This document shows positions 1 to 64,000 of a stretch of DNA of 64,000 nt, one piece after another; positions within the stretch are counted from its first letter, which is position 1; every line of letters begins with the position of its first letter. Source of the stretch: Stenotrophomonas sp. 610A2 (GTDB lineage: Bacteria; Pseudomonadota; Gammaproteobacteria; Xanthomonadales; Xanthomonadaceae). The DNA is taken from the NCBI RefSeq assembly GCF_030549615.1, contig NZ_CP130832.1, positions 3,906,001 to 3,970,000 on the forward strand, in the 5' to 3' direction. The position numbers and the translations under genes are program-made. The notes under the pieces are model-generated. The model had not been told where the DNA came from. It saw nothing but the letters and a program-made list of their open reading frames with translations, and ran no database searches.

Positions 1-1567
1 CAATCGGATCCTGCTGGTTGGTGTTGCCGATGCCGAGCACGGTCAACGGATCGGGATTACGCCAGCCGCGTTCCTTGCGCACTTCCACGCCGGCAGCGAA
101 GCCTACCCAACCTGCAGGCAGCTCGAAGATCTGTCCGCTCAGGTTGGCAGTGAAACTCTTCTGTTCGTTGCCGCCGGTATCGCGCGAGGTGTAGAGGATG
201 TAGTCGAGCACTTCGCGACTCAGATCGCCATAGCCGAGATAGTCGCCGCAGGGAATCGCTGCGCCCGGCACCGGGCTGCAGACGCTGCGGTTCAAGGTCT
301 GCTCGACACGATCAAGATTGGCGACGTTGTCCGAACCATCAACGCCGGTGTTGCGGCCCCAGTTCAAGGCCGCCGACCAGTCCCAGCCAGTGCCGAACTG
401 GCCCTTCACTCCGACCAGGCCACGGAAAGTATTCACCTCCTGCGAGAAATGGCGCGGACCGGCTTCTTCCAGGCGACGGCGCTGCAACAGCAGGTCCTGT
501 CCGGTCGGGTTGGTCGGGTGATTGGCGGCGATGTTGATCGGCCGGTACACACCCAAACCGCCCGGTGCGGCCAGCTGGTCGGATTGGCGGTTGGTGTACA
601 TCAGCTCGGTGAACACGGTGGTGTTCTCGCTGAGCTGGTTGTCACCGAACACGCTGATGCTGATGCGCTTGATCGGATTGACCGCGTTGAGCGTGGGGTT
701 GCCGTTGTAGTTGTGCTTGGCGGCCGAGTACGGTTCGTAGAAATCGCCGTTGCCGCCCAGTACCTGGTTGAAGTTGACGCGGCTGCCATCGGCCAGCAGC
801 GCGCGGCCACCCACCGTGGTGGAACTGCCCGAGCACACCAGCTTGCCGTCCACTTCGGACAGGCCGCAGGGCGCACGCGACGCCATGTTCACCGTGCCGC
901 CTTCGGCGTAGTTGATGCCGGCCATCAGCGAGCCGCGCTCGCTGGTGACGCCCCAGGCCAGGTCAACGGCGGTTTCATCACCATCGCCACGCGTGGTCTG
1001 GCCGTAGCGCACTGCCGCTTCGGCGCCGTCGAATCCCTGCTTGGTGATGATGTTGACCACGCCAGCCACCGCATCAGCGCCGTAGATGGCCGACGCGCCG
1101 TCCTTGAGCACTTCAACGCGCTCGATCAGCGCTACCGGGATCATGTTCAGATCGACCGAGCTGTTGGCGCCGGTACCGCCATTGACGATGCGGCGACCAT
1201 TGAGCAGCACCAGGGTGCGGTTGATGCCGAGGCCGCGCAGGTTGACCTGGGTGGTGCCATAGCCATTCTCGGCCCAGTAGGCATTGCTCTGGCTGCCGGC
1301 AAAACCGGCCGAGGCCGGCAGGCGCTGCAGCAGCGTGTCCACCGAAGTGGCACCGGAGCGTTCGATGGCCTGTGCGTCGATCACGCTGACCGGGCCTACG
1401 CCCGACAACTGCGCGCGCTTGATGTGGCTGCCGGTGACCTGCACGGCATCCAGCGTGCGGGCGGCTTCATTCGGGGGTTGCGCGTCCTGCGCGTTGGCGG
1501 TGTGGACGGCGGTGGCACACAGCAGCGTGCCAATGGCCGCAGCCAAGGCTTGGGGCTTCAAATACAT
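1..1567 (-). CDS. TonB-dependent receptor, N-terminal part (runs off the window)
   Basis: Outer-membrane TonB-dependent transporter; the 3' end lies outside the window, leaving about 522 codons. The ATG at 1567 is followed by a signal peptide (MYLKPQALAAAIGTLLCATA..., cleavage near TANAQ). Then comes a TonB-box-like stretch (TLDAVQVTGSHIKR) and a plug domain with the family motifs NLRGLGINRTLVLLNGRR, IERVEVLKDGASAIYGADA and VAGVVNIIT, then the first barrel strands. There is no N-terminal STN domain, so surface signalling is not expected. It lies 96 bases downstream of the CopL-like gene on the same strand and is probably co-transcribed with it. The substrate cannot be read from the sequence; a metal or metal chelate is suggested only by that neighbour. 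Confidence 0.9.
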   Translation of the reverse strand, partial: MYLKPQALAAAIGTLLCATAVHTANAQDAQPPNEAARTLDAVQVTGSHIKRAQLSGVGPVSVIDAQAIERSGATSVDTLLQRLPASAGFAGSQSNAYWAENGYGTTQVNLRGLGINRTLVLLNGRRIVNGGTGANSSVDLNMIPVALIERVEVLKDGASAIYGADAVAGVVNIITKQGFDGAEAAVRYGQTTRGDGDETAVDLAWGVTSERGSLMAGINYAEGGTVNMASRAPCGLSEVDGKLVCSGSSTTVGGRALLADGSRVNFNQVLGGNGDFYEPYSAAKHNYNGNPTLNAVNPIKRISISVFGDNQLSENTTVFTELMYTNRQSDQLAAPGGLGVYRPINIAANHPTNPTGQDLLLQRRRLEEAGPRHFSQEVNTFRGLVGVKGQFGTGWDWSAALNWGRNTGVDGSDNVANLDRVEQTLNRSVCSPVPGAAIPCGDYLGYGDLSREVLDYILYTSRDTGGNEQKSFTANLSGQIFELPAGWVGFAAGVEVRKERGWRNPDPLTVLGIGNTNQQDPI

Positions 1568-1663
1568 GTTCTCTCTCGCTGGGATTCTGTCTCGGGGCGA
1601 TAGCCGCGGTCGCGGGCGCGAGCACGGTTCACTACTACGTCGTGGTGACGCGAGAACAACCGC

Positions 1664-2101
1664 TCAGACGATGGGAGGTCGGAAGACGCGGGACAGCCTG
1701 CCCGCCGGCAATACCAGCGCCGGCAATGGCGTATCGGCAGATACCGGCGGATGCGCACCGGCGAACAACAGCGCCGTCGCGGGGGGATAGATGGTGAACA
1801 CACACAGGCATTCGCAGCCGACGCTGTCAGCGCAGCTGCAGTCATCGGCATGGCTGGAAGTCGACTTGCCAGCGTGCTCGTCGTGGCCGCTGCCAGCTGT
1901 TGCGCCCGGCGCTGCCGACGTGCGATTCACCAAATCACTTCGAACCGGATTGCAGCTGGCACTGGCCGCGCGGGTGATCCCGGCAACCGACGGAGCCCGG
2001 TCCGCATGCAGCACCATGCGCGTGCTCGCCCATGCACCGAGCACGCCTTCGACGGCGAGCACCAGCATCAGCAGCAACGGCAGCCACACACGGTAGGACA
2101 T
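1664..2101 (-). CDS. CopL-like Cys-rich metal-binding regulatory protein
   Basis: Small exported or membrane-anchored protein of 145 aa. The ATG at 2101 is preferred over an upstream start because it begins directly with a signal/anchor segment (MSYRVWLPLLLMLVLAVEG). The mature part is His/Cys-rich: SGHDEHAGK, SSHADDCSCADSVGCECLC, ending RVFRPPIV. This build (leader, His-rich middle, Cys cluster, short RPPI-type tail) resembles the CopL proteins that precede copper-resistance genes in xanthomonads. The recognition is from memory of the family pattern, so moderate. It has its own promoter (2142-2170) and precedes a TonB receptor. Alternative: another small DUF2946-like metal-responsive protein. 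Confidence 0.55.
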   Translation of the reverse strand: MSYRVWLPLLLMLVLAVEGVLGAWASTRMVLHADRAPSVAGITRAASASCNPVRSDLVNRTSAAPGATAGSGHDEHAGKSTSSHADDCSCADSVGCECLCVFTIYPPATALLFAGAHPPVSADTPLPALVLPAGRLSRVFRPPIV

Positions 2102-2125
2102 GAAGTTCCGGACAGCCTCTTTATT

Positions 2126-2135
2126 TGTATATACA
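2126..2135. promoter_or_regulatory. Perfect palindrome TGTATATACA at the predicted transcription start
   Basis: TGTATATACA is self-complementary and sits just after the -10 of the CopL-like promoter, where a repressor would block initiation. The flanks extend the symmetry imperfectly (TTGTATATACATACAA). A repressor operator is inferred; the protein is unknown. Confidence 0.35.
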
Positions 2136-2141
2136 TACAAT

Positions 2142-2170
2142 GAATAACGCGAGCAGCGAAACCTTGTCAA
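2142..2170 (-). promoter_or_regulatory. Sigma-70 promoter of the CopL-like/TonB receptor unit
   Basis: On the minus strand TTGACA (2165-2170) is separated by 17 bases from TTATTC (2142-2147). The -35 is a full consensus match and the spacing is ideal. The predicted start, near 2135, falls on the palindrome at 2126-2135. Confidence 0.6.
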
Positions 2171-2492
2171 CCGCCGTTGCTCACGTCATGGCTCCGTCCG
2201 TGGTGGCATTCCCTGCCAACAATCCGCGCAGGCCTTGCGCCAGCGTCACTCCCAGCGCACATCAGGCGATGCATGCGCGCTTCATCAAAAACAGGGGAAC
2301 AACGACTATCCTGCGACGCAGCATAGCCAGCGCGCGCGCAGCCGCCTAGCCGTGGAAGGTATGCCGTTGATGATTTTTTGTATCGACGCATGCAAGCTGG
2401 GCTAGCGATTTGAAATGCAACTTTTTGCATGAGCGTTACGCTGCCACGGCAGCGCACCCGCCCCCCCCATTCATCGCAACAGGATAGTTTTC
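2171..2492. other. Intergenic region between divergent CopL-like and gloA genes
   Basis: No convincing gene. It contains an inverted repeat ATGCAA-CTTT-TTGCAT (2415-2430) and a run of eight C (2461-2468) about 25 bases before the gloA start. A ribosome site (AGGATA) precedes gloA. I could not assign a clear -35/-10 for gloA. Confidence 0.5.
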
Positions 2493-3020
2493 ATGAGCCT
2501 TCAAACCCTTGCTCAACAGCCTGGCGTCGCTGCCCAGGTGCCGACCGAAACCAATGGCTTCGTGTTCAACCACACGATGCTGCGGGTCAAGGACATCCGC
2601 GCCTCGCTGGATTTCTACACCCGCGTGCTTGGCTTCCAGCTGATCGACCAGCGTGATTTCGCCGAGGCGCAGTTCAGCCTGTACTTCCTGGCCTATGTGC
2701 CTACCGGCGTGCAGGTGCCGCAGGACGATGCCGAGCGCCGCCTGTGGATGGCCGGCATTCCCGGTGTGCTGGAACTCACCCACAACCATGGCACCGAGAA
2801 CCAGGAAGGCCCGGTCTACCACGACGGCAACAGCGACCCGCGCGGCTTCGGCCACATCTGCGTCTCGGTGCCGGAACTGGAAGCAGCCTGTGCCCGTTTC
2901 GAGGAGCTGGGCGTGCCGTTCCAGAAGCGCCTCAGCGATGGCCGCATGAAGAGCCTGGCCTTCATCAAGGACCCGGACGGTTATTGGGTTGAGATCATTT
3001 CCAATAGCGTGCGCGCCTGA
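2493..3020 (+). CDS. gloA: Lactoylglutathione lyase (glyoxalase I)
   Basis: Converts the hemithioacetal of methylglyoxal and glutathione to S-lactoylglutathione in the cytoplasm. The protein has 175 aa with two VOC half-domains. The four metal ligands are all present: H27 (NHTMLRV), E94 (VLELTHN), H121 (GFGHICVSV) and E167 (GYWVEI). At 175 aa, longer than the roughly 135-aa E. coli enzyme, it resembles the Zn-type enzymes of Pseudomonas and eukaryotes. The N-terminal extension (MSLQTLAQQPG) fits that class. The gene is monocistronic, ended by the hairpin at 3041-3070 that it shares with the convergent peptidase gene. Confidence 0.95.
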   Translation: MSLQTLAQQPGVAAQVPTETNGFVFNHTMLRVKDIRASLDFYTRVLGFQLIDQRDFAEAQFSLYFLAYVPTGVQVPQDDAERRLWMAGIPGVLELTHNHGTENQEGPVYHDGNSDPRGFGHICVSVPELEAACARFEELGVPFQKRLSDGRMKSLAFIKDPDGYWVEIISNSVRA

Positions 3021-3040
3021 CCAGCGCATGGTCTTGAAAC

Positions 3041-3070
3041 AACAAACGCCGGCATAAGCCGGCGTTTGTT
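3041..3070. terminator. Bidirectional hairpin between gloA and the M16 gene
   Basis: A perfect 13-bp stem (3041-3053 with 3058-3070) with an ATAA loop, A-rich on one side and T-rich on the other. It can end both convergent transcripts. Confidence 0.8.
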
Positions 3071-3098
3071 GGTGTCGAACCACTTGGCAGAGATCGAC

Positions 3099-4442
3099 TT
3101 ACTTGGTGAAGGTGCCGGCCTTGACCAGCACCATCTTCTGCGGATCCACGTACTTGCGGATCACGCCATTGACCTGCTCCAGCGTCACCGACTGGATCGC
3201 CTGCGGGTAGTTGTCCAGCCATGCCAGGCCAACACCGCGCTCAACCGTGCCGATGATCGCGGCCGACATGCCGTCGGTATTGCCCAGGCCAACCTGGTAG
3301 CTGCCGACCATCGCCTGCTTGCGTGCGTCCAGCTCTTCGGCAGTGATGCCGTCCTTCCACCAGCGCTGCAGTTCGCGGCGGGTGCTGGCGATGCCCTTGT
3401 CCATCAGCTCCGGTGCAAACGTGGTGCTGATGCCCAGGCCGCCGTCCATGTAATCACTGCCCAGCAGATTGCCGCCGATGCCGTAGGTCAGGCCTTCCTT
3501 CGCCCGCACCGCCGCCATCAGGCGACCGGTGAAGCCTGAACCGAGTACGTCCACGCCCACCGTCATCGGCAGGTAGTCGGCATCGGTGTAGCGCAGGCCG
3601 GTGGCCTGGCCCAGGAACACGCTGACGCTGGCCTTGTCCTTCATCGCGATGCTGTGCTCGGCGGCCTTGGCCGGCAGCCGTGCCGGAGCATCACGCAGAT
3701 AGTCCACGCCGCCGCTCCAGCCGTTGAAGCCGTGTGCAACCGCGGTTTCAATCGCCTTGGCATCGACGTCACCGGCAAACACCAGGGTCATGTGCGCCGG
3801 GCCGTAGTACTTGGCGTGGAAGGCCTTGATCTGCTCCAGCGTTACCTGCGGCACCGCCTTGAGCATGGCTTCGCGCGGTACCGGTGCGTTGATGCTGCCG
3901 GCGGGGAAGATGCTGAGCATCATCGTCTCACGCGCCATCGTGCCCGGATTGTCGCTGGCCTGGCGCAATGCCGCTTCCAGCTGCACCTTGGCCTTGGTCA
4001 GTTCATCGGCGGTGAAGGACGGCTCACGCAGCTGCTCTGCGAGCAGGTCGAGCACGGTCGGCAGATCCTGCTTCAGGCTCTTGCCGTAGATCCCGATGCG
4101 CGCCGCGCTGGGGCTGAAAGACAACTGCGCACCGATGCCATCGAGCGTGTCGGAAATGGCGAACTTGTCGCGGCGGGTGGTGCCGGCTTCCAGCAGCATC
4201 GCGGTCAGCGTCGGCACCGCCGGGTTGTCGGCCTTGGCGGCGAGGAAGGCATCACCCAGCGGCATCGAGCCGGTGAAGGTGACCACGTCCTTGACCCCCA
4301 TCGGGTAGACGATCAGGTCAATGCCCGCGGCCTTGGCGTGCACGGCGCTGTCGGCAACACCGGCCTGGGCGGCGAATGCGGCAAGGCTGGACAGTGCAGC
4401 CAGAGCCAGCGGAATCAGTCGAATGCGTTTTGCGTTGTTCAC
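3099..4442 (-). CDS. M16 family peptidase-like protein, non-catalytic subunit
   Basis: 447 aa with signal peptide (MNNAKRIRLIPLALAALSSLAAFAAQAG), so periplasmic. Two M16 folds are recognisable, but the HXXEH zinc motif is absent: the matching stretch reads PTLTAMLLEAGT. The Arg/Tyr pair typical of the partner subunit is kept (RLMAAVRAKEGLTYGIGG). In bacterial M16B pairs such a subunit forms a heterodimer with a catalytic one, here the gene just upstream. The start is GTG at 4442 and overlaps the upstream stop as GTGA, so translation is coupled. Last gene of the FecI/FecR/TonB receptor unit. Confidence 0.88.
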   Translation of the reverse strand: MNNAKRIRLIPLALAALSSLAAFAAQAGVADSAVHAKAAGIDLIVYPMGVKDVVTFTGSMPLGDAFLAAKADNPAVPTLTAMLLEAGTTRRDKFAISDTLDGIGAQLSFSPSAARIGIYGKSLKQDLPTVLDLLAEQLREPSFTADELTKAKVQLEAALRQASDNPGTMARETMMLSIFPAGSINAPVPREAMLKAVPQVTLEQIKAFHAKYYGPAHMTLVFAGDVDAKAIETAVAHGFNGWSGGVDYLRDAPARLPAKAAEHSIAMKDKASVSVFLGQATGLRYTDADYLPMTVGVDVLGSGFTGRLMAAVRAKEGLTYGIGGNLLGSDYMDGGLGISTTFAPELMDKGIASTRRELQRWWKDGITAEELDARKQAMVGSYQVGLGNTDGMSAAIIGTVERGVGLAWLDNYPQAIQSVTLEQVNGVIRKYVDPQKMVLVKAGTFTK

Positions 4443-5794
4443 TTGCTGCTCTCCGGCACGAACCAGCCAACCGTGCTCTGCTCTGCGGTGAAATACTTGC
4501 CGGCGACGCGCTGCACGTCGGCCGGGGTGACTTTCTCAAGATCCTTCAGGGCGCTGGAATACAGGGTCCAATCACCCATCGCGATGAACTCGTTGAGCGC
4601 ATCGGCGGCCTGATCGGTGCCATCGCGGCGGTAGGCTTCCTCGGCGCGGTACGGACCAAGCACGCGCTTGATTTCCTCGACGCTGACGCCATCGCGGGCG
4701 ACCTTGGCGATCTCGTCGCGGACGATCTTCTCGATCTCTTCGTGCTTGCTGTCCGGGGCCAGCGCCACGCTCAGCATGAACAGGCTGGGATCACGCTGCT
4801 GGTACATGCCGCCGGATACCGCCACCGCCTTGCTGGTGTCCACCAGCGCACGCTGCAGGCGGGCGCTGCGGCCGCCCTGCAACACCAGCTCCAGCACGTT
4901 CAGTGCGGGAATGTCCTTGTCCAGGCCGGCCGGGGCCTTGTACGCCATCATCACCGTGCCGGTCTCACCAGCACGACGCAGCGTCACCCGACGCTCGCCC
5001 TGCTGCTCCGGTTCGGTGGTGTAGACCTCGGGAATGGCATGCGGCGAGCGCGGCACCTTGCCGAACTTCTCACCGATGCTGGCCAACACCTTGGCACTGT
5101 CGATATCGCCGACCACGGTGACGGTGGCATTGTTCGGCCAGTAGAAGGTGTCGTAGAACGCACGCAGCTTCTCGATGGACACCTTCTCGATATCGCTGCG
5201 CCAGCCGATCACCGGATGGTGGTACGGATGCGCGTTGTAGGCGGTCGCCCACATCAGCTTCATCAAGGCGCCATTGGGATTGTTCTCGTTGCGCTCGTAT
5301 TCGTTGCGCACCACGGTCATTTCGCTCTGGCGGTCCTTCTCGCGCAGCAGCAGGCCGCGCATGCGGTCGGCCTCGATGGCGATGTAACCGTCCAGCGCGG
5401 CCGGCGGCAGCGTGGCGTAGTAGTTGGTGCGATCCAGCGAAGTGGTTGCATTGAAGCCGGCACCGACGCGGTCCAGGTAGGTATCGACGTTGTTCTCGCC
5501 GTCGAAGTTGGTGCTGCCCATGAACATCAGGTGCTCGAGCAGGTGGGTGCCGCCGGTGGTACCGGTCACCTCGTTGCGCGAACCGACCCGGTAGGTCATC
5601 TGGAAGGTCACCACCGGTGCGGCGTGGTTGGGCAGCAGCAGGACGCTCAAGCCATTGGCGTCGAGCCGGTACTCGTCGATGCCATCGGCGGATTTTACGT
5701 AAGTGAAGCCATTGACCTTGACCGGCTCGGCCGAGGCAGCAGCTGCCATCAAGCCCAGCGCAAGGCCGGCGCACAACAGGCGTTGCGAAATCAT
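4439..5794 (-). CDS. M16 family zinc metallopeptidase, catalytic subunit
   Basis: 451 aa; the ATG at 5794 is chosen because a signal peptide follows at once (MISQRLLCAGLALGLMAAAASA) and AGAGAG lies upstream. The zinc site is intact: H84-L-L-E87-H88 (GGTHLLEHLMFMG) and distal ligand E165 (VRNEYERNE), the usual inverzincin spacing. Expected to act in the periplasm on short to medium unfolded peptides, in a clamshell with the neighbouring inactive subunit. The gap to the upstream DsbD-like gene is 55 bases. Alternative roles such as maturation of a surface peptide are possible; no substrate can be read from the sequence. Confidence 0.92.
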   Translation of the reverse strand: MISQRLLCAGLALGLMAAAASAEPVKVNGFTYVKSADGIDEYRLDANGLSVLLLPNHAAPVVTFQMTYRVGSRNEVTGTTGGTHLLEHLMFMGSTNFDGENNVDTYLDRVGAGFNATTSLDRTNYYATLPPAALDGYIAIEADRMRGLLLREKDRQSEMTVVRNEYERNENNPNGALMKLMWATAYNAHPYHHPVIGWRSDIEKVSIEKLRAFYDTFYWPNNATVTVVGDIDSAKVLASIGEKFGKVPRSPHAIPEVYTTEPEQQGERRVTLRRAGETGTVMMAYKAPAGLDKDIPALNVLELVLQGGRSARLQRALVDTSKAVAVSGGMYQQRDPSLFMLSVALAPDSKHEEIEKIVRDEIAKVARDGVSVEEIKRVLGPYRAEEAYRRDGTDQAADALNEFIAMGDWTLYSSALKDLEKVTPADVQRVAGKYFTAEQSTVGWFVPESSK

Positions 5795-5849
5795 GCGTTG
5801 CGTTCTCTCTAGATGCGCCCGGAGGCGCGGGGAAAGTCGGGGCGGGAGT

Positions 5850-7970
5850 TCAATCCCGTCCTGGTGGGGTAGCGTTGTCCAGCGCGGAGAGCACGATCTC
5901 CGGCGTGAGTACCTCGGGCAGTTCGCGCGGCGGGCCGCCACCGGCCGGATAGGCCAGGTTGAACGGCACCGCGCTGCGGTTCCAACGTTCCAGCTCGGCG
6001 GTGATCAGTGGATCGGCATTGGTCCAGTCGGCCTTCAACGCGACCACCTCGTTGTCGCGGAAATAGTCGTTCACCCGTGCCGCGGCGAACACCACCTTCT
6101 TGTTGACCTGGCAGGTAGCGCACCAGCGCGCAGTGAAATCGACGTAGATCGGGCGACCTTCGGCCTGCAGCTTCTGCACGCGTTCGCTGCTCCAGGTTTC
6201 CCATTGCAGCGCCTCAGGTGCCGCTGCACGCGGCCAGCCAAACAGCACCGCCGCAGCCAACACCAGCACGCCGGCAACCGCACTGAGCTTTGCGCGGCTA
6301 CCGCGTGCACCGGGACGGGTGCCGCGGCCGTACAGCCACAGACCGAAACCCAGCAGTGACAATGCGAGCAAGGCATTGAGCAGGGCCGCTTCGTGCAACT
6401 GCCCGGCCAGCACCCACAGCAGGTAGCCGACGGTGGCATACAGCGGGAAGGCCATCAGCTGCTTGAAGGTTTCCATCCACGCGCCCGGGCGCGGCAACAG
6501 TTTGACCAGCGACGGGAATACCGACAGCAGCAGGTACGGCAGCGCCAGCCCCAGCGCGATCGCAGTGAACACCACGAACGACTGTGCCGTTGGCAAGGCC
6601 AGCGCTGCACCCAGCGCAGGTGCCAGGAACGGTGCACTGCACGGTGTTGCCACCACGGTGGCGAGCATGCCGCTGAAGAAGCTGCCGGTTACGCCGCTGC
6701 GCGACTGCAGGCCCGAGCCAACACTGGTGGCACGCATGCCAACCTCGAACACGCCGCTGAGGTTCATCGCGAAGGCCAGCATCACCAGCGCCAGCACGAA
6801 CACGAACGACGCCGACTGCAGCTGGAAGCCCCAGCCCAGTTGCTGCCCGCCTTCGCGCAACACCGCCAGCACGCCGGCCAATGCCCAGAACGACAACAGC
6901 ACGCCAGCGGTGAACGACAGCGCATGCAGGCTGACCTTGCGCCTGTCGTTACCCGCCTGCTCGATGAAACCAACCACCTTCAGGCCAAGCACCGGGAACA
7001 CGCAGGGCATCAGGTTGAGGATCAGCCCGCCGAGCACTGCGAACAGCAACACCAACAGCGACAACTGCGCGCCATCATTGCCTGTGGCCGAAGCCGGTAC
7101 CGCAGCCAGGTCGGCCGTGCCGACCAAGGCAGTCGCCTCGGCCTCGGCCACGAACGGCAACTCGATGCTGACACCACGGTAGACGCCCTGTGCATCGGTA
7201 TAGGCCAGCACGCCGCGCAGCGCCGCATCGGCCGGCATGGTCTCGGCCGGGTCCAGCGGCAGCTTCAGCAAGGCGCGTGCACCGCGATTGCCGATGGTCT
7301 GCGGCACCTTGTAGGAAACGAATTCGTCGGCCGGGAAGAAGTGCAATTCGGCGATATCGGCCGGTGCAGCCACGCGCAGGGTCAGGTCGCCCTGCTCGCG
7401 GGTCGCCGCCAGCTGCCAGCCTTCGCTGGAGCTCGGCATCGGCAATGCCGCCAGCGCCGTCTGCACATCGGCATCGGGCTCTGGCGGATCCGCGCTGACC
7501 GGCACACTCAAACTGACTGTCGCCTTGCCCGGGATGCACACGGTCTCGCACATCAGCCAGCGTGCCTGCGCCTTCAGCTCGACCGCACTACCCGGCTTCA
7601 GGTCAGCCGGGGCGATCAGCCGCACCGGCAGATACGACAGGCCTTCGTAACCGTGGCCGGTGATGTTGCCTTCGCGGTCGCGGACCAGAATTGGTGTTGG
7701 CCACTGGATCGCCTCGGCGGTCCAGCCCGGCGGCAGCTCCCACATCAACTTGGTCGGCAGGCCGGTACCGGCGTTCTTCCAGAAGCTGTGCCAATGCGGA
7801 TCGTGCTGCATGCGCAGGGCCAGTTGCAGCGGCTGCCCAGGCTGCACCGAGCGCTGCGCAGTTACCAGCTCGGCCTGCACCTGCGCCAGCACGCTGCCAG
7901 GCAGCAGCACGCCGAGCAGCAGCAATGCACTCAGCGCGGCGCGGCGGATGACATCAACGTGCAGGCGCAT
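5850..7970 (-). CDS. ScsB/DsbD-like thiol:disulfide interchange protein
   Basis: 706 aa from the ATG at 7970, which overlaps the end of the TlpA-like gene by 17 bases. Order of parts: signal peptide; N-terminal periplasmic domain with a C-x3-C pair (WLMCETVCIPGKA) as in ScsB-type proteins; about eight membrane spans with the two conserved Cys (NLMPCVFPVLG and VATPCSAPFLAP); C-terminal periplasmic thioredoxin domain with C617-A-T-C620 (ARWCATCQVNK). The family carries electrons from cytoplasmic thioredoxin to periplasmic thiol proteins. The likely partner is the co-operonic TlpA-like lipoprotein. The reductive role is inferred from the family; the choice of ScsB over classical DsbD rests on the N-terminal Cys pattern. 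Confidence 0.9.
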   Translation of the reverse strand: MRLHVDVIRRAALSALLLLGVLLPGSVLAQVQAELVTAQRSVQPGQPLQLALRMQHDPHWHSFWKNAGTGLPTKLMWELPPGWTAEAIQWPTPILVRDREGNITGHGYEGLSYLPVRLIAPADLKPGSAVELKAQARWLMCETVCIPGKATVSLSVPVSADPPEPDADVQTALAALPMPSSSEGWQLAATREQGDLTLRVAAPADIAELHFFPADEFVSYKVPQTIGNRGARALLKLPLDPAETMPADAALRGVLAYTDAQGVYRGVSIELPFVAEAEATALVGTADLAAVPASATGNDGAQLSLLVLLFAVLGGLILNLMPCVFPVLGLKVVGFIEQAGNDRRKVSLHALSFTAGVLLSFWALAGVLAVLREGGQQLGWGFQLQSASFVFVLALVMLAFAMNLSGVFEVGMRATSVGSGLQSRSGVTGSFFSGMLATVVATPCSAPFLAPALGAALALPTAQSFVVFTAIALGLALPYLLLSVFPSLVKLLPRPGAWMETFKQLMAFPLYATVGYLLWVLAGQLHEAALLNALLALSLLGFGLWLYGRGTRPGARGSRAKLSAVAGVLVLAAAVLFGWPRAAAPEALQWETWSSERVQKLQAEGRPIYVDFTARWCATCQVNKKVVFAAARVNDYFRDNEVVALKADWTNADPLITAELERWNRSAVPFNLAYPAGGGPPRELPEVLTPEIVLSALDNATPPGRD

Positions 7971-9213
7971 CTTCAACCTTCTTGATCTGCGCGCGCACTG
8001 CACGCTCGACGTCCCACTCGCGCATGCCGACGCCGACGATGGTGCCGTCACCGGCGATCAGGTAGTTCTGCGGCAACTGCACCACGCCATAGGTCTGCGC
8101 GGCATTGTCCTCGAAGCCCGGCGCCTGCAGGTTGATCCACGGCAGATCATTGCTGCCGCCCTCTTCCTGCATGGCCTTGGTCCAGTCCGCCTTGTCTTCA
8201 TCCAGTGACACGGCGTAGATCTCGAAGCCGTGTGCATGGAACTCGCGGTAGACCTTCAGCAGATGCGGGAACTCGCCACGGCACGGGCCACACCAGGACG
8301 CCCAGAAATCGAGCAGCACCAGCTTGTTGCGCGCCAGCACCTCGGACAGCTTGACCACCTTGCCGTCCACGCCGACCGCTTCGATGTCGGCATAAGGCTT
8401 GCCCGGGCCGAACTTCTCGGCCAGTTGCTGGGTCTTGGCGTAGTCGGCGGCCGCCTGCTCCATCTGCACGATCAAGGGATGCGCGCCGAGCTCCTGCTTG
8501 TAGCTGGCCAGCAGCTGCGCACGACGGGCCACGTCGTAGCGCTTCCAATCGTAGTTTTCGCTCAGCACCAACAGCTTGAGCAGCGTCGGCTCGGCACCGT
8601 CGAGGATGACCGCGTCGTAGTCGTTCCTGACTTTGGCCAGGGCAGCGAACGGCGCAGCCACCGAATCGCGCGCAGCCTTCATCGCCGCTTCGTCGTTTTC
8701 ATCGACGCCGTCGAAGGCCTTGTGGTTGGCTTCGCGGTTGGCATTGTAGGCGGCCACGTAAGCTGGATCTTCCAGATAGCCGTAAACCCGCTCGGTCAGA
8801 ATGCCGCCCTTGGCCACCGGGCCCAGCGCGCCGGCTCCGATGCGCAGCTCGCCCGGCTCCAGCACCAGCTTCACCGAGCCTTGATTACCCACCATCAGTA
8901 CCGCCGGTACGGCCTGCTTGACCTCACCACTGAGAACGAAGGCGCCGCCCTGCGCGGTGGCCGTGGCCACCGGCTCAACATGCAGCGGGTCGGTCGCCGC
9001 CGACGGCACCAGCAGCTTGAGCTCGGTGCCATCTGCCAGCCCCGGCAGCGTGCCGCGGATGCTGTACGCACCGCTGCTTGCGGGCGCGGCGGCGGCGTCC
9101 AGGCCTGGAGCGGCAGGCGGGGATTGCGATTGGCTGCAGGCAGTGAGGCCGAGTGCAGCAACGACCGCGCTGGCCAGCAGGCAGGCGCGCAGGGTGTTGG
9201 CGATGGATTTCAT
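7954..9213 (-). CDS. TlpA-like thioredoxin-fold lipoprotein with DUF4369-like N domain
   Basis: 419 aa. A lipoprotein signal peptide ends in the lipobox LTAC (acylated C26). Residues about 48-130 resemble the DUF4369 beta domain (YSIRGTLPGLADGTELKLLV), followed by a helical linker. The C-terminal TlpA/ResA domain has the active site W-C308-G-P-C311 (LLDFWASWCGPCRGEF). Such proteins reduce or isomerise disulfides at the membrane. The DUF4369 + TlpA combination is, from general knowledge, most familiar in Bacteroidetes nutrient operons. It lies between the TonB receptor (78-base gap) and the ScsB/DsbD-like gene (overlap), which suggests the latter keeps it reduced. Confidence 0.88.
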   Translation of the reverse strand: MKSIANTLRACLLASAVVAALGLTACSQSQSPPAAPGLDAAAAPASSGAYSIRGTLPGLADGTELKLLVPSAATDPLHVEPVATATAQGGAFVLSGEVKQAVPAVLMVGNQGSVKLVLEPGELRIGAGALGPVAKGGILTERVYGYLEDPAYVAAYNANREANHKAFDGVDENDEAAMKAARDSVAAPFAALAKVRNDYDAVILDGAEPTLLKLLVLSENYDWKRYDVARRAQLLASYKQELGAHPLIVQMEQAAADYAKTQQLAEKFGPGKPYADIEAVGVDGKVVKLSEVLARNKLVLLDFWASWCGPCRGEFPHLLKVYREFHAHGFEIYAVSLDEDKADWTKAMQEEGGSNDLPWINLQAPGFEDNAAQTYGVVQLPQNYLIAGDGTIVGVGMREWDVERAVRAQIKKVEDAPAR

Positions 9214-9291
9214 GTATTTCCTTGCAATGGATGCAGCGCGCCGCCGACGAGGGATCGGCGCGCCGCGTTGTTACGGAGCAACTGCTTGGCG

Positions 9292-12200
9292 TCAGAACTC
9301 TTTCTTGATGTCCAGATAGAGCACGCGGCCGCGGATGTTCACGCGGTTGGAGACGAAGCCCGATAGGTTGTCGACGAACGGATAGTCGCGGTCGAACATG
9401 TTCTGCACGCCCATGCGCGCGGTCACCCCACCCAACCAACCATCACGCTGATGCTTGCGATAGCCGACCTGCGCATCGAAGGTTGTGTAGGACGCCGAAC
9501 GCGTACGCGGATTTTCATTGGGGATGAAATCGTTGTAATCGGTGGCGGTGGCCGACAACGGATACAGCACGCGGTGCGCAGCGCTGTAATGGCTGCCCAG
9601 CGACGCGAACCACGCGTTGCCTTCCCAGCCGACGAACAGGTCACCGGCCCACTTGCTCGGCCCCAGCTCACTGTCCGCATAGCTCAGCGTCGGCATCGAC
9701 GCCAGCGAACGCGAGGTCAGTTCCAGCGTGCGCACGGCATTAAGCTCGATGCGCCAGTCACCCCAGTCATTACCGAAGTAGTAACTGGCGGTGGTATCGA
9801 TGCTGCGCGAACGACGACCGAGGAAGTTGATCGCGCGGTTGTCCCACAGCATCACCCCGTTCTCGCCCAGAGTGAAGGTCCCTTCGGGCATCTTGCTGAT
9901 GTCCTTGAAGATCTCCGAATAGGTCAGCCCGGACAGCGGATCACCGATGTAGTTGTCGAAGGTGGTGCGGTTATAGGTAGCCGACAGCTGCAGGCCGGCG
10001 GCGAAACCCGGTACCCAGTCGAAGCCATAGGTCACCACGCTGGCCACCTGCGGCTTCAGGTTCGCATTGGGACCACTGAGCGCGACGATCTGGGTGACCC
10101 CATCCGGTAGCTGGCCGCCATTGAACAGCACGCGTGCGGTGTAGTCGTCCATGATCAGCTGGCCGAACTGCTGCTGCGCCTGTGGCACCAGGAAGGACTC
10201 GCCCCAGGTGGCGCGCAGACGCAGCTGATCGATTGGTTTCCACGCCAAACGTGCCAAGGGACTGGTGCGGCTGAAGCTGCGCGACACCGTGCTGTCACTA
10301 CCGGTGATTCCACCGGAGCCGTCATTGTTCACGCCGGTCAGCTGCTCGACATCGAAGCCACCGAGCTCGCCCAGCCCAGCCGACCAATCACGCAAGGCGC
10401 TGTCGCCGCGCTGGTCGAAGCGCTCGTAGCGGGCAGCAACGGTCAGGCTGAGCAGCTTGGCCAGCGGCTGATCCTTCAATAGCGGGATGCCGATTTCGGT
10501 AAACAGCGCCTCGGATTTACCGGTGCTCTCTGAAGTCAGCTGCTCACCGAGATTGCTCTCGTAGTTGTAGCGCTGCTCACGGTGCTGTGCGCCGACCGCC
10601 GCTTCGATCCTGCCTGCGGGCAGCTGGAACAGCTCACCACGAGTCAGCAGGTCGACGGTATTGGCACGCGACTGGAAACGATAGACATGGCGTTCGACCA
10701 GGCTCTGCAGCAACTGGCGGTTGCGCGCGACGATGGCATCGTTGCTGCCGTCGCCAAACACGTTCAAGCCATTGAGCACTTCCAGTGTGCGCGCATAGCC
10801 ATCAGCGCCCATCGAGCCGGTCAGGTCCATCAAGGCGGTGGTGGTGCCCTTTTCGCGGCCGGTGCTGAAGGTCGCTTCGTAGTCCCAGCCCTTGGCGAAC
10901 GGCAGTTTGCCGTTGATGCCGACATGCGCGTCGCTGTTGGTCTGCTTCTGGTCTTCGCTCAGGTTCATGCCCTCGAACTCGCGTTCGAAGGAATAGCCCA
11001 CCAATACGTCGCTGCCAAAGTTGTTGTATGGATTGCTCTCGGGAACGTAGGTGTTGTAGCCCTCCTCGAAGATGCTGAAGTCGAACAGCGTCGGCCGCCA
11101 GTTCTCCTTGTTGACCTGGCGCACATGGCTGATGCCGTAGTTCAGCTGCGTGGTTTCACCGAGATCGTGCACGCCGCTGATGCGGACATAGCGGTTATCG
11201 ACCTTGGGGCCGATGCGGCTGCGCTCATAGGTCGACGGTGCAGTGGCCGGGTCATAGGCGAGCAGACTGTCCGGATCCAGCGCAGTGCCATCCTGGCCGC
11301 CGGGAATCACCCCGAGCGCCTCGCCCATGAAGTGGTAGTCGATGCCGAAGTCCAGCGACTCATAGACCACACCAGGCTGGCCCTTGTTGCGGGTGCGGCC
11401 GTTGACGCCCCCCCGGTCGGTGAAATCACCGCGGCCGTTCGGACCGACATGGATCAGGCTGGTGACATCGGCAGGCAGCGTGCGCTCAAGCCCGACTGCG
11501 GCAGTAACGTGGCCACTGCCATAGCCGAAGGTGCGGGCCAGATCCAGCCGCGACACATCGGCACCGGTGCTGGAATTCTCATGCCGCAGCTGTGCGGTGG
11601 TGCCATCGTAGGACTTCTTCAGCACGATGTTGATCACACCGGCCACGGCGTCGGAGCCATAGATGGCGCTGGCGCCGTCGCTGAGTACTTCGATGCGCTC
11701 GATCTGCGACACCGGGATCGAGGAAATATCGGTATAGGCGCCCTGCGCCTGTGCCGAGCCGCTGCGGCGGCGGCCATCCACCAGGATCAGCGTGGAGCGG
11801 CTACCCAGGCCACGCAGGTTGGCACCGGACGAACCCAGCCCGGACACACCATCGCCATAGGAACTGCCGAACTCCTTTTCGCCCAGCGCGCGCGAGGCGC
11901 TGGTGCGGTTGGAGAAGTTCTGCGGCAGGTTGCGTAGTACGTCCTCGATCGAGGCGTAGCCACGGCTTTCGATCAGCTGTGAATCGATCACGATCAGCGG
12001 TGACGCCGGATCGATGTTCTTCAAATAGGTACCGGTGACATTGATCGTCTCCAGCGTTTCCGCACTACCTCCATCCTGTTCAACTACATCGCCTGCGCTA
12101 CTGCGCGGGCGGATGGCGACAGTTTTTGCGTTGATGAATTCATGCGCATACGCAGTTGGTGCGAGCAGCTGCTGCAGGGCCGTCGCCGCGTCCATCTGGC

Positions 12201-12456
12201 CACTGACCACGCCGCTCTGCACGCCGCTGCCTGCATTGCCGGCGTAGACCACCTGCAAGCCGGACTGCTCGGCAAACACTTCAAGCGCCGACGCCAGTGA
12301 CTGCGCAGGAATATCAAACTTGAATACCGCTGCACCGGCCACTGTATCGGTCGCCGTTGCTGACTGTGCCATCGCCACATTGCCGGTGCCGACCAGCAGC
12401 GCTAGCGCCACCGCCTTCACCAACGCGTGCTTATGAAGAATAGTGCTGGACCCCAT
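9292..12456 (-). CDS. TonB-dependent receptor with STN signalling domain
   Basis: 1054 aa. The ATG at 12456 has GGGGG about 10 bases upstream; longer in-frame starts exist but lack a good ribosome site. After the signal peptide (ending NVAMAQ) comes an STN domain, residues about 45-120 (FDIPAQSLASALEVFAEQSG, VVSGQMDAATALQQLL), as in FecA-type receptors that signal to an anti-sigma factor. The TonB box and plug follow (NLRGLGSRSTLILVDGRRR, DGASAIYGSDAVAGVINIVL), then a large barrel ending in the aromatic signature LYLDIKKEF. FecI/FecR-type genes lie immediately upstream, so it is probably both transporter and sensor. A peptide ligand is suggested by the downstream M16 peptidases. Confidence 0.93.
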   Translation of the reverse strand: MGSSTILHKHALVKAVALALLVGTGNVAMAQSATATDTVAGAAVFKFDIPAQSLASALEVFAEQSGLQVVYAGNAGSGVQSGVVSGQMDAATALQQLLAPTAYAHEFINAKTVAIRPRSSAGDVVEQDGGSAETLETINVTGTYLKNIDPASPLIVIDSQLIESRGYASIEDVLRNLPQNFSNRTSASRALGEKEFGSSYGDGVSGLGSSGANLRGLGSRSTLILVDGRRRSGSAQAQGAYTDISSIPVSQIERIEVLSDGASAIYGSDAVAGVINIVLKKSYDGTTAQLRHENSSTGADVSRLDLARTFGYGSGHVTAAVGLERTLPADVTSLIHVGPNGRGDFTDRGGVNGRTRNKGQPGVVYESLDFGIDYHFMGEALGVIPGGQDGTALDPDSLLAYDPATAPSTYERSRIGPKVDNRYVRISGVHDLGETTQLNYGISHVRQVNKENWRPTLFDFSIFEEGYNTYVPESNPYNNFGSDVLVGYSFEREFEGMNLSEDQKQTNSDAHVGINGKLPFAKGWDYEATFSTGREKGTTTALMDLTGSMGADGYARTLEVLNGLNVFGDGSNDAIVARNRQLLQSLVERHVYRFQSRANTVDLLTRGELFQLPAGRIEAAVGAQHREQRYNYESNLGEQLTSESTGKSEALFTEIGIPLLKDQPLAKLLSLTVAARYERFDQRGDSALRDWSAGLGELGGFDVEQLTGVNNDGSGGITGSDSTVSRSFSRTSPLARLAWKPIDQLRLRATWGESFLVPQAQQQFGQLIMDDYTARVLFNGGQLPDGVTQIVALSGPNANLKPQVASVVTYGFDWVPGFAAGLQLSATYNRTTFDNYIGDPLSGLTYSEIFKDISKMPEGTFTLGENGVMLWDNRAINFLGRRSRSIDTTASYYFGNDWGDWRIELNAVRTLELTSRSLASMPTLSYADSELGPSKWAGDLFVGWEGNAWFASLGSHYSAAHRVLYPLSATATDYNDFIPNENPRTRSASYTTFDAQVGYRKHQRDGWLGGVTARMGVQNMFDRDYPFVDNLSGFVSNRVNIRGRVLYLDIKKEF

Positions 12457-12605
12457 GGATAATTCGCCCCCGAAAGACATCGAATGGTTACCGAGCAACC
12501 GGAGCCGCCTTGCGCGGAACCAGCCTCTTGTTACATCCGTGTGTCCAAGTGCGAAGAAAGGGTACTCACTACCGCAAATATTTTTTCGGATACCTGCATT
12601 GCCAC

Positions 12606-13742
12606 CTACTGACGACTGCCGCGGCTGCCGATCACGCTGCGATCAGCCTGTCGACTGACCTGCAATTGTGAGCAGCACTCCAGGAACTGCAGGAAGGAAT
12701 CGGCATCATCTGCATGGAACACGCCGCTGTAGCGCTGCTCGCGTATCAATGGATCGGTGACCACGATCGGGCGCGGGTTGTAGCGATTGAACTCACTGAC
12801 GATGTCGGCGAGCGTGTCGTTGCGGAAGCTCAGGCGGCGCTTGCCATCGACCGGTTCGTTCGACACCTCCAGCGGCATCCGCAGCATGGCCTGTTGGCCT
12901 TGCGGAATGCGCGCCTGCTCACCGGCCGACAGTGCCGCCGGGCGACCCAGTGATTCGACCTTGGCCTTGCCCGCCTCCAATGTGGACGCATCGTCGCGCC
13001 ACAGCGATTCCAGCCAGTTGCTGTTCGCCGTCACCTTGACCTTGCCCTCACTGACCGCCACCAGGGTGCCGGACGGCAGGCGGTTGACGGTGAAACGTGT
13101 ACCTACCGCCTGCACGGTGTTGTCGCCGGCGTGCACGCGGAACGGGCGGCTGCTGTCGTGCGCTACGTCGAAGGTGGCCTCGCCATCACGCAGCTCGATG
13201 TCGCGTACACCCGCGCTGAAGCGCACAGCGATATACGAAGCCGGTGCCAAGGTGACCATCGAGCCATCGGCCAGGGCGATGCTGCGCTGCTCACCGACCG
13301 CGCTGGCGTACTGATAAACCGGCACTTCCGGTTGCAGCAGGGTCCAGCTGCCCGCAAGCAACGCACAGGCGGCAACGCCCGCTGCCAGCGCCCAACCCAG
13401 CCTGCGACGGCGCCCACGTGCGGCAGGTTTACGTTCCTGCAGCCTTGGCGCCGTTACAGCGCTGGGCGCATCGTGCAGCGGCACTACGTTGTCCATTGCC
13501 TGCGCCTGTGCCAACACCGCGTCCAGATCGAAGGCCTGCAGCGCGGCGCTGGAGGCCAGCTCGCGCTGCACCAGCTGTGCCATCAGCAGTTCTTCCAGGT
13601 GCAGCGGCGAACGCGCCACCCAGGCGGCAAAGCCGGCGCGGTCCGCATCGCTGGGCGTGTCGCCCATGACCTGCAGCCACTCCGCCGCCTCGCGTGCGGC
13701 GCGCTCCCGGCTCTGTTGCGGCGATGTGCGATAGATATTCAT
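12606..13742 (-). CDS. FecR-type anti-sigma factor / sigma regulator
   Basis: 378 aa from the ATG at 13742 (GGGCGGGTG upstream). It has a cytoplasmic DUF4880-type N domain (AREAAEWLQVMGDTPSDADR...HLEELL) and one membrane span (LGWALAAGVAACALLAGSW). The periplasmic FecR domain (YASAVGEQRSIALADGSMV, LRDGEATFDVAHD) follows, then a C-terminal STN-like domain (LSFRNDTLADIVSEFNRYNP) that would contact the receptor's STN domain. The role, by family, is to hold and activate the ECF sigma factor encoded 40 bases upstream when the receptor is loaded. Confidence 0.92.
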   Translation of the reverse strand: MNIYRTSPQQSRERAAREAAEWLQVMGDTPSDADRAGFAAWVARSPLHLEELLMAQLVQRELASSAALQAFDLDAVLAQAQAMDNVVPLHDAPSAVTAPRLQERKPAARGRRRRLGWALAAGVAACALLAGSWTLLQPEVPVYQYASAVGEQRSIALADGSMVTLAPASYIAVRFSAGVRDIELRDGEATFDVAHDSSRPFRVHAGDNTVQAVGTRFTVNRLPSGTLVAVSEGKVKVTANSNWLESLWRDDASTLEAGKAKVESLGRPAALSAGEQARIPQGQQAMLRMPLEVSNEPVDGKRRLSFRNDTLADIVSEFNRYNPRPIVVTDPLIREQRYSGVFHADDADSFLQFLECCSQLQVSRQADRSVIGSRGSRQ

Positions 13743-13782
13743 GGTTTCACCCGCCCTGCGTCTCGCAGGATCAACATCCTGT

Positions 13783-14313
13783 TCATCGTTCCAAGCTCGC
13801 GCGTACGTGCGCCAGCGCTTCGACACTGTATTTCTTCACCGTATGCACGCTCAGCCCCAGCTTCTGCGCGATCTGCACATGGCTCAGGCCTTCGCGCCGC
13901 TCCAGCAGCAGCACCGCCAGCCGGTTGGCCGGCAGCTGCGCAAGCGCATCGCCCACCTGGCGCTCGAAGAAGCCGCCACCTTCGCTGAAAGCCGCCTGCC
14001 CCGGGTTCTCGGCTACCGCCTCCACCACGGTCGAGTCGTACAGCAGCCTGCCCTGACGCTGGCGCATGTTGAACTCGCTGGCTACGTGCGCGGCGATGCC
14101 ATAGATGTAGGCCAGTGGATTGCGCACGGTCTCGATGTTCTGCACGCGCAGCAGGCGCAGGTAGACCTCCTGCACCAGGTCGCCCAGGTCCTGCGCCTCG
14201 GCCACCCGCCGGCGCAGGTAGCGGTGCAGCTCGGCGCTGTAGTCGTGGACCGCGCGGGCAGCGAAATCGCGCCCGGGCTGTTCGTGTTCAGCCGGCACCA
14301 TCACCGCCCCCAC
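13783..14313 (-). CDS. ECF (FecI-type) RNA polymerase sigma factor
   Basis: 176 aa from a GTG at 14313; an ATG at 14301 with GGGGG close upstream is a good alternative (172 aa). Region 2 is seen in YLRRRVAEAQDLGDLVQEVYLRLLR and region 4 helix-turn-helix in GLSHVQIAQKLGLSVHTVKKYSVEAL, both typical of the FecI branch. It is the first gene of the minus-strand unit and is expected to direct transcription of the TonB receptor operon under FecR control. Confidence 0.92.
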   Translation of the reverse strand: MGAVMVPAEHEQPGRDFAARAVHDYSAELHRYLRRRVAEAQDLGDLVQEVYLRLLRVQNIETVRNPLAYIYGIAAHVASEFNMRQRQGRLLYDSTVVEAVAENPGQAAFSEGGGFFERQVGDALAQLPANRLAVLLLERREGLSHVQIAQKLGLSVHTVKKYSVEALAHVRASLER

Positions 14314-14492
14314 GTCGCCTGCGTCCCCGGCTTTTCCACTTTGTCATCACCAGCTCCCAATGGCAGGGGCCGCAGACATGGTGCCCCTTCGACCATGCAG
14401 TGCGTGGCAAGGGGCGATTTGGGTACTTCCGGAAAGCAATTGATTCAGCCTGCGATCACCTGGCCGCGCAGCTTAGCGGGCCCGGAACGAAG

Positions 14493-14515
14493 ACGCCCGG
14501 CACTTGGCCGGGCGT
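14493..14515. terminator. Hairpin terminator between sigma-factor gene and autotransporter end
   Basis: Stem ACGCCCGGC (14493-14501) with GCCGGGCGT (14507-14515), extended on both sides by AACGAA/TTCGTT. It lies 24 bases beyond the autotransporter stop. Confidence 0.7.
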
Positions 14516-14538
14516 TTTCGTTCAGCTATCGCGATGGG

Positions 14539-17500
14539 TTACGGGAAGGCCTCACCGCGCTGACTGCCGCCGGGACGCCTGCAACGGCGCCCCTTGCAGT
14601 CGTCGAGTGCCGATTCCCCAACCTGCCCAGGCATCATGCCAGCGCCCATCCCGCCGCTGCCGTAGCTGATGCGCAGGCCGACGCTGTTGCTGGCTGCGCT
14701 GTTGCTGCCCTGGTCGCGTCCGAACAGCAGCGAGATCAGCCAGCCACGATTGGTCTTCACATCGAAGCCCGCTGCCGCAGTCACCATGTTGTCGGCATAC
14801 GCCTGCATGTCCAGCACATAGCCGCCAGCACTGGGCTGCTGCACGTAGTTCATCCACGCATCGCCGGTGTTGGACAGCGACTGGCGGTACTCCAGCTTCC
14901 AGAACGGACGCAGCGACACCCGCTCGCCCTGCCAGCTGTAGCTGCCATCGAAGCCCACGGCCAGACCGCTGTTGCTGACGGTCTGCTCGGCATAGGCCAG
15001 GTCATGCACGCCCAAGCCATGCTCGCGGTAGCCGTCCAGGCGGCTGCGGCTGCCATCGAAGCGGCCGTAGCCGGACAGGCTGTAAGCACCATGTTGTTGC
15101 TGGTAACCGAAGGTCAGCGCACCGAAGGTCTGGCTGCCATCACGCTGGCCCAGCGCCATCGTGCCCGCCACGCTGCTCCAGCGCGCGACATCGAAGTCCA
15201 GCTGGCCCTGCGCCACAACGCCGTCAACGAACAGGTGTTCGCCCGCACGCCACAGGCCATACATCGCCAGCGAGTACTGGTCGGCATCCATCCGCGAGGG
15301 CGAGGCATCGAAGCGCGTGCGGTTGCGGCCCAGGCTGGCGGCCATGCCGAGCAGGCCGTTGTCACCGAAGCTGCGGTCCACACCCAGGCTGATGCCGTCG
15401 GTGTTGAAGTCGAAGCTGCCACCACGCTGCTGGCCGCTGTTGCCGAAGGTGGCGGTACCGGACATCCAGCCACCCCAACCGCTCGGCATGCCCGTGAAGT
15501 GGTTGACCGGCAGCTTCACCGGCACCGACATGCCCTGCCCAAGCAGATCGCCTGCATAGGCCAGGGTCAGCGCCGCCGACGACGCGTTCTCACCCGAGCG
15601 TACCTGCTGCAGGCGCGACTGGATGTTGCCCAGCTGCACGCGTGCGAAGCGCACGCTGGCGTCCACCTGTGCCTGCAATCCACCACGCACCTCGGCATCC
15701 AGGGTCGGATCCGGGCGTGCACTGACCGTCAGCTCCACTTCAACCGTCGCCGCGGTATAGCTGCCCTGCGCCTGCTGCGTGGCCACCAGGGTCGCCGCAC
15801 CTGGCCCCACCAGGGTAACGGTGCGGCCACTGACCGTTGCCACCGAGGCATTGCTGCTGCTGAACGTGAAAGCGCCCTGACTGTCGCTGCGCGGATCGAC
15901 CAGATCGAACGCGGCTTCGCCATAGATCTTGCTCAGCGGCTGCATCCACTGCAGCGTTGGCGTGGCGGCGGCAATGGCTACCTCAAGGCGTGCCTGCGGC
16001 GCGGCCTGGTACATCGCATTACCTGCCTGGTCCGCGTTCAACACGCAGGTGCCTGCTGCCAGCATCGTCACCTGCGCAGCGGACACCGAACAGACGCTGG
16101 GCGAGCCACTGCTGAACTGCACCGGATTGCCGGAACCACCACCAGTAGCCAAAGCGGTGAAGCTACCTCCCTTCACGAACTCCGGCAGCGCCGGATCGGT
16201 ATGGATGTTGGTGATTTCCTGCGCGCTCAGGTCGACTTTCAAGGTCACCGGAGCGGCGCCGGTGAAACCGTTGGCATCGGTCACCTGCAGGGTGAAGGCG
16301 TAGCTGCCCGCGGCCTGCGGTTCGCCGGAGAAAGTGCCGTCCGCCGCCAATGACAGGCCCGGCGGCAACTGGCCGCTCATCACCATGAAGCGATACGGCG
16401 CGGTACCACCACGTGCCATCAATGCCTGGGTGTAGTCCTGATCGCCGCTGGCGGGCGGCAGTACGCTCAGGTCCAGCTCCACCTGCGCGGCATCCACTTC
16501 CAGGTTGTACGGCTGCGCAACTTGGAACGGCCCGGTTCCACTGCTGCTGTCGGTCGCGGTGATGGTGACGTTGAAGCTGCCCACCTGGGTTGGTGTACCG
16601 CTCAACACACCGGCGCTGGACAGCGTGATGCCGGTGGGCAGGCTGCCACTGCTGACAACGTAGCTGTACGGCCCGGTGCCACCGCTGGCGAGCAGCGTCT
16701 GCGAGTACGGCGTACTGGCCCGCGCCGCCTGCAGCGCAGTGGTGGACATGCTCAGTGTTGGTGACGTCACGGTGACGTCCACCCGTGCCGGCGTGGAGGT
16801 GCTGTATGCATCCTTGGCCGCATAGGTGAACTGGTCCGGGCCCGCATAGCCTGGCTGCGGCTGGTAGCTGATCGAGGTACCGCTGACCGTCGCGGTGCCG
16901 TGGGTCGGCTGCGACATGATCAACACTTCATCCGCGCTGCCGGTGATCGACAGGTTGATGCTGGTGGGCGATGCGCCGTAACCGATGTTCTGGCTGACAT
17001 CATTGGCCTGCAGCAGCGGAATGGTGCTGATCTGGTTGGAGACCGCAGATGGCGAGCCAATGCCGACCGCATTGGTCGCGGTCACCGTGAAGGTATAGCT
17101 GGTTGCCGGGCTGAGCCCATTGAACGTAATCGGGCTACCCGAGCCAGTCTTGGTCAGCCCACCGGGACTGGCGGTCACCGTATACGAGGAAATCGCGCTA
17201 CCGCCATTGCTGGCTGGCGCGGTGAAATTGATCTCGGCCGTGTCAATGCCCTGCGCGACGGCCGTACCGATGACGGGCGCGCCCGGCACCACGGCGTTCA
17301 CCGTGAAGCTGCGGGTTACCTGAGCAGCGGCCAGATAGCTGCCGTTGCCGCCCTGGTCGGCATTGATGGTGCAGGTGCCGGCGGTCAGGAAGGTGAGCGC
17401 ACCACCGCTGGTGATGGTGCATACGTTCGTCGTGCTGGAACTGAACGTCGGCGTCAGGCCGGAATCGGAGGTAGCGGTCAGCGTCGGCGTGGTGCCGAAG

Positions 17501-17997
17501 TTCTGGGCCCCCGGGTTGTTGAACGTGATGGTCTGGGTCGCCGCAGGCGTCGCCGGATTCGAGGCACTGGAGGCCGGCCCGGTACCCGCGCTGTTGTCGG
17601 CAGTGACGGTGAAGGTATAGGACTGACCGTTGGTAAGGCCGCTCACAACGATTGGCGAACCAGCGCCGTTGACCGGCGCGACATCAGCCGGGCTGACGGT
17701 GACGGTGTAACCGGTGATGGTGGTGCCACCCGTGTAGGCAGGTGCCACGAAGGCCACGCTGGTCTGGTTGTCGCCGGCAGTTGACACCACCGAGGTGGGC
17801 GCACCAGGAACAACCGCGTTCACCGTGAATGTGCGGCTGACCTGTGTCGCCGCCAGATAACTGCTGTCACCTGCCTGGTCAGCGTTGATCGTGCAGCTGC
17901 CCGCCGTAACAAAAGTGAGCACGCCCTGGCTGGTGACAGTGCACACGCCGGTAGTTGAGGAGGTGAAGGTAACGTCCAATCCCGAGGTCGCAGACAC
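14539..17997 (-). CDS. C-terminal part of a giant FN3/Ig autotransporter (frameshifted)
   Basis: 1152 codons open from a GTG at 17997, but this is not a believable native start: it begins in the middle of an Ig-like module that continues from the upstream frame. It contains FN3 modules (GAPTSVVSTAGDNQTSVAFVAPAYTGG, YTFTVTADNSAGTGPAS) alternating with Ig-like modules (TFSSSTTNVCTITSGGALTFL). Putative-Ig (He_PIG) repeats follow (SGGTGPYSYVVSSGSLPTGI, GGTAPYRFMVMSGQLPPGLS). The C-terminal part, about 300 aa, is an autotransporter beta-barrel (WMSGTATFGNSG...GLRISYGSG). The tail past the last strand is unusual: a Lys/Arg/Cys-containing extension ending EAFP instead of a terminal aromatic. Without the barrel in frame the upstream passenger could not be exported by type V secretion. 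Confidence 0.8.
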   Translation of the reverse strand: MSATSGLDVTFTSSTTGVCTVTSQGVLTFVTAGSCTINADQAGDSSYLAATQVSRTFTVNAVVPGAPTSVVSTAGDNQTSVAFVAPAYTGGTTITGYTVTVSPADVAPVNGAGSPIVVSGLTNGQSYTFTVTADNSAGTGPASSASNPATPAATQTITFNNPGAQNFGTTPTLTATSDSGLTPTFSSSTTNVCTITSGGALTFLTAGTCTINADQGGNGSYLAAAQVTRSFTVNAVVPGAPVIGTAVAQGIDTAEINFTAPASNGGSAISSYTVTASPGGLTKTGSGSPITFNGLSPATSYTFTVTATNAVGIGSPSAVSNQISTIPLLQANDVSQNIGYGASPTSINLSITGSADEVLIMSQPTHGTATVSGTSISYQPQPGYAGPDQFTYAAKDAYSTSTPARVDVTVTSPTLSMSTTALQAARASTPYSQTLLASGGTGPYSYVVSSGSLPTGITLSSAGVLSGTPTQVGSFNVTITATDSSSGTGPFQVAQPYNLEVDAAQVELDLSVLPPASGDQDYTQALMARGGTAPYRFMVMSGQLPPGLSLAADGTFSGEPQAAGSYAFTLQVTDANGFTGAAPVTLKVDLSAQEITNIHTDPALPEFVKGGSFTALATGGGSGNPVQFSSGSPSVCSVSAAQVTMLAAGTCVLNADQAGNAMYQAAPQARLEVAIAAATPTLQWMQPLSKIYGEAAFDLVDPRSDSQGAFTFSSSNASVATVSGRTVTLVGPGAATLVATQQAQGSYTAATVEVELTVSARPDPTLDAEVRGGLQAQVDASVRFARVQLGNIQSRLQQVRSGENASSAALTLAYAGDLLGQGMSVPVKLPVNHFTGMPSGWGGWMSGTATFGNSGQQRGGSFDFNTDGISLGVDRSFGDNGLLGMAASLGRNRTRFDASPSRMDADQYSLAMYGLWRAGEHLFVDGVVAQGQLDFDVARWSSVAGTMALGQRDGSQTFGALTFGYQQQHGAYSLSGYGRFDGSRSRLDGYREHGLGVHDLAYAEQTVSNSGLAVGFDGSYSWQGERVSLRPFWKLEYRQSLSNTGDAWMNYVQQPSAGGYVLDMQAYADNMVTAAAGFDVKTNRGWLISLLFGRDQGSNSAASNSVGLRISYGSGGMGAGMMPGQVGESALDDCKGRRCRRPGGSQRGEAFP

Positions 17998-20900
17998 CCC
18001 CCGTTGATGACACGCAGGTCCGGCGTCGAGCCGAAGTTCTGCGCGCCCGGGTTGGCGAAGGTGATGGTCTGGGGCGCGGCGGGAATGACGGAGTTGCTAG
18101 CGGATGAGGCGACGCCGGTGCCCGCCGAATTGGTCGCAGTCACCGTGAAAGTATAGGAAACGCCGTTGGTCAGCCCGGTCACGGTGATCGGCGAGGAAGA
18201 ACCAACTTCGGTAATCCCACCGGGGTTTGCGGTGACGGTATAACCGTTCGGCGAGATGGCCGCGCCACCGGTGCTTGCCGGCGCAGTGAAGGTCACCGTT
18301 GCCTGCTGGTCACCCGCCGTCGCCGTGCCGATGGTCGGCGCAGCAGGCACGATCGCATTGACCGTGAAACTACGGGTAACGGTAGAAGCAGCGTTCGTCG
18401 ACGAATTACCCGCCTGGTCGGCATCGATGGTGCAGGTGCCAGCGGAAACGAAGGTCAGTGCACCGCCACGGGTGATGGTGCAAACGCCGGTCGTGGACGA
18501 GGTGAAGTCAATTGCGAAGCCCGTCGCTGCCCCACCTATTGCAAAGGCAGAGCTGGCAGTCAGCGTAGGCGTAGCACCGAAGTTGTAGCTGCTCGGCTGG
18601 GCGAAGGTAATGATCTGGTTGGCTTTGGGAGTGACGGGGTTGGATGCGCCGGAAGCACTGCCGGTGCCAATGGCATTCGTCGCGGTCACGCTGAACGTAT
18701 AGGCCGTGCCGTTGGTCAGGCTACCAACGGTGATGACACAGGCCGTCGGACCGGCACAGCTACCGGTTGCACCGCCTGGGTTGGCGGTTGCGGTATAGCT
18801 TGTGATTGCCGAACCACCACTGCTGCCCGGTGCGGTGAAAGTCACCGTAGCTTGCGTGTCACCAGCCGTCGCCGTCCCGATGGCAGGTGCACCCGGCGCA
18901 GTTGGTACAGCAACGGTATGGGTACTGCCACTGCTGTAGGACGGAATCGCGTTGCCCGCATCATCGACGATGTTGGTGGAACCGTTGAGATTCACCTTGA
19001 GGGTGCCACTGCCGGTGATGCTGGCAATGTTCACGTTGACCGAGGTACCGCTGGATGCGGAGACGCTGGCAATGGTGCCGGTAGCAGTTCCCGTCCCCAC
19101 CAGGATGAAGTCGTCGGTGGACACATTCATCACCGCCTCATCGAAGGTCACGGTGAATGCCATCGACGTATCCGTCGACGCCGGTGAGCCGGTGACAGCG
19201 ATGCTGGTGACAGAGGGTGGGTTGTTGTCCACCGTCGCATTGGTGGTGTCGCCGGTTGTCGTCGCATTGCCCGCATTGTCGGTGGCCGTGACACTGACAT
19301 TGCGATTGGTGGCATCGATGCTGCCAGAAACGATCGTATAGGTTGCCGTCCAGGTGCCCGAGCTATTGGTGGCTGCGACTGCCGCACCACCACCGAACTC
19401 GGAGAAGTTCACGGTGACGCCGGAAATGGTGTCGGTGTTGTTGTCACCGCCGGCGGTATTGTTCCAGGTGGCGGTGACTGTATCGCCGATCTTGTAGGCA
19501 CCGCTGGTCCCAGTAGCACCGCTGATGCTGATCCGCGCGTCGGTCACCGTTGGCGCGATATTGTCCACGGTTGCATTGGTGGTGTCCGCGGCTGTGGTGC
19601 TGCCACCGGCATTCGTCGCAGTGACGCTGATGTTGCGGTTGGTTGCATCAATGGAGCCTGCCGCAATGGTGTAAGCAGCGGTCCAGATGCCACCAATATT
19701 CGACGCAGCCACGGCCGCGCCACCACCAAACTGACTGAAGTCCATGGTAACGGCGGTGATCGTTGGATTGTTATCGCCGCTGGCCGAACTATTCCAGGTG
19801 GCGGTGACCACATCATTTATCTTGTAAGTATTGCCCGCAGACGACGCGCCACTGATGCTGATCCACGCATCACTGACAATTGGTGGCGCGGGAGTGTTCA
19901 AGGCGCCTGCTACCGAGAAACTCTGAAAGCTGAAAAATGCCGGCTCATCGTTCGGGGTCTGACCAGTGCATGTCGTTGAGCAATCGAATAGAAGCTTGAA
20001 TCCTTTCAGCTTCTTCCCCAAAAATCCGCCAAGATTGCCGCTATTGAAAACGAAGCTGTCTTCGCCGGGCGTTCCGGACAGCGCCGCTGATGTCACGGTC
20101 CCACCGCTTTGCAAATAGCCAACAATACGGACATTGGTAAATTGGGATGCTCTTCCACTCAACGCTGCCGGCGCCTCGAAGCCGTGTACACCCGTCAACT
20201 CGAACGCGGTTGTGTTGACTCCGTCGGCACGTACGTAGAAGTAGTTCCCAGTGGCGCCAAGCGTGTTTGGAGAATAGAGATATTGATTACCACCGTAGGA
20301 GTACTTACCAATTGTGCCCCCAGCCTTGGTCGTCACGGTGAAATCCGATGACGAAATCGTTCGACTGCCAAAGCCGCCCCAGCCCTCCGCATCGGTGAAC
20401 CCCTTCATCCCGTCAGTCGCAATCAGTACATCGGAGAATTCCCGCAGGGCCTTCTCCGAGAAAGCCAGCCCAACCGCAACGTCTCCGCGCTGCACTTCCA
20501 ACTCCCAATCACCACCCAACGCCACGGCACCAGTAAGGTTGCTGGACGCTGCCACATCCATCCCGGTTTCACTACGGACGATGTCCAGCAGTGCACCGCC
20601 ATCGGCGTTGGCAGCCAGATCACAGCCATAGAACAGCAGATCCGCGCCCTCACGAACGGAAGTACGCAGCGCCTGCAGTGCGCCCAGCTCTGCATGCAAG
20701 GATTCGGCGGTTATACGGCTGCTGCCCAGTTGCAGCGCACCTGGACTGGCATGCGACACCACATGGATCGCGGCGAGGTCCCGATATCCCCGCAGCGCCT
20801 GCACCAGCTGCGGCAACCCGGGATGACCCGCGTCGATCTCAACCACACCGACACCGGGATTGAGCCCCGCGTAAAGCGTGGCCCGGTCCTGCACCGAGCT

Positions 20901-21164
20901 GTCGATCACCACCAGCTCGGTGATGCCTGCATGCTGCTGGATGGCCAGCGCGTCGCTGGCTTCCTCCAGGTTGGGCCGCTGCTTGTGGCTGGTGGCCTTG
21001 CCAAGCGGCAGGCTTGCGACAGCATCCCCCTGCCCCACCCGCATGTAGCTGCGCGGCTGGTAACCGCCACGCATCAGGTAGCCACCTGCCGCAGAAGAAG
21101 CGGCGGCATGCGCCGAGAACGGGAGCAACAGCGTGGATAGTGCGCCGAGCAGTGCGTGCTTCAT
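17820..21164 (-). CDS. N-terminal part of a giant DUF4347 autotransporter (frameshifted)
   Basis: 1114 codons from the ATG at 21164. Signal peptide (MKHALLGALSTLLLPFSAHA), then a DUF4347 domain, residues about 75-235, with HVVSH138 and FYGC181DLAAN. A jelly-roll-like segment (about 245-420) and repeated Ig-like modules (DARISISGATGTSGAYKIGDTVTATWNN) follow, then FN3 modules. From about residue 1035 (GAQNFGSTPDLRVINGG) the reading leaves the module family and ends in an unrelated Arg-rich tail, while the correct continuation is in another frame from 17997. The start overlaps the sulfotransferase stop as ATGA, implying translational coupling. With the frame restored the product would be about 2208 aa. 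Confidence 0.8.
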   Translation of the reverse strand: MKHALLGALSTLLLPFSAHAAASSAAGGYLMRGGYQPRSYMRVGQGDAVASLPLGKATSHKQRPNLEEASDALAIQQHAGITELVVIDSSVQDRATLYAGLNPGVGVVEIDAGHPGLPQLVQALRGYRDLAAIHVVSHASPGALQLGSSRITAESLHAELGALQALRTSVREGADLLFYGCDLAANADGGALLDIVRSETGMDVAASSNLTGAVALGGDWELEVQRGDVAVGLAFSEKALREFSDVLIATDGMKGFTDAEGWGGFGSRTISSSDFTVTTKAGGTIGKYSYGGNQYLYSPNTLGATGNYFYVRADGVNTTAFELTGVHGFEAPAALSGRASQFTNVRIVGYLQSGGTVTSAALSGTPGEDSFVFNSGNLGGFLGKKLKGFKLLFDCSTTCTGQTPNDEPAFFSFQSFSVAGALNTPAPPIVSDAWISISGASSAGNTYKINDVVTATWNSSASGDNNPTITAVTMDFSQFGGGAAVAASNIGGIWTAAYTIAAGSIDATNRNISVTATNAGGSTTAADTTNATVDNIAPTVTDARISISGATGTSGAYKIGDTVTATWNNTAGGDNNTDTISGVTVNFSEFGGGAAVAATNSSGTWTATYTIVSGSIDATNRNVSVTATDNAGNATTTGDTTNATVDNNPPSVTSIAVTGSPASTDTSMAFTVTFDEAVMNVSTDDFILVGTGTATGTIASVSASSGTSVNVNIASITGSGTLKVNLNGSTNIVDDAGNAIPSYSSGSTHTVAVPTAPGAPAIGTATAGDTQATVTFTAPGSSGGSAITSYTATANPGGATGSCAGPTACVITVGSLTNGTAYTFSVTATNAIGTGSASGASNPVTPKANQIITFAQPSSYNFGATPTLTASSAFAIGGAATGFAIDFTSSTTGVCTITRGGALTFVSAGTCTIDADQAGNSSTNAASTVTRSFTVNAIVPAAPTIGTATAGDQQATVTFTAPASTGGAAISPNGYTVTANPGGITEVGSSSPITVTGLTNGVSYTFTVTATNSAGTGVASSASNSVIPAAPQTITFANPGAQNFGSTPDLRVINGGCLRPRDWTLPSPPQLPACALSPARACSLLLRRAAARSTLTRQVTAVIWRRHRSAAHSR
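17997..18002 (-). other. Frameshift point in a six-G tract
   Basis: The minus strand reads AACGGGGGGTGTCTG here. Upstream codons give ...VINGG and downstream the family resumes as SATSGLDVTFTSSTTGVCT in another frame. One more G would join them. A real mutation, phase variation or a sequencing/assembly error in a repetitive gene are all possible. Confidence 0.75.
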
Positions 21165-22018
21165 GGGATGGCCTTGGTGATGAGTGGAGCCTGGGTCTCG
21201 GAACGTCGGGCGGCGATGATGCCCGCCGAGCTGCCCGTCTGGTCCTGCCAGAAATCCATGTCCTGGTATTTGTTGAAAAGATCCGGCGGCAGGATGCTGC
21301 GCCGGGTCTTGAACTCGACTTTGCGGCGCACGTCGTGCAGCCCTTTCACACCCAACTGCTGGTCGAAGCTCTCTTCGGCGTACTCGACGTTGTCGAAATC
21401 GTGCGCGAACTCCGCTTCACCCAGGAACTGGTAGACCAGCTGCATGGTGCGTTCCGGATGACGGCTCAGCAGTTCGTAGTCCACCAGCAGCAGGCGCTCG
21501 GAGAACTCGCCGTAATACGCTTCCTTCAAAGCAGTCCAGGCACCACCAACCACACCGCCGGCACTGATCAGCTGCTCGCAGCGGCTGTACACGGTCTGCC
21601 GTGTGGCTGGGTTGTACATCCGGCTGTAGTCGAATGGGTTGCGCCGGTGGATAGCCTCGAAGCTGTCCATCACCCAAGCCGGGTTGCGCACGCAGCAGAT
21701 GACCTTGAAGTCCGGTACCAGCCCGGCCAGTTGGTGCATGCGCGCGGTCCACTGCCGGTTGGTGTCGAACACCAGCTGCGCCGGGGTATCGGCGTAATAG
21801 GCACCAAGGATGGCGTTGCAGATGGCCTTGCGCTTGGCCTCGTCGAAGAACGCCGCCGATTCGCCGCCCGCGCCCATCTGTTCCAGCGCACCATTGAGCA
21901 GGCCGGCGACCGGGCTGCTCATGGCCGCATGGAAGCGTGGGTTCTGCCGCAGGATGCCGGCCAGCAGGGTCGAGCCGGAACGTGGCAGGCCAGCAATGAA
22001 GTGGTAACGCCGGCTCAT
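21161..22018 (-). CDS. Sulfotransferase family protein
   Basis: 285 aa from the ATG at 22018 (GGAG about 10 bases upstream). The PAPS 5'-phosphosulfate loop is at residues 10-18 (GLPRSGSTL), and the 3'-phosphate-binding segment is in FKVICCVRNPAWVMDSFEAI. There is no signal peptide, so it acts in the cytoplasm, where PAPS is available. The family includes protein tyrosine and carbohydrate sulfotransferases. Its stop overlaps the autotransporter start (ATGA), so the two are made together. Sulfation of that surface protein is a natural hypothesis but is inference. Alternatives are a small-molecule or glycan acceptor. Confidence 0.85.
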   Translation of the reverse strand: MSRRYHFIAGLPRSGSTLLAGILRQNPRFHAAMSSPVAGLLNGALEQMGAGGESAAFFDEAKRKAICNAILGAYYADTPAQLVFDTNRQWTARMHQLAGLVPDFKVICCVRNPAWVMDSFEAIHRRNPFDYSRMYNPATRQTVYSRCEQLISAGGVVGGAWTALKEAYYGEFSERLLLVDYELLSRHPERTMQLVYQFLGEAEFAHDFDNVEYAEESFDQQLGVKGLHDVRRKVEFKTRRSILPPDLFNKYQDMDFWQDQTGSSAGIIAARRSETQAPLITKAIP

Positions 22019-22211
22019 GCGCGCGGCTCCGCGGCCACCGCACGGGCGGCAGCCATCGGATAGCAGCGGACGCGCACCACCCAAGCTGGCGGCACGCCTT
22101 TAGCAACACACATACAGCCCCCTGTCATGACATCCCCACCGGCAGCACCGGCTTTTTTTGCTCGCTCTATTGGGTTAACCGGCAAAAGCGGCGCGCCACG
22201 ATCACGCCATT

Positions 22212-22227
22212 TGTGAAATCAATCACA
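22212..22227. promoter_or_regulatory. CRP/Clp-type binding site TGTGA-N6-TCACA
   Basis: TGTGA-AATCAA-TCACA matches both half-sites of the CRP consensus with the correct six-base spacer. In xanthomonads the CRP homologue Clp recognises the same sequence. It lies about 195 bases before the sulfotransferase start and 100 bases past the glmS hairpin, so the sulfotransferase-autotransporter operon is the likely target. Confidence 0.65.
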
Positions 22228-22324
22228 CTTCCGAGTTGCCGAACCCAAGAACGCTCCCGGCGCGAACTGTGACCGAAATCCAGAGCGCCGTCTGTAGGGG
22301 CCACCCGGACACCCCACAAAGCAA

Positions 22325-22347
22325 AAGCCCGGCGCTGGGCCGGGCTT
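22325..22347 (-). terminator. glmS terminator
   Basis: A nine-bp stem AAGCCCGGC / GCCGGGCTT with a five-base loop, about 78 bases after the glmS stop; four A at 22323-22326 give a T tract on the minus strand. Confidence 0.75.
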
Positions 22348-22424
22348 CTAGCAACGTCGGGGAGAGAGGACCGGGCTGCTGGATGTGATTATCCGCAGCC
22401 TCGGTTACACCCACGTGACAGATA

Positions 22425-24257
<1,833 letters not shown>

Positions 24258-24281
24258 GGCCTACCCATTGGTAATTACGAG

Positions 24282-24378
24282 CGGACATTCTAAGTCAGCT
24301 GGATCAGACAACCAGCGGACATGTCGGGACATCGGCACCCGGACACTGTCCGCGCGAGCGTCCGCGGACACCCGGACA
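24282..24378. promoter_or_regulatory. Cluster of CGGACA/TGTCCG sites (enhancer-like)
   Basis: CGGACA occurs at 24282, 24316, 24340, 24365 and 24373, and TGTCCG at 24347. 24340-24352 is a perfect palindrome, CGGACA-C-TGTCCG, and GTCCGCGGAC (24360-24369) is another. The cluster lies about 45-140 bases upstream of the sigma-54 element, where an NtrC-type activator binds. The regulator at 37628-38965 is the obvious candidate. The same region is the glmS upstream region on the other strand. Confidence 0.65.
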
Positions 24379-24406
24379 CTCACATCACTGAATATTTTCC
24401 AAACAA

Positions 24407-24419
24407 ATTCAATACCTTG
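24407..24419 (+). promoter_or_regulatory. Possible IHF site
   Basis: ATTCAATACCTTG matches the IHF consensus WATCAANNNNTTR with one mismatch, inside an A/T-rich stretch (24389-24417) between the CGGACA cluster and the -24 element. IHF bending is common at sigma-54 promoters; here it is tentative. Confidence 0.3.
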
Positions 24420-24422
24420 GAG

Positions 24423-24439
24423 TTGGCACGCGATCTGCT
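24423..24439 (+). promoter_or_regulatory. Sigma-54 (-24/-12) promoter of the permease cassette
   Basis: TTGGCAC-GCGAT-CTGCT carries the invariant GG (24425-24426) and GC (24437-24438) ten bases apart and closely matches TGGCAC-N5-TTGCA. Transcription would start near 24450, giving a leader of about 23 bases before the ATG at 24473. Confidence 0.75.
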
Positions 24440-24472
24440 TAATGGATAACAAACCCAGCAGCGAAGCCGACG

Positions 24473-25741
24473 ATGATCCGCGACACCTCCGCCCAGGACC
24501 AGGTAAGTACCCAGCGCCCGCAACCCGTGTGGCGTCGCTACATGTGGCCGGCGTTGATCACCGTGGTGGTGGTCGCCGGCATTGGCTACGTCGTCAGCAA
24601 CTGGCTGGGCGCCAGCCGCTCGTTCGACGGTGACCGCCTGCGCATCGCCGAGGTCAAGCGCGGCGACCTGGTCCGCGACATCGCCGCCGATGGCCGCGTC
24701 ATCGCTGCCAACAGCCCGGTGCTGTACGCCATCTCCGCCGGTACCGTGACCTTGAAGGTGGTCGCCGGTGACGTGGTCAAGCAGGGCCAGGAGCTGGCGG
24801 TGATCGACAGCCCGGAACTGCGCAGCAAGCTGGCCCAGGAGCAGGCAACCCTGGCCGGCCTGGAAGCCGAAGCCAGCCGCGCCGCACTGGACGCCACCCT
24901 GGCCCGCGCCACCGGCGCCAAGCTGTCCGACCAGGCCGGACTGGTGCGCACCGCAGCCCAGCGCGACCTGGAACGCTACCAGCGCGGCTTCGATGGCGGC
25001 GCGGTGCCGCAGGTCGATCTGGCCAAGGCCCAGGACGAGCTGAAGAAAGCCCAGATCGAACTGCAGCACGCCCAGCAGGACGCCAGCCTGCAAAGCCAGG
25101 GAGCAACCCTGGATGCACGCAACAAGCGCCTGCTGGCCGATCGCCAGCAGGCGGTAGTGGACGAAGTGAAGCGCCAGGTCGATGCACTGACCCTGCGCGC
25201 ACCCTTCGATGGCCAGGTTGGCCAGGTGCAGGCCACCCAGCACACCCAGGTCGCCACCAACGCCCCGATCCTGGGCGTGGTCGATCTGTCGCGCTTCGAA
25301 ATCGAAATCAAGGTGCCGGAAAGCTTCGCCCGTGACCTGGCCATCGGCATGCCGGCCCAGCTCACCAGCGGTTCGGGCCAACCGTTCCCGGGTGAGATCG
25401 CCGCGGTGTCGCCGGAAGTGGTCAACGGCGAAGTCGTCGCCCGCCTGCGCTTCTCCGACAAGCAGCCGCCCGGCCTGCGCCAGAGCCAGCGCATGAGCGC
25501 ACGCATCCTGCTCGATACCCGCAACAACGTGCTCAAGGTCGAGCGCGGCCCGTTCGTCGAGCAGTCCGGTGGTCGCTACGCCTATGTACTGAGCGGCAGC
25601 ACCGCGGTGCGTCGCCCGATCCAGACCGGTGTCAGCAGCCTGGGCGAAGTTGAAATCGTCTCCGGCCTGCAGCCGGGCGAAAAGATCGTTGTCTCCGGTG
25701 CGGACCTGTTCGGCGATATCGAACGCGTATCGATCAATTGA
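24473..25741 (+). CDS. HlyD/MacA-type periplasmic adaptor (membrane fusion protein)
   Basis: 422 aa. A short cytoplasmic N-terminus, one membrane span (about 25-45, MWPALITVVVVAGIGYVVSNW), then a lipoyl-like half-motif (VLYAISAGTVTLKVVAGDVVKQGQELAVIDSPEL). A long alpha-hairpin follows (about 110-215), then the second half (LRAPFDGQVGQVQATQHTQV) and beta-barrel/membrane-proximal domains. Such adaptors link an inner-membrane ABC exporter to an outer-membrane channel. First gene of the cassette, behind the sigma-54 promoter. No TolC-like gene is in the cluster, so an outside channel would be needed. Confidence 0.9.
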   Translation: MIRDTSAQDQVSTQRPQPVWRRYMWPALITVVVVAGIGYVVSNWLGASRSFDGDRLRIAEVKRGDLVRDIAADGRVIAANSPVLYAISAGTVTLKVVAGDVVKQGQELAVIDSPELRSKLAQEQATLAGLEAEASRAALDATLARATGAKLSDQAGLVRTAAQRDLERYQRGFDGGAVPQVDLAKAQDELKKAQIELQHAQQDASLQSQGATLDARNKRLLADRQQAVVDEVKRQVDALTLRAPFDGQVGQVQATQHTQVATNAPILGVVDLSRFEIEIKVPESFARDLAIGMPAQLTSGSGQPFPGEIAAVSPEVVNGEVVARLRFSDKQPPGLRQSQRMSARILLDTRNNVLKVERGPFVEQSGGRYAYVLSGSTAVRRPIQTGVSSLGEVEIVSGLQPGEKIVVSGADLFGDIERVSIN

Positions 25742-25750
25742 TTCAAAGCC

Positions 25751-25833
25751 GGGAGTCGAGAGTCGGGGTGAAGAAGCTGCAGTTGTCCGGGTTGTCGTGA
25801 ACCCTGCCGCCAACGCTGAAACGCTCGACTCCC
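25751..25833. repeat. Inverted repeat in the adaptor-ATPase gap
   Basis: GGGAGTCGAG (25751-25760) and its exact complement (25824-25833) flank 63 bases in the 169-base gap between adaptor and ATPase genes. No gene is seen in the gap. It could form an mRNA stem that lowers downstream expression; that function is a guess. Confidence 0.4.
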
Positions 25834-25910
25834 TGGCCCCCGCCCAACTGCTGCTCTGCTTCACCGTCCCGCTCCACCATCCACATTCCCCGTCGCTGAA
25901 AGGAATACCC

Positions 25911-26636
25911 ATGCTCCATATGCAATCCGTCTCCAAGGTCTTCCGTACCGAACAGGTCGAAACCCATGCGCTGCGTTCGCTGGACCTGCATGTGCGCGAA
26001 GGCGAATTCGTCGCGGTCACCGGCCCCTCGGGCTCGGGCAAGACCACCTTCCTCAACATCGCCGGCCTGCTGGAAACCTTCACCAGCGGCCAGTACCTGC
26101 TTGATGGCCAGGACGTCAGCCACCTCGGCGATGACGCCCGCTCGCGCCTGCGCAACCAGAAGATCGGCTTCATCTTCCAGGGCTTCAACCTGATCCCCGA
26201 CCTCAACCTGTTCGACAACGTCGATGTGCCGCTGCGCTACCGCGGCATGCCGTCGGCCGAGCGCAAGCAGCGCATCGAGAAGGCCTTGAGTGATGTCGGC
26301 CTGGGTTCGCGCATGAAGCACTACCCGGCAGAACTGTCCGGCGGTCAGCAGCAGCGTGCGGCAATCGCCCGCGCCCTGGCTGGCAGCCCGCGCCTGCTGC
26401 TGGCCGACGAACCGACCGGTAACCTCGATACGCAGATGGCACGTGGCGTCATGGAGCTGCTGGAGGAGATCAACAGCCAGGGCACCACCATCGTCATGGT
26501 GACCCATGATCCGGAACTGGCCGCACGCGCCCAGCGCAACGTGCACATCGTCGATGGCCAGGCCACCGACCTGATCCGCGAGCCGGTGCTGGCCCACGCC
26601 GCGCGCATCGCCGCCGTTGCCGACAACCAGGGCTGA
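25911..26636 (+). CDS. ABC transporter ATP-binding protein (MacB/LolD type)
   Basis: 241 aa. The ATG at 25911 has AAAGGAAT upstream. Walker A GPSGSGKTT (38-46), Q-loop (GFIFQGFNLIPDLN), signature LSGGQQQR, Walker B LLLADEPTGNLD and H-loop (VMVTHDPELAAR) are all intact. It is the only ATPase in the cassette and is followed after 8 bases by the first of eight permease genes, so it probably energises all of them. By family such ATPases drive mechanotransmission-type export or extraction of substrates from the inner membrane or periplasm, not transport across the inner membrane. Confidence 0.95.
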   Translation: MLHMQSVSKVFRTEQVETHALRSLDLHVREGEFVAVTGPSGSGKTTFLNIAGLLETFTSGQYLLDGQDVSHLGDDARSRLRNQKIGFIFQGFNLIPDLNLFDNVDVPLRYRGMPSAERKQRIEKALSDVGLGSRMKHYPAELSGGQQQRAAIARALAGSPRLLLADEPTGNLDTQMARGVMELLEEINSQGTTIVMVTHDPELAARAQRNVHIVDGQATDLIREPVLAHAARIAAVADNQG

Positions 26637-26644
26637 TCGCGCGC

Positions 26645-27976
26645 ATGTCGCTGTTTGCCTACCACCTCCGCCAAGGCCTGCGCAGTCTGCGCCGCACTCC
26701 CGTGCTCACCGCACTGATGGTCCTGTCGATTGCGATGGGCATTGGTGCATCGATGACCACGCTGACGGTAAAGCACCTGCTCTCCGGCGATCCCCTGCCC
26801 GGTCGCAGTGGGCAGATCTATTACCCGCAGGTGGATGCATCGGTGCGGGGTGAGCGGGCCCGCCGCGAACCGTTGGACATGCTCGACTACACCTCGGCGA
26901 CGGACCTGTGGCGTGACGGTCCTGCCGATCGCAAGGCTTTGGTGGTGGACAGCCCCGTCAAGTTATCCGCTCCCGGTAGCCAAGAGCCGGCGATGATGAC
27001 CACGTTGCTGTCCACCACCGCCGATTTCTTCCCGATGTTCCAGGTACCGATGGCCTACGGCGCCGGCTGGTCGGCCGAGGATGACCAGCGCCGCGCCCGC
27101 GTGGCGGTGATCTCCTCGGAGTTGAACCAGCGCCTGTTCGATGGCAAGGACAGCACCGGCAAGATGCTGCGCATCCGCGGCAGCGAAGTGCGCATCATCG
27201 GCGTGCTCAAGCCGTGGCGTCCATCGCCCCTGTTCTACACCGTCGCCGGTGGCCGCTTCGCACAGGGCGATACGGCCGACTACTACCGTCCGGTCGAAGA
27301 CGTGATGGTGCCGTTCTTCACCGGCCTGCAGATCAACGCCGGCAACTTCCAGCAGTTCACCTGCAACACGCTGCCGGAGAAGCCGGGCCATCTGGAAAAC
27401 ACCGACTGCGTGTGGCTGCAGTTGTGGGTGCAGTTGAACGACGCGGCCAAGGTCACTGCCTACCAGCAGCACCTGCAGGCCTATGTGCAGCAACAACAGC
27501 AGCTGGGCCGCATCAGCCAGCCAGAGCTGATGCGCCTGCGCAGCCTGATGGAGTGGATGGATTACAACGGCGTGGTGCCGCGTGACGTCAAGCTGCAGGC
27601 ATGGATCGCGCTGGCCTTCCTGGTGATCTGCCTGTTCAACACCATCGGCCTGCTGCTGGCCAAGTTCCTGCGCCGCACCGGCGAGATCGGCGTGCTGCGC
27701 GCACTCGGCGCGACCCGCGCGATGGTGTTCCAGCAATGCCTGATAGAGGCGGCGCTGATCGGTGTTGGCGGCGCGGTGCTGGGATTGCTGTTCACCCTGA
27801 TCGGGCTGTGGAGCATCCGCCAGCAGCCACTGGCCTATGCCGACATGGTGCAGCTGGACATGACCATGCTTGGTATCACCTTCGCCACCGCAGTGGTGAC
27901 CACCGTAATTGCTGGACTGCTGCCGGCGCTGCGCGCCGCCCGCATCGATCCGGCCCTGCAGATCAAGGCGCTGTAA
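26645..27976 (+). CDS. FtsX/MacB-like ABC permease, type A (pair 1)
   Basis: 443 aa. N-terminal span (TALMVLSIAMGIGASMTTL), a large periplasmic MacB-PCD domain (about 45-310), then three C-terminal spans with the coupling segment KFLRRTGEIGVLRALGATRAMVF; ends ARIDPALQIKAL. The periplasmic domain has a Cys pair 14 residues apart just before a Trp (C...DCVWLQLW), found in all four type A proteins here. It is followed after 3 bases by the type B gene, suggesting a heterodimer. Confidence 0.92.
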   Translation: MSLFAYHLRQGLRSLRRTPVLTALMVLSIAMGIGASMTTLTVKHLLSGDPLPGRSGQIYYPQVDASVRGERARREPLDMLDYTSATDLWRDGPADRKALVVDSPVKLSAPGSQEPAMMTTLLSTTADFFPMFQVPMAYGAGWSAEDDQRRARVAVISSELNQRLFDGKDSTGKMLRIRGSEVRIIGVLKPWRPSPLFYTVAGGRFAQGDTADYYRPVEDVMVPFFTGLQINAGNFQQFTCNTLPEKPGHLENTDCVWLQLWVQLNDAAKVTAYQQHLQAYVQQQQQLGRISQPELMRLRSLMEWMDYNGVVPRDVKLQAWIALAFLVICLFNTIGLLLAKFLRRTGEIGVLRALGATRAMVFQQCLIEAALIGVGGAVLGLLFTLIGLWSIRQQPLAYADMVQLDMTMLGITFATAVVTTVIAGLLPALRAARIDPALQIKAL

Positions 27977-27979
27977 GCG

Positions 27980-29203
27980 ATGACCCTGGACATCAAACCC
28001 ATCATCAGCACGTTGTCGCGGCATCGCATCGCCGCAAGCCTGATCGTGCTGGAAATCGCGCTGGCCTGCGCGGTGCTGTGCAATGCCCTGTTCCTGGCCG
28101 CCTCGCGGATGGAGCTGATCGGCATGAACAGCGGCGTCGACGAGGCTTCCATCGCGACACTGAGCCTGCTCGACTGTGACTCCTGCAAAGAGGTGGACGT
28201 GAACAGCCGCTGGTTGCAGCAGCTTCGTGGCCAGGCCGGCGTACAGGCGGTGGGTGTACTCAACGCCGTACCGTTTGGCCAGCGCGCCGGCACCGCTGGC
28301 GTCTCGCTGGATCGGGAAGGCAAGCACCATGGCGGCGTGCCGCATTTCTACCTGATGGATGCAGGCGCCATCGACGCTTTGCAATTGAAGCCGGTGCAGG
28401 GCCGCATGTTCAACGAGGCCGACTACCAGCCGGTGGAGAATTTCCTGCCCGCGAATGCCCAGGTATGGATCACCCAGGCCTTTGCCAAGCACCTGTGGCC
28501 GGATCAGGACCCGCTGGGCAAGCAGTTGTGGATGGGCGACTACCAGCTCACCGTGGCCGGTGTACTGGCGCATTTCTCGCGCCCGGACCCGGGCCGCAGC
28601 GAGAACGGTCTGGCTGGTATGGAGTGGTCGGTGATCGTGCCGGTGACCACCGATGCGCAGGCAGGTACCTATGTGATGCGTGCCAACCCGCGTGACCTGC
28701 AACGCATCGTCAGCGACGCCGTCGCCGCCGCGCCCAAGGTCACGCCGGAGGCGATCATCTCCGCCGACTACAGCAAGACGCTGCAGCAACTGCGCGAGGT
28801 CTACTTCCAGCAGGACCGCAGCATGACCCGCCTGCTGCTTGGGATCTGCCTGGTGATGCTGCTGGTCACCGCGCTGGGCATCATCGGTCTGGCCAGCTTC
28901 TGGGTGCAGCAACGCACCAAGCAGATCGGCGTGCGCCGCGCACTGGGTGCGACACGCCGCCAGATCATCAGCTACTTCCAGACCGAAAACCTGCTGCTGA
29001 CCACGGCCGGCATCGCCATCGGCATGTTGCTGGCCTATGCCGGCAACCTGCTGCTGATGAATTACTTCGAAATTCCCCGGCTGCCGCTGTATTACCTGCC
29101 GCTGGGTGCCGTACTGCTGTTCCTGCTGGGCCAGGCCGCCGTCATCGGCCCTGCCCTGCGTGCTGCTTCCATCCCGCCCATCGTCGCCACGCGCAGCGCC
29201 TGA
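27980..29203 (+). CDS. FtsX/MacB-like ABC permease, type B (pair 1)
   Basis: 407 aa with the same four-span plan, but of a second subfamily: N-terminus TLDIKPIISTLSRHRIAASL and span LIVLEIALACAVLCNALFL. C-terminal coupling region GLASFWVQQRTKQIGVRRALGATR; end SIPPIVATRSA. Unlike the other three type B proteins it has a C-x-x-C in the periplasmic domain (LLDCDSCKEV). Likely partner of the preceding type A protein. Confidence 0.92.
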   Translation: MTLDIKPIISTLSRHRIAASLIVLEIALACAVLCNALFLAASRMELIGMNSGVDEASIATLSLLDCDSCKEVDVNSRWLQQLRGQAGVQAVGVLNAVPFGQRAGTAGVSLDREGKHHGGVPHFYLMDAGAIDALQLKPVQGRMFNEADYQPVENFLPANAQVWITQAFAKHLWPDQDPLGKQLWMGDYQLTVAGVLAHFSRPDPGRSENGLAGMEWSVIVPVTTDAQAGTYVMRANPRDLQRIVSDAVAAAPKVTPEAIISADYSKTLQQLREVYFQQDRSMTRLLLGICLVMLLVTALGIIGLASFWVQQRTKQIGVRRALGATRRQIISYFQTENLLLTTAGIAIGMLLAYAGNLLLMNYFEIPRLPLYYLPLGAVLLFLLGQAAVIGPALRAASIPPIVATRSA

Positions 29204-29220
29204 GCTGCCAAGGATCGTCC

Positions 29221-30525
29221 ATGTTCAGTTACTACTTCAAACTTGCGCTGCGCAGCTTCGGCCGCAACAAGATCCTGACCGCACTGATGGTGTTGGCCAT
29301 CGCGCTCGGCATCGGTGCGGCGATGACCACCTTGACGGTGTTCAAGGTGCTCTCCGGCGACCCGATCCCGCACAAGAGCGATCGCCTGTTCTATGTGCAG
29401 CTGGATCCCTACACCAAGGAAGGCTACAAGCCGGGCGAAGAGCCCGAGATGCAGATGACGCGCTTCGACTCCGAAGAACTGCTGCGGCAGAAGAAGGCGC
29501 CGCGCCAGGCAATGATGACCGGCGGCGGCGGCATCGTCGATCCGCGCATCGACGCACTCAAGCCCTTCAGCATCAGCATGCGTTACACCTCTGCCGACTT
29601 CTTCCCGATGTTCGATACGCCGTTCGCGTTCGGCCAGGGCTGGAGCAGCGACGAGGACCAGGGCCGCAGCCGCGTCGCGGTGATCAGCGACACCCTCAAT
29701 GACAAGTTGTTCAAGGGCGAAAACAGCGTCGGCAAGGAAGTACTGGTCGAAGGCAATGCCATGCGCATCGTCGGCGTGCTCAAGGAATGGAAGCCTGCTC
29801 CCAAGTTCTACGACCTGTACTCGGGCAAGTTCGACTCCGAGGAGGATGTCTACCTGCCCTTCAGCACCGCGCTGGAACTCAAGCTGGGCCGCAATGGCAG
29901 CATGAACTGCTTCGGCCGCGAGCTGGTCAATGACGCCACCGCACTGAATGTGCCGTGCTCGTGGATCCAGTACTGGGTCGAGCTGAACTCGCCCGGCGAT
30001 GCCAAGGACTTCAAGGCCTACCTGGACAACTACTCCGAGCAGCAGCGCACTGCCGGCCGCTTCGAGCGCCCGGCCAACACCCGCCTGCGTGATGTCATGG
30101 ACCTGATGGAATACCGCAACGCAGTGCCGGGCGACGTGCGCCTGCAGATGTGGCTGGCCTTCGGCTTCCTGCTGGTCTGCCTGGTCAATACCGTTGGCCT
30201 GTTGCTGGCCAAGTTCCTGCGTCGCAGCGGTGAGATCGGCGTGCGCCGTGCACTGGGCGCCAGCCGCGCCGAAATCTTCAAGCAGTGCCTGATCGAGGCC
30301 GGCACGATTGGCCTGGCCGGCGGCCTGCTCGGACTGGTATTCGCCTTGTTTGGCCTGTGGGCGGTACGCCAGCGGCCGGCCGAATACGCCTCGCTCGCCC
30401 ACCTGGATGGCTCGATGCTGCTGGTCACCTTCGCCCTGGCGGTGCTGGCCAGCATGCTGGCCGGCATCCTGCCTGCCTGGCGCGCCATGCAGGTAACCCC
30501 GGCATTGCAGCTCAAGAGCCAGTAA
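29221..30525 (+). CDS. FtsX/MacB-like ABC permease, type A (pair 2)
   Basis: 434 aa, starting MFSYYFKLALRSFGRNKILT. N-terminal span LMVLAIALGIGAAMTTL, a periplasmic domain with a Cys pair 15 apart (MNC...PCSWIQYW), and three C-terminal spans with KFLRRSGEIGVRRALGASRAEIF; ends QVTPALQLKSQ. Closest by eye to the type A protein of pair 3, suggesting tandem duplication of a gene pair. ATCGTCC separates it from the pair 1 gene; the ribosome site is weak (AAGGATC). Confidence 0.92.
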   Translation: MFSYYFKLALRSFGRNKILTALMVLAIALGIGAAMTTLTVFKVLSGDPIPHKSDRLFYVQLDPYTKEGYKPGEEPEMQMTRFDSEELLRQKKAPRQAMMTGGGGIVDPRIDALKPFSISMRYTSADFFPMFDTPFAFGQGWSSDEDQGRSRVAVISDTLNDKLFKGENSVGKEVLVEGNAMRIVGVLKEWKPAPKFYDLYSGKFDSEEDVYLPFSTALELKLGRNGSMNCFGRELVNDATALNVPCSWIQYWVELNSPGDAKDFKAYLDNYSEQQRTAGRFERPANTRLRDVMDLMEYRNAVPGDVRLQMWLAFGFLLVCLVNTVGLLLAKFLRRSGEIGVRRALGASRAEIFKQCLIEAGTIGLAGGLLGLVFALFGLWAVRQRPAEYASLAHLDGSMLLVTFALAVLASMLAGILPAWRAMQVTPALQLKSQ

Positions 30526-30533
30526 CGCCATTA

Positions 30534-30575
30534 CCCCCTCCCTTGCGCAACGCGCAGGGGAGCGCCGGGGAGGGG
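30534..30575. repeat. GC-rich hairpin in the pair 2 gap
   Basis: CCCCTCCC (about 30535-30542) pairs with GGGGAGGGG (30567-30575), with an inner TGCGC/GCGCA stem. It lies in the 128-base gap between the type A and type B genes of pair 2. A related C-rich/G-rich hairpin is at 59641-59671. Possibly a mobile palindromic repeat that attenuates or stabilises the mRNA. Confidence 0.5.
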
Positions 30576-30653
30576 TGCTTTGGCAGTTGCTCTCGCCCTC
30601 GCCTCTCCCAACCAAACCCCATTCCCAGCTCCACGCTTCCCCGGAGAAACCTC

Positions 30654-31877
30654 ATGGAAATCCGCCCCATCCTCTCCACGCTGTCGCGGCACAAGACAGC
30701 CGCCGCACTGATCGTGCTGGAGATCGCGCTGAGCTGCGCCATCATCTGCAACGCACTGTTCATCGTGTCGCAGCGCATCGACGCCATGCAGCTGGCAAGT
30801 GGCATCGATGACAACCACCTGATCGAAATCGGCCTGAGCGGCATTGGTGAGCAGGTTGATGCCGACGCCCGCACTGCCGAGGACATCGCCTCGCTGCGCG
30901 GCATCCCCGGCGTCGAGAGCGTGGCCATCGTCAACCAGCTGCCGTTCCAGGGCGGCTCCTGGAACACCTCACTGGCAGCCACCGCGGAGCCCGAAGCGCA
31001 GTCGATCAATGGCGCCCAGTACATGGTGGGCGAGAACGCGCTCAAGACCCTGGGAGTCAAGCTGGTCGCCGGCCGCGATTTCAATGCCGATGAATACCAG
31101 AGCAGCGATGTACTGGAGAAGGTGGAAGACCTGGGCAAGCTGAAAGCACCGGCCATCCTCACCGAAGCCATGGCCAAGCAGTTCTTCCCGGACGGCAATG
31201 CGGTGGGCAAGACCCTGTACATGGCCAACATCCCGGTCACCGTGGTGGGCGTGGCGCAGACCCTGCTGCGGCCGAACATGCAGAACAACAACCGCACGTA
31301 TTCGATCATCTTCCCGATCCGCATGAACTTCTCCAACGGCGGCCGCTACATCCTGCGCGTCACCGAGCAGGGACGCCGTGACGAGGTGCTGAAGCAGGCG
31401 CTGGCGACGCTGGACAAGAACGATCCGAACCGCCTGGTCTGGACCAAGCAGACCGTTGAGGAGAAGCGTGCCAAGAACTTCGCCAATGACCGCGACATGA
31501 TCGGCCTGCTGCTGATCGTCAGTGGCCTGCTGTTGCTGGTAACCGCGCTGGGCATCATCGGCCTGGCCAGCTTCTGGGTGCAGCAGCGCACCAAACAGAT
31601 CGGCATCCGTCGTGCGCTGGGTGCCACCCGCGCGCAGATCCTGCGTTACTTCCAGACCGAGAACTTCCTGCTCGCCGGCATCGGCATCGTGGTCGGCATG
31701 CTGCTGGCCTACCTGCTCAACCAGTGGCTGATGGGCCGCTACGAGCTGCCGCGCCTGCCGCTGCTGTACCTGCCGGTGGGTGCGGTGCTGCTGTGGCTGC
31801 TGGGTCAGATCGCGGTGTTCGGCCCGGCCCGCAAGGCCGCATCGATTCCACCGGCGGTGGCTACCCGCAGCACCTGA
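30654..31877 (+). CDS. FtsX/MacB-like ABC permease, type B (pair 2)
   Basis: 407 aa; the ATG at 30654 has CGGAG upstream and matches the paralogues' N-terminus (MEIRPILSTLSRHKTAAALIVLEIALSCAI..., first 20 residues enough to place it). The periplasmic domain lacks the C-x-x-C of pair 1. The C-terminal region has GLASFWVQQRTKQIGIRRALGATR and ends SIPPAVATRST. Same length as its pair 1 paralogue. It follows the hairpin-bearing gap, the largest between permease genes. Confidence 0.92.
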   Translation: MEIRPILSTLSRHKTAAALIVLEIALSCAIICNALFIVSQRIDAMQLASGIDDNHLIEIGLSGIGEQVDADARTAEDIASLRGIPGVESVAIVNQLPFQGGSWNTSLAATAEPEAQSINGAQYMVGENALKTLGVKLVAGRDFNADEYQSSDVLEKVEDLGKLKAPAILTEAMAKQFFPDGNAVGKTLYMANIPVTVVGVAQTLLRPNMQNNNRTYSIIFPIRMNFSNGGRYILRVTEQGRRDEVLKQALATLDKNDPNRLVWTKQTVEEKRAKNFANDRDMIGLLLIVSGLLLLVTALGIIGLASFWVQQRTKQIGIRRALGATRAQILRYFQTENFLLAGIGIVVGMLLAYLLNQWLMGRYELPRLPLLYLPVGAVLLWLLGQIAVFGPARKAASIPPAVATRST

Positions 31878-31899
31878 TCTGAAAGCGCAAGGAAGGGAC

Positions 31900-33210
31900 A
31901 TGTTCGGCTATTACCTGCAACTGGCCTGGCGCGGCTTCGGCCGCAACAAGGTGCTGACCACCTTGATGGTGCTGACCATCGCGGTGGGTATCGGCGCGAC
32001 CATGACCACCCTCGGCCTGTACGTCGTGCTGTCGGGGGATCCGATTCCACACAAGAGCAAGCAGCTGTTCTACCCGCAGCTGGAACCGCGCAGTCTCGGC
32101 AAGGACGCCACGCTGGAGCAGGATCCCTTGGGTCAGATGACCCGCTACGACGCCGAGGAGTTGCTGCGGCAGAAGCGCGGCGACCGGCAGGCGCTGATGA
32201 GCGCCGGTTCGGTGACGGTGCTGCCCGCTGGCAGCACCGCACAGCCGTTCCGGGCGATGACGCGCTACACCTCGGCGGATTTCTTCCCGATGTTCGAGGT
32301 GCCGCTGGCGGCCGGCAATGCATGGAGCGCGGCTGAGGATGATGGCCGTGCGCTGGTTGCGGTCATTGATCGCAAGCTGGCACAGCGGCTGTACGGCAGC
32401 GAGGACGTGATCGGCAAGGAGTTGCGCCTGCCACAAGGCGTGTTCCGCGTGGTTGGTCTTCTCGGCAACTGGAAGCCAGCACCGCGCTTCTATGACCTGA
32501 CCAGTCAACGCTACGGTGGCGCCGAACAGGTGCTGCTGCCGTTTTCAACCTCGCGCGCACTGAAGCTGGACACCCAGGGAAACATGAACTGCTGGGGCAG
32601 CAGCAATGATGCAGAAGGCAATCGCGGCCTCACCGCACCCTGCGCATGGCTGCAGTACTGGGTGGAGCTGGACACGCCAGACAAGGCCCGCGACTACCTG
32701 AAGTACTTGGCTGATTATTCCGAAACCCAGCGCGCAAGCGGCCGCTTCGAGCGCCCCACCAATGTGCGCCTGCATGATGTGATGGGCTGGCTGGACTTCA
32801 ACCGCATCGTGCCCAACGACGTGCGCCTGCAGATGTGGCTGGCCTTCGGCTTCCTGCTGGTGTGCCTGATCAATACCGTCAGCCTGCTGCTGGCCAAGTT
32901 CCTGCGCCGCAGCGGCGAGATCGGCGTGCGCCGCTCGCTCGGCGCTTCACGTGCGGACATCTTCAAACAATGCCTGACCGAAGCTGGCTTCATCGGACTG
33001 GCCGGCGGTGTATTGGGGCTGGGCTTCGCGGCGATGGGCTTGTGGCTGATCCGCCAGCAACCGGACGAGTACGCAAAGCTGGCGCAGATGGACACGACCA
33101 CCTTGTGGATGACTTTCGTGCTGGCGGTCGGTGTGAGCCTGATCGCCGGCCTGCTGCCGGCCTGGCGGGCCATGCAGATTCCTCCCGCACTGCAGCTCAA
33201 GAGCCAGTGA
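31900..33210 (+). CDS. FtsX/MacB-like ABC permease, type A (pair 3)
   Basis: 436 aa; the ATG at 31900 is preceded by AAGGAAGGG, and the start matches the paralogues (MFGYYLQLAWRGFGRNKVLT). The periplasmic Cys pair is 16 apart (MNC...PCAWLQYW). The coupling region is KFLRRSGEIGVRRSLGASRADIF and the end is QIPPALQLKSQ. It begins 22 bases after pair 2. Confidence 0.92.
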   Translation: MFGYYLQLAWRGFGRNKVLTTLMVLTIAVGIGATMTTLGLYVVLSGDPIPHKSKQLFYPQLEPRSLGKDATLEQDPLGQMTRYDAEELLRQKRGDRQALMSAGSVTVLPAGSTAQPFRAMTRYTSADFFPMFEVPLAAGNAWSAAEDDGRALVAVIDRKLAQRLYGSEDVIGKELRLPQGVFRVVGLLGNWKPAPRFYDLTSQRYGGAEQVLLPFSTSRALKLDTQGNMNCWGSSNDAEGNRGLTAPCAWLQYWVELDTPDKARDYLKYLADYSETQRASGRFERPTNVRLHDVMGWLDFNRIVPNDVRLQMWLAFGFLLVCLINTVSLLLAKFLRRSGEIGVRRSLGASRADIFKQCLTEAGFIGLAGGVLGLGFAAMGLWLIRQQPDEYAKLAQMDTTTLWMTFVLAVGVSLIAGLLPAWRAMQIPPALQLKSQ

Positions 33211-33271
33211 CGCGGTGGCATTGAATCCCCCCCGTCAGCAACGGCAGCTTTCGCCGCCACGGAGAACACCT

Positions 33272-34489
33272 TTGGACATCCGCCCTACCCTGTCGATGCT
33301 GTCCCGCCAGAAGATTGCCGCACTGCTGGTGGTGTTCGAGATCGCGATCAGCTGCGCCATCATCTGCAACGCTGTTTTCATCATCAGCAACCGCGTTGCG
33401 CAGATCCAGCTGCACAGTGGCGTGGCCGAGGATGAGCTGGTCTACCTGGCCACCAGCAGCCTGCTGCCGGACGTCAACTACGACGCCCTGCGCAAGCAGG
33501 ACCTGGCGGCACTTGCCGCCGTACCCGGCGTAAAGGCAGTCAGCAGCATCAACCAGATTCCTTATGGCAGCAATGTCTGGGGCTCGGGCATACGCCTGCT
33601 GTCGGAGCAGACGCGCCCAACCGTACACGCCACCAATTACATGGACGACGGCCAGTTGCTGCCGACGTTTGGCCTGCGAGTGCGCGAGGGTCGCGCATTC
33701 AAGCCCGACGAATACCTGGAGAACAGCGCCTTCGTCGGTGGCGACGCCGATCCTGTAGTACCCAGCGTGCTACTGAGCCACGCGTTGGCCAACACCCTGT
33801 TCCCGAACGGCAATGCGGTGGGCAGGAATATCTATGTCTGGGGCAACAAACCGACCCAGGTGGTGGGCCTGATCGATGATCTGCTGGCACCGGGCCAGGC
33901 TGGCGAGTTCAGCGGCCGCTTTGACAGCATGGTATTCCCGGTCCGCGTTTCCAACGGTGCCTATGCCCTGCGCACCAGCCCGGAACTGCGCGAGTCCGTA
34001 TTGAAGGCGGCCATTGCCGCACTCAACAAGGCCGACCCCAACCGCATCATCGAGGAACAGGGCACGGTGGCGCGCATGCGCGATGACTTCCATCATCGCG
34101 ATCGCTCGGTGATCTGGCTGCTGCTGGCGGTCTGCATCGCACTGTTGGCGGTCACCGCGTTCGGCATCGTCGGCCTTGCCAGCTTCTGGGTGCAGCAGCG
34201 CACGCGCCAGATCGGCATACGTCGTGCCCTGGGGGCAACCCGCAAGCACATCCTGCGCGCTTTCCAGCTGGAGAACCTGCTGCTGAGCAGCGCCGGCATC
34301 GTCGTCGGCCTGCTTCTGGCCTATGCACTGAACATATTGCTGATGAGCCGCTACGAGCTACCGCGGCTGCCATTGATGTACCTGCCCATCGCGGCGGTAC
34401 TGCTGTTGCTGCTGGGGCAGATCGCCGTGCTTGGCCCCGCGCGGCGCGCGGCGTCGGTGCCACCGGCGGTGGCCACACGCGCTGCCTGA
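33272..34489 (+). CDS. FtsX/MacB-like ABC permease, type B (pair 3)
   Basis: 405 aa from a TTG at 33272. That start is chosen because GGAG lies 7 bases upstream and the length and N-terminus (LDIRPTLSMLSRQKIAALLV) then match the other type B proteins; an upstream ATG at 33215 would add 19 poorly conserved residues. Spans and coupling region (GLASFWVQQRTRQIGIRRALGATR) are intact and the end is SVPPAVATRAA. No periplasmic C-x-x-C. Confidence 0.88.
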   Translation: MDIRPTLSMLSRQKIAALLVVFEIAISCAIICNAVFIISNRVAQIQLHSGVAEDELVYLATSSLLPDVNYDALRKQDLAALAAVPGVKAVSSINQIPYGSNVWGSGIRLLSEQTRPTVHATNYMDDGQLLPTFGLRVREGRAFKPDEYLENSAFVGGDADPVVPSVLLSHALANTLFPNGNAVGRNIYVWGNKPTQVVGLIDDLLAPGQAGEFSGRFDSMVFPVRVSNGAYALRTSPELRESVLKAAIAALNKADPNRIIEEQGTVARMRDDFHHRDRSVIWLLLAVCIALLAVTAFGIVGLASFWVQQRTRQIGIRRALGATRKHILRAFQLENLLLSSAGIVVGLLLAYALNILLMSRYELPRLPLMYLPIAAVLLLLLGQIAVLGPARRAASVPPAVATRAA

Positions 34490-34519
34490 TCACTTTTGAA
34501 TGCTTACTGGAGTCGCCCA

Positions 34520-35011
34520 ATGAAAACCAAGCTGACCTGCCTGCTGCTGATGCTCTGCTCGCTACCGTTGATGTCCGCGCATGCCGCTGATGCCGACAAC
34601 GCCAGCCTGCACGACACCATCGCCGCACTCGATCACGGCATGTTCGATAGCTTCAATCACTGCAGCGATCCAGCCCAGTTCGAAAGGCATGCGGGCTATT
34701 TCGATACGGCGGTCGAGTTCTACCACGACAATGGCGGTGTCACCTGGACCCGCGACGCCATGCTGGCGAACACCCGCAAGCACGCCTGCGGCAACTACAC
34801 CCGGCAGTTGCTGCCAGGCACGCTGGAGGTATTCCCGATCAAGGACTTCGGCGCCATCGAACAAGGCCAGCACCAATTCTGCGATCTGAAGGGCGAACAC
34901 TGTGATGGCGTGGCCGACTTCGTCATCATCTGGCGCCTGCGTGATGGTCAGTGGCAGGCAACGCGGGTCCTGAGCTATGCGCACCGCGCAGCGGCAGGAC
35001 CCACGCCATGA
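34520..35011 (+). CDS. Secreted NTF2-like (DUF4440-type) protein inside the permease array
   Basis: 163 aa; ATG at 34520 with GGAG upstream. Signal peptide (MKTKLTCLLLMLCSLPLMSA, cleavage near AHA), then one NTF2/SnoaL-like domain (TIAALDHGMFDSFNHCSD, FYHDNGGVTWTRDAMLANTR, VADFVIIWRLRDGQWQATRV). Four Cys in the mature part suggest one or two disulfides in the periplasm. Its stop overlaps the start of the next permease (ATGA), so it belongs to the cassette. A ligand-binding or enzymatic role is possible; none can be assigned. Confidence 0.8.
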   Translation: MKTKLTCLLLMLCSLPLMSAHAADADNASLHDTIAALDHGMFDSFNHCSDPAQFERHAGYFDTAVEFYHDNGGVTWTRDAMLANTRKHACGNYTRQLLPGTLEVFPIKDFGAIEQGQHQFCDLKGEHCDGVADFVIIWRLRDGQWQATRVLSYAHRAAAGPTP

Positions 35012-36339
35012 ACTACACGCTGGAAACCGGACTGCGTGGTTGCATCCGCCACCCAAGGACGATGGCACTCGTCGTACTCACCCTTGCCCTGGGCCTGGCC
35101 TCGGTGATGACCATGCTCACGCTATTGTCGGTATTGGCCGCCGACCCGCTGCCCGGCATCAGCCACAACCTGCACCTGGCCTGGGCAGACTCACGCGAGG
35201 CGGCAAAAAGTGGTGAAAGCGACAGCTACGGTGACGGCTCCCCGGTGCCGCCACTGTGGAAGCTGGCCGACGTGCAGGCGATGCGCCAGCTACGCCCGGA
35301 TGTCCCGCAGGTGGCCTTGCTCACCGCCCCGCTGACCGTCAGCAACATCGACAACACGCTCAGCAAGAACGTTTCGACGAGCCTGGCCATCGGCCCGATG
35401 CTGCAGGTATTCGGCGTACCGCTGCGCTACGGGCGTTCCTGGACAGCGGAAGAAGAAGCCGCACGTACACCGGTGGTGATCATCAGCCGCGCACTCAGCC
35501 AGCACCTGCTGGGGCGCGAAGACGGCACCGGCGCCGAGATCCGTGTGGGCAAGCACAACTTCCGCGTCATCGGCATCAGCGAGCGCTGGGCGCCGCGTCC
35601 GCGCCCGCATTTTCTGCCTTCAAACAATGCCGGCTGGGAAGGCGATGGCGATGAGCTGTTCGCACCCGCCGAGGCGGTGCTGGCGTCAGGCGCGGAGATC
35701 ACCAGCACCCGCATCTGCGATGGCAATGGCTTCGGCGGCTTCCGCTTCGATCAGATCGACACCCAGCAATGCCGCTGGCTGGTGCTGTGGGCGGAATTGA
35801 AGGATGCACAGCAGCGCGACAACTACGCACAAAGCCTGCAGAGTTTTGCTGCCGATCGCCATGCCGCTGGCATATTCGCGCGCGCAGCCAACACCCGCCT
35901 GCAATCGATGGCGCAGTGGTTGCATACCAACCGCGTGGTGCCAGACAGCGTGCGCTTGAACCTGTGGCTTGCAACGGGCTTGTTGGTGCTGTGCCTGGTC
36001 AATGTCGCCGGCCTGCTGGCAGCGCGCTTCCTGCGCCGTGCCGGTGAGCACGGTGTGCGCCGGGTGCTGGGTGCGCCGCGTGGCGCCATCATCGCCGCCT
36101 GTCTGGTCGAGTCCACCCTGGCGGGCTTGCTGGGCGGATTGCTGGCATTGCCGCTGACGCTGGGCGGCCTGTGGCTGATGCGGCAACAAGGTGAAGCCTA
36201 CTCATCACTGGCCCGGCTGAGCCCTGCGCTGTTTGCGGGCCTGCTGTTGATGGCGGTTGTGACTGGCGTGGTCGTTGGACTGCTACCCGCCATCCGTGCC
36301 GCGCGCCAGGAACCCGCGTTGCAGGTCAAAACCCTATGA
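35008..36339 (+). CDS. FtsX/MacB-like ABC permease, type A (pair 4)
   Basis: 443 aa; the ATG at 35008 overlaps the stop of the NTF2-like gene. It is the most divergent type A protein (MNYTLETGLRGCIRHPRTMA) but keeps the plan: span LVVLTLALGLASVMTML, a periplasmic domain with a Cys pair 17 apart (ICDG...QQCRWLVLW), and coupling region RFLRRAGEHGVRRVLGAPRGAI; ends ARQEPALQVKTL. Its divergence and the separate neighbour suggest it is an older or differently specialised pair. Confidence 0.9.
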   Translation: MNYTLETGLRGCIRHPRTMALVVLTLALGLASVMTMLTLLSVLAADPLPGISHNLHLAWADSREAAKSGESDSYGDGSPVPPLWKLADVQAMRQLRPDVPQVALLTAPLTVSNIDNTLSKNVSTSLAIGPMLQVFGVPLRYGRSWTAEEEAARTPVVIISRALSQHLLGREDGTGAEIRVGKHNFRVIGISERWAPRPRPHFLPSNNAGWEGDGDELFAPAEAVLASGAEITSTRICDGNGFGGFRFDQIDTQQCRWLVLWAELKDAQQRDNYAQSLQSFAADRHAAGIFARAANTRLQSMAQWLHTNRVVPDSVRLNLWLATGLLVLCLVNVAGLLAARFLRRAGEHGVRRVLGAPRGAIIAACLVESTLAGLLGGLLALPLTLGGLWLMRQQGEAYSSLARLSPALFAGLLLMAVVTGVVVGLLPAIRAARQEPALQVKTL

Positions 36340-36352
36340 AAAAGGCCAAGGC

Positions 36353-37573
36353 ATGAATCCCCTGCTCTCCTCCATGCGCCGCCAGCCGCTGATGCCCTGG
36401 TTGATCGTGCTGCAGATCACCGTGGCCTGCGCCATCCTTTGCAATACCCTGTTCCTGCTGGCACAGCAGGCCGGGCCGTTGTTGATCGACGACGGCATCG
36501 CCGACAAGGAAGTCATCGTCATCGACCAGATCGTGCGCCCGGATGGCAACTGGACCGCCGCACAAGCCAGCGCCGGTGCCGATGCACTGGCAGCAATTCC
36601 AGGCGTGAAGCGTGCTACCGCGGTGGTCGGCGCACCGATGCGCGAGACCTTGACCATGGTCTACGACCTCAAGCCAGCCAACGGCCCAACCGTGCAGGCC
36701 AGCGGCTTCATTGGAACGAAGCTGATCGACACGCTTGGCCTGCAGCTCAGCCGTGGCCGCGACTTCCTCGCCGACGAATACGCCGACCTGCAGCTCGGTG
36801 ATGATGCAAACGCTGCCAGCACGCCCATCATCATCACCGAGGCTTTGGGCCGAATCCTGTTCGATGGCAATCCGGTCGGGCAGGCGCTCACCTCTGGCGA
36901 TGGCAGCAGCCACTATGTAGTCGTCGGTGTTGTCGCCCACCTGCTGCGCTACCAGCTCAGCGAGTTGGACGACGGCAAAGCCGAGTACGCCATCCTGTTG
37001 CCACGGCGTCCGGCCGGCTTGCCACTACTGAGTTTCGTGGTACGCGCCGAGGCCGATCAGCGCGATGCGGTGATCAAGGCCGCGCCCGGCGTACTGCAGA
37101 CGGTCTATGCCGGGCAGATGGCGAAGAGCTTCAACCCGGTCGTGTCCAGTTACGAGCAGTTGCGCAGCAACGGCATGCGCAACCGCCGCGCAGCGGTATG
37201 GCTGCTGCTCACGGTCAACGCGGTTGTCGCCACCATCACCTTGATCGGCATCGCCAGCCTCAGCGGCTACTGGATACAGCAACGCACCCGCCAGATCGGC
37301 ATCCGCCGTGCCCTCGGCGCCACTCGCAGCCAGGTGATGCGCCACTTCCTCGCCGAGAACCTGCTGCTGACCGTCGGTGGGCTGCTGATCGGCCTGCTGC
37401 TGGCGTTGCTGATCAACCAGTGGTTGATGCAGCATTACGAGCTGCCACGGCTGCCATGGGCCTACCTGCTGGTTGCCGGCGGCTTGATGTTGCTGCTCGG
37501 GCAAGTCGCGGTCGCGGCACCGGCACGGCGTGCAGCGCAATTGCCACCTGCCAGCGCGACCCGCAGCGTGTAA
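36353..37573 (+). CDS. FtsX/MacB-like ABC permease, type B (pair 4)
   Basis: 406 aa; ATG at 36353 after AAGGCCAAGG. N-terminus MNPLLSSMRRQPLMPWLIVL; C-terminal coupling region SLSGYWIQQRTRQIGIRRALGATRSQV; end QLPPASATRSV. It completes the fourth A/B pair and is followed after 54 bases by the response regulator gene, still on the same strand. Confidence 0.92.
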   Translation: MNPLLSSMRRQPLMPWLIVLQITVACAILCNTLFLLAQQAGPLLIDDGIADKEVIVIDQIVRPDGNWTAAQASAGADALAAIPGVKRATAVVGAPMRETLTMVYDLKPANGPTVQASGFIGTKLIDTLGLQLSRGRDFLADEYADLQLGDDANAASTPIIITEALGRILFDGNPVGQALTSGDGSSHYVVVGVVAHLLRYQLSELDDGKAEYAILLPRRPAGLPLLSFVVRAEADQRDAVIKAAPGVLQTVYAGQMAKSFNPVVSSYEQLRSNGMRNRRAAVWLLLTVNAVVATITLIGIASLSGYWIQQRTRQIGIRRALGATRSQVMRHFLAENLLLTVGGLLIGLLLALLINQWLMQHYELPRLPWAYLLVAGGLMLLLGQVAVAAPARRAAQLPPASATRSV

Positions 37574-37627
37574 TGTGCTGACTTCAGCGCCAGCGCTGCG
37601 TCCCCTCATATCCTTCTGCGACAACCG

Positions 37628-38965
37628 ATGCCACAGATCCTGATCATCGACGACAACACCGCCGTGGCCACCGCGTTGGACGTGCTGTTCTCCCTGCACG
37701 ACATCGACACCCGCCACGCCACCTCGCCCGAGCAGGGCCTGGCGATGCTGGCCGAGCATGAATTCGATCTGGTCCTGCAGGACATGAACTTCACCGCCGA
37801 CACCACTTCCGGCGAGGAAGGCCAGGATCTGTTCCGGCGCATCCGCCAGGCGCATCCGGACCTGCCGGTGATCCTGCTCACGGCGTGGACCCACCTGGAC
37901 AGTGCGGTGGAACTGGTCAAGGCCGGCGCCTCCGACTACCTGGCCAAGCCCTGGGATGACGGCCGCCTGCTGACCACGGTCAACAACCTGCTGGAACTGG
38001 CCGAGGCGCGGCGCGAGCTGGCCCGCCGCCGTGCCCGCGAGCAGCGCCAGCAGCAGGCCTTGCACGATCGCTACGATCTGCGCGGGCTGGTATTCGCCGA
38101 TCCGTCCAGCGAGCGCATCATCGCCCTCGCCTGCCAGGTCGCGCGCTCCGAGCTGCCGGTGCTGATCACCGGTCCCAACGGTGCCGGCAAGGAAAAGATC
38201 GCCGAGATCATCCAGGCCAACTCGGCGCACAAGAAAGGCCCGTTCGTCGCGCTGAACTGCGGCGCCATTCCCTCCGAGTTGATCGAGGCCGAACTGTTCG
38301 GTACCGAGGCCGGCGCCTACACCGGCGCCAACAAGGCCCGCGAGGGCAAGTTCGAGGCAGCCGATGGCGGCACCTTGTTCCTGGATGAGATCGGCAACCT
38401 GTCGCTGACCGGGCAGATGAAACTGCTGCGCGTGCTGGAGACCGGACGCTTCGAGCGACTGGGTTCCAACCGCGAACGGCAGGTCAAGGTCCGCGTGGTC
38501 AGTGCCACCAATGCCGACCTGCCAGCAATGATCCGCGCCGGCAGCTTCCGCGAAGATCTCTACTACCGGCTCAATACCGTCGAGCTGAGCCTGCCGCCGC
38601 TGGCCGAACGGCGCGAGGACATCCTGCCGCTGGCGCAATACTTCCTCGCCGATGGCAAGCCGCTGTCGGCACCTGCGCTACATGCACTGCAGCGCCACAA
38701 CTGGCCGGGCAATGTGCGCGAGCTGCGCAATGTGATCCAGCGCGCCGCCCTGCTTGCGCAGGGCCCGCGCATTGAAGTTGCCGACCTGAACCTGCCACGC
38801 GCGCCCGCGCGCCCCACCGCAGCTGCAGACGAACCCGATCGCGAGCACATCGTCAGCGCGCTGGAGCGTGCCGGCGGCGTCATCGCCCAAGCCGCCGCCG
38901 AGCTCGGCCTGAGCCGGCAGGCGCTATACCGTCGTATGGATCGCCACGGCATCCCGCGCGAGTGA
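37628..38965 (+). CDS. NtrC-type sigma-54-dependent response regulator
   Basis: 445 aa. The receiver domain (1-120) has D8/D9, phosphoacceptor D52 (LVLQDMNF) and K107. The AAA+ domain (about 150-385) has Walker A GPNGAGKE (182-189), a GAYTGA loop (229-234, a Tyr variant of GAFTGA that contacts sigma-54) and Walker B LFLDE (250-254). A Fis-type helix-turn-helix closes it (AGGVIAQAAAELGLSRQALYRRMDRHGI). It must work at sigma-54 promoters. The one found at 24423 heads its own cassette, preceded by palindromic sites, so positive autoregulation is likely. Partner kinase 10 bases downstream. Confidence 0.95.
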   Translation: MPQILIIDDNTAVATALDVLFSLHDIDTRHATSPEQGLAMLAEHEFDLVLQDMNFTADTTSGEEGQDLFRRIRQAHPDLPVILLTAWTHLDSAVELVKAGASDYLAKPWDDGRLLTTVNNLLELAEARRELARRRAREQRQQQALHDRYDLRGLVFADPSSERIIALACQVARSELPVLITGPNGAGKEKIAEIIQANSAHKKGPFVALNCGAIPSELIEAELFGTEAGAYTGANKAREGKFEAADGGTLFLDEIGNLSLTGQMKLLRVLETGRFERLGSNRERQVKVRVVSATNADLPAMIRAGSFREDLYYRLNTVELSLPPLAERREDILPLAQYFLADGKPLSAPALHALQRHNWPGNVRELRNVIQRAALLAQGPRIEVADLNLPRAPARPTAAADEPDREHIVSALERAGGVIAQAAAELGLSRQALYRRMDRHGIPRE

Positions 38966-38975
38966 GCACCGATCA

Positions 38976-40328
38976 GTGAAAACGCGCTCCTTTACCTTCA
39001 CCCTGTTCCTGCGCCTGCTGCCGGTGCTGGCGCTGGCTGCGGCCTTGCCGTGGTTCCTGGCCTACTGGATGGATCGCGGTTGGGTGGTGGTGAGCGTTTC
39101 CACCGTGTTCCTGCTGGCTGCGATGTGGTGGGCGCTGAGTCGCGCCACCGCGCCGATCCGCTCGCTGCTGCGGGCACTGGCCGGCACCACCAGCAGTTAC
39201 CGCGATGGCGAATTCAACTTCGGTGTGCATTGGCGCGGCCATGACGAATTCGCACAGCTGGTGCAGGCCCATGCCGAGCTGGGTGATGTGCTGCGCGAGC
39301 AGCGGCAATCGCTGGTGCAGCGCGAGCTGCTGCTCGACACCATGGTGCAGAACACGCCGGTAGCAATGCTGCTGCTCACCGATGGTGGCGATGGCGTACA
39401 GCGTGTGACCTTCTCCAACACTGCGGCACGCAAGCTGCTGCACGGTGGCTGGAAGCTTGAAGGCCAGCGCATGCACGAGTTGCTGGAGAACATGCCGATC
39501 GAGCTGCGCAATGCCATCGCCCGCGGCGGCGACAGCCTGTTCGCGGTGCGTGATCCGGATGCGGCCGAAGACGATGATGACGACGAGCAGATCTACCACC
39601 TGTCGCGTCGTGCCTTCCATTTGAATGGTCGCCCGCACGAATTGCTGCTGCTGCGCCTGCTCACCGCCGAGCTGCGCCGCCAGGAAGTGCAGACCTGGAA
39701 GAAGGTGATCCGTGTCATCAGCCATGAACTCAATAATTCGTTGGCACCGATTGCCTCGCTGGCGCATTCCGGCGCCGAACTGGTACGACGCGGCCGCCAT
39801 GATCGTCTTGAAGATATCTTCGGCACCGTGGAAGAACGCGCGCGTCACCTGGAGGGTTTCATTCGTGGTTATGCGCGCTTTGCCAAGCTGCCGCAGCCGC
39901 AGCTGCAGACCGTTGCCTGGAGCCAATTCCTGCATGGTCTGCAGCAGCAGATCCATTTCCGGATGGCGCCGATGGTCGACGAGCAGTACAGCCGCCTGGA
40001 TCAATCACAGTTCTCGCAGGCGTTGCTGAACCTGCTGAAGAATGCGCACGAAGCAGGCGCCGACAATGGCGCGCCGGATGATTCGGTGGAAGTTCGCATC
40101 GCGCGACTGCCCAACTGGCTGCGCATCGAGGTATTGGATCGCGGCACCGGCATGAACGAGGCGGTGCTGCAGAACGCCTTGATGCCGTTCTATTCAACCA
40201 AGCGCAATGGCACGGGTTTGGGTTTGGCATTGACCCGCGAGATCATCGAAGCACATGGCGGTCGCATCTCATTGCAGAACCGCAAGGACGGCGGCCTGTG
40301 CGTGGCGATCCTGCTGCCGCATGACTAA
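38976..40328 (+). CDS. Membrane sensor histidine kinase (NtrY/PilS-like)
   Basis: 450 aa from a GTG at 38976. Two membrane spans (about 11-30 and 36-52) with almost no periplasmic loop, then a HAMP-like linker and a PAS-like domain (about 118-230) with an acidic run (EDDDDDEQ). The HisKA box has H250 (RVISHELNNSLAPI). The ATPase domain has N (LLNLLKNAHEAG), G1 (VLDRGTGM) and G2 (GTGLGLALTREI) boxes. With so small an outside loop it probably senses within the membrane or through the permeases, as known for some efflux-linked kinases; that is inference. Confidence 0.93.
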   Translation: MKTRSFTFTLFLRLLPVLALAAALPWFLAYWMDRGWVVVSVSTVFLLAAMWWALSRATAPIRSLLRALAGTTSSYRDGEFNFGVHWRGHDEFAQLVQAHAELGDVLREQRQSLVQRELLLDTMVQNTPVAMLLLTDGGDGVQRVTFSNTAARKLLHGGWKLEGQRMHELLENMPIELRNAIARGGDSLFAVRDPDAAEDDDDDEQIYHLSRRAFHLNGRPHELLLLRLLTAELRRQEVQTWKKVIRVISHELNNSLAPIASLAHSGAELVRRGRHDRLEDIFGTVEERARHLEGFIRGYARFAKLPQPQLQTVAWSQFLHGLQQQIHFRMAPMVDEQYSRLDQSQFSQALLNLLKNAHEAGADNGAPDDSVEVRIARLPNWLRIEVLDRGTGMNEAVLQNALMPFYSTKRNGTGLGLALTREIIEAHGGRISLQNRKDGGLCVAILLPHD

Positions 40329-40337
40329 AGCCATGCT

Positions 40338-40441
40338 TTTTGTAGGAGCGGCGTAAGCCGCGAAGCTGACATGGCATCCGTGCCAGTTAGACCGAAGATC
40401 TGAAGTATCCCGGCTTCGCGGCTTACGCCGCTCCTACAAAA
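40338..40441. repeat. Perfect 29-bp inverted repeat (REP-type element)
   Basis: Arms at 40338-40366 and 40413-40441 are exact complements over 29 bases and carry the GTAGGAGCGGCGTAAGCCGCGAAG family sequence; 46 bases separate them. The element sits between the convergent kinase and GNAT genes, where it may also end transcription. The same family recurs at 61214-61312. Confidence 0.85.
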
Positions 40442-40474
40442 GCTTGAGCCGCTCCCACAAGGAATGGCTTGTAC

Positions 40475-41011
40475 CTATGCCAACTGCCGCTGCATAGCCA
40501 GACGCAGCTCCATTGGAAAACCTGCCGCGGCCTCCGCCGCCATCACTTCGCGCATGCCCGTACTCCATGCATGCGATGGCCATTCACTGAAGCCCTCGCT
40601 GGCATAGAAGGGCGCGTTCCAGGCCACGTCGCTCAAGGTGGTGAGCACCGCCCGGTGATGTCCGGATGCCCTCGCCTGCTGCAACGCGTGCCGCAGCAAG
40701 GCACGGCCGAGGCCTTTGCGGCCGTGCGCCGGTGCAACGTCCATCTGCTGGATATGGAAATCCTCACCGAGCACACCCGCCATCAGGTAGCCGCCCAGCT
40801 CCTGCTCGCTGGCAACCACCCACAGCATTCCGCGCTGCCAAGCCTGCGCGAACAATGCTGGTTCAGTTGGGCTCGCAGCGAATACCGCGGCGGCGGGATG
40901 TCCCCGCAGACGCTCGCCCGCCCGCGCTTCGATCAATGGCAGCAGCGCGAGCTCATCGCGCTGCGCCAACCTTGGCTCAGGATTTTTTGACAGGGCGCGT
41001 CCAGCCTTCAA
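40475..41011 (-). CDS. GNAT family N-acetyltransferase
   Basis: 178 aa if the TTG at 41011 is used. The start is uncertain: the frame overlaps the end of glmU, no good ribosome site is seen, and a TTG at 40969 is another option. The GNAT core is clear: beta4 region [20 protein letters not shown], acetyl-CoA loop [14 protein letters not shown] (Q/RxxGxG/A), and a C-terminal [13 protein letters not shown] motif. Substrate unknown. It is translationally linked to glmU by overlap or close spacing, which does not by itself imply a role in amino-sugar metabolism. Confidence 0.8.
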
Positions 41012-42344
41012 GCGTCTGCTGGCGTGTGCGTGCCAACGTCAATTTGCCTTCCGGTGCGTTGCGGGTAATTACCGAGCCGGCGCCAATCGTAGCGCCATCC
41101 TCGATCGTCACCGGCGCCACCAGCGAGCTGTTCGAGCCGACAAAGACCTTGTCACCAATCGTGGTCTGGAACTTGTTCACGCCATCGTAGTTGCAGGTGA
41201 TGGTGCCGGCACCAATGTTGGTACCGCTACCGATCACCACGTCGCCCAGATAGGTCAGATGGTTGGCCTTGCTGCCCTTGCCCAATGTCGCCTTCTTGGT
41301 TTCCACGAAGTTGCCGACGTGCACGCCATCTGCCAGGACGGTGCCCGGGCGCAGGCGCGCGAATGGGCCAATCTGGGCGGCGCCTTCGCTGACGACCCCT
41401 TCCAGATCGCAATGCGGGCGCACTTCGGTGCCGGCGCCGAGTTTGACGTCCTTGAGCCGCACGAAGGCTCCAATGCTGACGCCATCGCCGAGCTCGACCT
41501 CGCCTTCCAGGATCACGTTGGCATCGATCTGCACATCACGTCCGACCTTGACCGTACCGCGCTGGTCAAAACGCGACGGATCCAGCAGGCGTGCACCCTG
41601 CTCGCACAACGCCTTGGCCGCACGCAACTGCCATGCACGCTCCAGCTGCGACAGCTGCCAAGGGTCGTTCGCCCCTTCCGCTTCCTGCGCGTCGCCGACC
41701 AGCACCAGTTCGGCTGGCGCGTATTCGCTGGCGGCCGAGGCGAACACGTCGGTCAGGTAATACTCGCCCTGCGCATTGCGGTTGGAGAGGCCCGACAGCC
41801 AGCGGCGTAGCGCGGTGGATTCGGCGGTGATGATGCCGGTGTTCACCGTGCGGATACGCTTCTGCTCATCGTTGGCATCCTTCTGCTCGACGATAGCCGC
41901 GACCTTGCCTTCCGCGTCGCGGACGATGCGGCCGTAACCACTGGGGTCGTCCAGCTCGGCGACCAGCACGGCCAGGCGCGGGCCATTCTTCAACAATGCG
42001 CTCAAGGTCTGCGCGCGCATCAAGGGCACATCGCCGTACAGCACCAGCACCTGTGCGGTATCCGGCACCTGCGGCATGGCCTGCTGCACGGCGTGGCCGG
42101 TACCCAATTGCTGGCTCTGTTCGGCCCATAGCAGGTCCTGCTGCTCGGCGAAGGCAGCACGCACGGCTTCACCACCGTGGCCGTAAACGACATGGATGCC
42201 GGCCGGCTGCAGTTCGCGCGCGGTAGCGATCACGTGGGCCAGCATCGGCTGCCCGGCGATGGGTTGCAGCACCTTGGGCAACAGCGATTTCATGCGCTTG
42301 CCGGCACCGGCGGCGAGAATGATGACGTGCAGCGGCTGGGTCAT
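40977..42344 (-). CDS. glmU: Bifunctional UDP-GlcNAc pyrophosphorylase / glucosamine-1-phosphate acetyltransferase
   Basis: 455 aa, normal length. The C-terminal domain acetylates glucosamine-1-phosphate and the N-terminal domain adds UMP, giving UDP-GlcNAc for peptidoglycan and LPS. N-terminal nucleotide-binding motif [28 protein letters not shown], and metal-site region VLYGDVPL. The C-terminal left-handed beta helix has hexapeptide repeats ([60 protein letters not shown]). It lies on the same strand as atp and glmS, but foreign-looking blocks separate it from both. Confidence 0.98.
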
Positions 42345-42426
42345 GCCTGGAACTTCCTTCGAGAGTCTCTGGATTCTAAGCGCATGGGGTTAGCATTGCA
42401 GGCCACCCGCAGGAGCCACCGATTCA

Positions 42427-42810
42427 ATGAGCCTGTTCCGCCAAGGCAGCCAGTACGTCGCCATTGGCCTGCTGCAGCTGCTGCTGGACTGGATTGTCTT
42501 CGTCGTGGCGACTGCTGCAGGCATTCCCGTCGCCCCCGGGAATGTAATCGGTCGTGTCAGTGGTGCCTTGCTTGGTTTCTGGCTCAACGGACGCTACACG
42601 TTCGCCCAGAATGGCATTCAGTCGCACGGCTGGAGGCGCTTACTCTGCTTTCTGGCAGTGTGGTTGCCAATGACCATATTCAGTACCTGGGCGGTCAACT
42701 GGGCGGCCCAAAGCCTGGGCATACAGCTTGCGTGGCTTGCAAAGCCTATCGTCGAAGGCTGCTTGGCCGTCGTCAGCTTCGTTCTGTTCCGCCACGTAGT
42801 GTTCCGTTGA
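42427..42810 (+). CDS. GtrA-like membrane protein
   Basis: 127 aa with four predicted spans (YVAIGLLQLLLDWIVFVVAT; GNVIGRVSGALLGFWLNGRY; LLCFLAVWLPMTIFSTWAVN; PIVEGCLAVVSFVLFRHVVF). The FWLNGRYTF and FLFRHVVF-type motifs are those of GtrA proteins, thought to flip or deliver lipid-linked sugars. AGGAG lies 11 bases before the ATG. It converges with the YfhO-like gene (11-base gap), and both may act in surface glycan decoration. No GtrB-like glycosyltransferase is next to it. Confidence 0.85.
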   Translation: MSLFRQGSQYVAIGLLQLLLDWIVFVVATAAGIPVAPGNVIGRVSGALLGFWLNGRYTFAQNGIQSHGWRRLLCFLAVWLPMTIFSTWAVNWAAQSLGIQLAWLAKPIVEGCLAVVSFVLFRHVVFR

Positions 42811-42821
42811 GCGCCAAGTCG

Positions 42822-45029
42822 TCAACCATCCCCGCGTGAACGCTCAAGCAAGCCGACCCGCCATAGTTGCAGGGGGCTGTATCGCAGCATCAGCTCGTGC
42901 TCGCCTGCGGGAACGCAAACTGCCCGGAACAGCCCATTGCCTTGCTGAACTGGCAAACGCATGTCGGCGACCTCCGCCACCCAGCCTGGGGCGTTGATCT
43001 CATTGATGACGACCCAAGCAGGTGACTCAGCCTTCACATGCAGAATCATCTTGCTGGCTTCGTAGCGCCGAACGACCATCTCCGCACGCCCACTTTCCAC
43101 ATCTGGGCAGGTGGTGGCTGCTTCCATCGGTAACCACTGTGTGTCGGTGAAATTGGTCTGATTGAACTCCACAGCCGGTGGGTAGCGGCCAGCATGGCGC
43201 TTGACGGTCCGAGGATTCAGGAGCCGCGGTAATATCGTGTCCCGCTCCAGAACCTGTAACGATGGGCCAATGGGCTTGGCTCCTTCAAAAGGCATGGACG
43301 CCAGGATCCAATGCAGGCCGAGCAGGTCATACACAGGGGCGTGGAAATCCGGGGCCCATTCGGTAGCTCGTTTGCTTCCGACATCACCCATGGGACTCTC
43401 TGGCATTCCGACCATCGTCAGGTACGCCATGTCCTGTAACGGGTTGTAACCATTGACCAAGGCAAGCCCATGGACTGCCGCACCGTTAGTGAGCAGATCA
43501 ATCCCGAAGACAGCGGCTCGCTCGGGTATGCCGTCCGATTGCTTTACCACCAGAAAGCGATAGGCCTCATGTCCGCGCCCAGCGCGCTCTGAGGCCATGT
43601 CTTGCCGCTTCATGCTCAACGAATTGAACTTCGTCGAGATGTTGAACAGCAACATGTCCAGAATGATCAAGCCAATCACTGCACCTGCCTTGACTACTGG
43701 AAGCCGCATTTGCCGAACCACCATTGCGCCCAGCAGCACCGTTACCAAAATCCACAGCAGCCCCAGCGGGCGGCGGTTACTCCATGCCAGCCCGCATGCG
43801 AGGAGCAGCAGTACCCCCACAACAATAATGGACGGCCAATGCGGGACAAGCTGTCGATCCCGCAGTGCCTGCTGCATCGCCTGCGCAGCCAGCCACGCAG
43901 CCGCAGGCACCGTCAAGAACAGCGCATCGCTTGGCCGCCGGAACAAATCCAATCCCGGCAACCATGAGAACAACCAAGGGAAAAGAAGCGTTGTCCGGCC
44001 GACAGCAAATACCACGGCACCTACCAGGACCAGCAGCGCCAAACGCGCACGACCGGGCTGATTCCGTACAACCTGCCCTCCCCACAGCAGCCACAGTGCC
44101 AATGGCGCGGCACCAAAGTACAGGTAGTCCGTGGTTATATCGCCGAAAGCCCAGCTCTCTCCGCGGCCCTGCGAGAAGAAGCCCCCCGAAAGCACGGTTA
44201 CAACGGATTGCCAGTGCAACGCGCCATCCGCCGCGGCATCCAATGACATCTGGATGCGGTTGGTCTCCCCCAGATATGCAAGCGTCGACAGCCATTGCGG
44301 CGCACTGATGAGACATGCCAACAACGCAACCAACGCGAGCTGGAGCACCAACAACCATCGCCGCTTCCCGGCCAACGCAACCGCGCCTGTCGCATAAGCG
44401 ATGCAACCAACAATGACAAAGTAAGTTACCTGCGTCAGTTGCAGAGCGCACAACCCACCGACGATGCCAGCGAGTACCGCGTCGGCCCAGTGCTGCTCCT
44501 TGCGCAAGCGCGAGAGTGCGAGCCAGAGCCACGGCAACATGCAATAGGTGATGATCATCGGTGTGTGCTGCAGCCGAGATGCGGCTACGCCACCGAACAT
44601 GATCACGACGGCGAACAACAGCTGCGGCAACTGCTGAAGCTGGTAGTGGCGCGCAACACGCAGTGCACCCAAGCCAGCGAGCAGCACATGCAGCATCACC
44701 ACGAAGCCGAACCAATGCAGCGACGTGGGCGCCAACATCATTGGAACGACCATGGTCGGCTGCAGGGTCATCATCTGCGGGTCAGCCAGCTGCGGATACC
44801 CCCCGTACAGATACGGATTCCACCAAGGTGCCGCCAATTGGCGGAACTGCGCTGCTGCGAAGCTCACGGCCGGGAAGAACTGCTGCACTGCATCGAATGG
44901 AATCGAGCGGATGCCACTCAACCATGGCAGGGATAGCAGCATCCAAACCGCGCCCAACTTGGCATCCGTTGAGCGCTTCAACCACTGCCAGACGCTTCCG
45001 TTCGTCACCGCATGCACGCCGTGGTCCAT
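42822..45029 (-). CDS. YfhO-like multi-pass membrane protein
   Basis: 735 aa from the ATG at 45029 (GGGGAAAGG directly upstream); longer in-frame starts would run into atpC. About 12-14 membrane spans follow a first-loop acidic/aromatic segment (PFDAVQQFFPAV, WWNPYLYGGYPQLADPQ) typical of YfhO/GT-C folds. A soluble C-terminal domain ends with ESPAWVVINEINAPGWVA and YSPLQLWRVGLLE. The family is linked to glycosylation of lipoteichoic acids or surface polymers in Gram-positives; here a GT-C glycosyltransferase-like role is inferred. It follows the atp operon but has the atp terminator in between. Confidence 0.8.
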   Translation of the reverse strand: MDHGVHAVTNGSVWQWLKRSTDAKLGAVWMLLSLPWLSGIRSIPFDAVQQFFPAVSFAAAQFRQLAAPWWNPYLYGGYPQLADPQMMTLQPTMVVPMMLAPTSLHWFGFVVMLHVLLAGLGALRVARHYQLQQLPQLLFAVVIMFGGVAASRLQHTPMIITYCMLPWLWLALSRLRKEQHWADAVLAGIVGGLCALQLTQVTYFVIVGCIAYATGAVALAGKRRWLLVLQLALVALLACLISAPQWLSTLAYLGETNRIQMSLDAAADGALHWQSVVTVLSGGFFSQGRGESWAFGDITTDYLYFGAAPLALWLLWGGQVVRNQPGRARLALLVLVGAVVFAVGRTTLLFPWLFSWLPGLDLFRRPSDALFLTVPAAAWLAAQAMQQALRDRQLVPHWPSIIVVGVLLLLACGLAWSNRRPLGLLWILVTVLLGAMVVRQMRLPVVKAGAVIGLIILDMLLFNISTKFNSLSMKRQDMASERAGRGHEAYRFLVVKQSDGIPERAAVFGIDLLTNGAAVHGLALVNGYNPLQDMAYLTMVGMPESPMGDVGSKRATEWAPDFHAPVYDLLGLHWILASMPFEGAKPIGPSLQVLERDTILPRLLNPRTVKRHAGRYPPAVEFNQTNFTDTQWLPMEAATTCPDVESGRAEMVVRRYEASKMILHVKAESPAWVVINEINAPGWVAEVADMRLPVQQGNGLFRAVCVPAGEHELMLRYSPLQLWRVGLLERSRGDG

Positions 45030-45059
45030 CCTTTCCCCGTCCTTGCTTGATATATGAAA

Positions 45060-45082
45060 ATGCCGGCCAAAGTGGCCGGCAT
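45060..45082. terminator. atp operon terminator
   Basis: Ten-bp stem ATGCCGGCCA (45060-45069) / TGGCCGGCAT (45073-45082) with a three-base loop, flanked by A and T runs on both sides. It lies 27 bases after the atpC stop. Confidence 0.9.
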
Positions 45083-45108
45083 TTTTTTGATCGTGCTCGT
45101 TCGCAGCC

Positions 45109-45531
45109 TCAGTGCTTGAGGTTGCGGCGCAGACGCTCCAGGGCTTGCAGCTGGGCGGTGATCTCGGCCAGCTTCTGCTGTGCCTCGGCCAGTTCCATGG
45201 CTTCGCCACGGTGCGCCAGCACGCGCTCTGCTTCTTCCTTGGCCTTGCGCACCGATGCTTCATCGATGTCGGTGGCGCGGATGGCGGTGTCAGCCAGCAC
45301 GGTCACGACCTGCGGCTGTACTTCCAGGATGCCGCCGGAAATGGCGAAATCCAGGTGCTCGCCTGCAGCGGTGGTAACCACGACCTTGCCCGGCTTCAGA
45401 CGGGTGATCAGCGGTGCGTGCTTGGGCGCGATGCCCAGCTCGCCCAGCTCACCGGTGGCCACGACCAGGGTCGCTTCGCCGCTGAAGATCTGCTGCTCGG
45501 CACTGACGATGTCGCAACGGATGGTGCTCAT
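45109..45531 (-). CDS. atpC: ATP synthase F1 subunit epsilon
   Basis: 140 aa. N-terminal beta sandwich ([46 protein letters not shown]) and C-terminal helical hairpin ([20 protein letters not shown]). Part of the central stalk that couples rotation to catalysis and inhibits ATP hydrolysis. Last gene of the operon. The 83-base gap to atpD holds two strong hairpins. Confidence 0.97.
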
Positions 45532-45552
45532 GGATCTCTCTTCGCCTGGTTG

Positions 45553-45604
45553 GGTGGGCCTGCGCCCACCGCAGGTTGCCGCGTGGGCGGAGCACGCTCC
45601 GCCC
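45553..45604. repeat. Two hairpins in the atpD-atpC gap
   Basis: GGTGGGC/GCCCACC (45553-45570) and GGGCGGAGC/GCTCCGCCC (45585-45604). They sit inside the operon and resemble the palindromic repeats seen elsewhere in the window. They may adjust the amount of epsilon relative to beta. Confidence 0.7.
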
Positions 45605-45614
45605 TACGTGGTGA

Positions 45615-47923
<2,309 letters not shown>

Positions 47924-47934
47924 CTCTTATTCCC

Positions 47935-47992
47935 GTAGAGCGGGGCTGTGCCCCGCTTTATCAGTGTGAAGCGGAGCAAGGCTCCGCTCTAC
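47935..47992. repeat. Nested hairpins in the atpA-atpG gap
   Basis: Outer stem GTAGAGCGG (47935-47943) with CCGCTCTAC (47984-47992), or alternatively two local hairpins AGCGGGGC/GCCCCGCT (47939-47957) and AGCGGAGC/GCTCCGCT (47970-47988). The two folds exclude each other in part. REP-like element within the operon. Confidence 0.7.
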
Positions 47993-48000
47993 ATACGCTC

Positions 48001-49548
48001 TTACCAGGTGCCGGTGCTCTTGAAATCGGCGATGCCCTTCTTGAAGGCAGCTTCGATGTCGTCGTTCCAGGCGCCGGTGCTGTTGATCTTGGAGGTCAAC
48101 TCACCTGCGGTGTTGGCGAAGTGGGCGTGCAGGCCGGCTTCGAACGAGAGCAGCTTGTTGACCGGCACGTCGTCGAGGAAGCCCTCGTTGACGGCGTAGA
48201 TCGACAGCGCCTGGTCGGCGATCGACATCGGTGCGTACTGCTTCTGCTTCATCAGCTCGGTGACGCGCTGACCGCGCTCCAGCTGCTTGCGGGTGGCTTC
48301 GTCAAGGTCGGAAGCGAACTGCGCGAACGCAGCCAGCTCACGGTACTGGGCCAGCGAGATACGGATGCCGCCGGACAGCTTCTTGATGATCTTGGTCTGG
48401 GCCGAGCCACCGACGCGCGACACCGAGATACCGGCGTTGACGGCCGGACGGATACCGGCGTTGAACAGGTCGGTTTCCAGGAAGATCTGGCCGTCGGTGA
48501 TCGAGATCACGTTGGTCGGAACGAACGCGGAAACGTCGCCAGCCTGGGTTTCGATGATCGGCAGTGCGGTCAGCGAACCGGTCTTGCCGGTGACGGCGCC
48601 GTTGGTGAACTTCTCGACATACTCTTCCGACACGCGAGCAGCGCGCTCGAGCAGGCGGGAGTGCAGGTAGAACACGTCACCCGGGTAGGCTTCGCGGCCC
48701 GGCGGGCGCTTCAGCAGCAGCGAGATCTGGCGGTAGGCAACAGCCTGCTTGGACAGATCGTCGTACACGATCAGGGCGTCTTCGCCGCGGTCCATGAAGT
48801 ACTCACCCATGGTGCAGCCAGCGTAGGCGCTGATGTACTGCATCGCAGCCGATTCGGAAGCGGTGGCAGCCACGACCACGGTGTGGGCCAGGGCGCCGTT
48901 CTCTTCCAGCTTGCGCACGATGTTGGCAACGGTCGAGGCCTTCTGGCCGATCGCTACGTACACGCACTTGATGCCGGTGCCCTTCTGGTTGATCACGGCA
49001 TCGATCGCCATCGCGGTCTTGCCGGTCTGGCGGTCACCGATGATCAGCTCGCGCTGGCCACGGCCGATCGGGATCATCGAGTCAACCGACTTGTAACCGG
49101 TCTGCACCGGCTGGTCGACCGACTTGCGCCAGATCACGCCCGGAGCAACACGCTCCACCGGGGCGGTCAGCGCGGTGCCCAGCGGGCCCTTGCCGTCGAT
49201 CGGCTCACCCAGCGCGTTGACAACGCGGCCGAGCATTTCCGGGCCAACCGGCACTTCCAGGATGCGGCCGGTGGTCTTGGCCACGTCGCCTTCGCGCAGG
49301 TTCTGGTAGTCGCCCAGGACCACGGCGCCGACCGAGTCGCGCTCCAGGTTCAGTGCCAGGGCAAAGGTGTTGTTCGGCAGTTCGATCATTTCGCCCTGCA
49401 TCACGTCGGCCAGACCGAAGATGCGCACGATGCCGTCGGACACGCTGGTGACGGTGCCTTCGTTGCGCGATTCCGCGGACAGGGCGACCTTCTCGATGCG
49501 GGTCTTGATCAGTTCGCTGATTTCAGAGGGGTTGAGCGTGGTAGCCAT
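48001..49548 (-). CDS. atpA: ATP synthase F1 subunit alpha
   Basis: 515 aa from the ATG at 49548 (AGGACTTGACG upstream). Non-catalytic nucleotide-binding subunit with P-loop [13 protein letters not shown], and the signature [21 protein letters not shown] and [13 protein letters not shown]. Full length. N-terminal crown [19 protein letters not shown] binds the delta subunit. Confidence 0.98.
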
Positions 49549-49592
49549 CGTCAAGTCCTAGTGCCGGCTTGTGGCCGGACGGTAATGTGAAT

Positions 49593-50120
49593 TCAGTGTG
49601 CGAGCGCGGTCTGCAGGCGCGACAGCTTGCCCTTGAGCGAGCCATCGATGACCACGTCGCCGGCATCGATCACGGCGCCGCCGATCAGCGAAGCGTCCAC
49701 CGCGGTCGATACCTCGACGTCGCGGCCGAAACGCTTGCGCAGCGCAGCCTTGATCTTGTCCAGTTCCTCGCCCGACAGTTCGGCGGCCGAGGTGACGGTG
49801 GCCTTGACCACGTGTTCGGCTTCAGCGCGCAGCTGCTCGAACAAACCGGAAATTTCCGGCAGTTGCTGCAGGCGGCGGCCTTCGGCCAGCAGGGCCAGGA
49901 AGCGACCGTAGGTCTCGCTGGTCGCGTCCGGGGTCAGCAGGGCGACGGCATCGCCGCGGCTCAGCTGCGGATTCGACAGCAAGGCCGACACGCGCGGATC
50001 GGCTGCAACGCGGGCGGAGAACGCAAGCGCGTCCGACCACGGCGCGAACTTGCCTTCCTCACGCGCAATCGCGAAAGCGGCGCGGGCGTACGGGCGGGCA
50101 AGCGTGAGGGCCTGGCTCAT
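49593..50120 (-). CDS. atpH: ATP synthase F1 subunit delta
   Basis: 175 aa. The stator cap joining alpha to b: N-terminal helical bundle ([20 protein letters not shown]) and C-terminal conserved [44 protein letters not shown] domain. Starts 3 bases after the atpF stop. Confidence 0.97.
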
Positions 50121-50123
50121 CGA

Positions 50124-50594
50124 TCAGATCTCCGCAGCCAGCTCGTCGAGCAGCGCCTTGTGGGCGTTGGCATCGATTTCGCGCTTGAGCAGCTTTTCGG
50201 CACCGGTCACGGCCAGGGCGGACACCTGCTTGCGCAGATCTTCGCGGGCACGGTTGGCGGCAGCGTCGATTTCAGCCTGGGCCAGTTCTTTCTGGCGGGT
50301 GGCTTCGGCGATGGCTTCGTTCTTGGCGGCTTCAACGATCTGGTTCGCACGGGCATGCGCCTGGTCGATGATCTCGTTGGCCTTGCCACGGGCTTCTTTC
50401 AGTGCCTCGTTGACCTTTACTTCCGCCTGCGCCAGATCTTTCTGGCTGCGGTCGGCAGCGGCCAAGCCCTCAGCGATCTTCTGCTGGCGCTCTTCAATGG
50501 CCTTCAACAACGGCGGCCAGATCTTGGTCGCGATGATCCAGATCAGCAACGCAAAGGCCAGGGCCTGTGCAAAGAGGGTGAGATTGATATTCAT
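50124..50594 (-). CDS. atpF: ATP synthase F0 subunit b
   Basis: 156 aa from the ATG at 50594. One N-terminal span ([20 protein letters not shown]) followed by a long charged helix ([40 protein letters not shown]) that dimerises as the stator. The standard gammaproteobacterial length favours this start over one 14 codons upstream. Confidence 0.97.
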
Positions 50595-50705
50595 GATTAG
50601 CTCGATCGCTGGTGTCGGGGGTGGCTGCGCCGCCAAGGCGGCGCAACCGAACCTTCATCCGAAGTCGGGCGCCGACAGGCACCCGACCGTCTCACTGCAG
50701 CTGGA

Positions 50706-51008
50706 TCAGCCTGCCAGCTTGGCGGCTTCGGCCAGCAGAGCAGCAGCCAGCGGGTTGGCGAAGGCCAGCAGCAGGCCAACGGCGACCGAAATGATGAACG
50801 CGGCGTCGATCAGGCCGGCGGTGATGAACATGCGGACCTGCAGGACCGGGATCAGTTCCGGCTGGCGAGCGGCCGACTCCAGGAACTTACCAGCCATGAT
50901 GGCCAGACCGAGGCCAGCGCCCAGTGCGGCCAGGCCGATCATGATGCCGACGGCAAGGGCGGTGGAGCTCTGAACTTGGGCGAGGTTGGTCAGGACGGCG
51001 AAGTACAT
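50706..51008 (-). CDS. atpE: ATP synthase F0 subunit c
   Basis: 100 aa, longer than E. coli's 79 because of an N-terminal extension ([16 protein letters not shown]). Two hairpin helices with the Gly-rich [20 protein letters not shown], the polar loop ARQPE and the proton-carrying carboxylate D68 (AGLIDAAFI). No Na+-type ligand pattern is evident, so the ring is probably H+-driven. Confidence 0.97.
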
Positions 51009-51083
51009 GGTTATCTCCAGGAACTTTAAGTAGCTAAGGGTGATGAAACGGATGAAGGTTGAAACTGGGTGAAGCTTGTAACT

Positions 51084-51881
51084 TTAGTGACTGTCTTCCG
51101 ACAGGCTCAAGTACACGATGGTCAACATCATGAAGATGAAGGCCTGCAGCGGGATCACCAGCAGGTGGAACAGCATCCAGCCGAAGCCGAACACGCCACC
51201 GGCAACGGCACCGAACACGCCGGCACCGCCCAGCACCCAGATCAGCAGGAAAACGATTTCGCCGCCGAACATGTTGCCGAACAGTCGCATCGCCAGGGAG
51301 ATCGGCTTGCTCAGCCACTCGACGATGTTGAGGATCAGGTTGAACGGCATCATCCACTTGCCGAACGGGGCCGTCAGGAATTCCTTGACGAAACCGCCGA
51401 TGCCCTTGGACTTCAGCGCGAAGAAGATCATCAGGATGAACACGCTGATCGACATGCCCAGGGTGGCATTGACGTCGGCGGTCGGCACCGGCTTCCAGTA
51501 ATGGATGCCTGCCAGCTCAAGCGGCTTGGCGATGAAATCGGCCGGGATCATCTTGATGAGGTTCATCAACAGGATCCAGAAGAAGATGGTGATCGCGATG
51601 GGCGTGATCAGCTTGCTCTTGCCGTGGTAGGTGTCCTTGGCCTGGCGGTCAACGAACTCCAGGCAGATTTCAACGAACGCTTGCCACTTGCCCGGCACGC
51701 CGGCGGTGGCCTTGCGGGTTGCCATCCAGAAGGCGAACACCATCAGCAGGCCCATCAGGACCGCGGTGACGATGGTATCGACGTGGATCATCCAGAAACC
51801 ACCGCCCTCACCGACCGGAGCGGTCAGATTCTGCAGGTGATGCTGGATGTACGTGGTAGGAGTTAGAGCCTCGCCCGCCAT
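51084..51881 (-). CDS. atpB: ATP synthase F0 subunit a
   Basis: 265 aa. Membrane stator with the essential Arg in the conserved helix AMRLFGNMFGGEIVFLL and the C-terminal PLQAFIFMMLTIVYLSLSEDSH. It forms the proton half-channels against the c ring. Lies between atpI (24-base gap) and atpE. Confidence 0.97.
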   Translation of the reverse strand: MAGEALTPTTYIQHHLQNLTAPVGEGGGFWMIHVDTIVTAVLMGLLMVFAFWMATRKATAGVPGKWQAFVEICLEFVDRQAKDTYHGKSKLITPIAITIFFWILLMNLIKMIPADFIAKPLELAGIHYWKPVPTADVNATLGMSISVFILMIFFALKSKGIGGFVKEFLTAPFGKWMMPFNLILNIVEWLSKPISLAMRLFGNMFGGEIVFLLIWVLGGAGVFGAVAGGVFGFGWMLFHLLVIPLQAFIFMMLTIVYLSLSEDSH

Positions 51882-51905
51882 GTGTCCGGAACCTTTATGA
51901 GTGAA

Positions 51906-52271
51906 TCAACGTCTGGCCAGAGCCAGAACCTGGAACATCAGCGCCACTGGAATTGCCGCCAGCAGTGCCAAAGGAGGAAGTCGCCACCAGAAAAAAGCCA
52001 TTCCCAGTACGGCAACAATCAGCACAATCTTCAGCACGAACCCCAGGAACAGGCGGACCATTGCTGAACCAGCGGCCTGAACGCCGCCACCGAGCCCTAC
52101 CCACGCGGCCAGCGCCGTCCCTGCTACCACCGCCAGGCCCGAAACAAGGGCGCCCAGCGCATGCTTTGGCCCCACGAAGAGGAAGGCCAGAGCCAGGACC
52201 ACCACTGCGACCAGCGGGTATACCGCGGCGCGCAACATCAGTCGCCGACCCGCGTCAACGGAGTTCAGCAC
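51906..52271 (-). CDS. atpI: ATP synthase accessory subunit I
   Basis: 121 aa from a GTG at 52271, chosen because AGGAC lies 11 bases upstream and the length fits AtpI; an ATG 11 codons downstream is an alternative. Four short hydrophobic segments (AVYPLVAVVVLALAFLF; HALGALVSGLAVVAGTALAA; MVRLFLGFVLKIVLIVAVLG; LPPLALLAAIPVALMFQVLA). AtpI helps c-ring assembly or Mg2+ supply. First gene of the operon. Confidence 0.85.
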   Translation of the reverse strand: MLNSVDAGRRLMLRAAVYPLVAVVVLALAFLFVGPKHALGALVSGLAVVAGTALAAWVGLGGGVQAAGSAMVRLFLGFVLKIVLIVAVLGMAFFWWRLPPLALLAAIPVALMFQVLALARR

Positions 52272-52339
52272 GTCAAAGTGTCCTGCTTCAGGTAAAGGGA
52301 AGAGCCGAATCGCGCAAAGGCGTCTCGTCGAGCCGCGAA

Positions 52340-52369
52340 AGTATAACAGCGGGACAATTTGCGAGACAA
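52340..52369 (-). promoter_or_regulatory. atp operon promoter
   Basis: Minus strand TTGTCT (52364-52369), 18 bases, TATACT (52340-52345); start near 52333, about 62 bases before the atpI GTG. No other candidate of this quality is seen upstream of atpI. Confidence 0.6.
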
Positions 52370-52700
52370 CCGGCATTTGTCCCCATTTGACTATGCAAGT
52401 TGCCGCAATATCACGTTTTTTCCCCCAATGCGCGGCCATCGAGCAAGTCCGCGGGACAATAAATATTGCACCGCAGCACGGGAACTTCCCCCCGCCCCGC
52501 CGGTCAGACCTACGCAGTCCGCCACCCGCTACCTCGTCGGGCGCGTGCGCAGGCTCGGGTGAGGTGGTGTCGCACGCCCTCGGCGGCACCACCTCGCCGC
52601 AATTGATCCCCGCCTACACATTGTCTGCACGCTGCGCTCACCGTTCTCTACATCGGATCGGCGATGGTCAGTTGCTCCAAAGCAACAAGCAGGCAATGGC
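52370..52700. other. Intergenic region upstream of atp and the outer-membrane barrel gene
   Basis: No convincing gene. Short poly-T (52421-52426) and C/A-rich stretches only. It must also hold the promoter of the plus-strand barrel gene, which I could not define. Confidence 0.5.
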
Positions 52701-53525
52701 ATGCGCAATCACCGCTTCATTCTCGCACTGGCTCCATGTGCACTGGCACTGGCCCTGACCCATTCGTTACCCGCGCACGCCGCCGAAGGCGACCCGCGCT
52801 TCACCGTGCGGCTTGGCGCGATGAACATCGACACCGACAACACCATCCGCGGCAGCACCACGGTTGCCGGCCAGGACGTGGATCTGTCGGAGGATTTCAG
52901 CCTCGGCGGCAAGGAATGGGAGCCACGCATCGACGGCCTGTTCCGCATCAGCGACCGCCAGCGCCTGATCTTCGATTACTTCAAGTACGACAAGGACCGC
53001 CGCGAGACGCTGGATGAAGGCATCAGCTGGGGCGACACCACGGTGCCCGCAGGCAGCTTCGTGAAGGGTGAATTGAAGTACCAGGTTGCAACGCTGGTTT
53101 ACGACTACTCGGTGGTCGACGGTGATCGCTTTGATTTCGGCCTGCAGCTTGGTGCCGAGTACGCCAAGATCAGCGCCGACGCTTACGCCGATGTCGGTGA
53201 TGTCTACCAGGGCCGCTTCCTCAACGAGAAGGCCGACGGCATCGCACCGGTGGTTGGCGCGCGCCTGACCTTCACTCCCTCGGAGAACTGGCTGATCAAC
53301 CTGCAGGGCCAGTACCTCAATACCAGCTGGGGCAACTTCGACGACTATAAGGGCGACCTGAGCCGCGCCAACGCAATCGTGCAATACAACTTCAACAAGA
53401 ACTTCGGCATCTTCGCCGGCTATGACTGGTTCAAGCTGGATGTTGACCAGAAAGGCAGCGACGGTGTGATCGGTTTGAAGCAGGAGTTCAAGGGCCCGGT
53501 TGCGGGTGTGAGTTTGTCGTTCTGA
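52701..53525 (+). CDS. Outer-membrane beta-barrel protein (OmpW/porin-like)
   Basis: 274 aa; ATG at 52701 with AGG about 10 bases upstream. Signal peptide (MRNHRFILALAPCALALALT, cleavage near AHAAEG). The mature part is made of alternating amphipathic strands (FTVRLGAMNIDTDNTIRGST, RLIFDYFKYDKDRRETLDEG, NLQGQYLNTSWGNFDDYKGD) and ends in VAGVSLSF, the C-terminal Phe recognised by the BAM complex. Related in style to small barrel proteins of unknown role. It is monocistronic, followed by palindromic repeats and a hairpin shared with lpdA. Confidence 0.85.
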   Translation: MRNHRFILALAPCALALALTHSLPAHAAEGDPRFTVRLGAMNIDTDNTIRGSTTVAGQDVDLSEDFSLGGKEWEPRIDGLFRISDRQRLIFDYFKYDKDRRETLDEGISWGDTTVPAGSFVKGELKYQVATLVYDYSVVDGDRFDFGLQLGAEYAKISADAYADVGDVYQGRFLNEKADGIAPVVGARLTFTPSENWLINLQGQYLNTSWGNFDDYKGDLSRANAIVQYNFNKNFGIFAGYDWFKLDVDQKGSDGVIGLKQEFKGPVAGVSLSF

Positions 53526-53534
53526 CGCGCCACC

Positions 53535-53653
53535 TGTAGTGCCGAGCCATGCTCGGCAGGGGCTATACCGGGAAGGCTTCTGCCGAGCATGGCTCGGCAC
53601 TACAAATGAAGCACCACCGGTAACGCCTCAGCCGAGCATGGCTCGGCTCTACA
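53535..53653. repeat. Three copies of the TGCCGAGCNNNGCTCGGCA repeat
   Basis: Copies at 53535-53558 (forward), 53581-53604 (reverse) and 53631-53653 (reverse). The last two are also a direct repeat about 49 bases apart that extends into CTACAAATGAAGCA. Same family as at 61120-61190 and 61334-61356. Confidence 0.85.
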
Positions 53654-53690
53654 AATGAAGCATCGCTGCGCTCTATACATCGCGCACAAA

Positions 53691-53719
53691 TGAAAAGGGC
53701 CGCTTAGCGGCCCTTTTCA
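53691..53719. terminator. lpdA terminator (bidirectional)
   Basis: Perfect 13-bp stem 53691-53703 / 53707-53719 with a TTA loop, AAAA and TTTT inside the stem ends. Nine bases after the lpdA stop; can also end the barrel-gene transcript. Confidence 0.9.
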
Positions 53720-53727
53720 ATCTTCGA

Positions 53728-55878
<2,151 letters not shown>

Positions 55879-55895
55879 TGTTTTCTCCTGTGGGC

Positions 55896-56552
55896 TCAGC
55901 CGGCGTCGCCGACAAGCCGTTCATGCATCTTGTCGAGCGCGCGTTCGATGTTGGCGTAGCGCTTCTCGTACTTTTTGTCTTTGCTGTGGGCCAGTTCGGT
56001 CAGCAGCGCCGCCTGTTCCTGCAGCGCTTCAAGCTGGCCGCACGTCGGCCGTTGACCGCTGTAACGCTCACCGTTGACGGTGAAGGACAGCACCTCGCCA
56101 TCGGTGACCGGCGCACGTGCCGCCACCTCGGACGAGGCCAGGGCCTTGCCCCAGACCTCGACCAGGCGCTGCGCCAGTGCATCGGGCAATGGCGCCTGGG
56201 CGAACTCGGGCTCCTGGTCCAGCTGCAGGTTGACGCCACCGCGCCCGCCCGTGGTGCTCCAGCTGTAGATACGCTTGTCGGCCATGCCGGCCAGCACCAT
56301 CCAGCCGCCGGTGGCGGCATCGCGGCGCAGCAGCACCTGCGATTCCACCCCTCGGGCCGGCAACACCAACAGCGACAGACCATCTTCGGCCTGGCCACCA
56401 AGCAGACTGGTCGCGGCCTGGCCGTAGTTGCCCACCGCCGGCGGCCAACCCTCGCCGACCACCGGCAGGCACTGGCTGGCGGCCAGCGCCGGGCCCGTCA
56501 GGGCAGCCAGCACCAGCGCCAGCAGGGCGCGTCGTGGCGCCACTGGCGTCAC
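55896..56552 (-). CDS. Exported protein of unknown function between aceF and lpdA
   Basis: 218 aa from a GTG at 56552 that overlaps the aceF stop (GTGA). A signal peptide (TPVAPRRALLALVLAALTGPALA) points to the periplasm. The body has two Cys (ASQCLPVVGEGW and PTCGQLEALQ) that could pair. The C-terminal third is a charged helix, perhaps a coiled coil (LAHSKDKKYEKRYANIERALDKMHERL). I do not recognise the family. Location inside a cytoplasmic PDH operon is odd for an exported protein; coupling may be only for expression level. Confidence 0.75.
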   Translation of the reverse strand: MTPVAPRRALLALVLAALTGPALAASQCLPVVGEGWPPAVGNYGQAATSLLGGQAEDGLSLLVLPARGVESQVLLRRDAATGGWMVLAGMADKRIYSWSTTGGRGGVNLQLDQEPEFAQAPLPDALAQRLVEVWGKALASSEVAARAPVTDGEVLSFTVNGERYSGQRPTCGQLEALQEQAALLTELAHSKDKKYEKRYANIERALDKMHERLVGDAG

Positions 56553-57925
56553 AGCAGCACGCGCCGCATGTCGGCCAGCACCTGCGACAGGTAGGTGGTG
56601 AAACGGGCCGCCAGGGCGCCGTCGATGACGCGGTGGTCGTAGCTCAGCGACAGCGGCAGCATCAGCTTCGGGGCGAATTCCTTGCCGTTCCAGACCGGCT
56701 GGATGGACGACTTGGAGACACCGAGGATGGCCACTTCCGGCGCATTCACGATCGGGGTGAAGGCGGTGCCACCAATGCCGCCCAGCGAGCTGATCGAGAA
56801 GCAGCCGCCGCTCATGTCAGCCGGGCCGAGCTTGCCGTCACGCGCCTTCTTGGCCAGTTCACCGCTTTCCTGGGCGATCTGCACCACGCCCTTCTTGTCG
56901 ACGTCACGGATCACCGGCACGACCAGGCCGCTCGGCGTATCAGCGGCAAAGCCGATGTTGAAGTACTTCTTCAGGGTCAGGTTCTCGCCGCTGGCATCCA
57001 GCGAAGCGTTGAACTCGGGGAATTTCTTCAGCGCGGCGGCGCTGGCCTTGATCAGGAAGGCTAGCATGGTCAGCTTGATGCCAGCCTTCTCGTTTTCCTT
57101 GTTCAGGGCCACGCGCAGGCCTTCCAGATCGGTGATGTCAGCCTGCTCGAACTGGGTGACGTGCGGGATCATCGCCCAGTTGCGGGCCAGGTTGGCGCCG
57201 GAGATCTTCTTGATGCGCGACAGCTGCACCACTTCGGTCTCGCCGAACTTGCTGAAGTCGACCTTCGGCCACGGCAGCAGGTTCAGGCCGCCACCGGCAG
57301 CAGCCGGAGCACCGGCGCTGGCAACAACGCCACCGGACAGTGCGCCCTTGACGAACTTCTGCACGTCGCCCTTGGTGATGCGGCCGCCCTTCTCGGTGCC
57401 CTTGACCTGCTGCAGGTCCACGCCCAGTTCACGGGCGAACACGCGCACGGCCGGGCTGGCATACGGCACATTGGCCGGCAGCACGCCTTCGGCGTTGAAC
57501 TGCACCGGCGGGGTGGCCGGCTTGCTGGTGGTGACCGCGTCTTCCTGGGCGATTTCGCGCTGGGCCAGCTTGTCGGCGACCGGGGCAACCGCCACCGGCT
57601 CGACCTTGGTGCCGGTCTCGACAGCGGCTTCGACCTTGGCCGGAGCAGCCGGCGCGGCAGCGGCGGCGGGCTTGGCAGCCTCTTCGCTGACTTCGATCAG
57701 GGCCACGACCTTGCCCTCGGACAGGCCGTCACCGACCTTGACCTTCAATTCCTTGACCACACCGGCGTAGGCCGACGGTACTTCCATCGTCGCCTTGTCC
57801 GACTCCAGCGTGACCAGACCCTGGTCCTTCTTGACCGTATCGCCAACCGCGACCAGCACTTCGATCACCGGAATGTCGCTGTAGTCACCGATATCGGGGA
57901 CAAGTGCTTCCTTGATTTCGGCCAT
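56549..57925 (-). CDS. aceF: Dihydrolipoamide acetyltransferase (PDH E2)
   Basis: 458 aa; ATG at 57925 with TGGAG upstream. One lipoyl domain (about 1-78, K44 in LESDKATMEVP), a Pro/Ala linker, and a peripheral subunit-binding domain (SPAVRVFARELGVDLQQVKG, GRITKGDVQKFV). The catalytic acetyltransferase domain contains SLSYDHRVIDGA (active-site His and Asp). It transfers the acetyl group to CoA and forms the complex core. It has only one lipoyl domain here, while E3 has two. The E1 gene is not within the window. Confidence 0.96.
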   Translation of the reverse strand: MAEIKEALVPDIGDYSDIPVIEVLVAVGDTVKKDQGLVTLESDKATMEVPSAYAGVVKELKVKVGDGLSEGKVVALIEVSEEAAKPAAAAAPAAPAKVEAAVETGTKVEPVAVAPVADKLAQREIAQEDAVTTSKPATPPVQFNAEGVLPANVPYASPAVRVFARELGVDLQQVKGTEKGGRITKGDVQKFVKGALSGGVVASAGAPAAAGGGLNLLPWPKVDFSKFGETEVVQLSRIKKISGANLARNWAMIPHVTQFEQADITDLEGLRVALNKENEKAGIKLTMLAFLIKASAAALKKFPEFNASLDASGENLTLKKYFNIGFAADTPSGLVVPVIRDVDKKGVVQIAQESGELAKKARDGKLGPADMSGGCFSISSLGGIGGTAFTPIVNAPEVAILGVSKSSIQPVWNGKEFAPKLMLPLSLSYDHRVIDGALAARFTTYLSQVLADMRRVLL

Positions 57926-58104
57926 GAACTACTCCAGCAACAATGAGGGAATCCCCTATTGTGGCGTTAGCGGGCCGCAGCGCCAACCGCTACAAGCGAA
58001 TTCGCCTGCGTATGTCCCCGGACAAGGCCGCGCCAGATCCGTCGTGACGGCCGTATTTTCCGTCCCCGGGCGCGGTTTGTGCGTTGCAGACTGTCTTGCC
58101 TGTC

Positions 58105-58668
58105 CTAGCCAGCCAAACCATTTGTTGCAGGCGATACCACCGTGTTTGGCGCATTCAACCAAGGCTGCAGCGCTTGCCACTGCCCAGTCAGGCGCGGCAA
58201 CGACCACGCCGCATTGGCCGGACTGGTCGAAGGCAGGGCCAGTACCGGCAGCGCAGCCGCCAAAGGCGGCAAAGCCGGTGCGATCCATCGCTGGAACGCA
58301 CTGTGTGCCGCAGCGCCGTTACAGGCGATGGCCCGCAGCTCGGGCAGACCGGCCAGCAGCGGTGCAATCGGATTTGGCACTTCGCTGCCGCGCACGATGG
58401 CCGCATCCAGACTGCCGGCGCGCTGGCATTGCCCGATCACATCCCATAAGCCAACGCCGGCTTGTTGCAGGCACTGCATACGCTGTGGATAAGGCAGCTG
58501 CGCATCGAAGCCGCACAACGCCGCCATCAACGGCCAGAAGCGATTGCGTGGATGCGCGTAATAACGCGATTCATCAAGTGATATCGCACCTGGCATCGAG
58601 CCCAGCACCAGCACGCGGCAAGCGGCATTCACCTGCGCTGGCAGGCCCTGCAGCAGATCACCACTCAT
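58105..58668 (-). CDS. DNA-deoxyinosine glycosylase (UDG superfamily)
   Basis: 187 aa from the ATG at 58668 (a GTG at 58680 is an alternative; neither has a strong ribosome site). Motif 1 VLVLGSMPGAISLDESRYYAHPRNRFW and GLWDVIGQCQRAGSLD, together with late motif LPSTSPANAAW, are those of family 6 (HDG) glycosylases that remove hypoxanthine and related deaminated bases. Role: base excision repair in the cytoplasm. Monocistronic, between aceF and ompW. Confidence 0.85.
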   Translation of the reverse strand: MSGDLLQGLPAQVNAACRVLVLGSMPGAISLDESRYYAHPRNRFWPLMAALCGFDAQLPYPQRMQCLQQAGVGLWDVIGQCQRAGSLDAAIVRGSEVPNPIAPLLAGLPELRAIACNGAAAHSAFQRWIAPALPPLAAALPVLALPSTSPANAAWSLPRLTGQWQALQPWLNAPNTVVSPATNGLAG

Positions 58669-58868
58669 CACGCGCAGCACAACATCGTGAATGGAAATTT
58701 TTGTTGAAGCTTCGTGTCCATGGGATCCCTCTGTTTTTCGCTGAACGCAGTAGTACTGAAAAACCCCTGCGTTTAGAGCGATTCATCTTGCCATCGTTAG
58801 GGTGGCCACGCCCCATAACGAGGGCCTTGATAACAACGTAGTCCTGATCGCAACACGAGGAGTTAGTC

Positions 58869-59507
58869 ATGCGTTCCATCAAAATTCTCAGCCTTGCCAC
58901 GCTCGGCGCACTGGCGCTGTCTTCCACCGCATTTGCGCAGGATGGCAATGGCGATACCGCATCAGGCAAGCATTTTGCCGTGGTTGGCGGCATCAGCCTG
59001 CTGCAGCCGAAGAACGATCCGATCGACGGTATTGGCAAAGTCGATGGCGGCCCGGCACCGACGATCAGCGCCAGCTACTACTTCAACGACAACTTCGCCG
59101 TTGAACTGTGGGGCGCAGCCGACAAGTTCGACCACCGCGTGCGCACCGATGGCGGCGCCAAGGTTGGCAGCGTCGAGCAGCAGCCGCTTGCACTGAGCGC
59201 GCAGTACCACTTCGGCCAGGCGGACAACGTGTTCCGTCCGTTCGTTGGCCTGGGTTACTACGAGTCGAACTTCAGCAACGAGAAGATCGACGGCCTGAGC
59301 AGCACCGGCAACCACGTTGGCGTTGAAACCGCCAAGGGCGCAATCGGCACCGTCGGCGTCGACATGAACATCAACTCGACCTGGTTTGCCCGCGCTGACG
59401 CACGTTACATGCAGTCGCGCCCTGACCTGCGCATTGCTGGCCAGAATGCAGGCGAGCTGAAGCTGGATCCGTGGACCGTGGGCTTCGGCCTGGGTGCACG
59501 CTTCTAA
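58869..59507 (+). CDS. ompW: OmpW family outer-membrane protein
   Basis: 212 aa with a strong ribosome site (GAGGAGTTAGTC-ATG). Signal peptide ending TAFAQDG; eight-strand barrel with OmpW hallmarks (FAVVGGISLLQPKNDP, ISASYYFNDNFAVELWGA, FRPFVGLGYYESNF) and a C-terminal Phe (VGFGLGARF). The family forms narrow hydrophobic channels and often responds to stress or oxygen. A half-site TTGAT at 58827 is not enough to claim FNR control. Terminator 59565-59592. Confidence 0.93.
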   Translation: MRSIKILSLATLGALALSSTAFAQDGNGDTASGKHFAVVGGISLLQPKNDPIDGIGKVDGGPAPTISASYYFNDNFAVELWGAADKFDHRVRTDGGAKVGSVEQQPLALSAQYHFGQADNVFRPFVGLGYYESNFSNEKIDGLSSTGNHVGVETAKGAIGTVGVDMNINSTWFARADARYMQSRPDLRIAGQNAGELKLDPWTVGFGLGARF

Positions 59508-59564
59508 GCGACAACGTTCCTGGCAACACCGTTGTAGATTCAATGCAGTGGTAGTAAGTGAAAC

Positions 59565-59592
59565 ACGGGCCGTTCGCGGCCCGTTTTTTTTT
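59565..59592 (+). terminator. ompW terminator
   Basis: Stem ACGGGCCG (59565-59572) / CGGCCCGT (59577-59584) with a TTCG tetraloop, followed by eight to nine T. Confidence 0.93.
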
Positions 59593-59640
59593 ATGTCGCT
59601 GATCAAAGCCAAAGCCGGAGCAAGAGCTACCCCTCCCCAG

Positions 59641-59671
59641 CCCTCCCCTGCCCCTACGGGGCAAGGGAGGG
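59641..59671. repeat. C-rich/G-rich hairpin after the YiiX-like gene
   Basis: CCCTCCCCTGCCCC (59641-59654), loop TAC, GGGGCAAGGGAGGG (59658-59671); one mismatch. It lies five bases beyond the stop at 59677 and may end that transcript. Related to the element at 30534-30575. Confidence 0.65.
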
Positions 59672-59676
59672 GGGGA

Positions 59677-60438
59677 TCATGGGCTGCCGTCATCACTCCA
59701 CTGCAGCGCCAGATAATCGAAGTTGTGCTGTAGCCGGGGCTTCACCACATCGAAGAACGGCGACACATCGAAGTCGCGCGGCGTGTACAGGCTGTAGTTG
59801 CGGATATGCAGGATCTCCTGCGACTGCTCGGCGCCACCTACCTGCGCCAGCACCGTCTCGATCTCCGGCAGGATCGGGTAGCGGATCGACTCGAAGGCCT
59901 GCGCCAGCAAGGTCGAACAGATGGCCTTGGTCGGCTCACCACTGCCCAGCGCGATCAGGCGCCGACGCATATGACCGGGCACTGGCGGCTGCCTGATCAG
60001 GTAACGCGCCAGATCGAACACGTTCTTCAGGTCATAGCTGTAACCCAGCCTTGCCCGCATGAAGCCCACCAGCTGATCCACCACCACCGGCGACAAACCC
60101 TGCGGACGACAGATGCGGGTGTGCTGATTGGCGAATTCGGTCAGCGGTATCCGCCGCACGCCTTGTTCCACATCCACGTCGATCAGCATCGGCTGCGGCT
60201 TGCCACCTTCCAGTAGCGGCTCTTCGCCGATGTACAGCGCCGCATGCGACCAGGTGGACTGGCTCAGGTATTTGATTGCTGTGGAGAAGCGGCTATTGCC
60301 CTCTACCAGCAACACATCACCACGCCGCAAGGTACTCAGCAACATGGCCGGGTCGCTGGTGGACGGCCGCATCTGGTTGGCGCGTGGCTGTGCCAGGAAG
60401 TGCGCCAAGCGGCGCCCGAAAAACTGCAGCAAACCCAT
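59677..60438 (-). CDS. YiiX/YebB-like cysteine hydrolase (NlpC/P60-type fold)
   Basis: 253 aa from the ATG at 60438 (GGAG upstream). It has a permuted papain-like core: LRRGDVLLVEGNSRFSTAIKYLSQSTWSHAALYIG supplies the His (WSHAALYIG), and GEPTKAICSTLLAQAFESI supplies the likely nucleophile Cys. This order (His before Cys) is typical of the YiiX/YebB/LRAT-like branch, whose members act on amide or ester bonds in lipids or peptidoglycan; activity here is not known. No signal peptide is evident. Confidence 0.8.
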   Translation of the reverse strand: MGLLQFFGRRLAHFLAQPRANQMRPSTSDPAMLLSTLRRGDVLLVEGNSRFSTAIKYLSQSTWSHAALYIGEEPLLEGGKPQPMLIDVDVEQGVRRIPLTEFANQHTRICRPQGLSPVVVDQLVGFMRARLGYSYDLKNVFDLARYLIRQPPVPGHMRRRLIALGSGEPTKAICSTLLAQAFESIRYPILPEIETVLAQVGGAEQSQEILHIRNYSLYTPRDFDVSPFFDVVKPRLQHNFDYLALQWSDDGSP

Positions 60439-60505
60439 CAACGATCTCCGTCAGTGTCCGCACCAGACTAGCCGTGACAGCCCCCGCCCGCCATCGGTCA
60501 CAAGC

Positions 60506-61069
60506 TCAGCGCGGGCTGCGGTCAAAGCCGCGGTAGCGTTGATGATGGCGAACCCTACGCCGCAGCAGCCAGGCGTACATGCCCGCATAACCGAGCAGCA
60601 AGGCCGCCATCGCCAGCAGACCGGCATGGCTGAGCCAACCCGATTCCGGCCACGGCACGCTGTTCACCGATGCCTGCCAGCCCTGCACCATGCCGGCGAC
60701 CACGCGCACCACGATCATTGCGGTCAACGCCAGCACCAGCCAGGTATTGGGCATGTAATGCAGCGCCTCCGGGCCGGGCTCGAAGCGGGTCAGGTAGTGG
60801 CCGAGCACACCGACCAGCAGGCCTGCCAACCAGCCCAGCGCGGCGTAGGACCAGGCGCCCGGCCACCAGAAGCCGGCGATGCCGACGAACACCGCGAACA
60901 GGCCGGTGGACACCAGCGTCGCCCAGTAGTTGAAGATGATCAGCCAGGGCCGCGCCTGCCGGCGCGCGCCTCCGCTGCGCACGCGCTGCCACAGCGACAG
61001 CGGCATCAGCAGCAACATGATCGCGACGAAAACCAGTATCGCCAGCGGCAGAGCGAACAGCAGTGGCAT
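60506..61069 (-). CDS. DUF1453/CcdC-like membrane protein
   Basis: 187 aa from the ATG at 61069. Six hydrophobic segments (PLLFALPLAILVFVAIMLLL; PWLIIFNYWATLVSTGLFAVF; WSYAALGWLAGLLVGVLGHY; TWLVLALTAMIVVRVVAGM; AGLLAMAALLLGYAGMYAW). The layout resembles the DUF1453/CcdC-like family. Function unknown. It is 67 bases from the YiiX-like gene on the same strand and may be its operon partner. Confidence 0.65.
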   Translation of the reverse strand: MPLLFALPLAILVFVAIMLLLMPLSLWQRVRSGGARRQARPWLIIFNYWATLVSTGLFAVFVGIAGFWWPGAWSYAALGWLAGLLVGVLGHYLTRFEPGPEALHYMPNTWLVLALTAMIVVRVVAGMVQGWQASVNSVPWPESGWLSHAGLLAMAALLLGYAGMYAWLLRRRVRHHQRYRGFDRSPR

Positions 61070-61119
61070 GGGCCTGATCCGTTGATGCAGGCCCAAAGAT
61101 TACGCCATGCCGAATACCG

Positions 61120-61356
61120 GTAGTGCCGAGCCATGCTCGGCAGAGGCTTTACCAGCATTCCCAACCCGTAGTGCCGAGCCATGCTCGGCAGGGGCTTTAC
61201 CGGGCCCCAAACCTGTAGGAGCGGCGTAAGCCACGAAGCAAGCGCACCACCGGATCGCAACGTCGCGCGCACCTGTGGCGATATCGGCTTCGCGGCTTAC
61301 GCCGCTCCCACATTGGGCTGCCGGTAGAGCCCCTGCCGAGCATGGCTCGGCACTAC
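61120..61356. repeat. Nested array of two palindromic repeat families
   Basis: GTAGTGCCGAGCC-type copies at 61120-61142 and 61168-61190 (forward) and 61334-61356 (reverse) enclose GTAGGAGCGGCGTAAGCC-type copies at 61214-61239 (forward) and 61287-61312 (reverse). The arrangement is a nested inverted repeat. The 314-base gap between metQ and the DUF1453-like gene holds no gene. Confidence 0.85.
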
Positions 61357-61383
61357 AGGGCAGTCCCGGTCCAGCGGTGAAGC

Positions 61384-62178
61384 TTAGAACGCCGGCAGTA
61401 CCGCGCCCTTGTACTTCTGCTCGATGAAAGCCTTCACTTCCGGACTGGTCAGAGCCTTGGCCAGCTTCTGCACGCGGGCGTCATCCTTGTTGTCCGGGCG
61501 CGCGACCAGGAAGTTCACGTACGGCGACTCGCTGCTTTCAATCGCCAGTGCGTCCTTGGTCGGGTTCAGGCCGGCATCCAGCGCGTAATTGGTGTTGATC
61601 AGGGCCAGATCGACCTGGTCCAGCACGCGCGGCAGCATCGCCGAATCCAGCTCGCGGAACTTGAGCTGCTTCGGGTTCTCGGTGATGTCACGTTGGGTGG
61701 ACAATGCGTTGCTCGGGTCCTTGAGCTTGATGACACCGGCGGTGTCCAGCAGGATCAGCGCGCGGCTGTTGTTGCTGGGGTCATTCGGGATCACCACGTC
61801 AGCGCCGTTGGGCAGTTCAGCCAGCGACTTGAAGCGACGCGAATAGGCACCGAACGGCTCGATATGCACGCCGGTGACGGTGACCAGATCGGTCTTGCGG
61901 TCCAGGTTGTAAGCCTTGAGGTAAGGCTCGGTCTGGAAGTAATTGACGTCCACCTGCTTCTGCACCAGCTGGTCATTGGGCTGCACGTAGTCGTTGAACA
62001 CGCGCACGTCGAGCTTGACGCCTTCCTTCTCCAGCAGCGGCTTGACCACCTGCAGAATCTCGGCATGCGGCACGGCGGTGGCGGCGACCACCAGCTTGGA
62101 CTCGTCGGCGGCAGGCTTGCCGCAGGCAGACAGGGCCAGCACGGCGGCAATCAGGGGAAAGGTGAGCAGCTTGTTCAT
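61384..62178 (-). CDS. metQ: D-/L-methionine-binding lipoprotein
   Basis: 264 aa from the ATG at 62178. Lipoprotein signal with lipobox LSAC (MNKLLTFPLIAAVLALSACG). NlpA/MetQ fold: VAATAVPHAEILQVVKPLLEKEG, DYVQPNDQLVQKQVDVNYFQ, PNDPSNNSRALILLD, ending VKAFIEQKYKGAVLPAF. It delivers methionine to MetNI at the inner membrane. Last gene of metNIQ, 83 bases after metI. Confidence 0.95.
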   Translation of the reverse strand: MNKLLTFPLIAAVLALSACGKPAADESKLVVAATAVPHAEILQVVKPLLEKEGVKLDVRVFNDYVQPNDQLVQKQVDVNYFQTEPYLKAYNLDRKTDLVTVTGVHIEPFGAYSRRFKSLAELPNGADVVIPNDPSNNSRALILLDTAGVIKLKDPSNALSTQRDITENPKQLKFRELDSAMLPRVLDQVDLALINTNYALDAGLNPTKDALAIESSESPYVNFLVARPDNKDDARVQKLAKALTSPEVKAFIEQKYKGAVLPAF

Positions 62179-62261
62179 CGGTAACGAGATCCCGTGGGGA
62201 AGGATGGTGTGGACATACGCTAACAGGCCGGCACGCAACGTGCCGGCCCGCAGTCATTCCA

Positions 62262-62954
62262 TTACTTGCGGCTGTAATGCGTAACCAGGCGGTCGCCGAG
62301 CATCTGCAGCAGCTGCACCAGCACCAGCAGCAGTACCACGGTAACCAGTGCCACGTCGGTGTGCGAACGCTGGTAGCCATCGCGGAAGGCCAGGTCGCCG
62401 AGGCCGCCGGAGCCAATCGCACCGCCCATTGCGGTGAAGCCGATCAAGGCGATGGTGGTGACGGTGGCACCGGCGATCAGGCCCGGTCGCGCTTCCGGCA
62501 GCAGTACCTTGAAGACCAGCTGTTTGGTGGTCGCACCCATTGCCTGGCTGGCTTCGATCACGCCACGGTCGACTTCACGCAGTGCGGTTTCCACCAGACG
62601 CGCGTAGAACGGTGCAGCGCCAACCACCAACGGCAGGATCGCGCCACGCACACCCAGCGAAGTGCCCATCATCGCCAGCGTCACCGGGATCAGCACGATC
62701 ATCAGGATGATGAAGGGCACCGAGCGCAGCAGGTTCACCAACAAGGCAGTGATGCCGTAGACCACCGGCTTGCGGTGCAGCTGCGGCGAGCCGGTCAGGA
62801 ACAGCAGCACGCCCAGCGGCAGGCCAATGGCCAGGGTCAATGGCAGCGAGCCGGCCAGCATCAGCAAGGTGTCGATGGTGGCCTGGCCGATATCGGCCCA
62901 CTTGCCAGCATCCAGATGGCGGAAGAAGCCTTCCGCGGCAGTTGCAATGATCAT
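62262..62954 (-). CDS. metI: Methionine ABC transporter permease
   Basis: 230 aa with five spans. The EAA coupling motif ([36 protein letters not shown]) and conserved [25 protein letters not shown] identify MetI. Its ATG overlaps the metN stop (ATGA), so the two are coupled. Confidence 0.95.
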
Positions 62955-63958
62955 CGGCGCAGCTCCTCGACGTGCACACCAGCAGCGATGAAGGCTGCCT
63001 GCGCGGCGTTCTGGTCGCCGCCTACCAGGGCCACGGTCAGCTGGCCGTAGGGCGTGTCCTTGATGCGGTCGATGCGGCCGGTAAGGATGTTGTAGTCCAC
63101 CCCCGTGTCGCGGGCGATGCGCCCCAACAACGGTTCGTAAGTGCCTTCACCGAGGAAGGTCAGACGCACGATGCGACCACCGACGGCAGCGAAATCGCGC
63201 AGCTGCTCGCCTTCGTCCACATGTTCGGACTCGGAGACGAAACGACGGGTAGTCGTGTGCCGGGGATGCAGGAAGACCTCGGTGACCGGGCCCATCTCCA
63301 CCATGTGGCCTGCATCGAGCACGGCAACGCGGTCGCAGACGCGGCGGATCACATCCATTTCGTGGGTGATCAGCACGATGGTCAGGCCCAGCTCGCGGTT
63401 GATCTTGGCCAGCAGCGCCAACACCGAGGCGGTGGTCTGCGGGTCCAGCGCGCTGGTGGCCTCGTCGCACAGCAGGATCTGCGGGCGCGTGGCCAGCGCG
63501 CGGGCAATGCCGACACGCTGCTTCTGCCCGCCGGACAGCTGCGACGGATACTTGGCCGCATGCTCTTCCAGCCCGACCATGCGCAGCAGCTCGGCCACGC
63601 GGGCGTCGATCTCGGCCTTGGGCGTGCCGGCCAGTTCCAGCGGGAAGGCCACATTGGCCGCGACGGTACGTGCCGACAGCAGGTTGAAGTGCTGGAAGAT
63701 CATGCCGATGCGTCGGCGCAGCGCGCGCAGGCCGTCGGCGTCCAGCGCGGTGGCGTCCTGGCCATCGATCAGCACCTGCCCGCCGCTTGGTTCTTCCAGG
63801 CGGTTGATCAGGCGGATCAGGGTCGACTTGCCGGCACCGGAGTGGCCGATGATGCCGAACACTTCGCCGGCCTGGATCTTCAGGTCGAGCGGATGCAGCG
63901 CGGTGATCGCGCGGCCGTCGACGGCATAAGCTTTCTGCAGGTGCTGGAACTCGATCAC
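62951..63958 (-). CDS. metN: Methionine ABC transporter ATP-binding protein
   Basis: 335 aa from a GTG at 63958 (reads [13 protein letters not shown]; the family usually starts MI.F). Walker [11 protein letters not shown], signature [10 protein letters not shown], Walker [14 protein letters not shown] and switch [19 protein letters not shown]. The C-terminal NIL domain (about 245-335, [20 protein letters not shown]...DYNILTG) binds methionine and inhibits transport when the cell is replete. The upstream control region is outside the window except for 42 bases, in which I see no Met-repressor or riboswitch feature. Confidence 0.95.
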
Positions 63959-64000
63959 TGCCAGGGCAACCGGAGGGCATAAGTAAGGGGCGTGCAGCCT

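What the first reader, a model, noticed from the sequence alone, without database searches (positions are those of the whole stretch)
24423..40328. Sensor-controlled export cassette with one ATPase and four A/B pairs of FtsX/MacB-like permeases
Seen: adaptor, a single ATPase, then permeases in strict order A1-B1-A2-B2-A3-B3-(NTF2-like)-A4-B4, then an NtrC-type regulator and kinase, all on one strand. Types A and B differ consistently: A starts with a YYLQLAWRGFGRNK-type sequence and ends PALQxKS; B starts IRPILSTLSR and ends PPAVATR. Known: MacB-type systems are usually one homodimer or one pair per ATPase. Inference: the ATPase powers several alternative heterodimers for a set of related substrates, such as antimicrobial peptides or envelope lipids. 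I do not know a described system with this build.
Basis: partly seen in the sequence, partly recalled or inferred. Interest (0 to 1): 0.75.

Follow-up and report, generated by a model that had tools for sequence, protein, structure and literature searches.

The report
One-motor, many-permease export operon
A bacterial export operon pairs a single ATP-burning motor with four different two-part membrane pumps under one switch; relatives carry one to twelve such pairs, which suggests a modular pump set, probably for peptides, in which the pumping parts are exchangeable and the motor is shared.

Summary
Window 24473-40328 holds adaptor, one ATPase, A1-B1-A2-B2-A3-B3-(NTF2-like)-A4-B4, NtrC-type regulator and kinase. 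A and B match the N- and C-terminal halves of the duplicated ADOP permease (TIGR03434); A2 and B2 model as MacB-type permeases. I collected 108 distinct A-B loci, nearly all Lysobacterales. The 65 complete arrays have 1 to 9 pairs; another has 12, its end not reached. All 80 loci with the adaptor in view have exactly one ATPase; 697 of 703 neighbouring permeases alternate. A and B trees agree (r = 0.91; within-array shuffles at most 0.28). One sigma-54 promoter, often with a TGTCCGCGGACA enhancer, precedes the adaptor and almost never the other genes. Of 15 A-B pairs studied elsewhere in these genomes 14 lack an ATPase of this family nearby; three carry the same enhancer and a promoter-like element. 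Split or fused ADOP permeases lie near 21 of 25 class III lanthipeptide synthetase loci. Best reading: a MacB-like exporter whose one ATPase/adaptor module serves several dedicated A-B heterodimers, probably for peptides. Sharing and substrate are inferred. The window genome lacks that synthetase, so its own substrates are unknown. New variant of a known kind.

The parts
24359..24370 (+). enhancer-like palindrome CGTCCGCGGACA (1 mismatch to TGTCCGCGGACA), probable binding site of the NtrC-type regulator
   Evidence: <=1 mismatch copy upstream of the adaptor in 46 of 65 loci with enough upstream sequence, 0 of 65 shuffled; binding itself inferred
24424..24439 (+). sigma-54 (-24/-12) promoter element TGGCACGCGATCTGCT
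   Evidence: scores 22 of 25; >=22 in 58 of 65 adaptor upstreams, 0 of 65 shuffled (consensus recalled)
24473..25741 (+). periplasmic adaptor (membrane fusion protein), MacA-like
   Evidence: TIGR01730 137 bits over cut-off 94.9; best PDB relative MacA (5nik)
25911..26636 (+). the only ATPase, with Walker A, signature, Walker B and H-loop motifs (motif names recalled)
   Evidence: best model darobactin exporter DarD 261 bits (cut-off 375, not reached); 5xu1/LolD/MacB; motifs
26645..27976 (+). permease A1
   Evidence: MacB_PCD + FtsX; ADOP positions 4-400
27980..29203 (+). permease B1
   Evidence: FtsX + weaker MacB_PCD; ADOP positions 410-802
29221..30525 (+). permease A2
   Evidence: AF2 model pLDDT 84.9, top fold match MacB 5gko
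30654..31877 (+). permease B2
   Evidence: AF2 model pLDDT 91.2, top fold match MacB 5gko
31900..33210 (+). permease A3
33215..34489 (+). permease B3
34520..35011 (+). NTF2-like (DUF4440) protein with an apparent signal sequence (by eye)
   Evidence: PF14534 29.2 bits; relatives in 10 of 65 complete arrays
35008..36339 (+). permease A4
   Evidence: ADOP positions 7-399
36353..37573 (+). permease B4
   Evidence: FtsX; ADOP positions 410-801
37628..38965 (+). NtrC-type response regulator with receiver, sigma-54 activator domain (GAYTGA) and Fis-type HTH
38976..40328 (+). sensor kinase; two predicted membrane segments about 12 residues apart, so no periplasmic sensor domain

Best explanation
A MacB-type (type VII) envelope export system with a shared motor. 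One ATPase and one MacA-like adaptor form a common module; each adjacent A-B pair is a dedicated permease heterodimer equivalent to one split ADOP protein, and the pairs dock alternatively onto the same ATPase. Their conserved coupling segments (A: FLRRsGEIGVRRALGAsR, B: WVQQRTkQIGIRRALGATR) contact the motor, while the fast-evolving periplasmic domains select different cargoes, most likely peptides taken from the periplasm or inner-membrane surface and moved outward with a TolC-like channel. The terminal kinase has no periplasmic sensor domain, so it probably reads a signal inside the membrane or cytoplasm or the state of the transporter, phosphorylates the NtrC-type regulator, and switches on the whole operon from one sigma-54 promoter. 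Shown: gene order, single ATPase, near-strict alternation, pair-wise co-divergence, the promoter/enhancer signature, satellite pairs without a nearby family ATPase. Inferred: motor sharing, heterodimers, peptide cargo, sensing route.
For: One ATPase in 80 of 80 loci with the adaptor, with 1 to 12 pairs. 697 of 703 adjacent permeases alternate; of the six exceptions three are partial hits (L100, L109, L117) and three a full extra B (L063, L073, L094). A-B distances r = 0.914 over 206 pairs; within-array shuffled partners mean 0.16, max 0.28, 0 of 500 reach it. Paralogues in one array keep the coupling segment (75% A, 78% B identity) more than the periplasmic domain (40%, 31%). Sigma-54 element before the adaptor in 58 of 65, before A, B, R or K in at most 2.7%; palindrome in 46 of 65, 0 of 65 shuffled. 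14 of 15 satellite A-B pairs have no ATPase of this family in the fetched stretch; three of the 15 have the palindrome plus a promoter-like element. A genome scan for that signature led to further A-B pairs (L284, L286, L293). ADOP-type permeases lie within about 9 kb of 21 of 25 class III lanthipeptide synthetase loci, in 9 of 10 genera, against a rough upper bound of 1.3 expected. Relatives' arrays include a TolC-family channel (8 of 108), DUF885 (13 of 65 complete) or S33 hydrolase genes (2 of 65 complete).
Against: No binding or transport data. Pair co-divergence would also follow from linkage alone, if pairs duplicate as units. 12 of 15 satellite pairs lack the palindrome. Satellite L178 and the LanKC-linked pair in L232 have their own close ATPase (401, 388 bits), so some pairs need not share; L161 sits behind an MsbA-type exporter with its own NBD, and L180 and L181 have a divergent NtrC-type gene near (262, 252 bits). 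Fused-ADOP arrays in the same family sometimes have a second ATPase (G036, G040, L155). The window genome has no class III LanKC and no relative of the co-regulated small-peptide family at E <= 0.01, so the peptide link is by relatives only. The adaptor lacks the canonical R-x3-L-x6-S TolC-docking motif (motif recalled), and no outer-membrane channel gene lies in the window operon. At equal membrane-domain identity the paralogues' periplasmic domains are only slightly more diverged than between-array pairs, and mainly in the top bins.
Confidence: 0.6

Rival explanations
1. Ordinary MacAB-like drug or peptide efflux in which one pair does the work and the other pairs are recent or decaying duplicates kept as a reservoir.
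For: Pair number varies between close relatives (1 to 4 within the genus); pairs seem to duplicate as units.
Against: Position-specific orthologues are kept across species (window pairs 1-4 each have near relatives in the same position in L043, L025, L048); all eight window genes are open and keep the coupling segment; partial permeases inside arrays are few (L100, L109, L117 among 108 loci).
Confidence: 0.15
2. Envelope lipid or lipoprotein trafficking (LolCDE-like), given that A-B resembles LolC-LolE and the operon lies between glmS and glmU.
For: LolF/LolCDE are among the sequence and fold relatives; the ATPase resembles LolD; glmS and/or glmU lie beside 38 of the 108 loci.
Against: MacB ranks above Lol in both sequence and fold; Lol systems lack a MacA-type adaptor (recalled); no Dyella or Rhodanobacter locus showed glmS/glmU within the held flanks, so the site looks incidental; the lanthipeptide linkage points to peptides.
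Confidence: 0.1
3. Sensing and detoxification module like BceAB-BceRS: the permeases mainly detect and remove antimicrobial peptides and signal to a kinase without a sensor domain.
For: Of 57 kinases 32 resolved two membrane segments, with loops of 3-13 residues in 31 and 63 in one; 25 unresolved. BceAB transporters are described as co-evolved with two-component systems (PMC5985334, passages seen); BceB is among the fold relatives.
Against: Bce systems lack adaptor and channel and use other regulator types (recalled); the kinase carries a cytoplasmic stretch before its catalytic part that might sense instead. This rival differs from the best explanation mainly in purpose and could be the same machine, so the two odds overlap.
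Confidence: 0.35
4. The permeases do not depend on the operon ATPase: other cellular ATPases, or none (orphan ADOP), serve them.
For: ADOP was named for orphan permeases (recalled); 14 of 15 satellite pairs have no family ATPase nearby.
Against: The ATPase gene is kept in 80 of 80 loci with the adaptor; coupling segments stay conserved across 206 pairs.
Confidence: 0.1

Closest known systems
MacAB-TolC (type VII ABC exporter)
   Same: MacA-like adaptor, MacB-type fold of A and B, TolC-family gene in some relatives' arrays
   Different: MacB is a fused NBD-permease homodimer (recalled; review PMC5985334 seen in passages); here the NBD is separate and up to 12 A-B pairs follow it
ADOP duplicated permeases (TIGR03434)
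   Same: A = N-terminal half, B = C-terminal half, same order
   Different: split into two genes; about 140-206 bits per half, below the family cut-off 622; ADOP was described as lacking associated ATPases (recalled)
Darobactin exporter DarBCD
   Same: the ATPase model DarD is the best NCBIfam hit (261 bits); duplicated permease, adaptor, separate ATPase
   Different: below the DarB/C/D cut-offs; one permease only (recalled)
LolCDE
   Same: one ATPase serving a heterodimer of two related 4-TM permeases
   Different: one pair only, no MacA-type adaptor (recalled), different cargo
BceAB-BceRS
   Same: FtsX-type transporter with a kinase lacking a periplasmic sensor (recalled in part)
   Different: single 10-TM permease, no adaptor, no array (recalled in part)
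Group II ECF transporters / MsmK-type shared ATPases (recalled)
   Same: one energising module shared by several substrate-specific membrane parts
   Different: importers, unrelated permease folds
SmaCDEF of S. maltophilia (smlt1651-4)
   Same: ABC exporter of the same genus
   Different: the three loci examined around hits of one published smaCDEF primer (1-2 mismatches; L168-L170) hold no A- or B-type permease at >= 12 bits; the identification of the locus by one primer is tentative

Membership tests
MacB / type VII ABC exporters | 4-TM permease with a periplasmic core domain between TM1 and TM2 and a MacB fold | tested here: met
   four hydrophobic segments in A2 and B2; top fold hit 5gko for both (TM by query 0.63, 0.67). 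The other six permeases were not modelled
MacB / type VII ABC exporters | MacA-type adaptor | tested here: met
MacB / type VII ABC exporters | works with a TolC-type channel | tested here: inconclusive
   TolC-family gene in 8 of 108 loci, none in the window operon; docking motif not canonical
MacB proper | NBD fused to permease, homodimer | tested here: not met
   separate ATPase gene, two permease types
ADOP (TIGR03434) | two permease halves in one protein, score above 622 bits | tested here: not met
   halves in separate genes, about 140-206 bits each; the A1-B1 stretch together 343 bits
Darobactin exporter | scores over the DarB/DarC/DarD cut-offs | tested here: not met
   28.7 of 700 (B1), 56.5 of 450, 261.5 of 375 bits
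Sigma-54/NtrC-controlled operon | -24/-12 element and an enhancer upstream, activator with GAFTGA-type motif | tested here: met
   by sequence only (consensus and motif recalled); activity not tested
Shared-ATPase system (ECF group II-like working) | several different permeases bind one ATPase | not testable with these tools
   genome evidence only:

The most novel reading that the evidence does not exclude
An export counterpart of group II ECF transporters: one MacB-family energising module (ATPase + adaptor) powers a genome-wide set of interchangeable A-B heterodimers, in cis up to 12 pairs in one sigma-54 operon and in trans as satellite pairs without an ATPase, some under the same enhancer. 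In relatives these pairs are tied to lanthipeptide genes, and the same enhancer also precedes a new family of 27-73 residue peptides with one hydrophobic segment and, in most, a C-terminal Cys pair (CALPPDGVVC) that may be cargo.
Probability: 0.5. Interest if true: 0.85.

Novelty: new variant of a known kind. Interest (0 to 1): 0.72.

Why it matters
If the motor is shared, MacB-family exporters would join the few ABC systems in which one ATPase serves many membrane parts (others recalled), and such a modular exporter could be taken apart pair by pair: the number of pairs varies from 1 to 12 among relatives, a natural series for asking what decides substrate range. It also gives a genome handle (sigma-54 element plus TGTCCGCGGACA) for finding cargo genes of a system whose substrates are unknown, and ties ADOP-type permeases to peptide export or immunity.

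Tried and rejected
Considered and rejected: chance or annotation artefact (108 distinct A-B loci); mixing of A and B; hidden extra ATPases inside arrays; membership of SmaCDEF (tentative, one primer, four of the listed hit regions fetched); lipid trafficking as first choice; the glmS/glmU neighbourhood as functional.

Led nowhere or weak: paralogue-versus-between-array divergence of the periplasmic domain gives only a slight effect. An enhancer scan of the window genome is uninformative: 18 places at <= 1 mismatch against 12 for the reversed control, and the window itself has no exact copy. 12 of 15 satellite pairs lack the palindrome. In the joint tree the clade with all 64 B also holds all 48 fused-ADOP halves and no A, so whether A-B arose by splitting of these fused forms is open. 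In the relatives looked at, trmL-, ubiJ- and ubiB-like genes follow the co-regulated small ORF; they may only lie downstream. Ten paper searches listed no paper that I recognised as describing this array; several were broad or nearly empty and the library is open-access only, so absence from print is not established. Papers seen: PMC5985334, PMC8277102, PMC11356428, PMC12189255 in passages only; all others as search listings only.

Dropped before counts: 7 of 115 loci as duplicates. The 65 complete arrays were required to alternate strictly; L100, complete but with an A in two partial hits, was left out for that. Partial arrays (47 strand rows) were not used for pair numbers. The 65 loci of the promoter and palindrome counts are those with enough upstream sequence, not the same set as the 65 complete arrays. 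The 108 loci include three from other orders of the class (L149, L150, L151) and three with a single A-B pair only (L040, L081, L099), of which L040 is a satellite. One search kept the best 80 of 442 relatives. The regions were chosen by me from listed matches, so pair-number frequencies and satellite frequencies are not an unbiased sample.
Full report
What is there. The window is part of a single-contig 4.68 Mb genome whose nearest named relatives by A1 are Stenotrophomonas (Stenotrophomonas sp. 96%, S. terrae 95%). Between glmS (22425-24257, -) and glmU (40977-42344, -) (gene names from domains) lies a + strand run of thirteen genes without internal stops. Pfam and NCBIfam identify a MacA/RND-type adaptor, an ABC ATPase, permeases with MacB_PCD and FtsX domains (B4 shows FtsX only; A2, B2, A3, B3 were not put to these libraries one by one), a DUF4440 (NTF2-like) protein, an NtrC-type sigma-54 activator and a histidine kinase. 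A and B are not two arbitrary kinds: A aligns to positions 4-407 and B to 408-802 of the 803-position ADOP duplicated-permease model, so one A-B pair equals one ADOP protein cut in two.

Conservation. A named-genome scan found 442 stretches encoding relatives, of which the best 80 were kept, all titled as Lysobacterales genera or as more broadly labelled MAGs. I annotated the loci and fetched regions and after dropping 7 of 115 duplicates had 108 distinct A-B loci. 65 are complete (adaptor to regulator, strictly alternating): 15 with one pair, 13 with two, 7 with three, 15 with four, 11 with five, 1 with six, 2 with seven, 1 with nine. L100 is complete but was left out because one A is in two partial hits. 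G133 has 12 pairs behind adaptor and ATPase, its 3' end not reached in the fetched stretch. In 80 of 80 loci with the adaptor there is exactly one ATPase at >= 250 bits, and a lower threshold found no other inside the spans except a 41-bit fragment at L040, itself a satellite. Of 703 neighbouring permease steps 697 alternate; L063, L073 and L094 contain a full extra B, L100, L109 and L117 partial hits. The sample was chosen by me from match lists, so the frequencies are descriptive.

Pairs. Over 206 pairs of the complete arrays the A tree and the B tree agree (r = 0.914); reshuffling partners within each array gives mean 0.16, maximum 0.28, 0 of 500 reaching it. The window's pairs 1-4 each have near relatives at the same position in other Stenotrophomonas arrays, so these paralogues are older than the species. 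Linkage alone could keep pairs together, so this supports but does not prove heterodimers. A joint tree of 64 A and 64 B separates them fully; the fused-ADOP halves fall on the B side of that split. Models of A2 and B2 (pLDDT 84.9, 91.2) match MacB 5gko best. The segment that in MacB relatives couples to the ATPase (role recalled) is among the best conserved parts of A and B: 75% (A) and 78% (B) identity between paralogues, against 40% and 31% in the periplasmic domain.

Control. A sigma-54 element (consensus recalled) precedes the adaptor in 58 of 65 loci with enough upstream sequence at score >= 22 of 25 (63 of 65 at >= 20), against 0 of 65 shuffled, and reaches that score before A, B, R or K in at most 2.7% and before P in none. 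The two exceptions below 20 (L149, L150) are from outside the order and show no regulator beside the operon. In the window the element is at 24424-24439. Further upstream lies a palindrome TGTCCGCGGACA, with <= 1 mismatch in 46 of 65, none of 65 shuffled, and 1 of 390 A upstreams; the window copy is 24359-24370 with one mismatch. The regulator keeps a GAYTGA loop. Of 57 kinases 32 resolved two membrane segments by a crude hydropathy scan, with loops of 3-13 residues in 31 and 63 in one; 25 were not resolved.

Pairs in trans. Fourteen regions away from a main operon hold 15 A-B pairs; only L178 has a close ATPase (401 bits), none shows the adaptor. L161 lies behind an MsbA-type exporter with its own NBD, L040 shows low-scoring ABC reading frames, and L180 and L181 have a divergent NtrC-type gene (262, 252 bits). 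Three of the 15 (L174, L184, L179b) carry both the palindrome and a sigma-54-like element; 12 lack the palindrome. A scan of 299 genomes for palindrome plus promoter hit 82, with 0 for the reversed control in the rows shown. Of 20 regions I chose and fetched, L283 was a main operon, L284, L286 and L293 start with an A-B pair, L281 with an NTF2-like gene, and L289 has an NTF2-like gene further down.

Peptide link. L161 and L178 lie in apparent operons with a class III lanthipeptide synthetase LanKC (NF038151, 640 bits for L161). LanKC occurs at E <= 1e-60 in 24 of 299 genomes, 25 loci, all fetched. Six have a split A-B pair nearby (L161, L178, L228, L232, L234, L236); 13 have an ATPase gene, a fused ADOP gene, NtrC and kinase genes directly beside LanKC (L214-L225, L227); two more have a fused ADOP gene nearby (L231, L233); four have neither (L226, L229, L230, L235). 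That is 21 of 25 loci and 9 of 10 genera, against a rough upper bound of 1.3 of 25 expected if each ADOP match covered its own 21 kb; 14 of the 25 loci are from one genus, so the genus count is the fairer one. Of the six split pairs two have an ATPase close to this family (L178, L232). Inside relatives' arrays sit DUF885 genes (13 of 65 complete arrays), S33-type hydrolases (2 of 65), and TolC-family channels (2 of 65 complete, 8 of all 108). That DUF885 acts as a peptidase is my reading of its HEGIPGHH motif, not a result.

A small-peptide family. Directly behind the promoter in 15 of the 20 regions is a short ORF, in most behind a GGAG-type ribosome site, of the type MKFExLMLRGLFVACLLVCGLVLGAMV...CALPPDGVVCPR; the two tested have no Pfam match. 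Relatives at E <= 0.01 occur in 65 of 299 genomes, 62 of them in one family (f12), the other three only at E about 0.003; none in the window genome or in the same-genus genomes listed. Comparing the lists by eye, 29 of the best 30 peptide loci lie within about 250 bases of such a promoter site. It may be cargo or a membrane regulator.

Parallel build. In the same family fused ADOPs form arrays of two to six behind one adaptor and ATPase (G036, G040, L154-L157), with an NtrC-type gene downstream in five of these six stretches; three (G036, G040, L155) have a second ATPase at the far end. So the many-permease build exists in two permease lineages.

Verdict. The operon is real, conserved and expanded as A-B units behind one ATPase. 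A shared motor for alternative heterodimers is the best reading; peptide cargo is likely from relatives but untested for the window's own array.

Noticed in passing
L274-L280, L282, L285, L287-L292 (behind the sigma-54 site): New family of 27-73 residue ORFs with one hydrophobic segment and, in most, a C-terminal Cys pair (CALPPDGVVC), sometimes in tandem, sharing the array's enhancer and promoter; relatives in 65 of 299 order genomes, none found in the window genome.
   Followed up: partly
L214-L225, L227: Class III lanthipeptide synthetase genes lie directly beside an ATPase, a fused ADOP permease, an NtrC-type regulator and a kinase gene; 13 loci of one genus.
   Followed up: partly
L041/L158 (G036), L152/L153 (G040), L154-L157: Arrays of two to six fused ADOP permeases behind one adaptor and ATPase, three with a second ATPase at the far end.
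   Followed up: partly
window 24473-24502 and relatives' adaptors: The adaptor's N-terminal tail mIRDTSaQD is strongly conserved in 75 adaptors aligned; role unknown.
   Followed up: no
L063, L073, L094: A full extra B-type permease without a partner A inside otherwise alternating arrays.
   Followed up: no
window 14539-22084 (-): Autotransporter with Fn3/Ig-type repeats, a DUF4347-Fn3 protein of 1114 residues and a sulfotransferase lie next to glmS.
   Followed up: no
L144 9281-9814: PDZ-domain protein between the last B and the regulator in a one-pair same-genus array; a similar gap of about 525 nt in L145, L146, L148.
   Followed up: no
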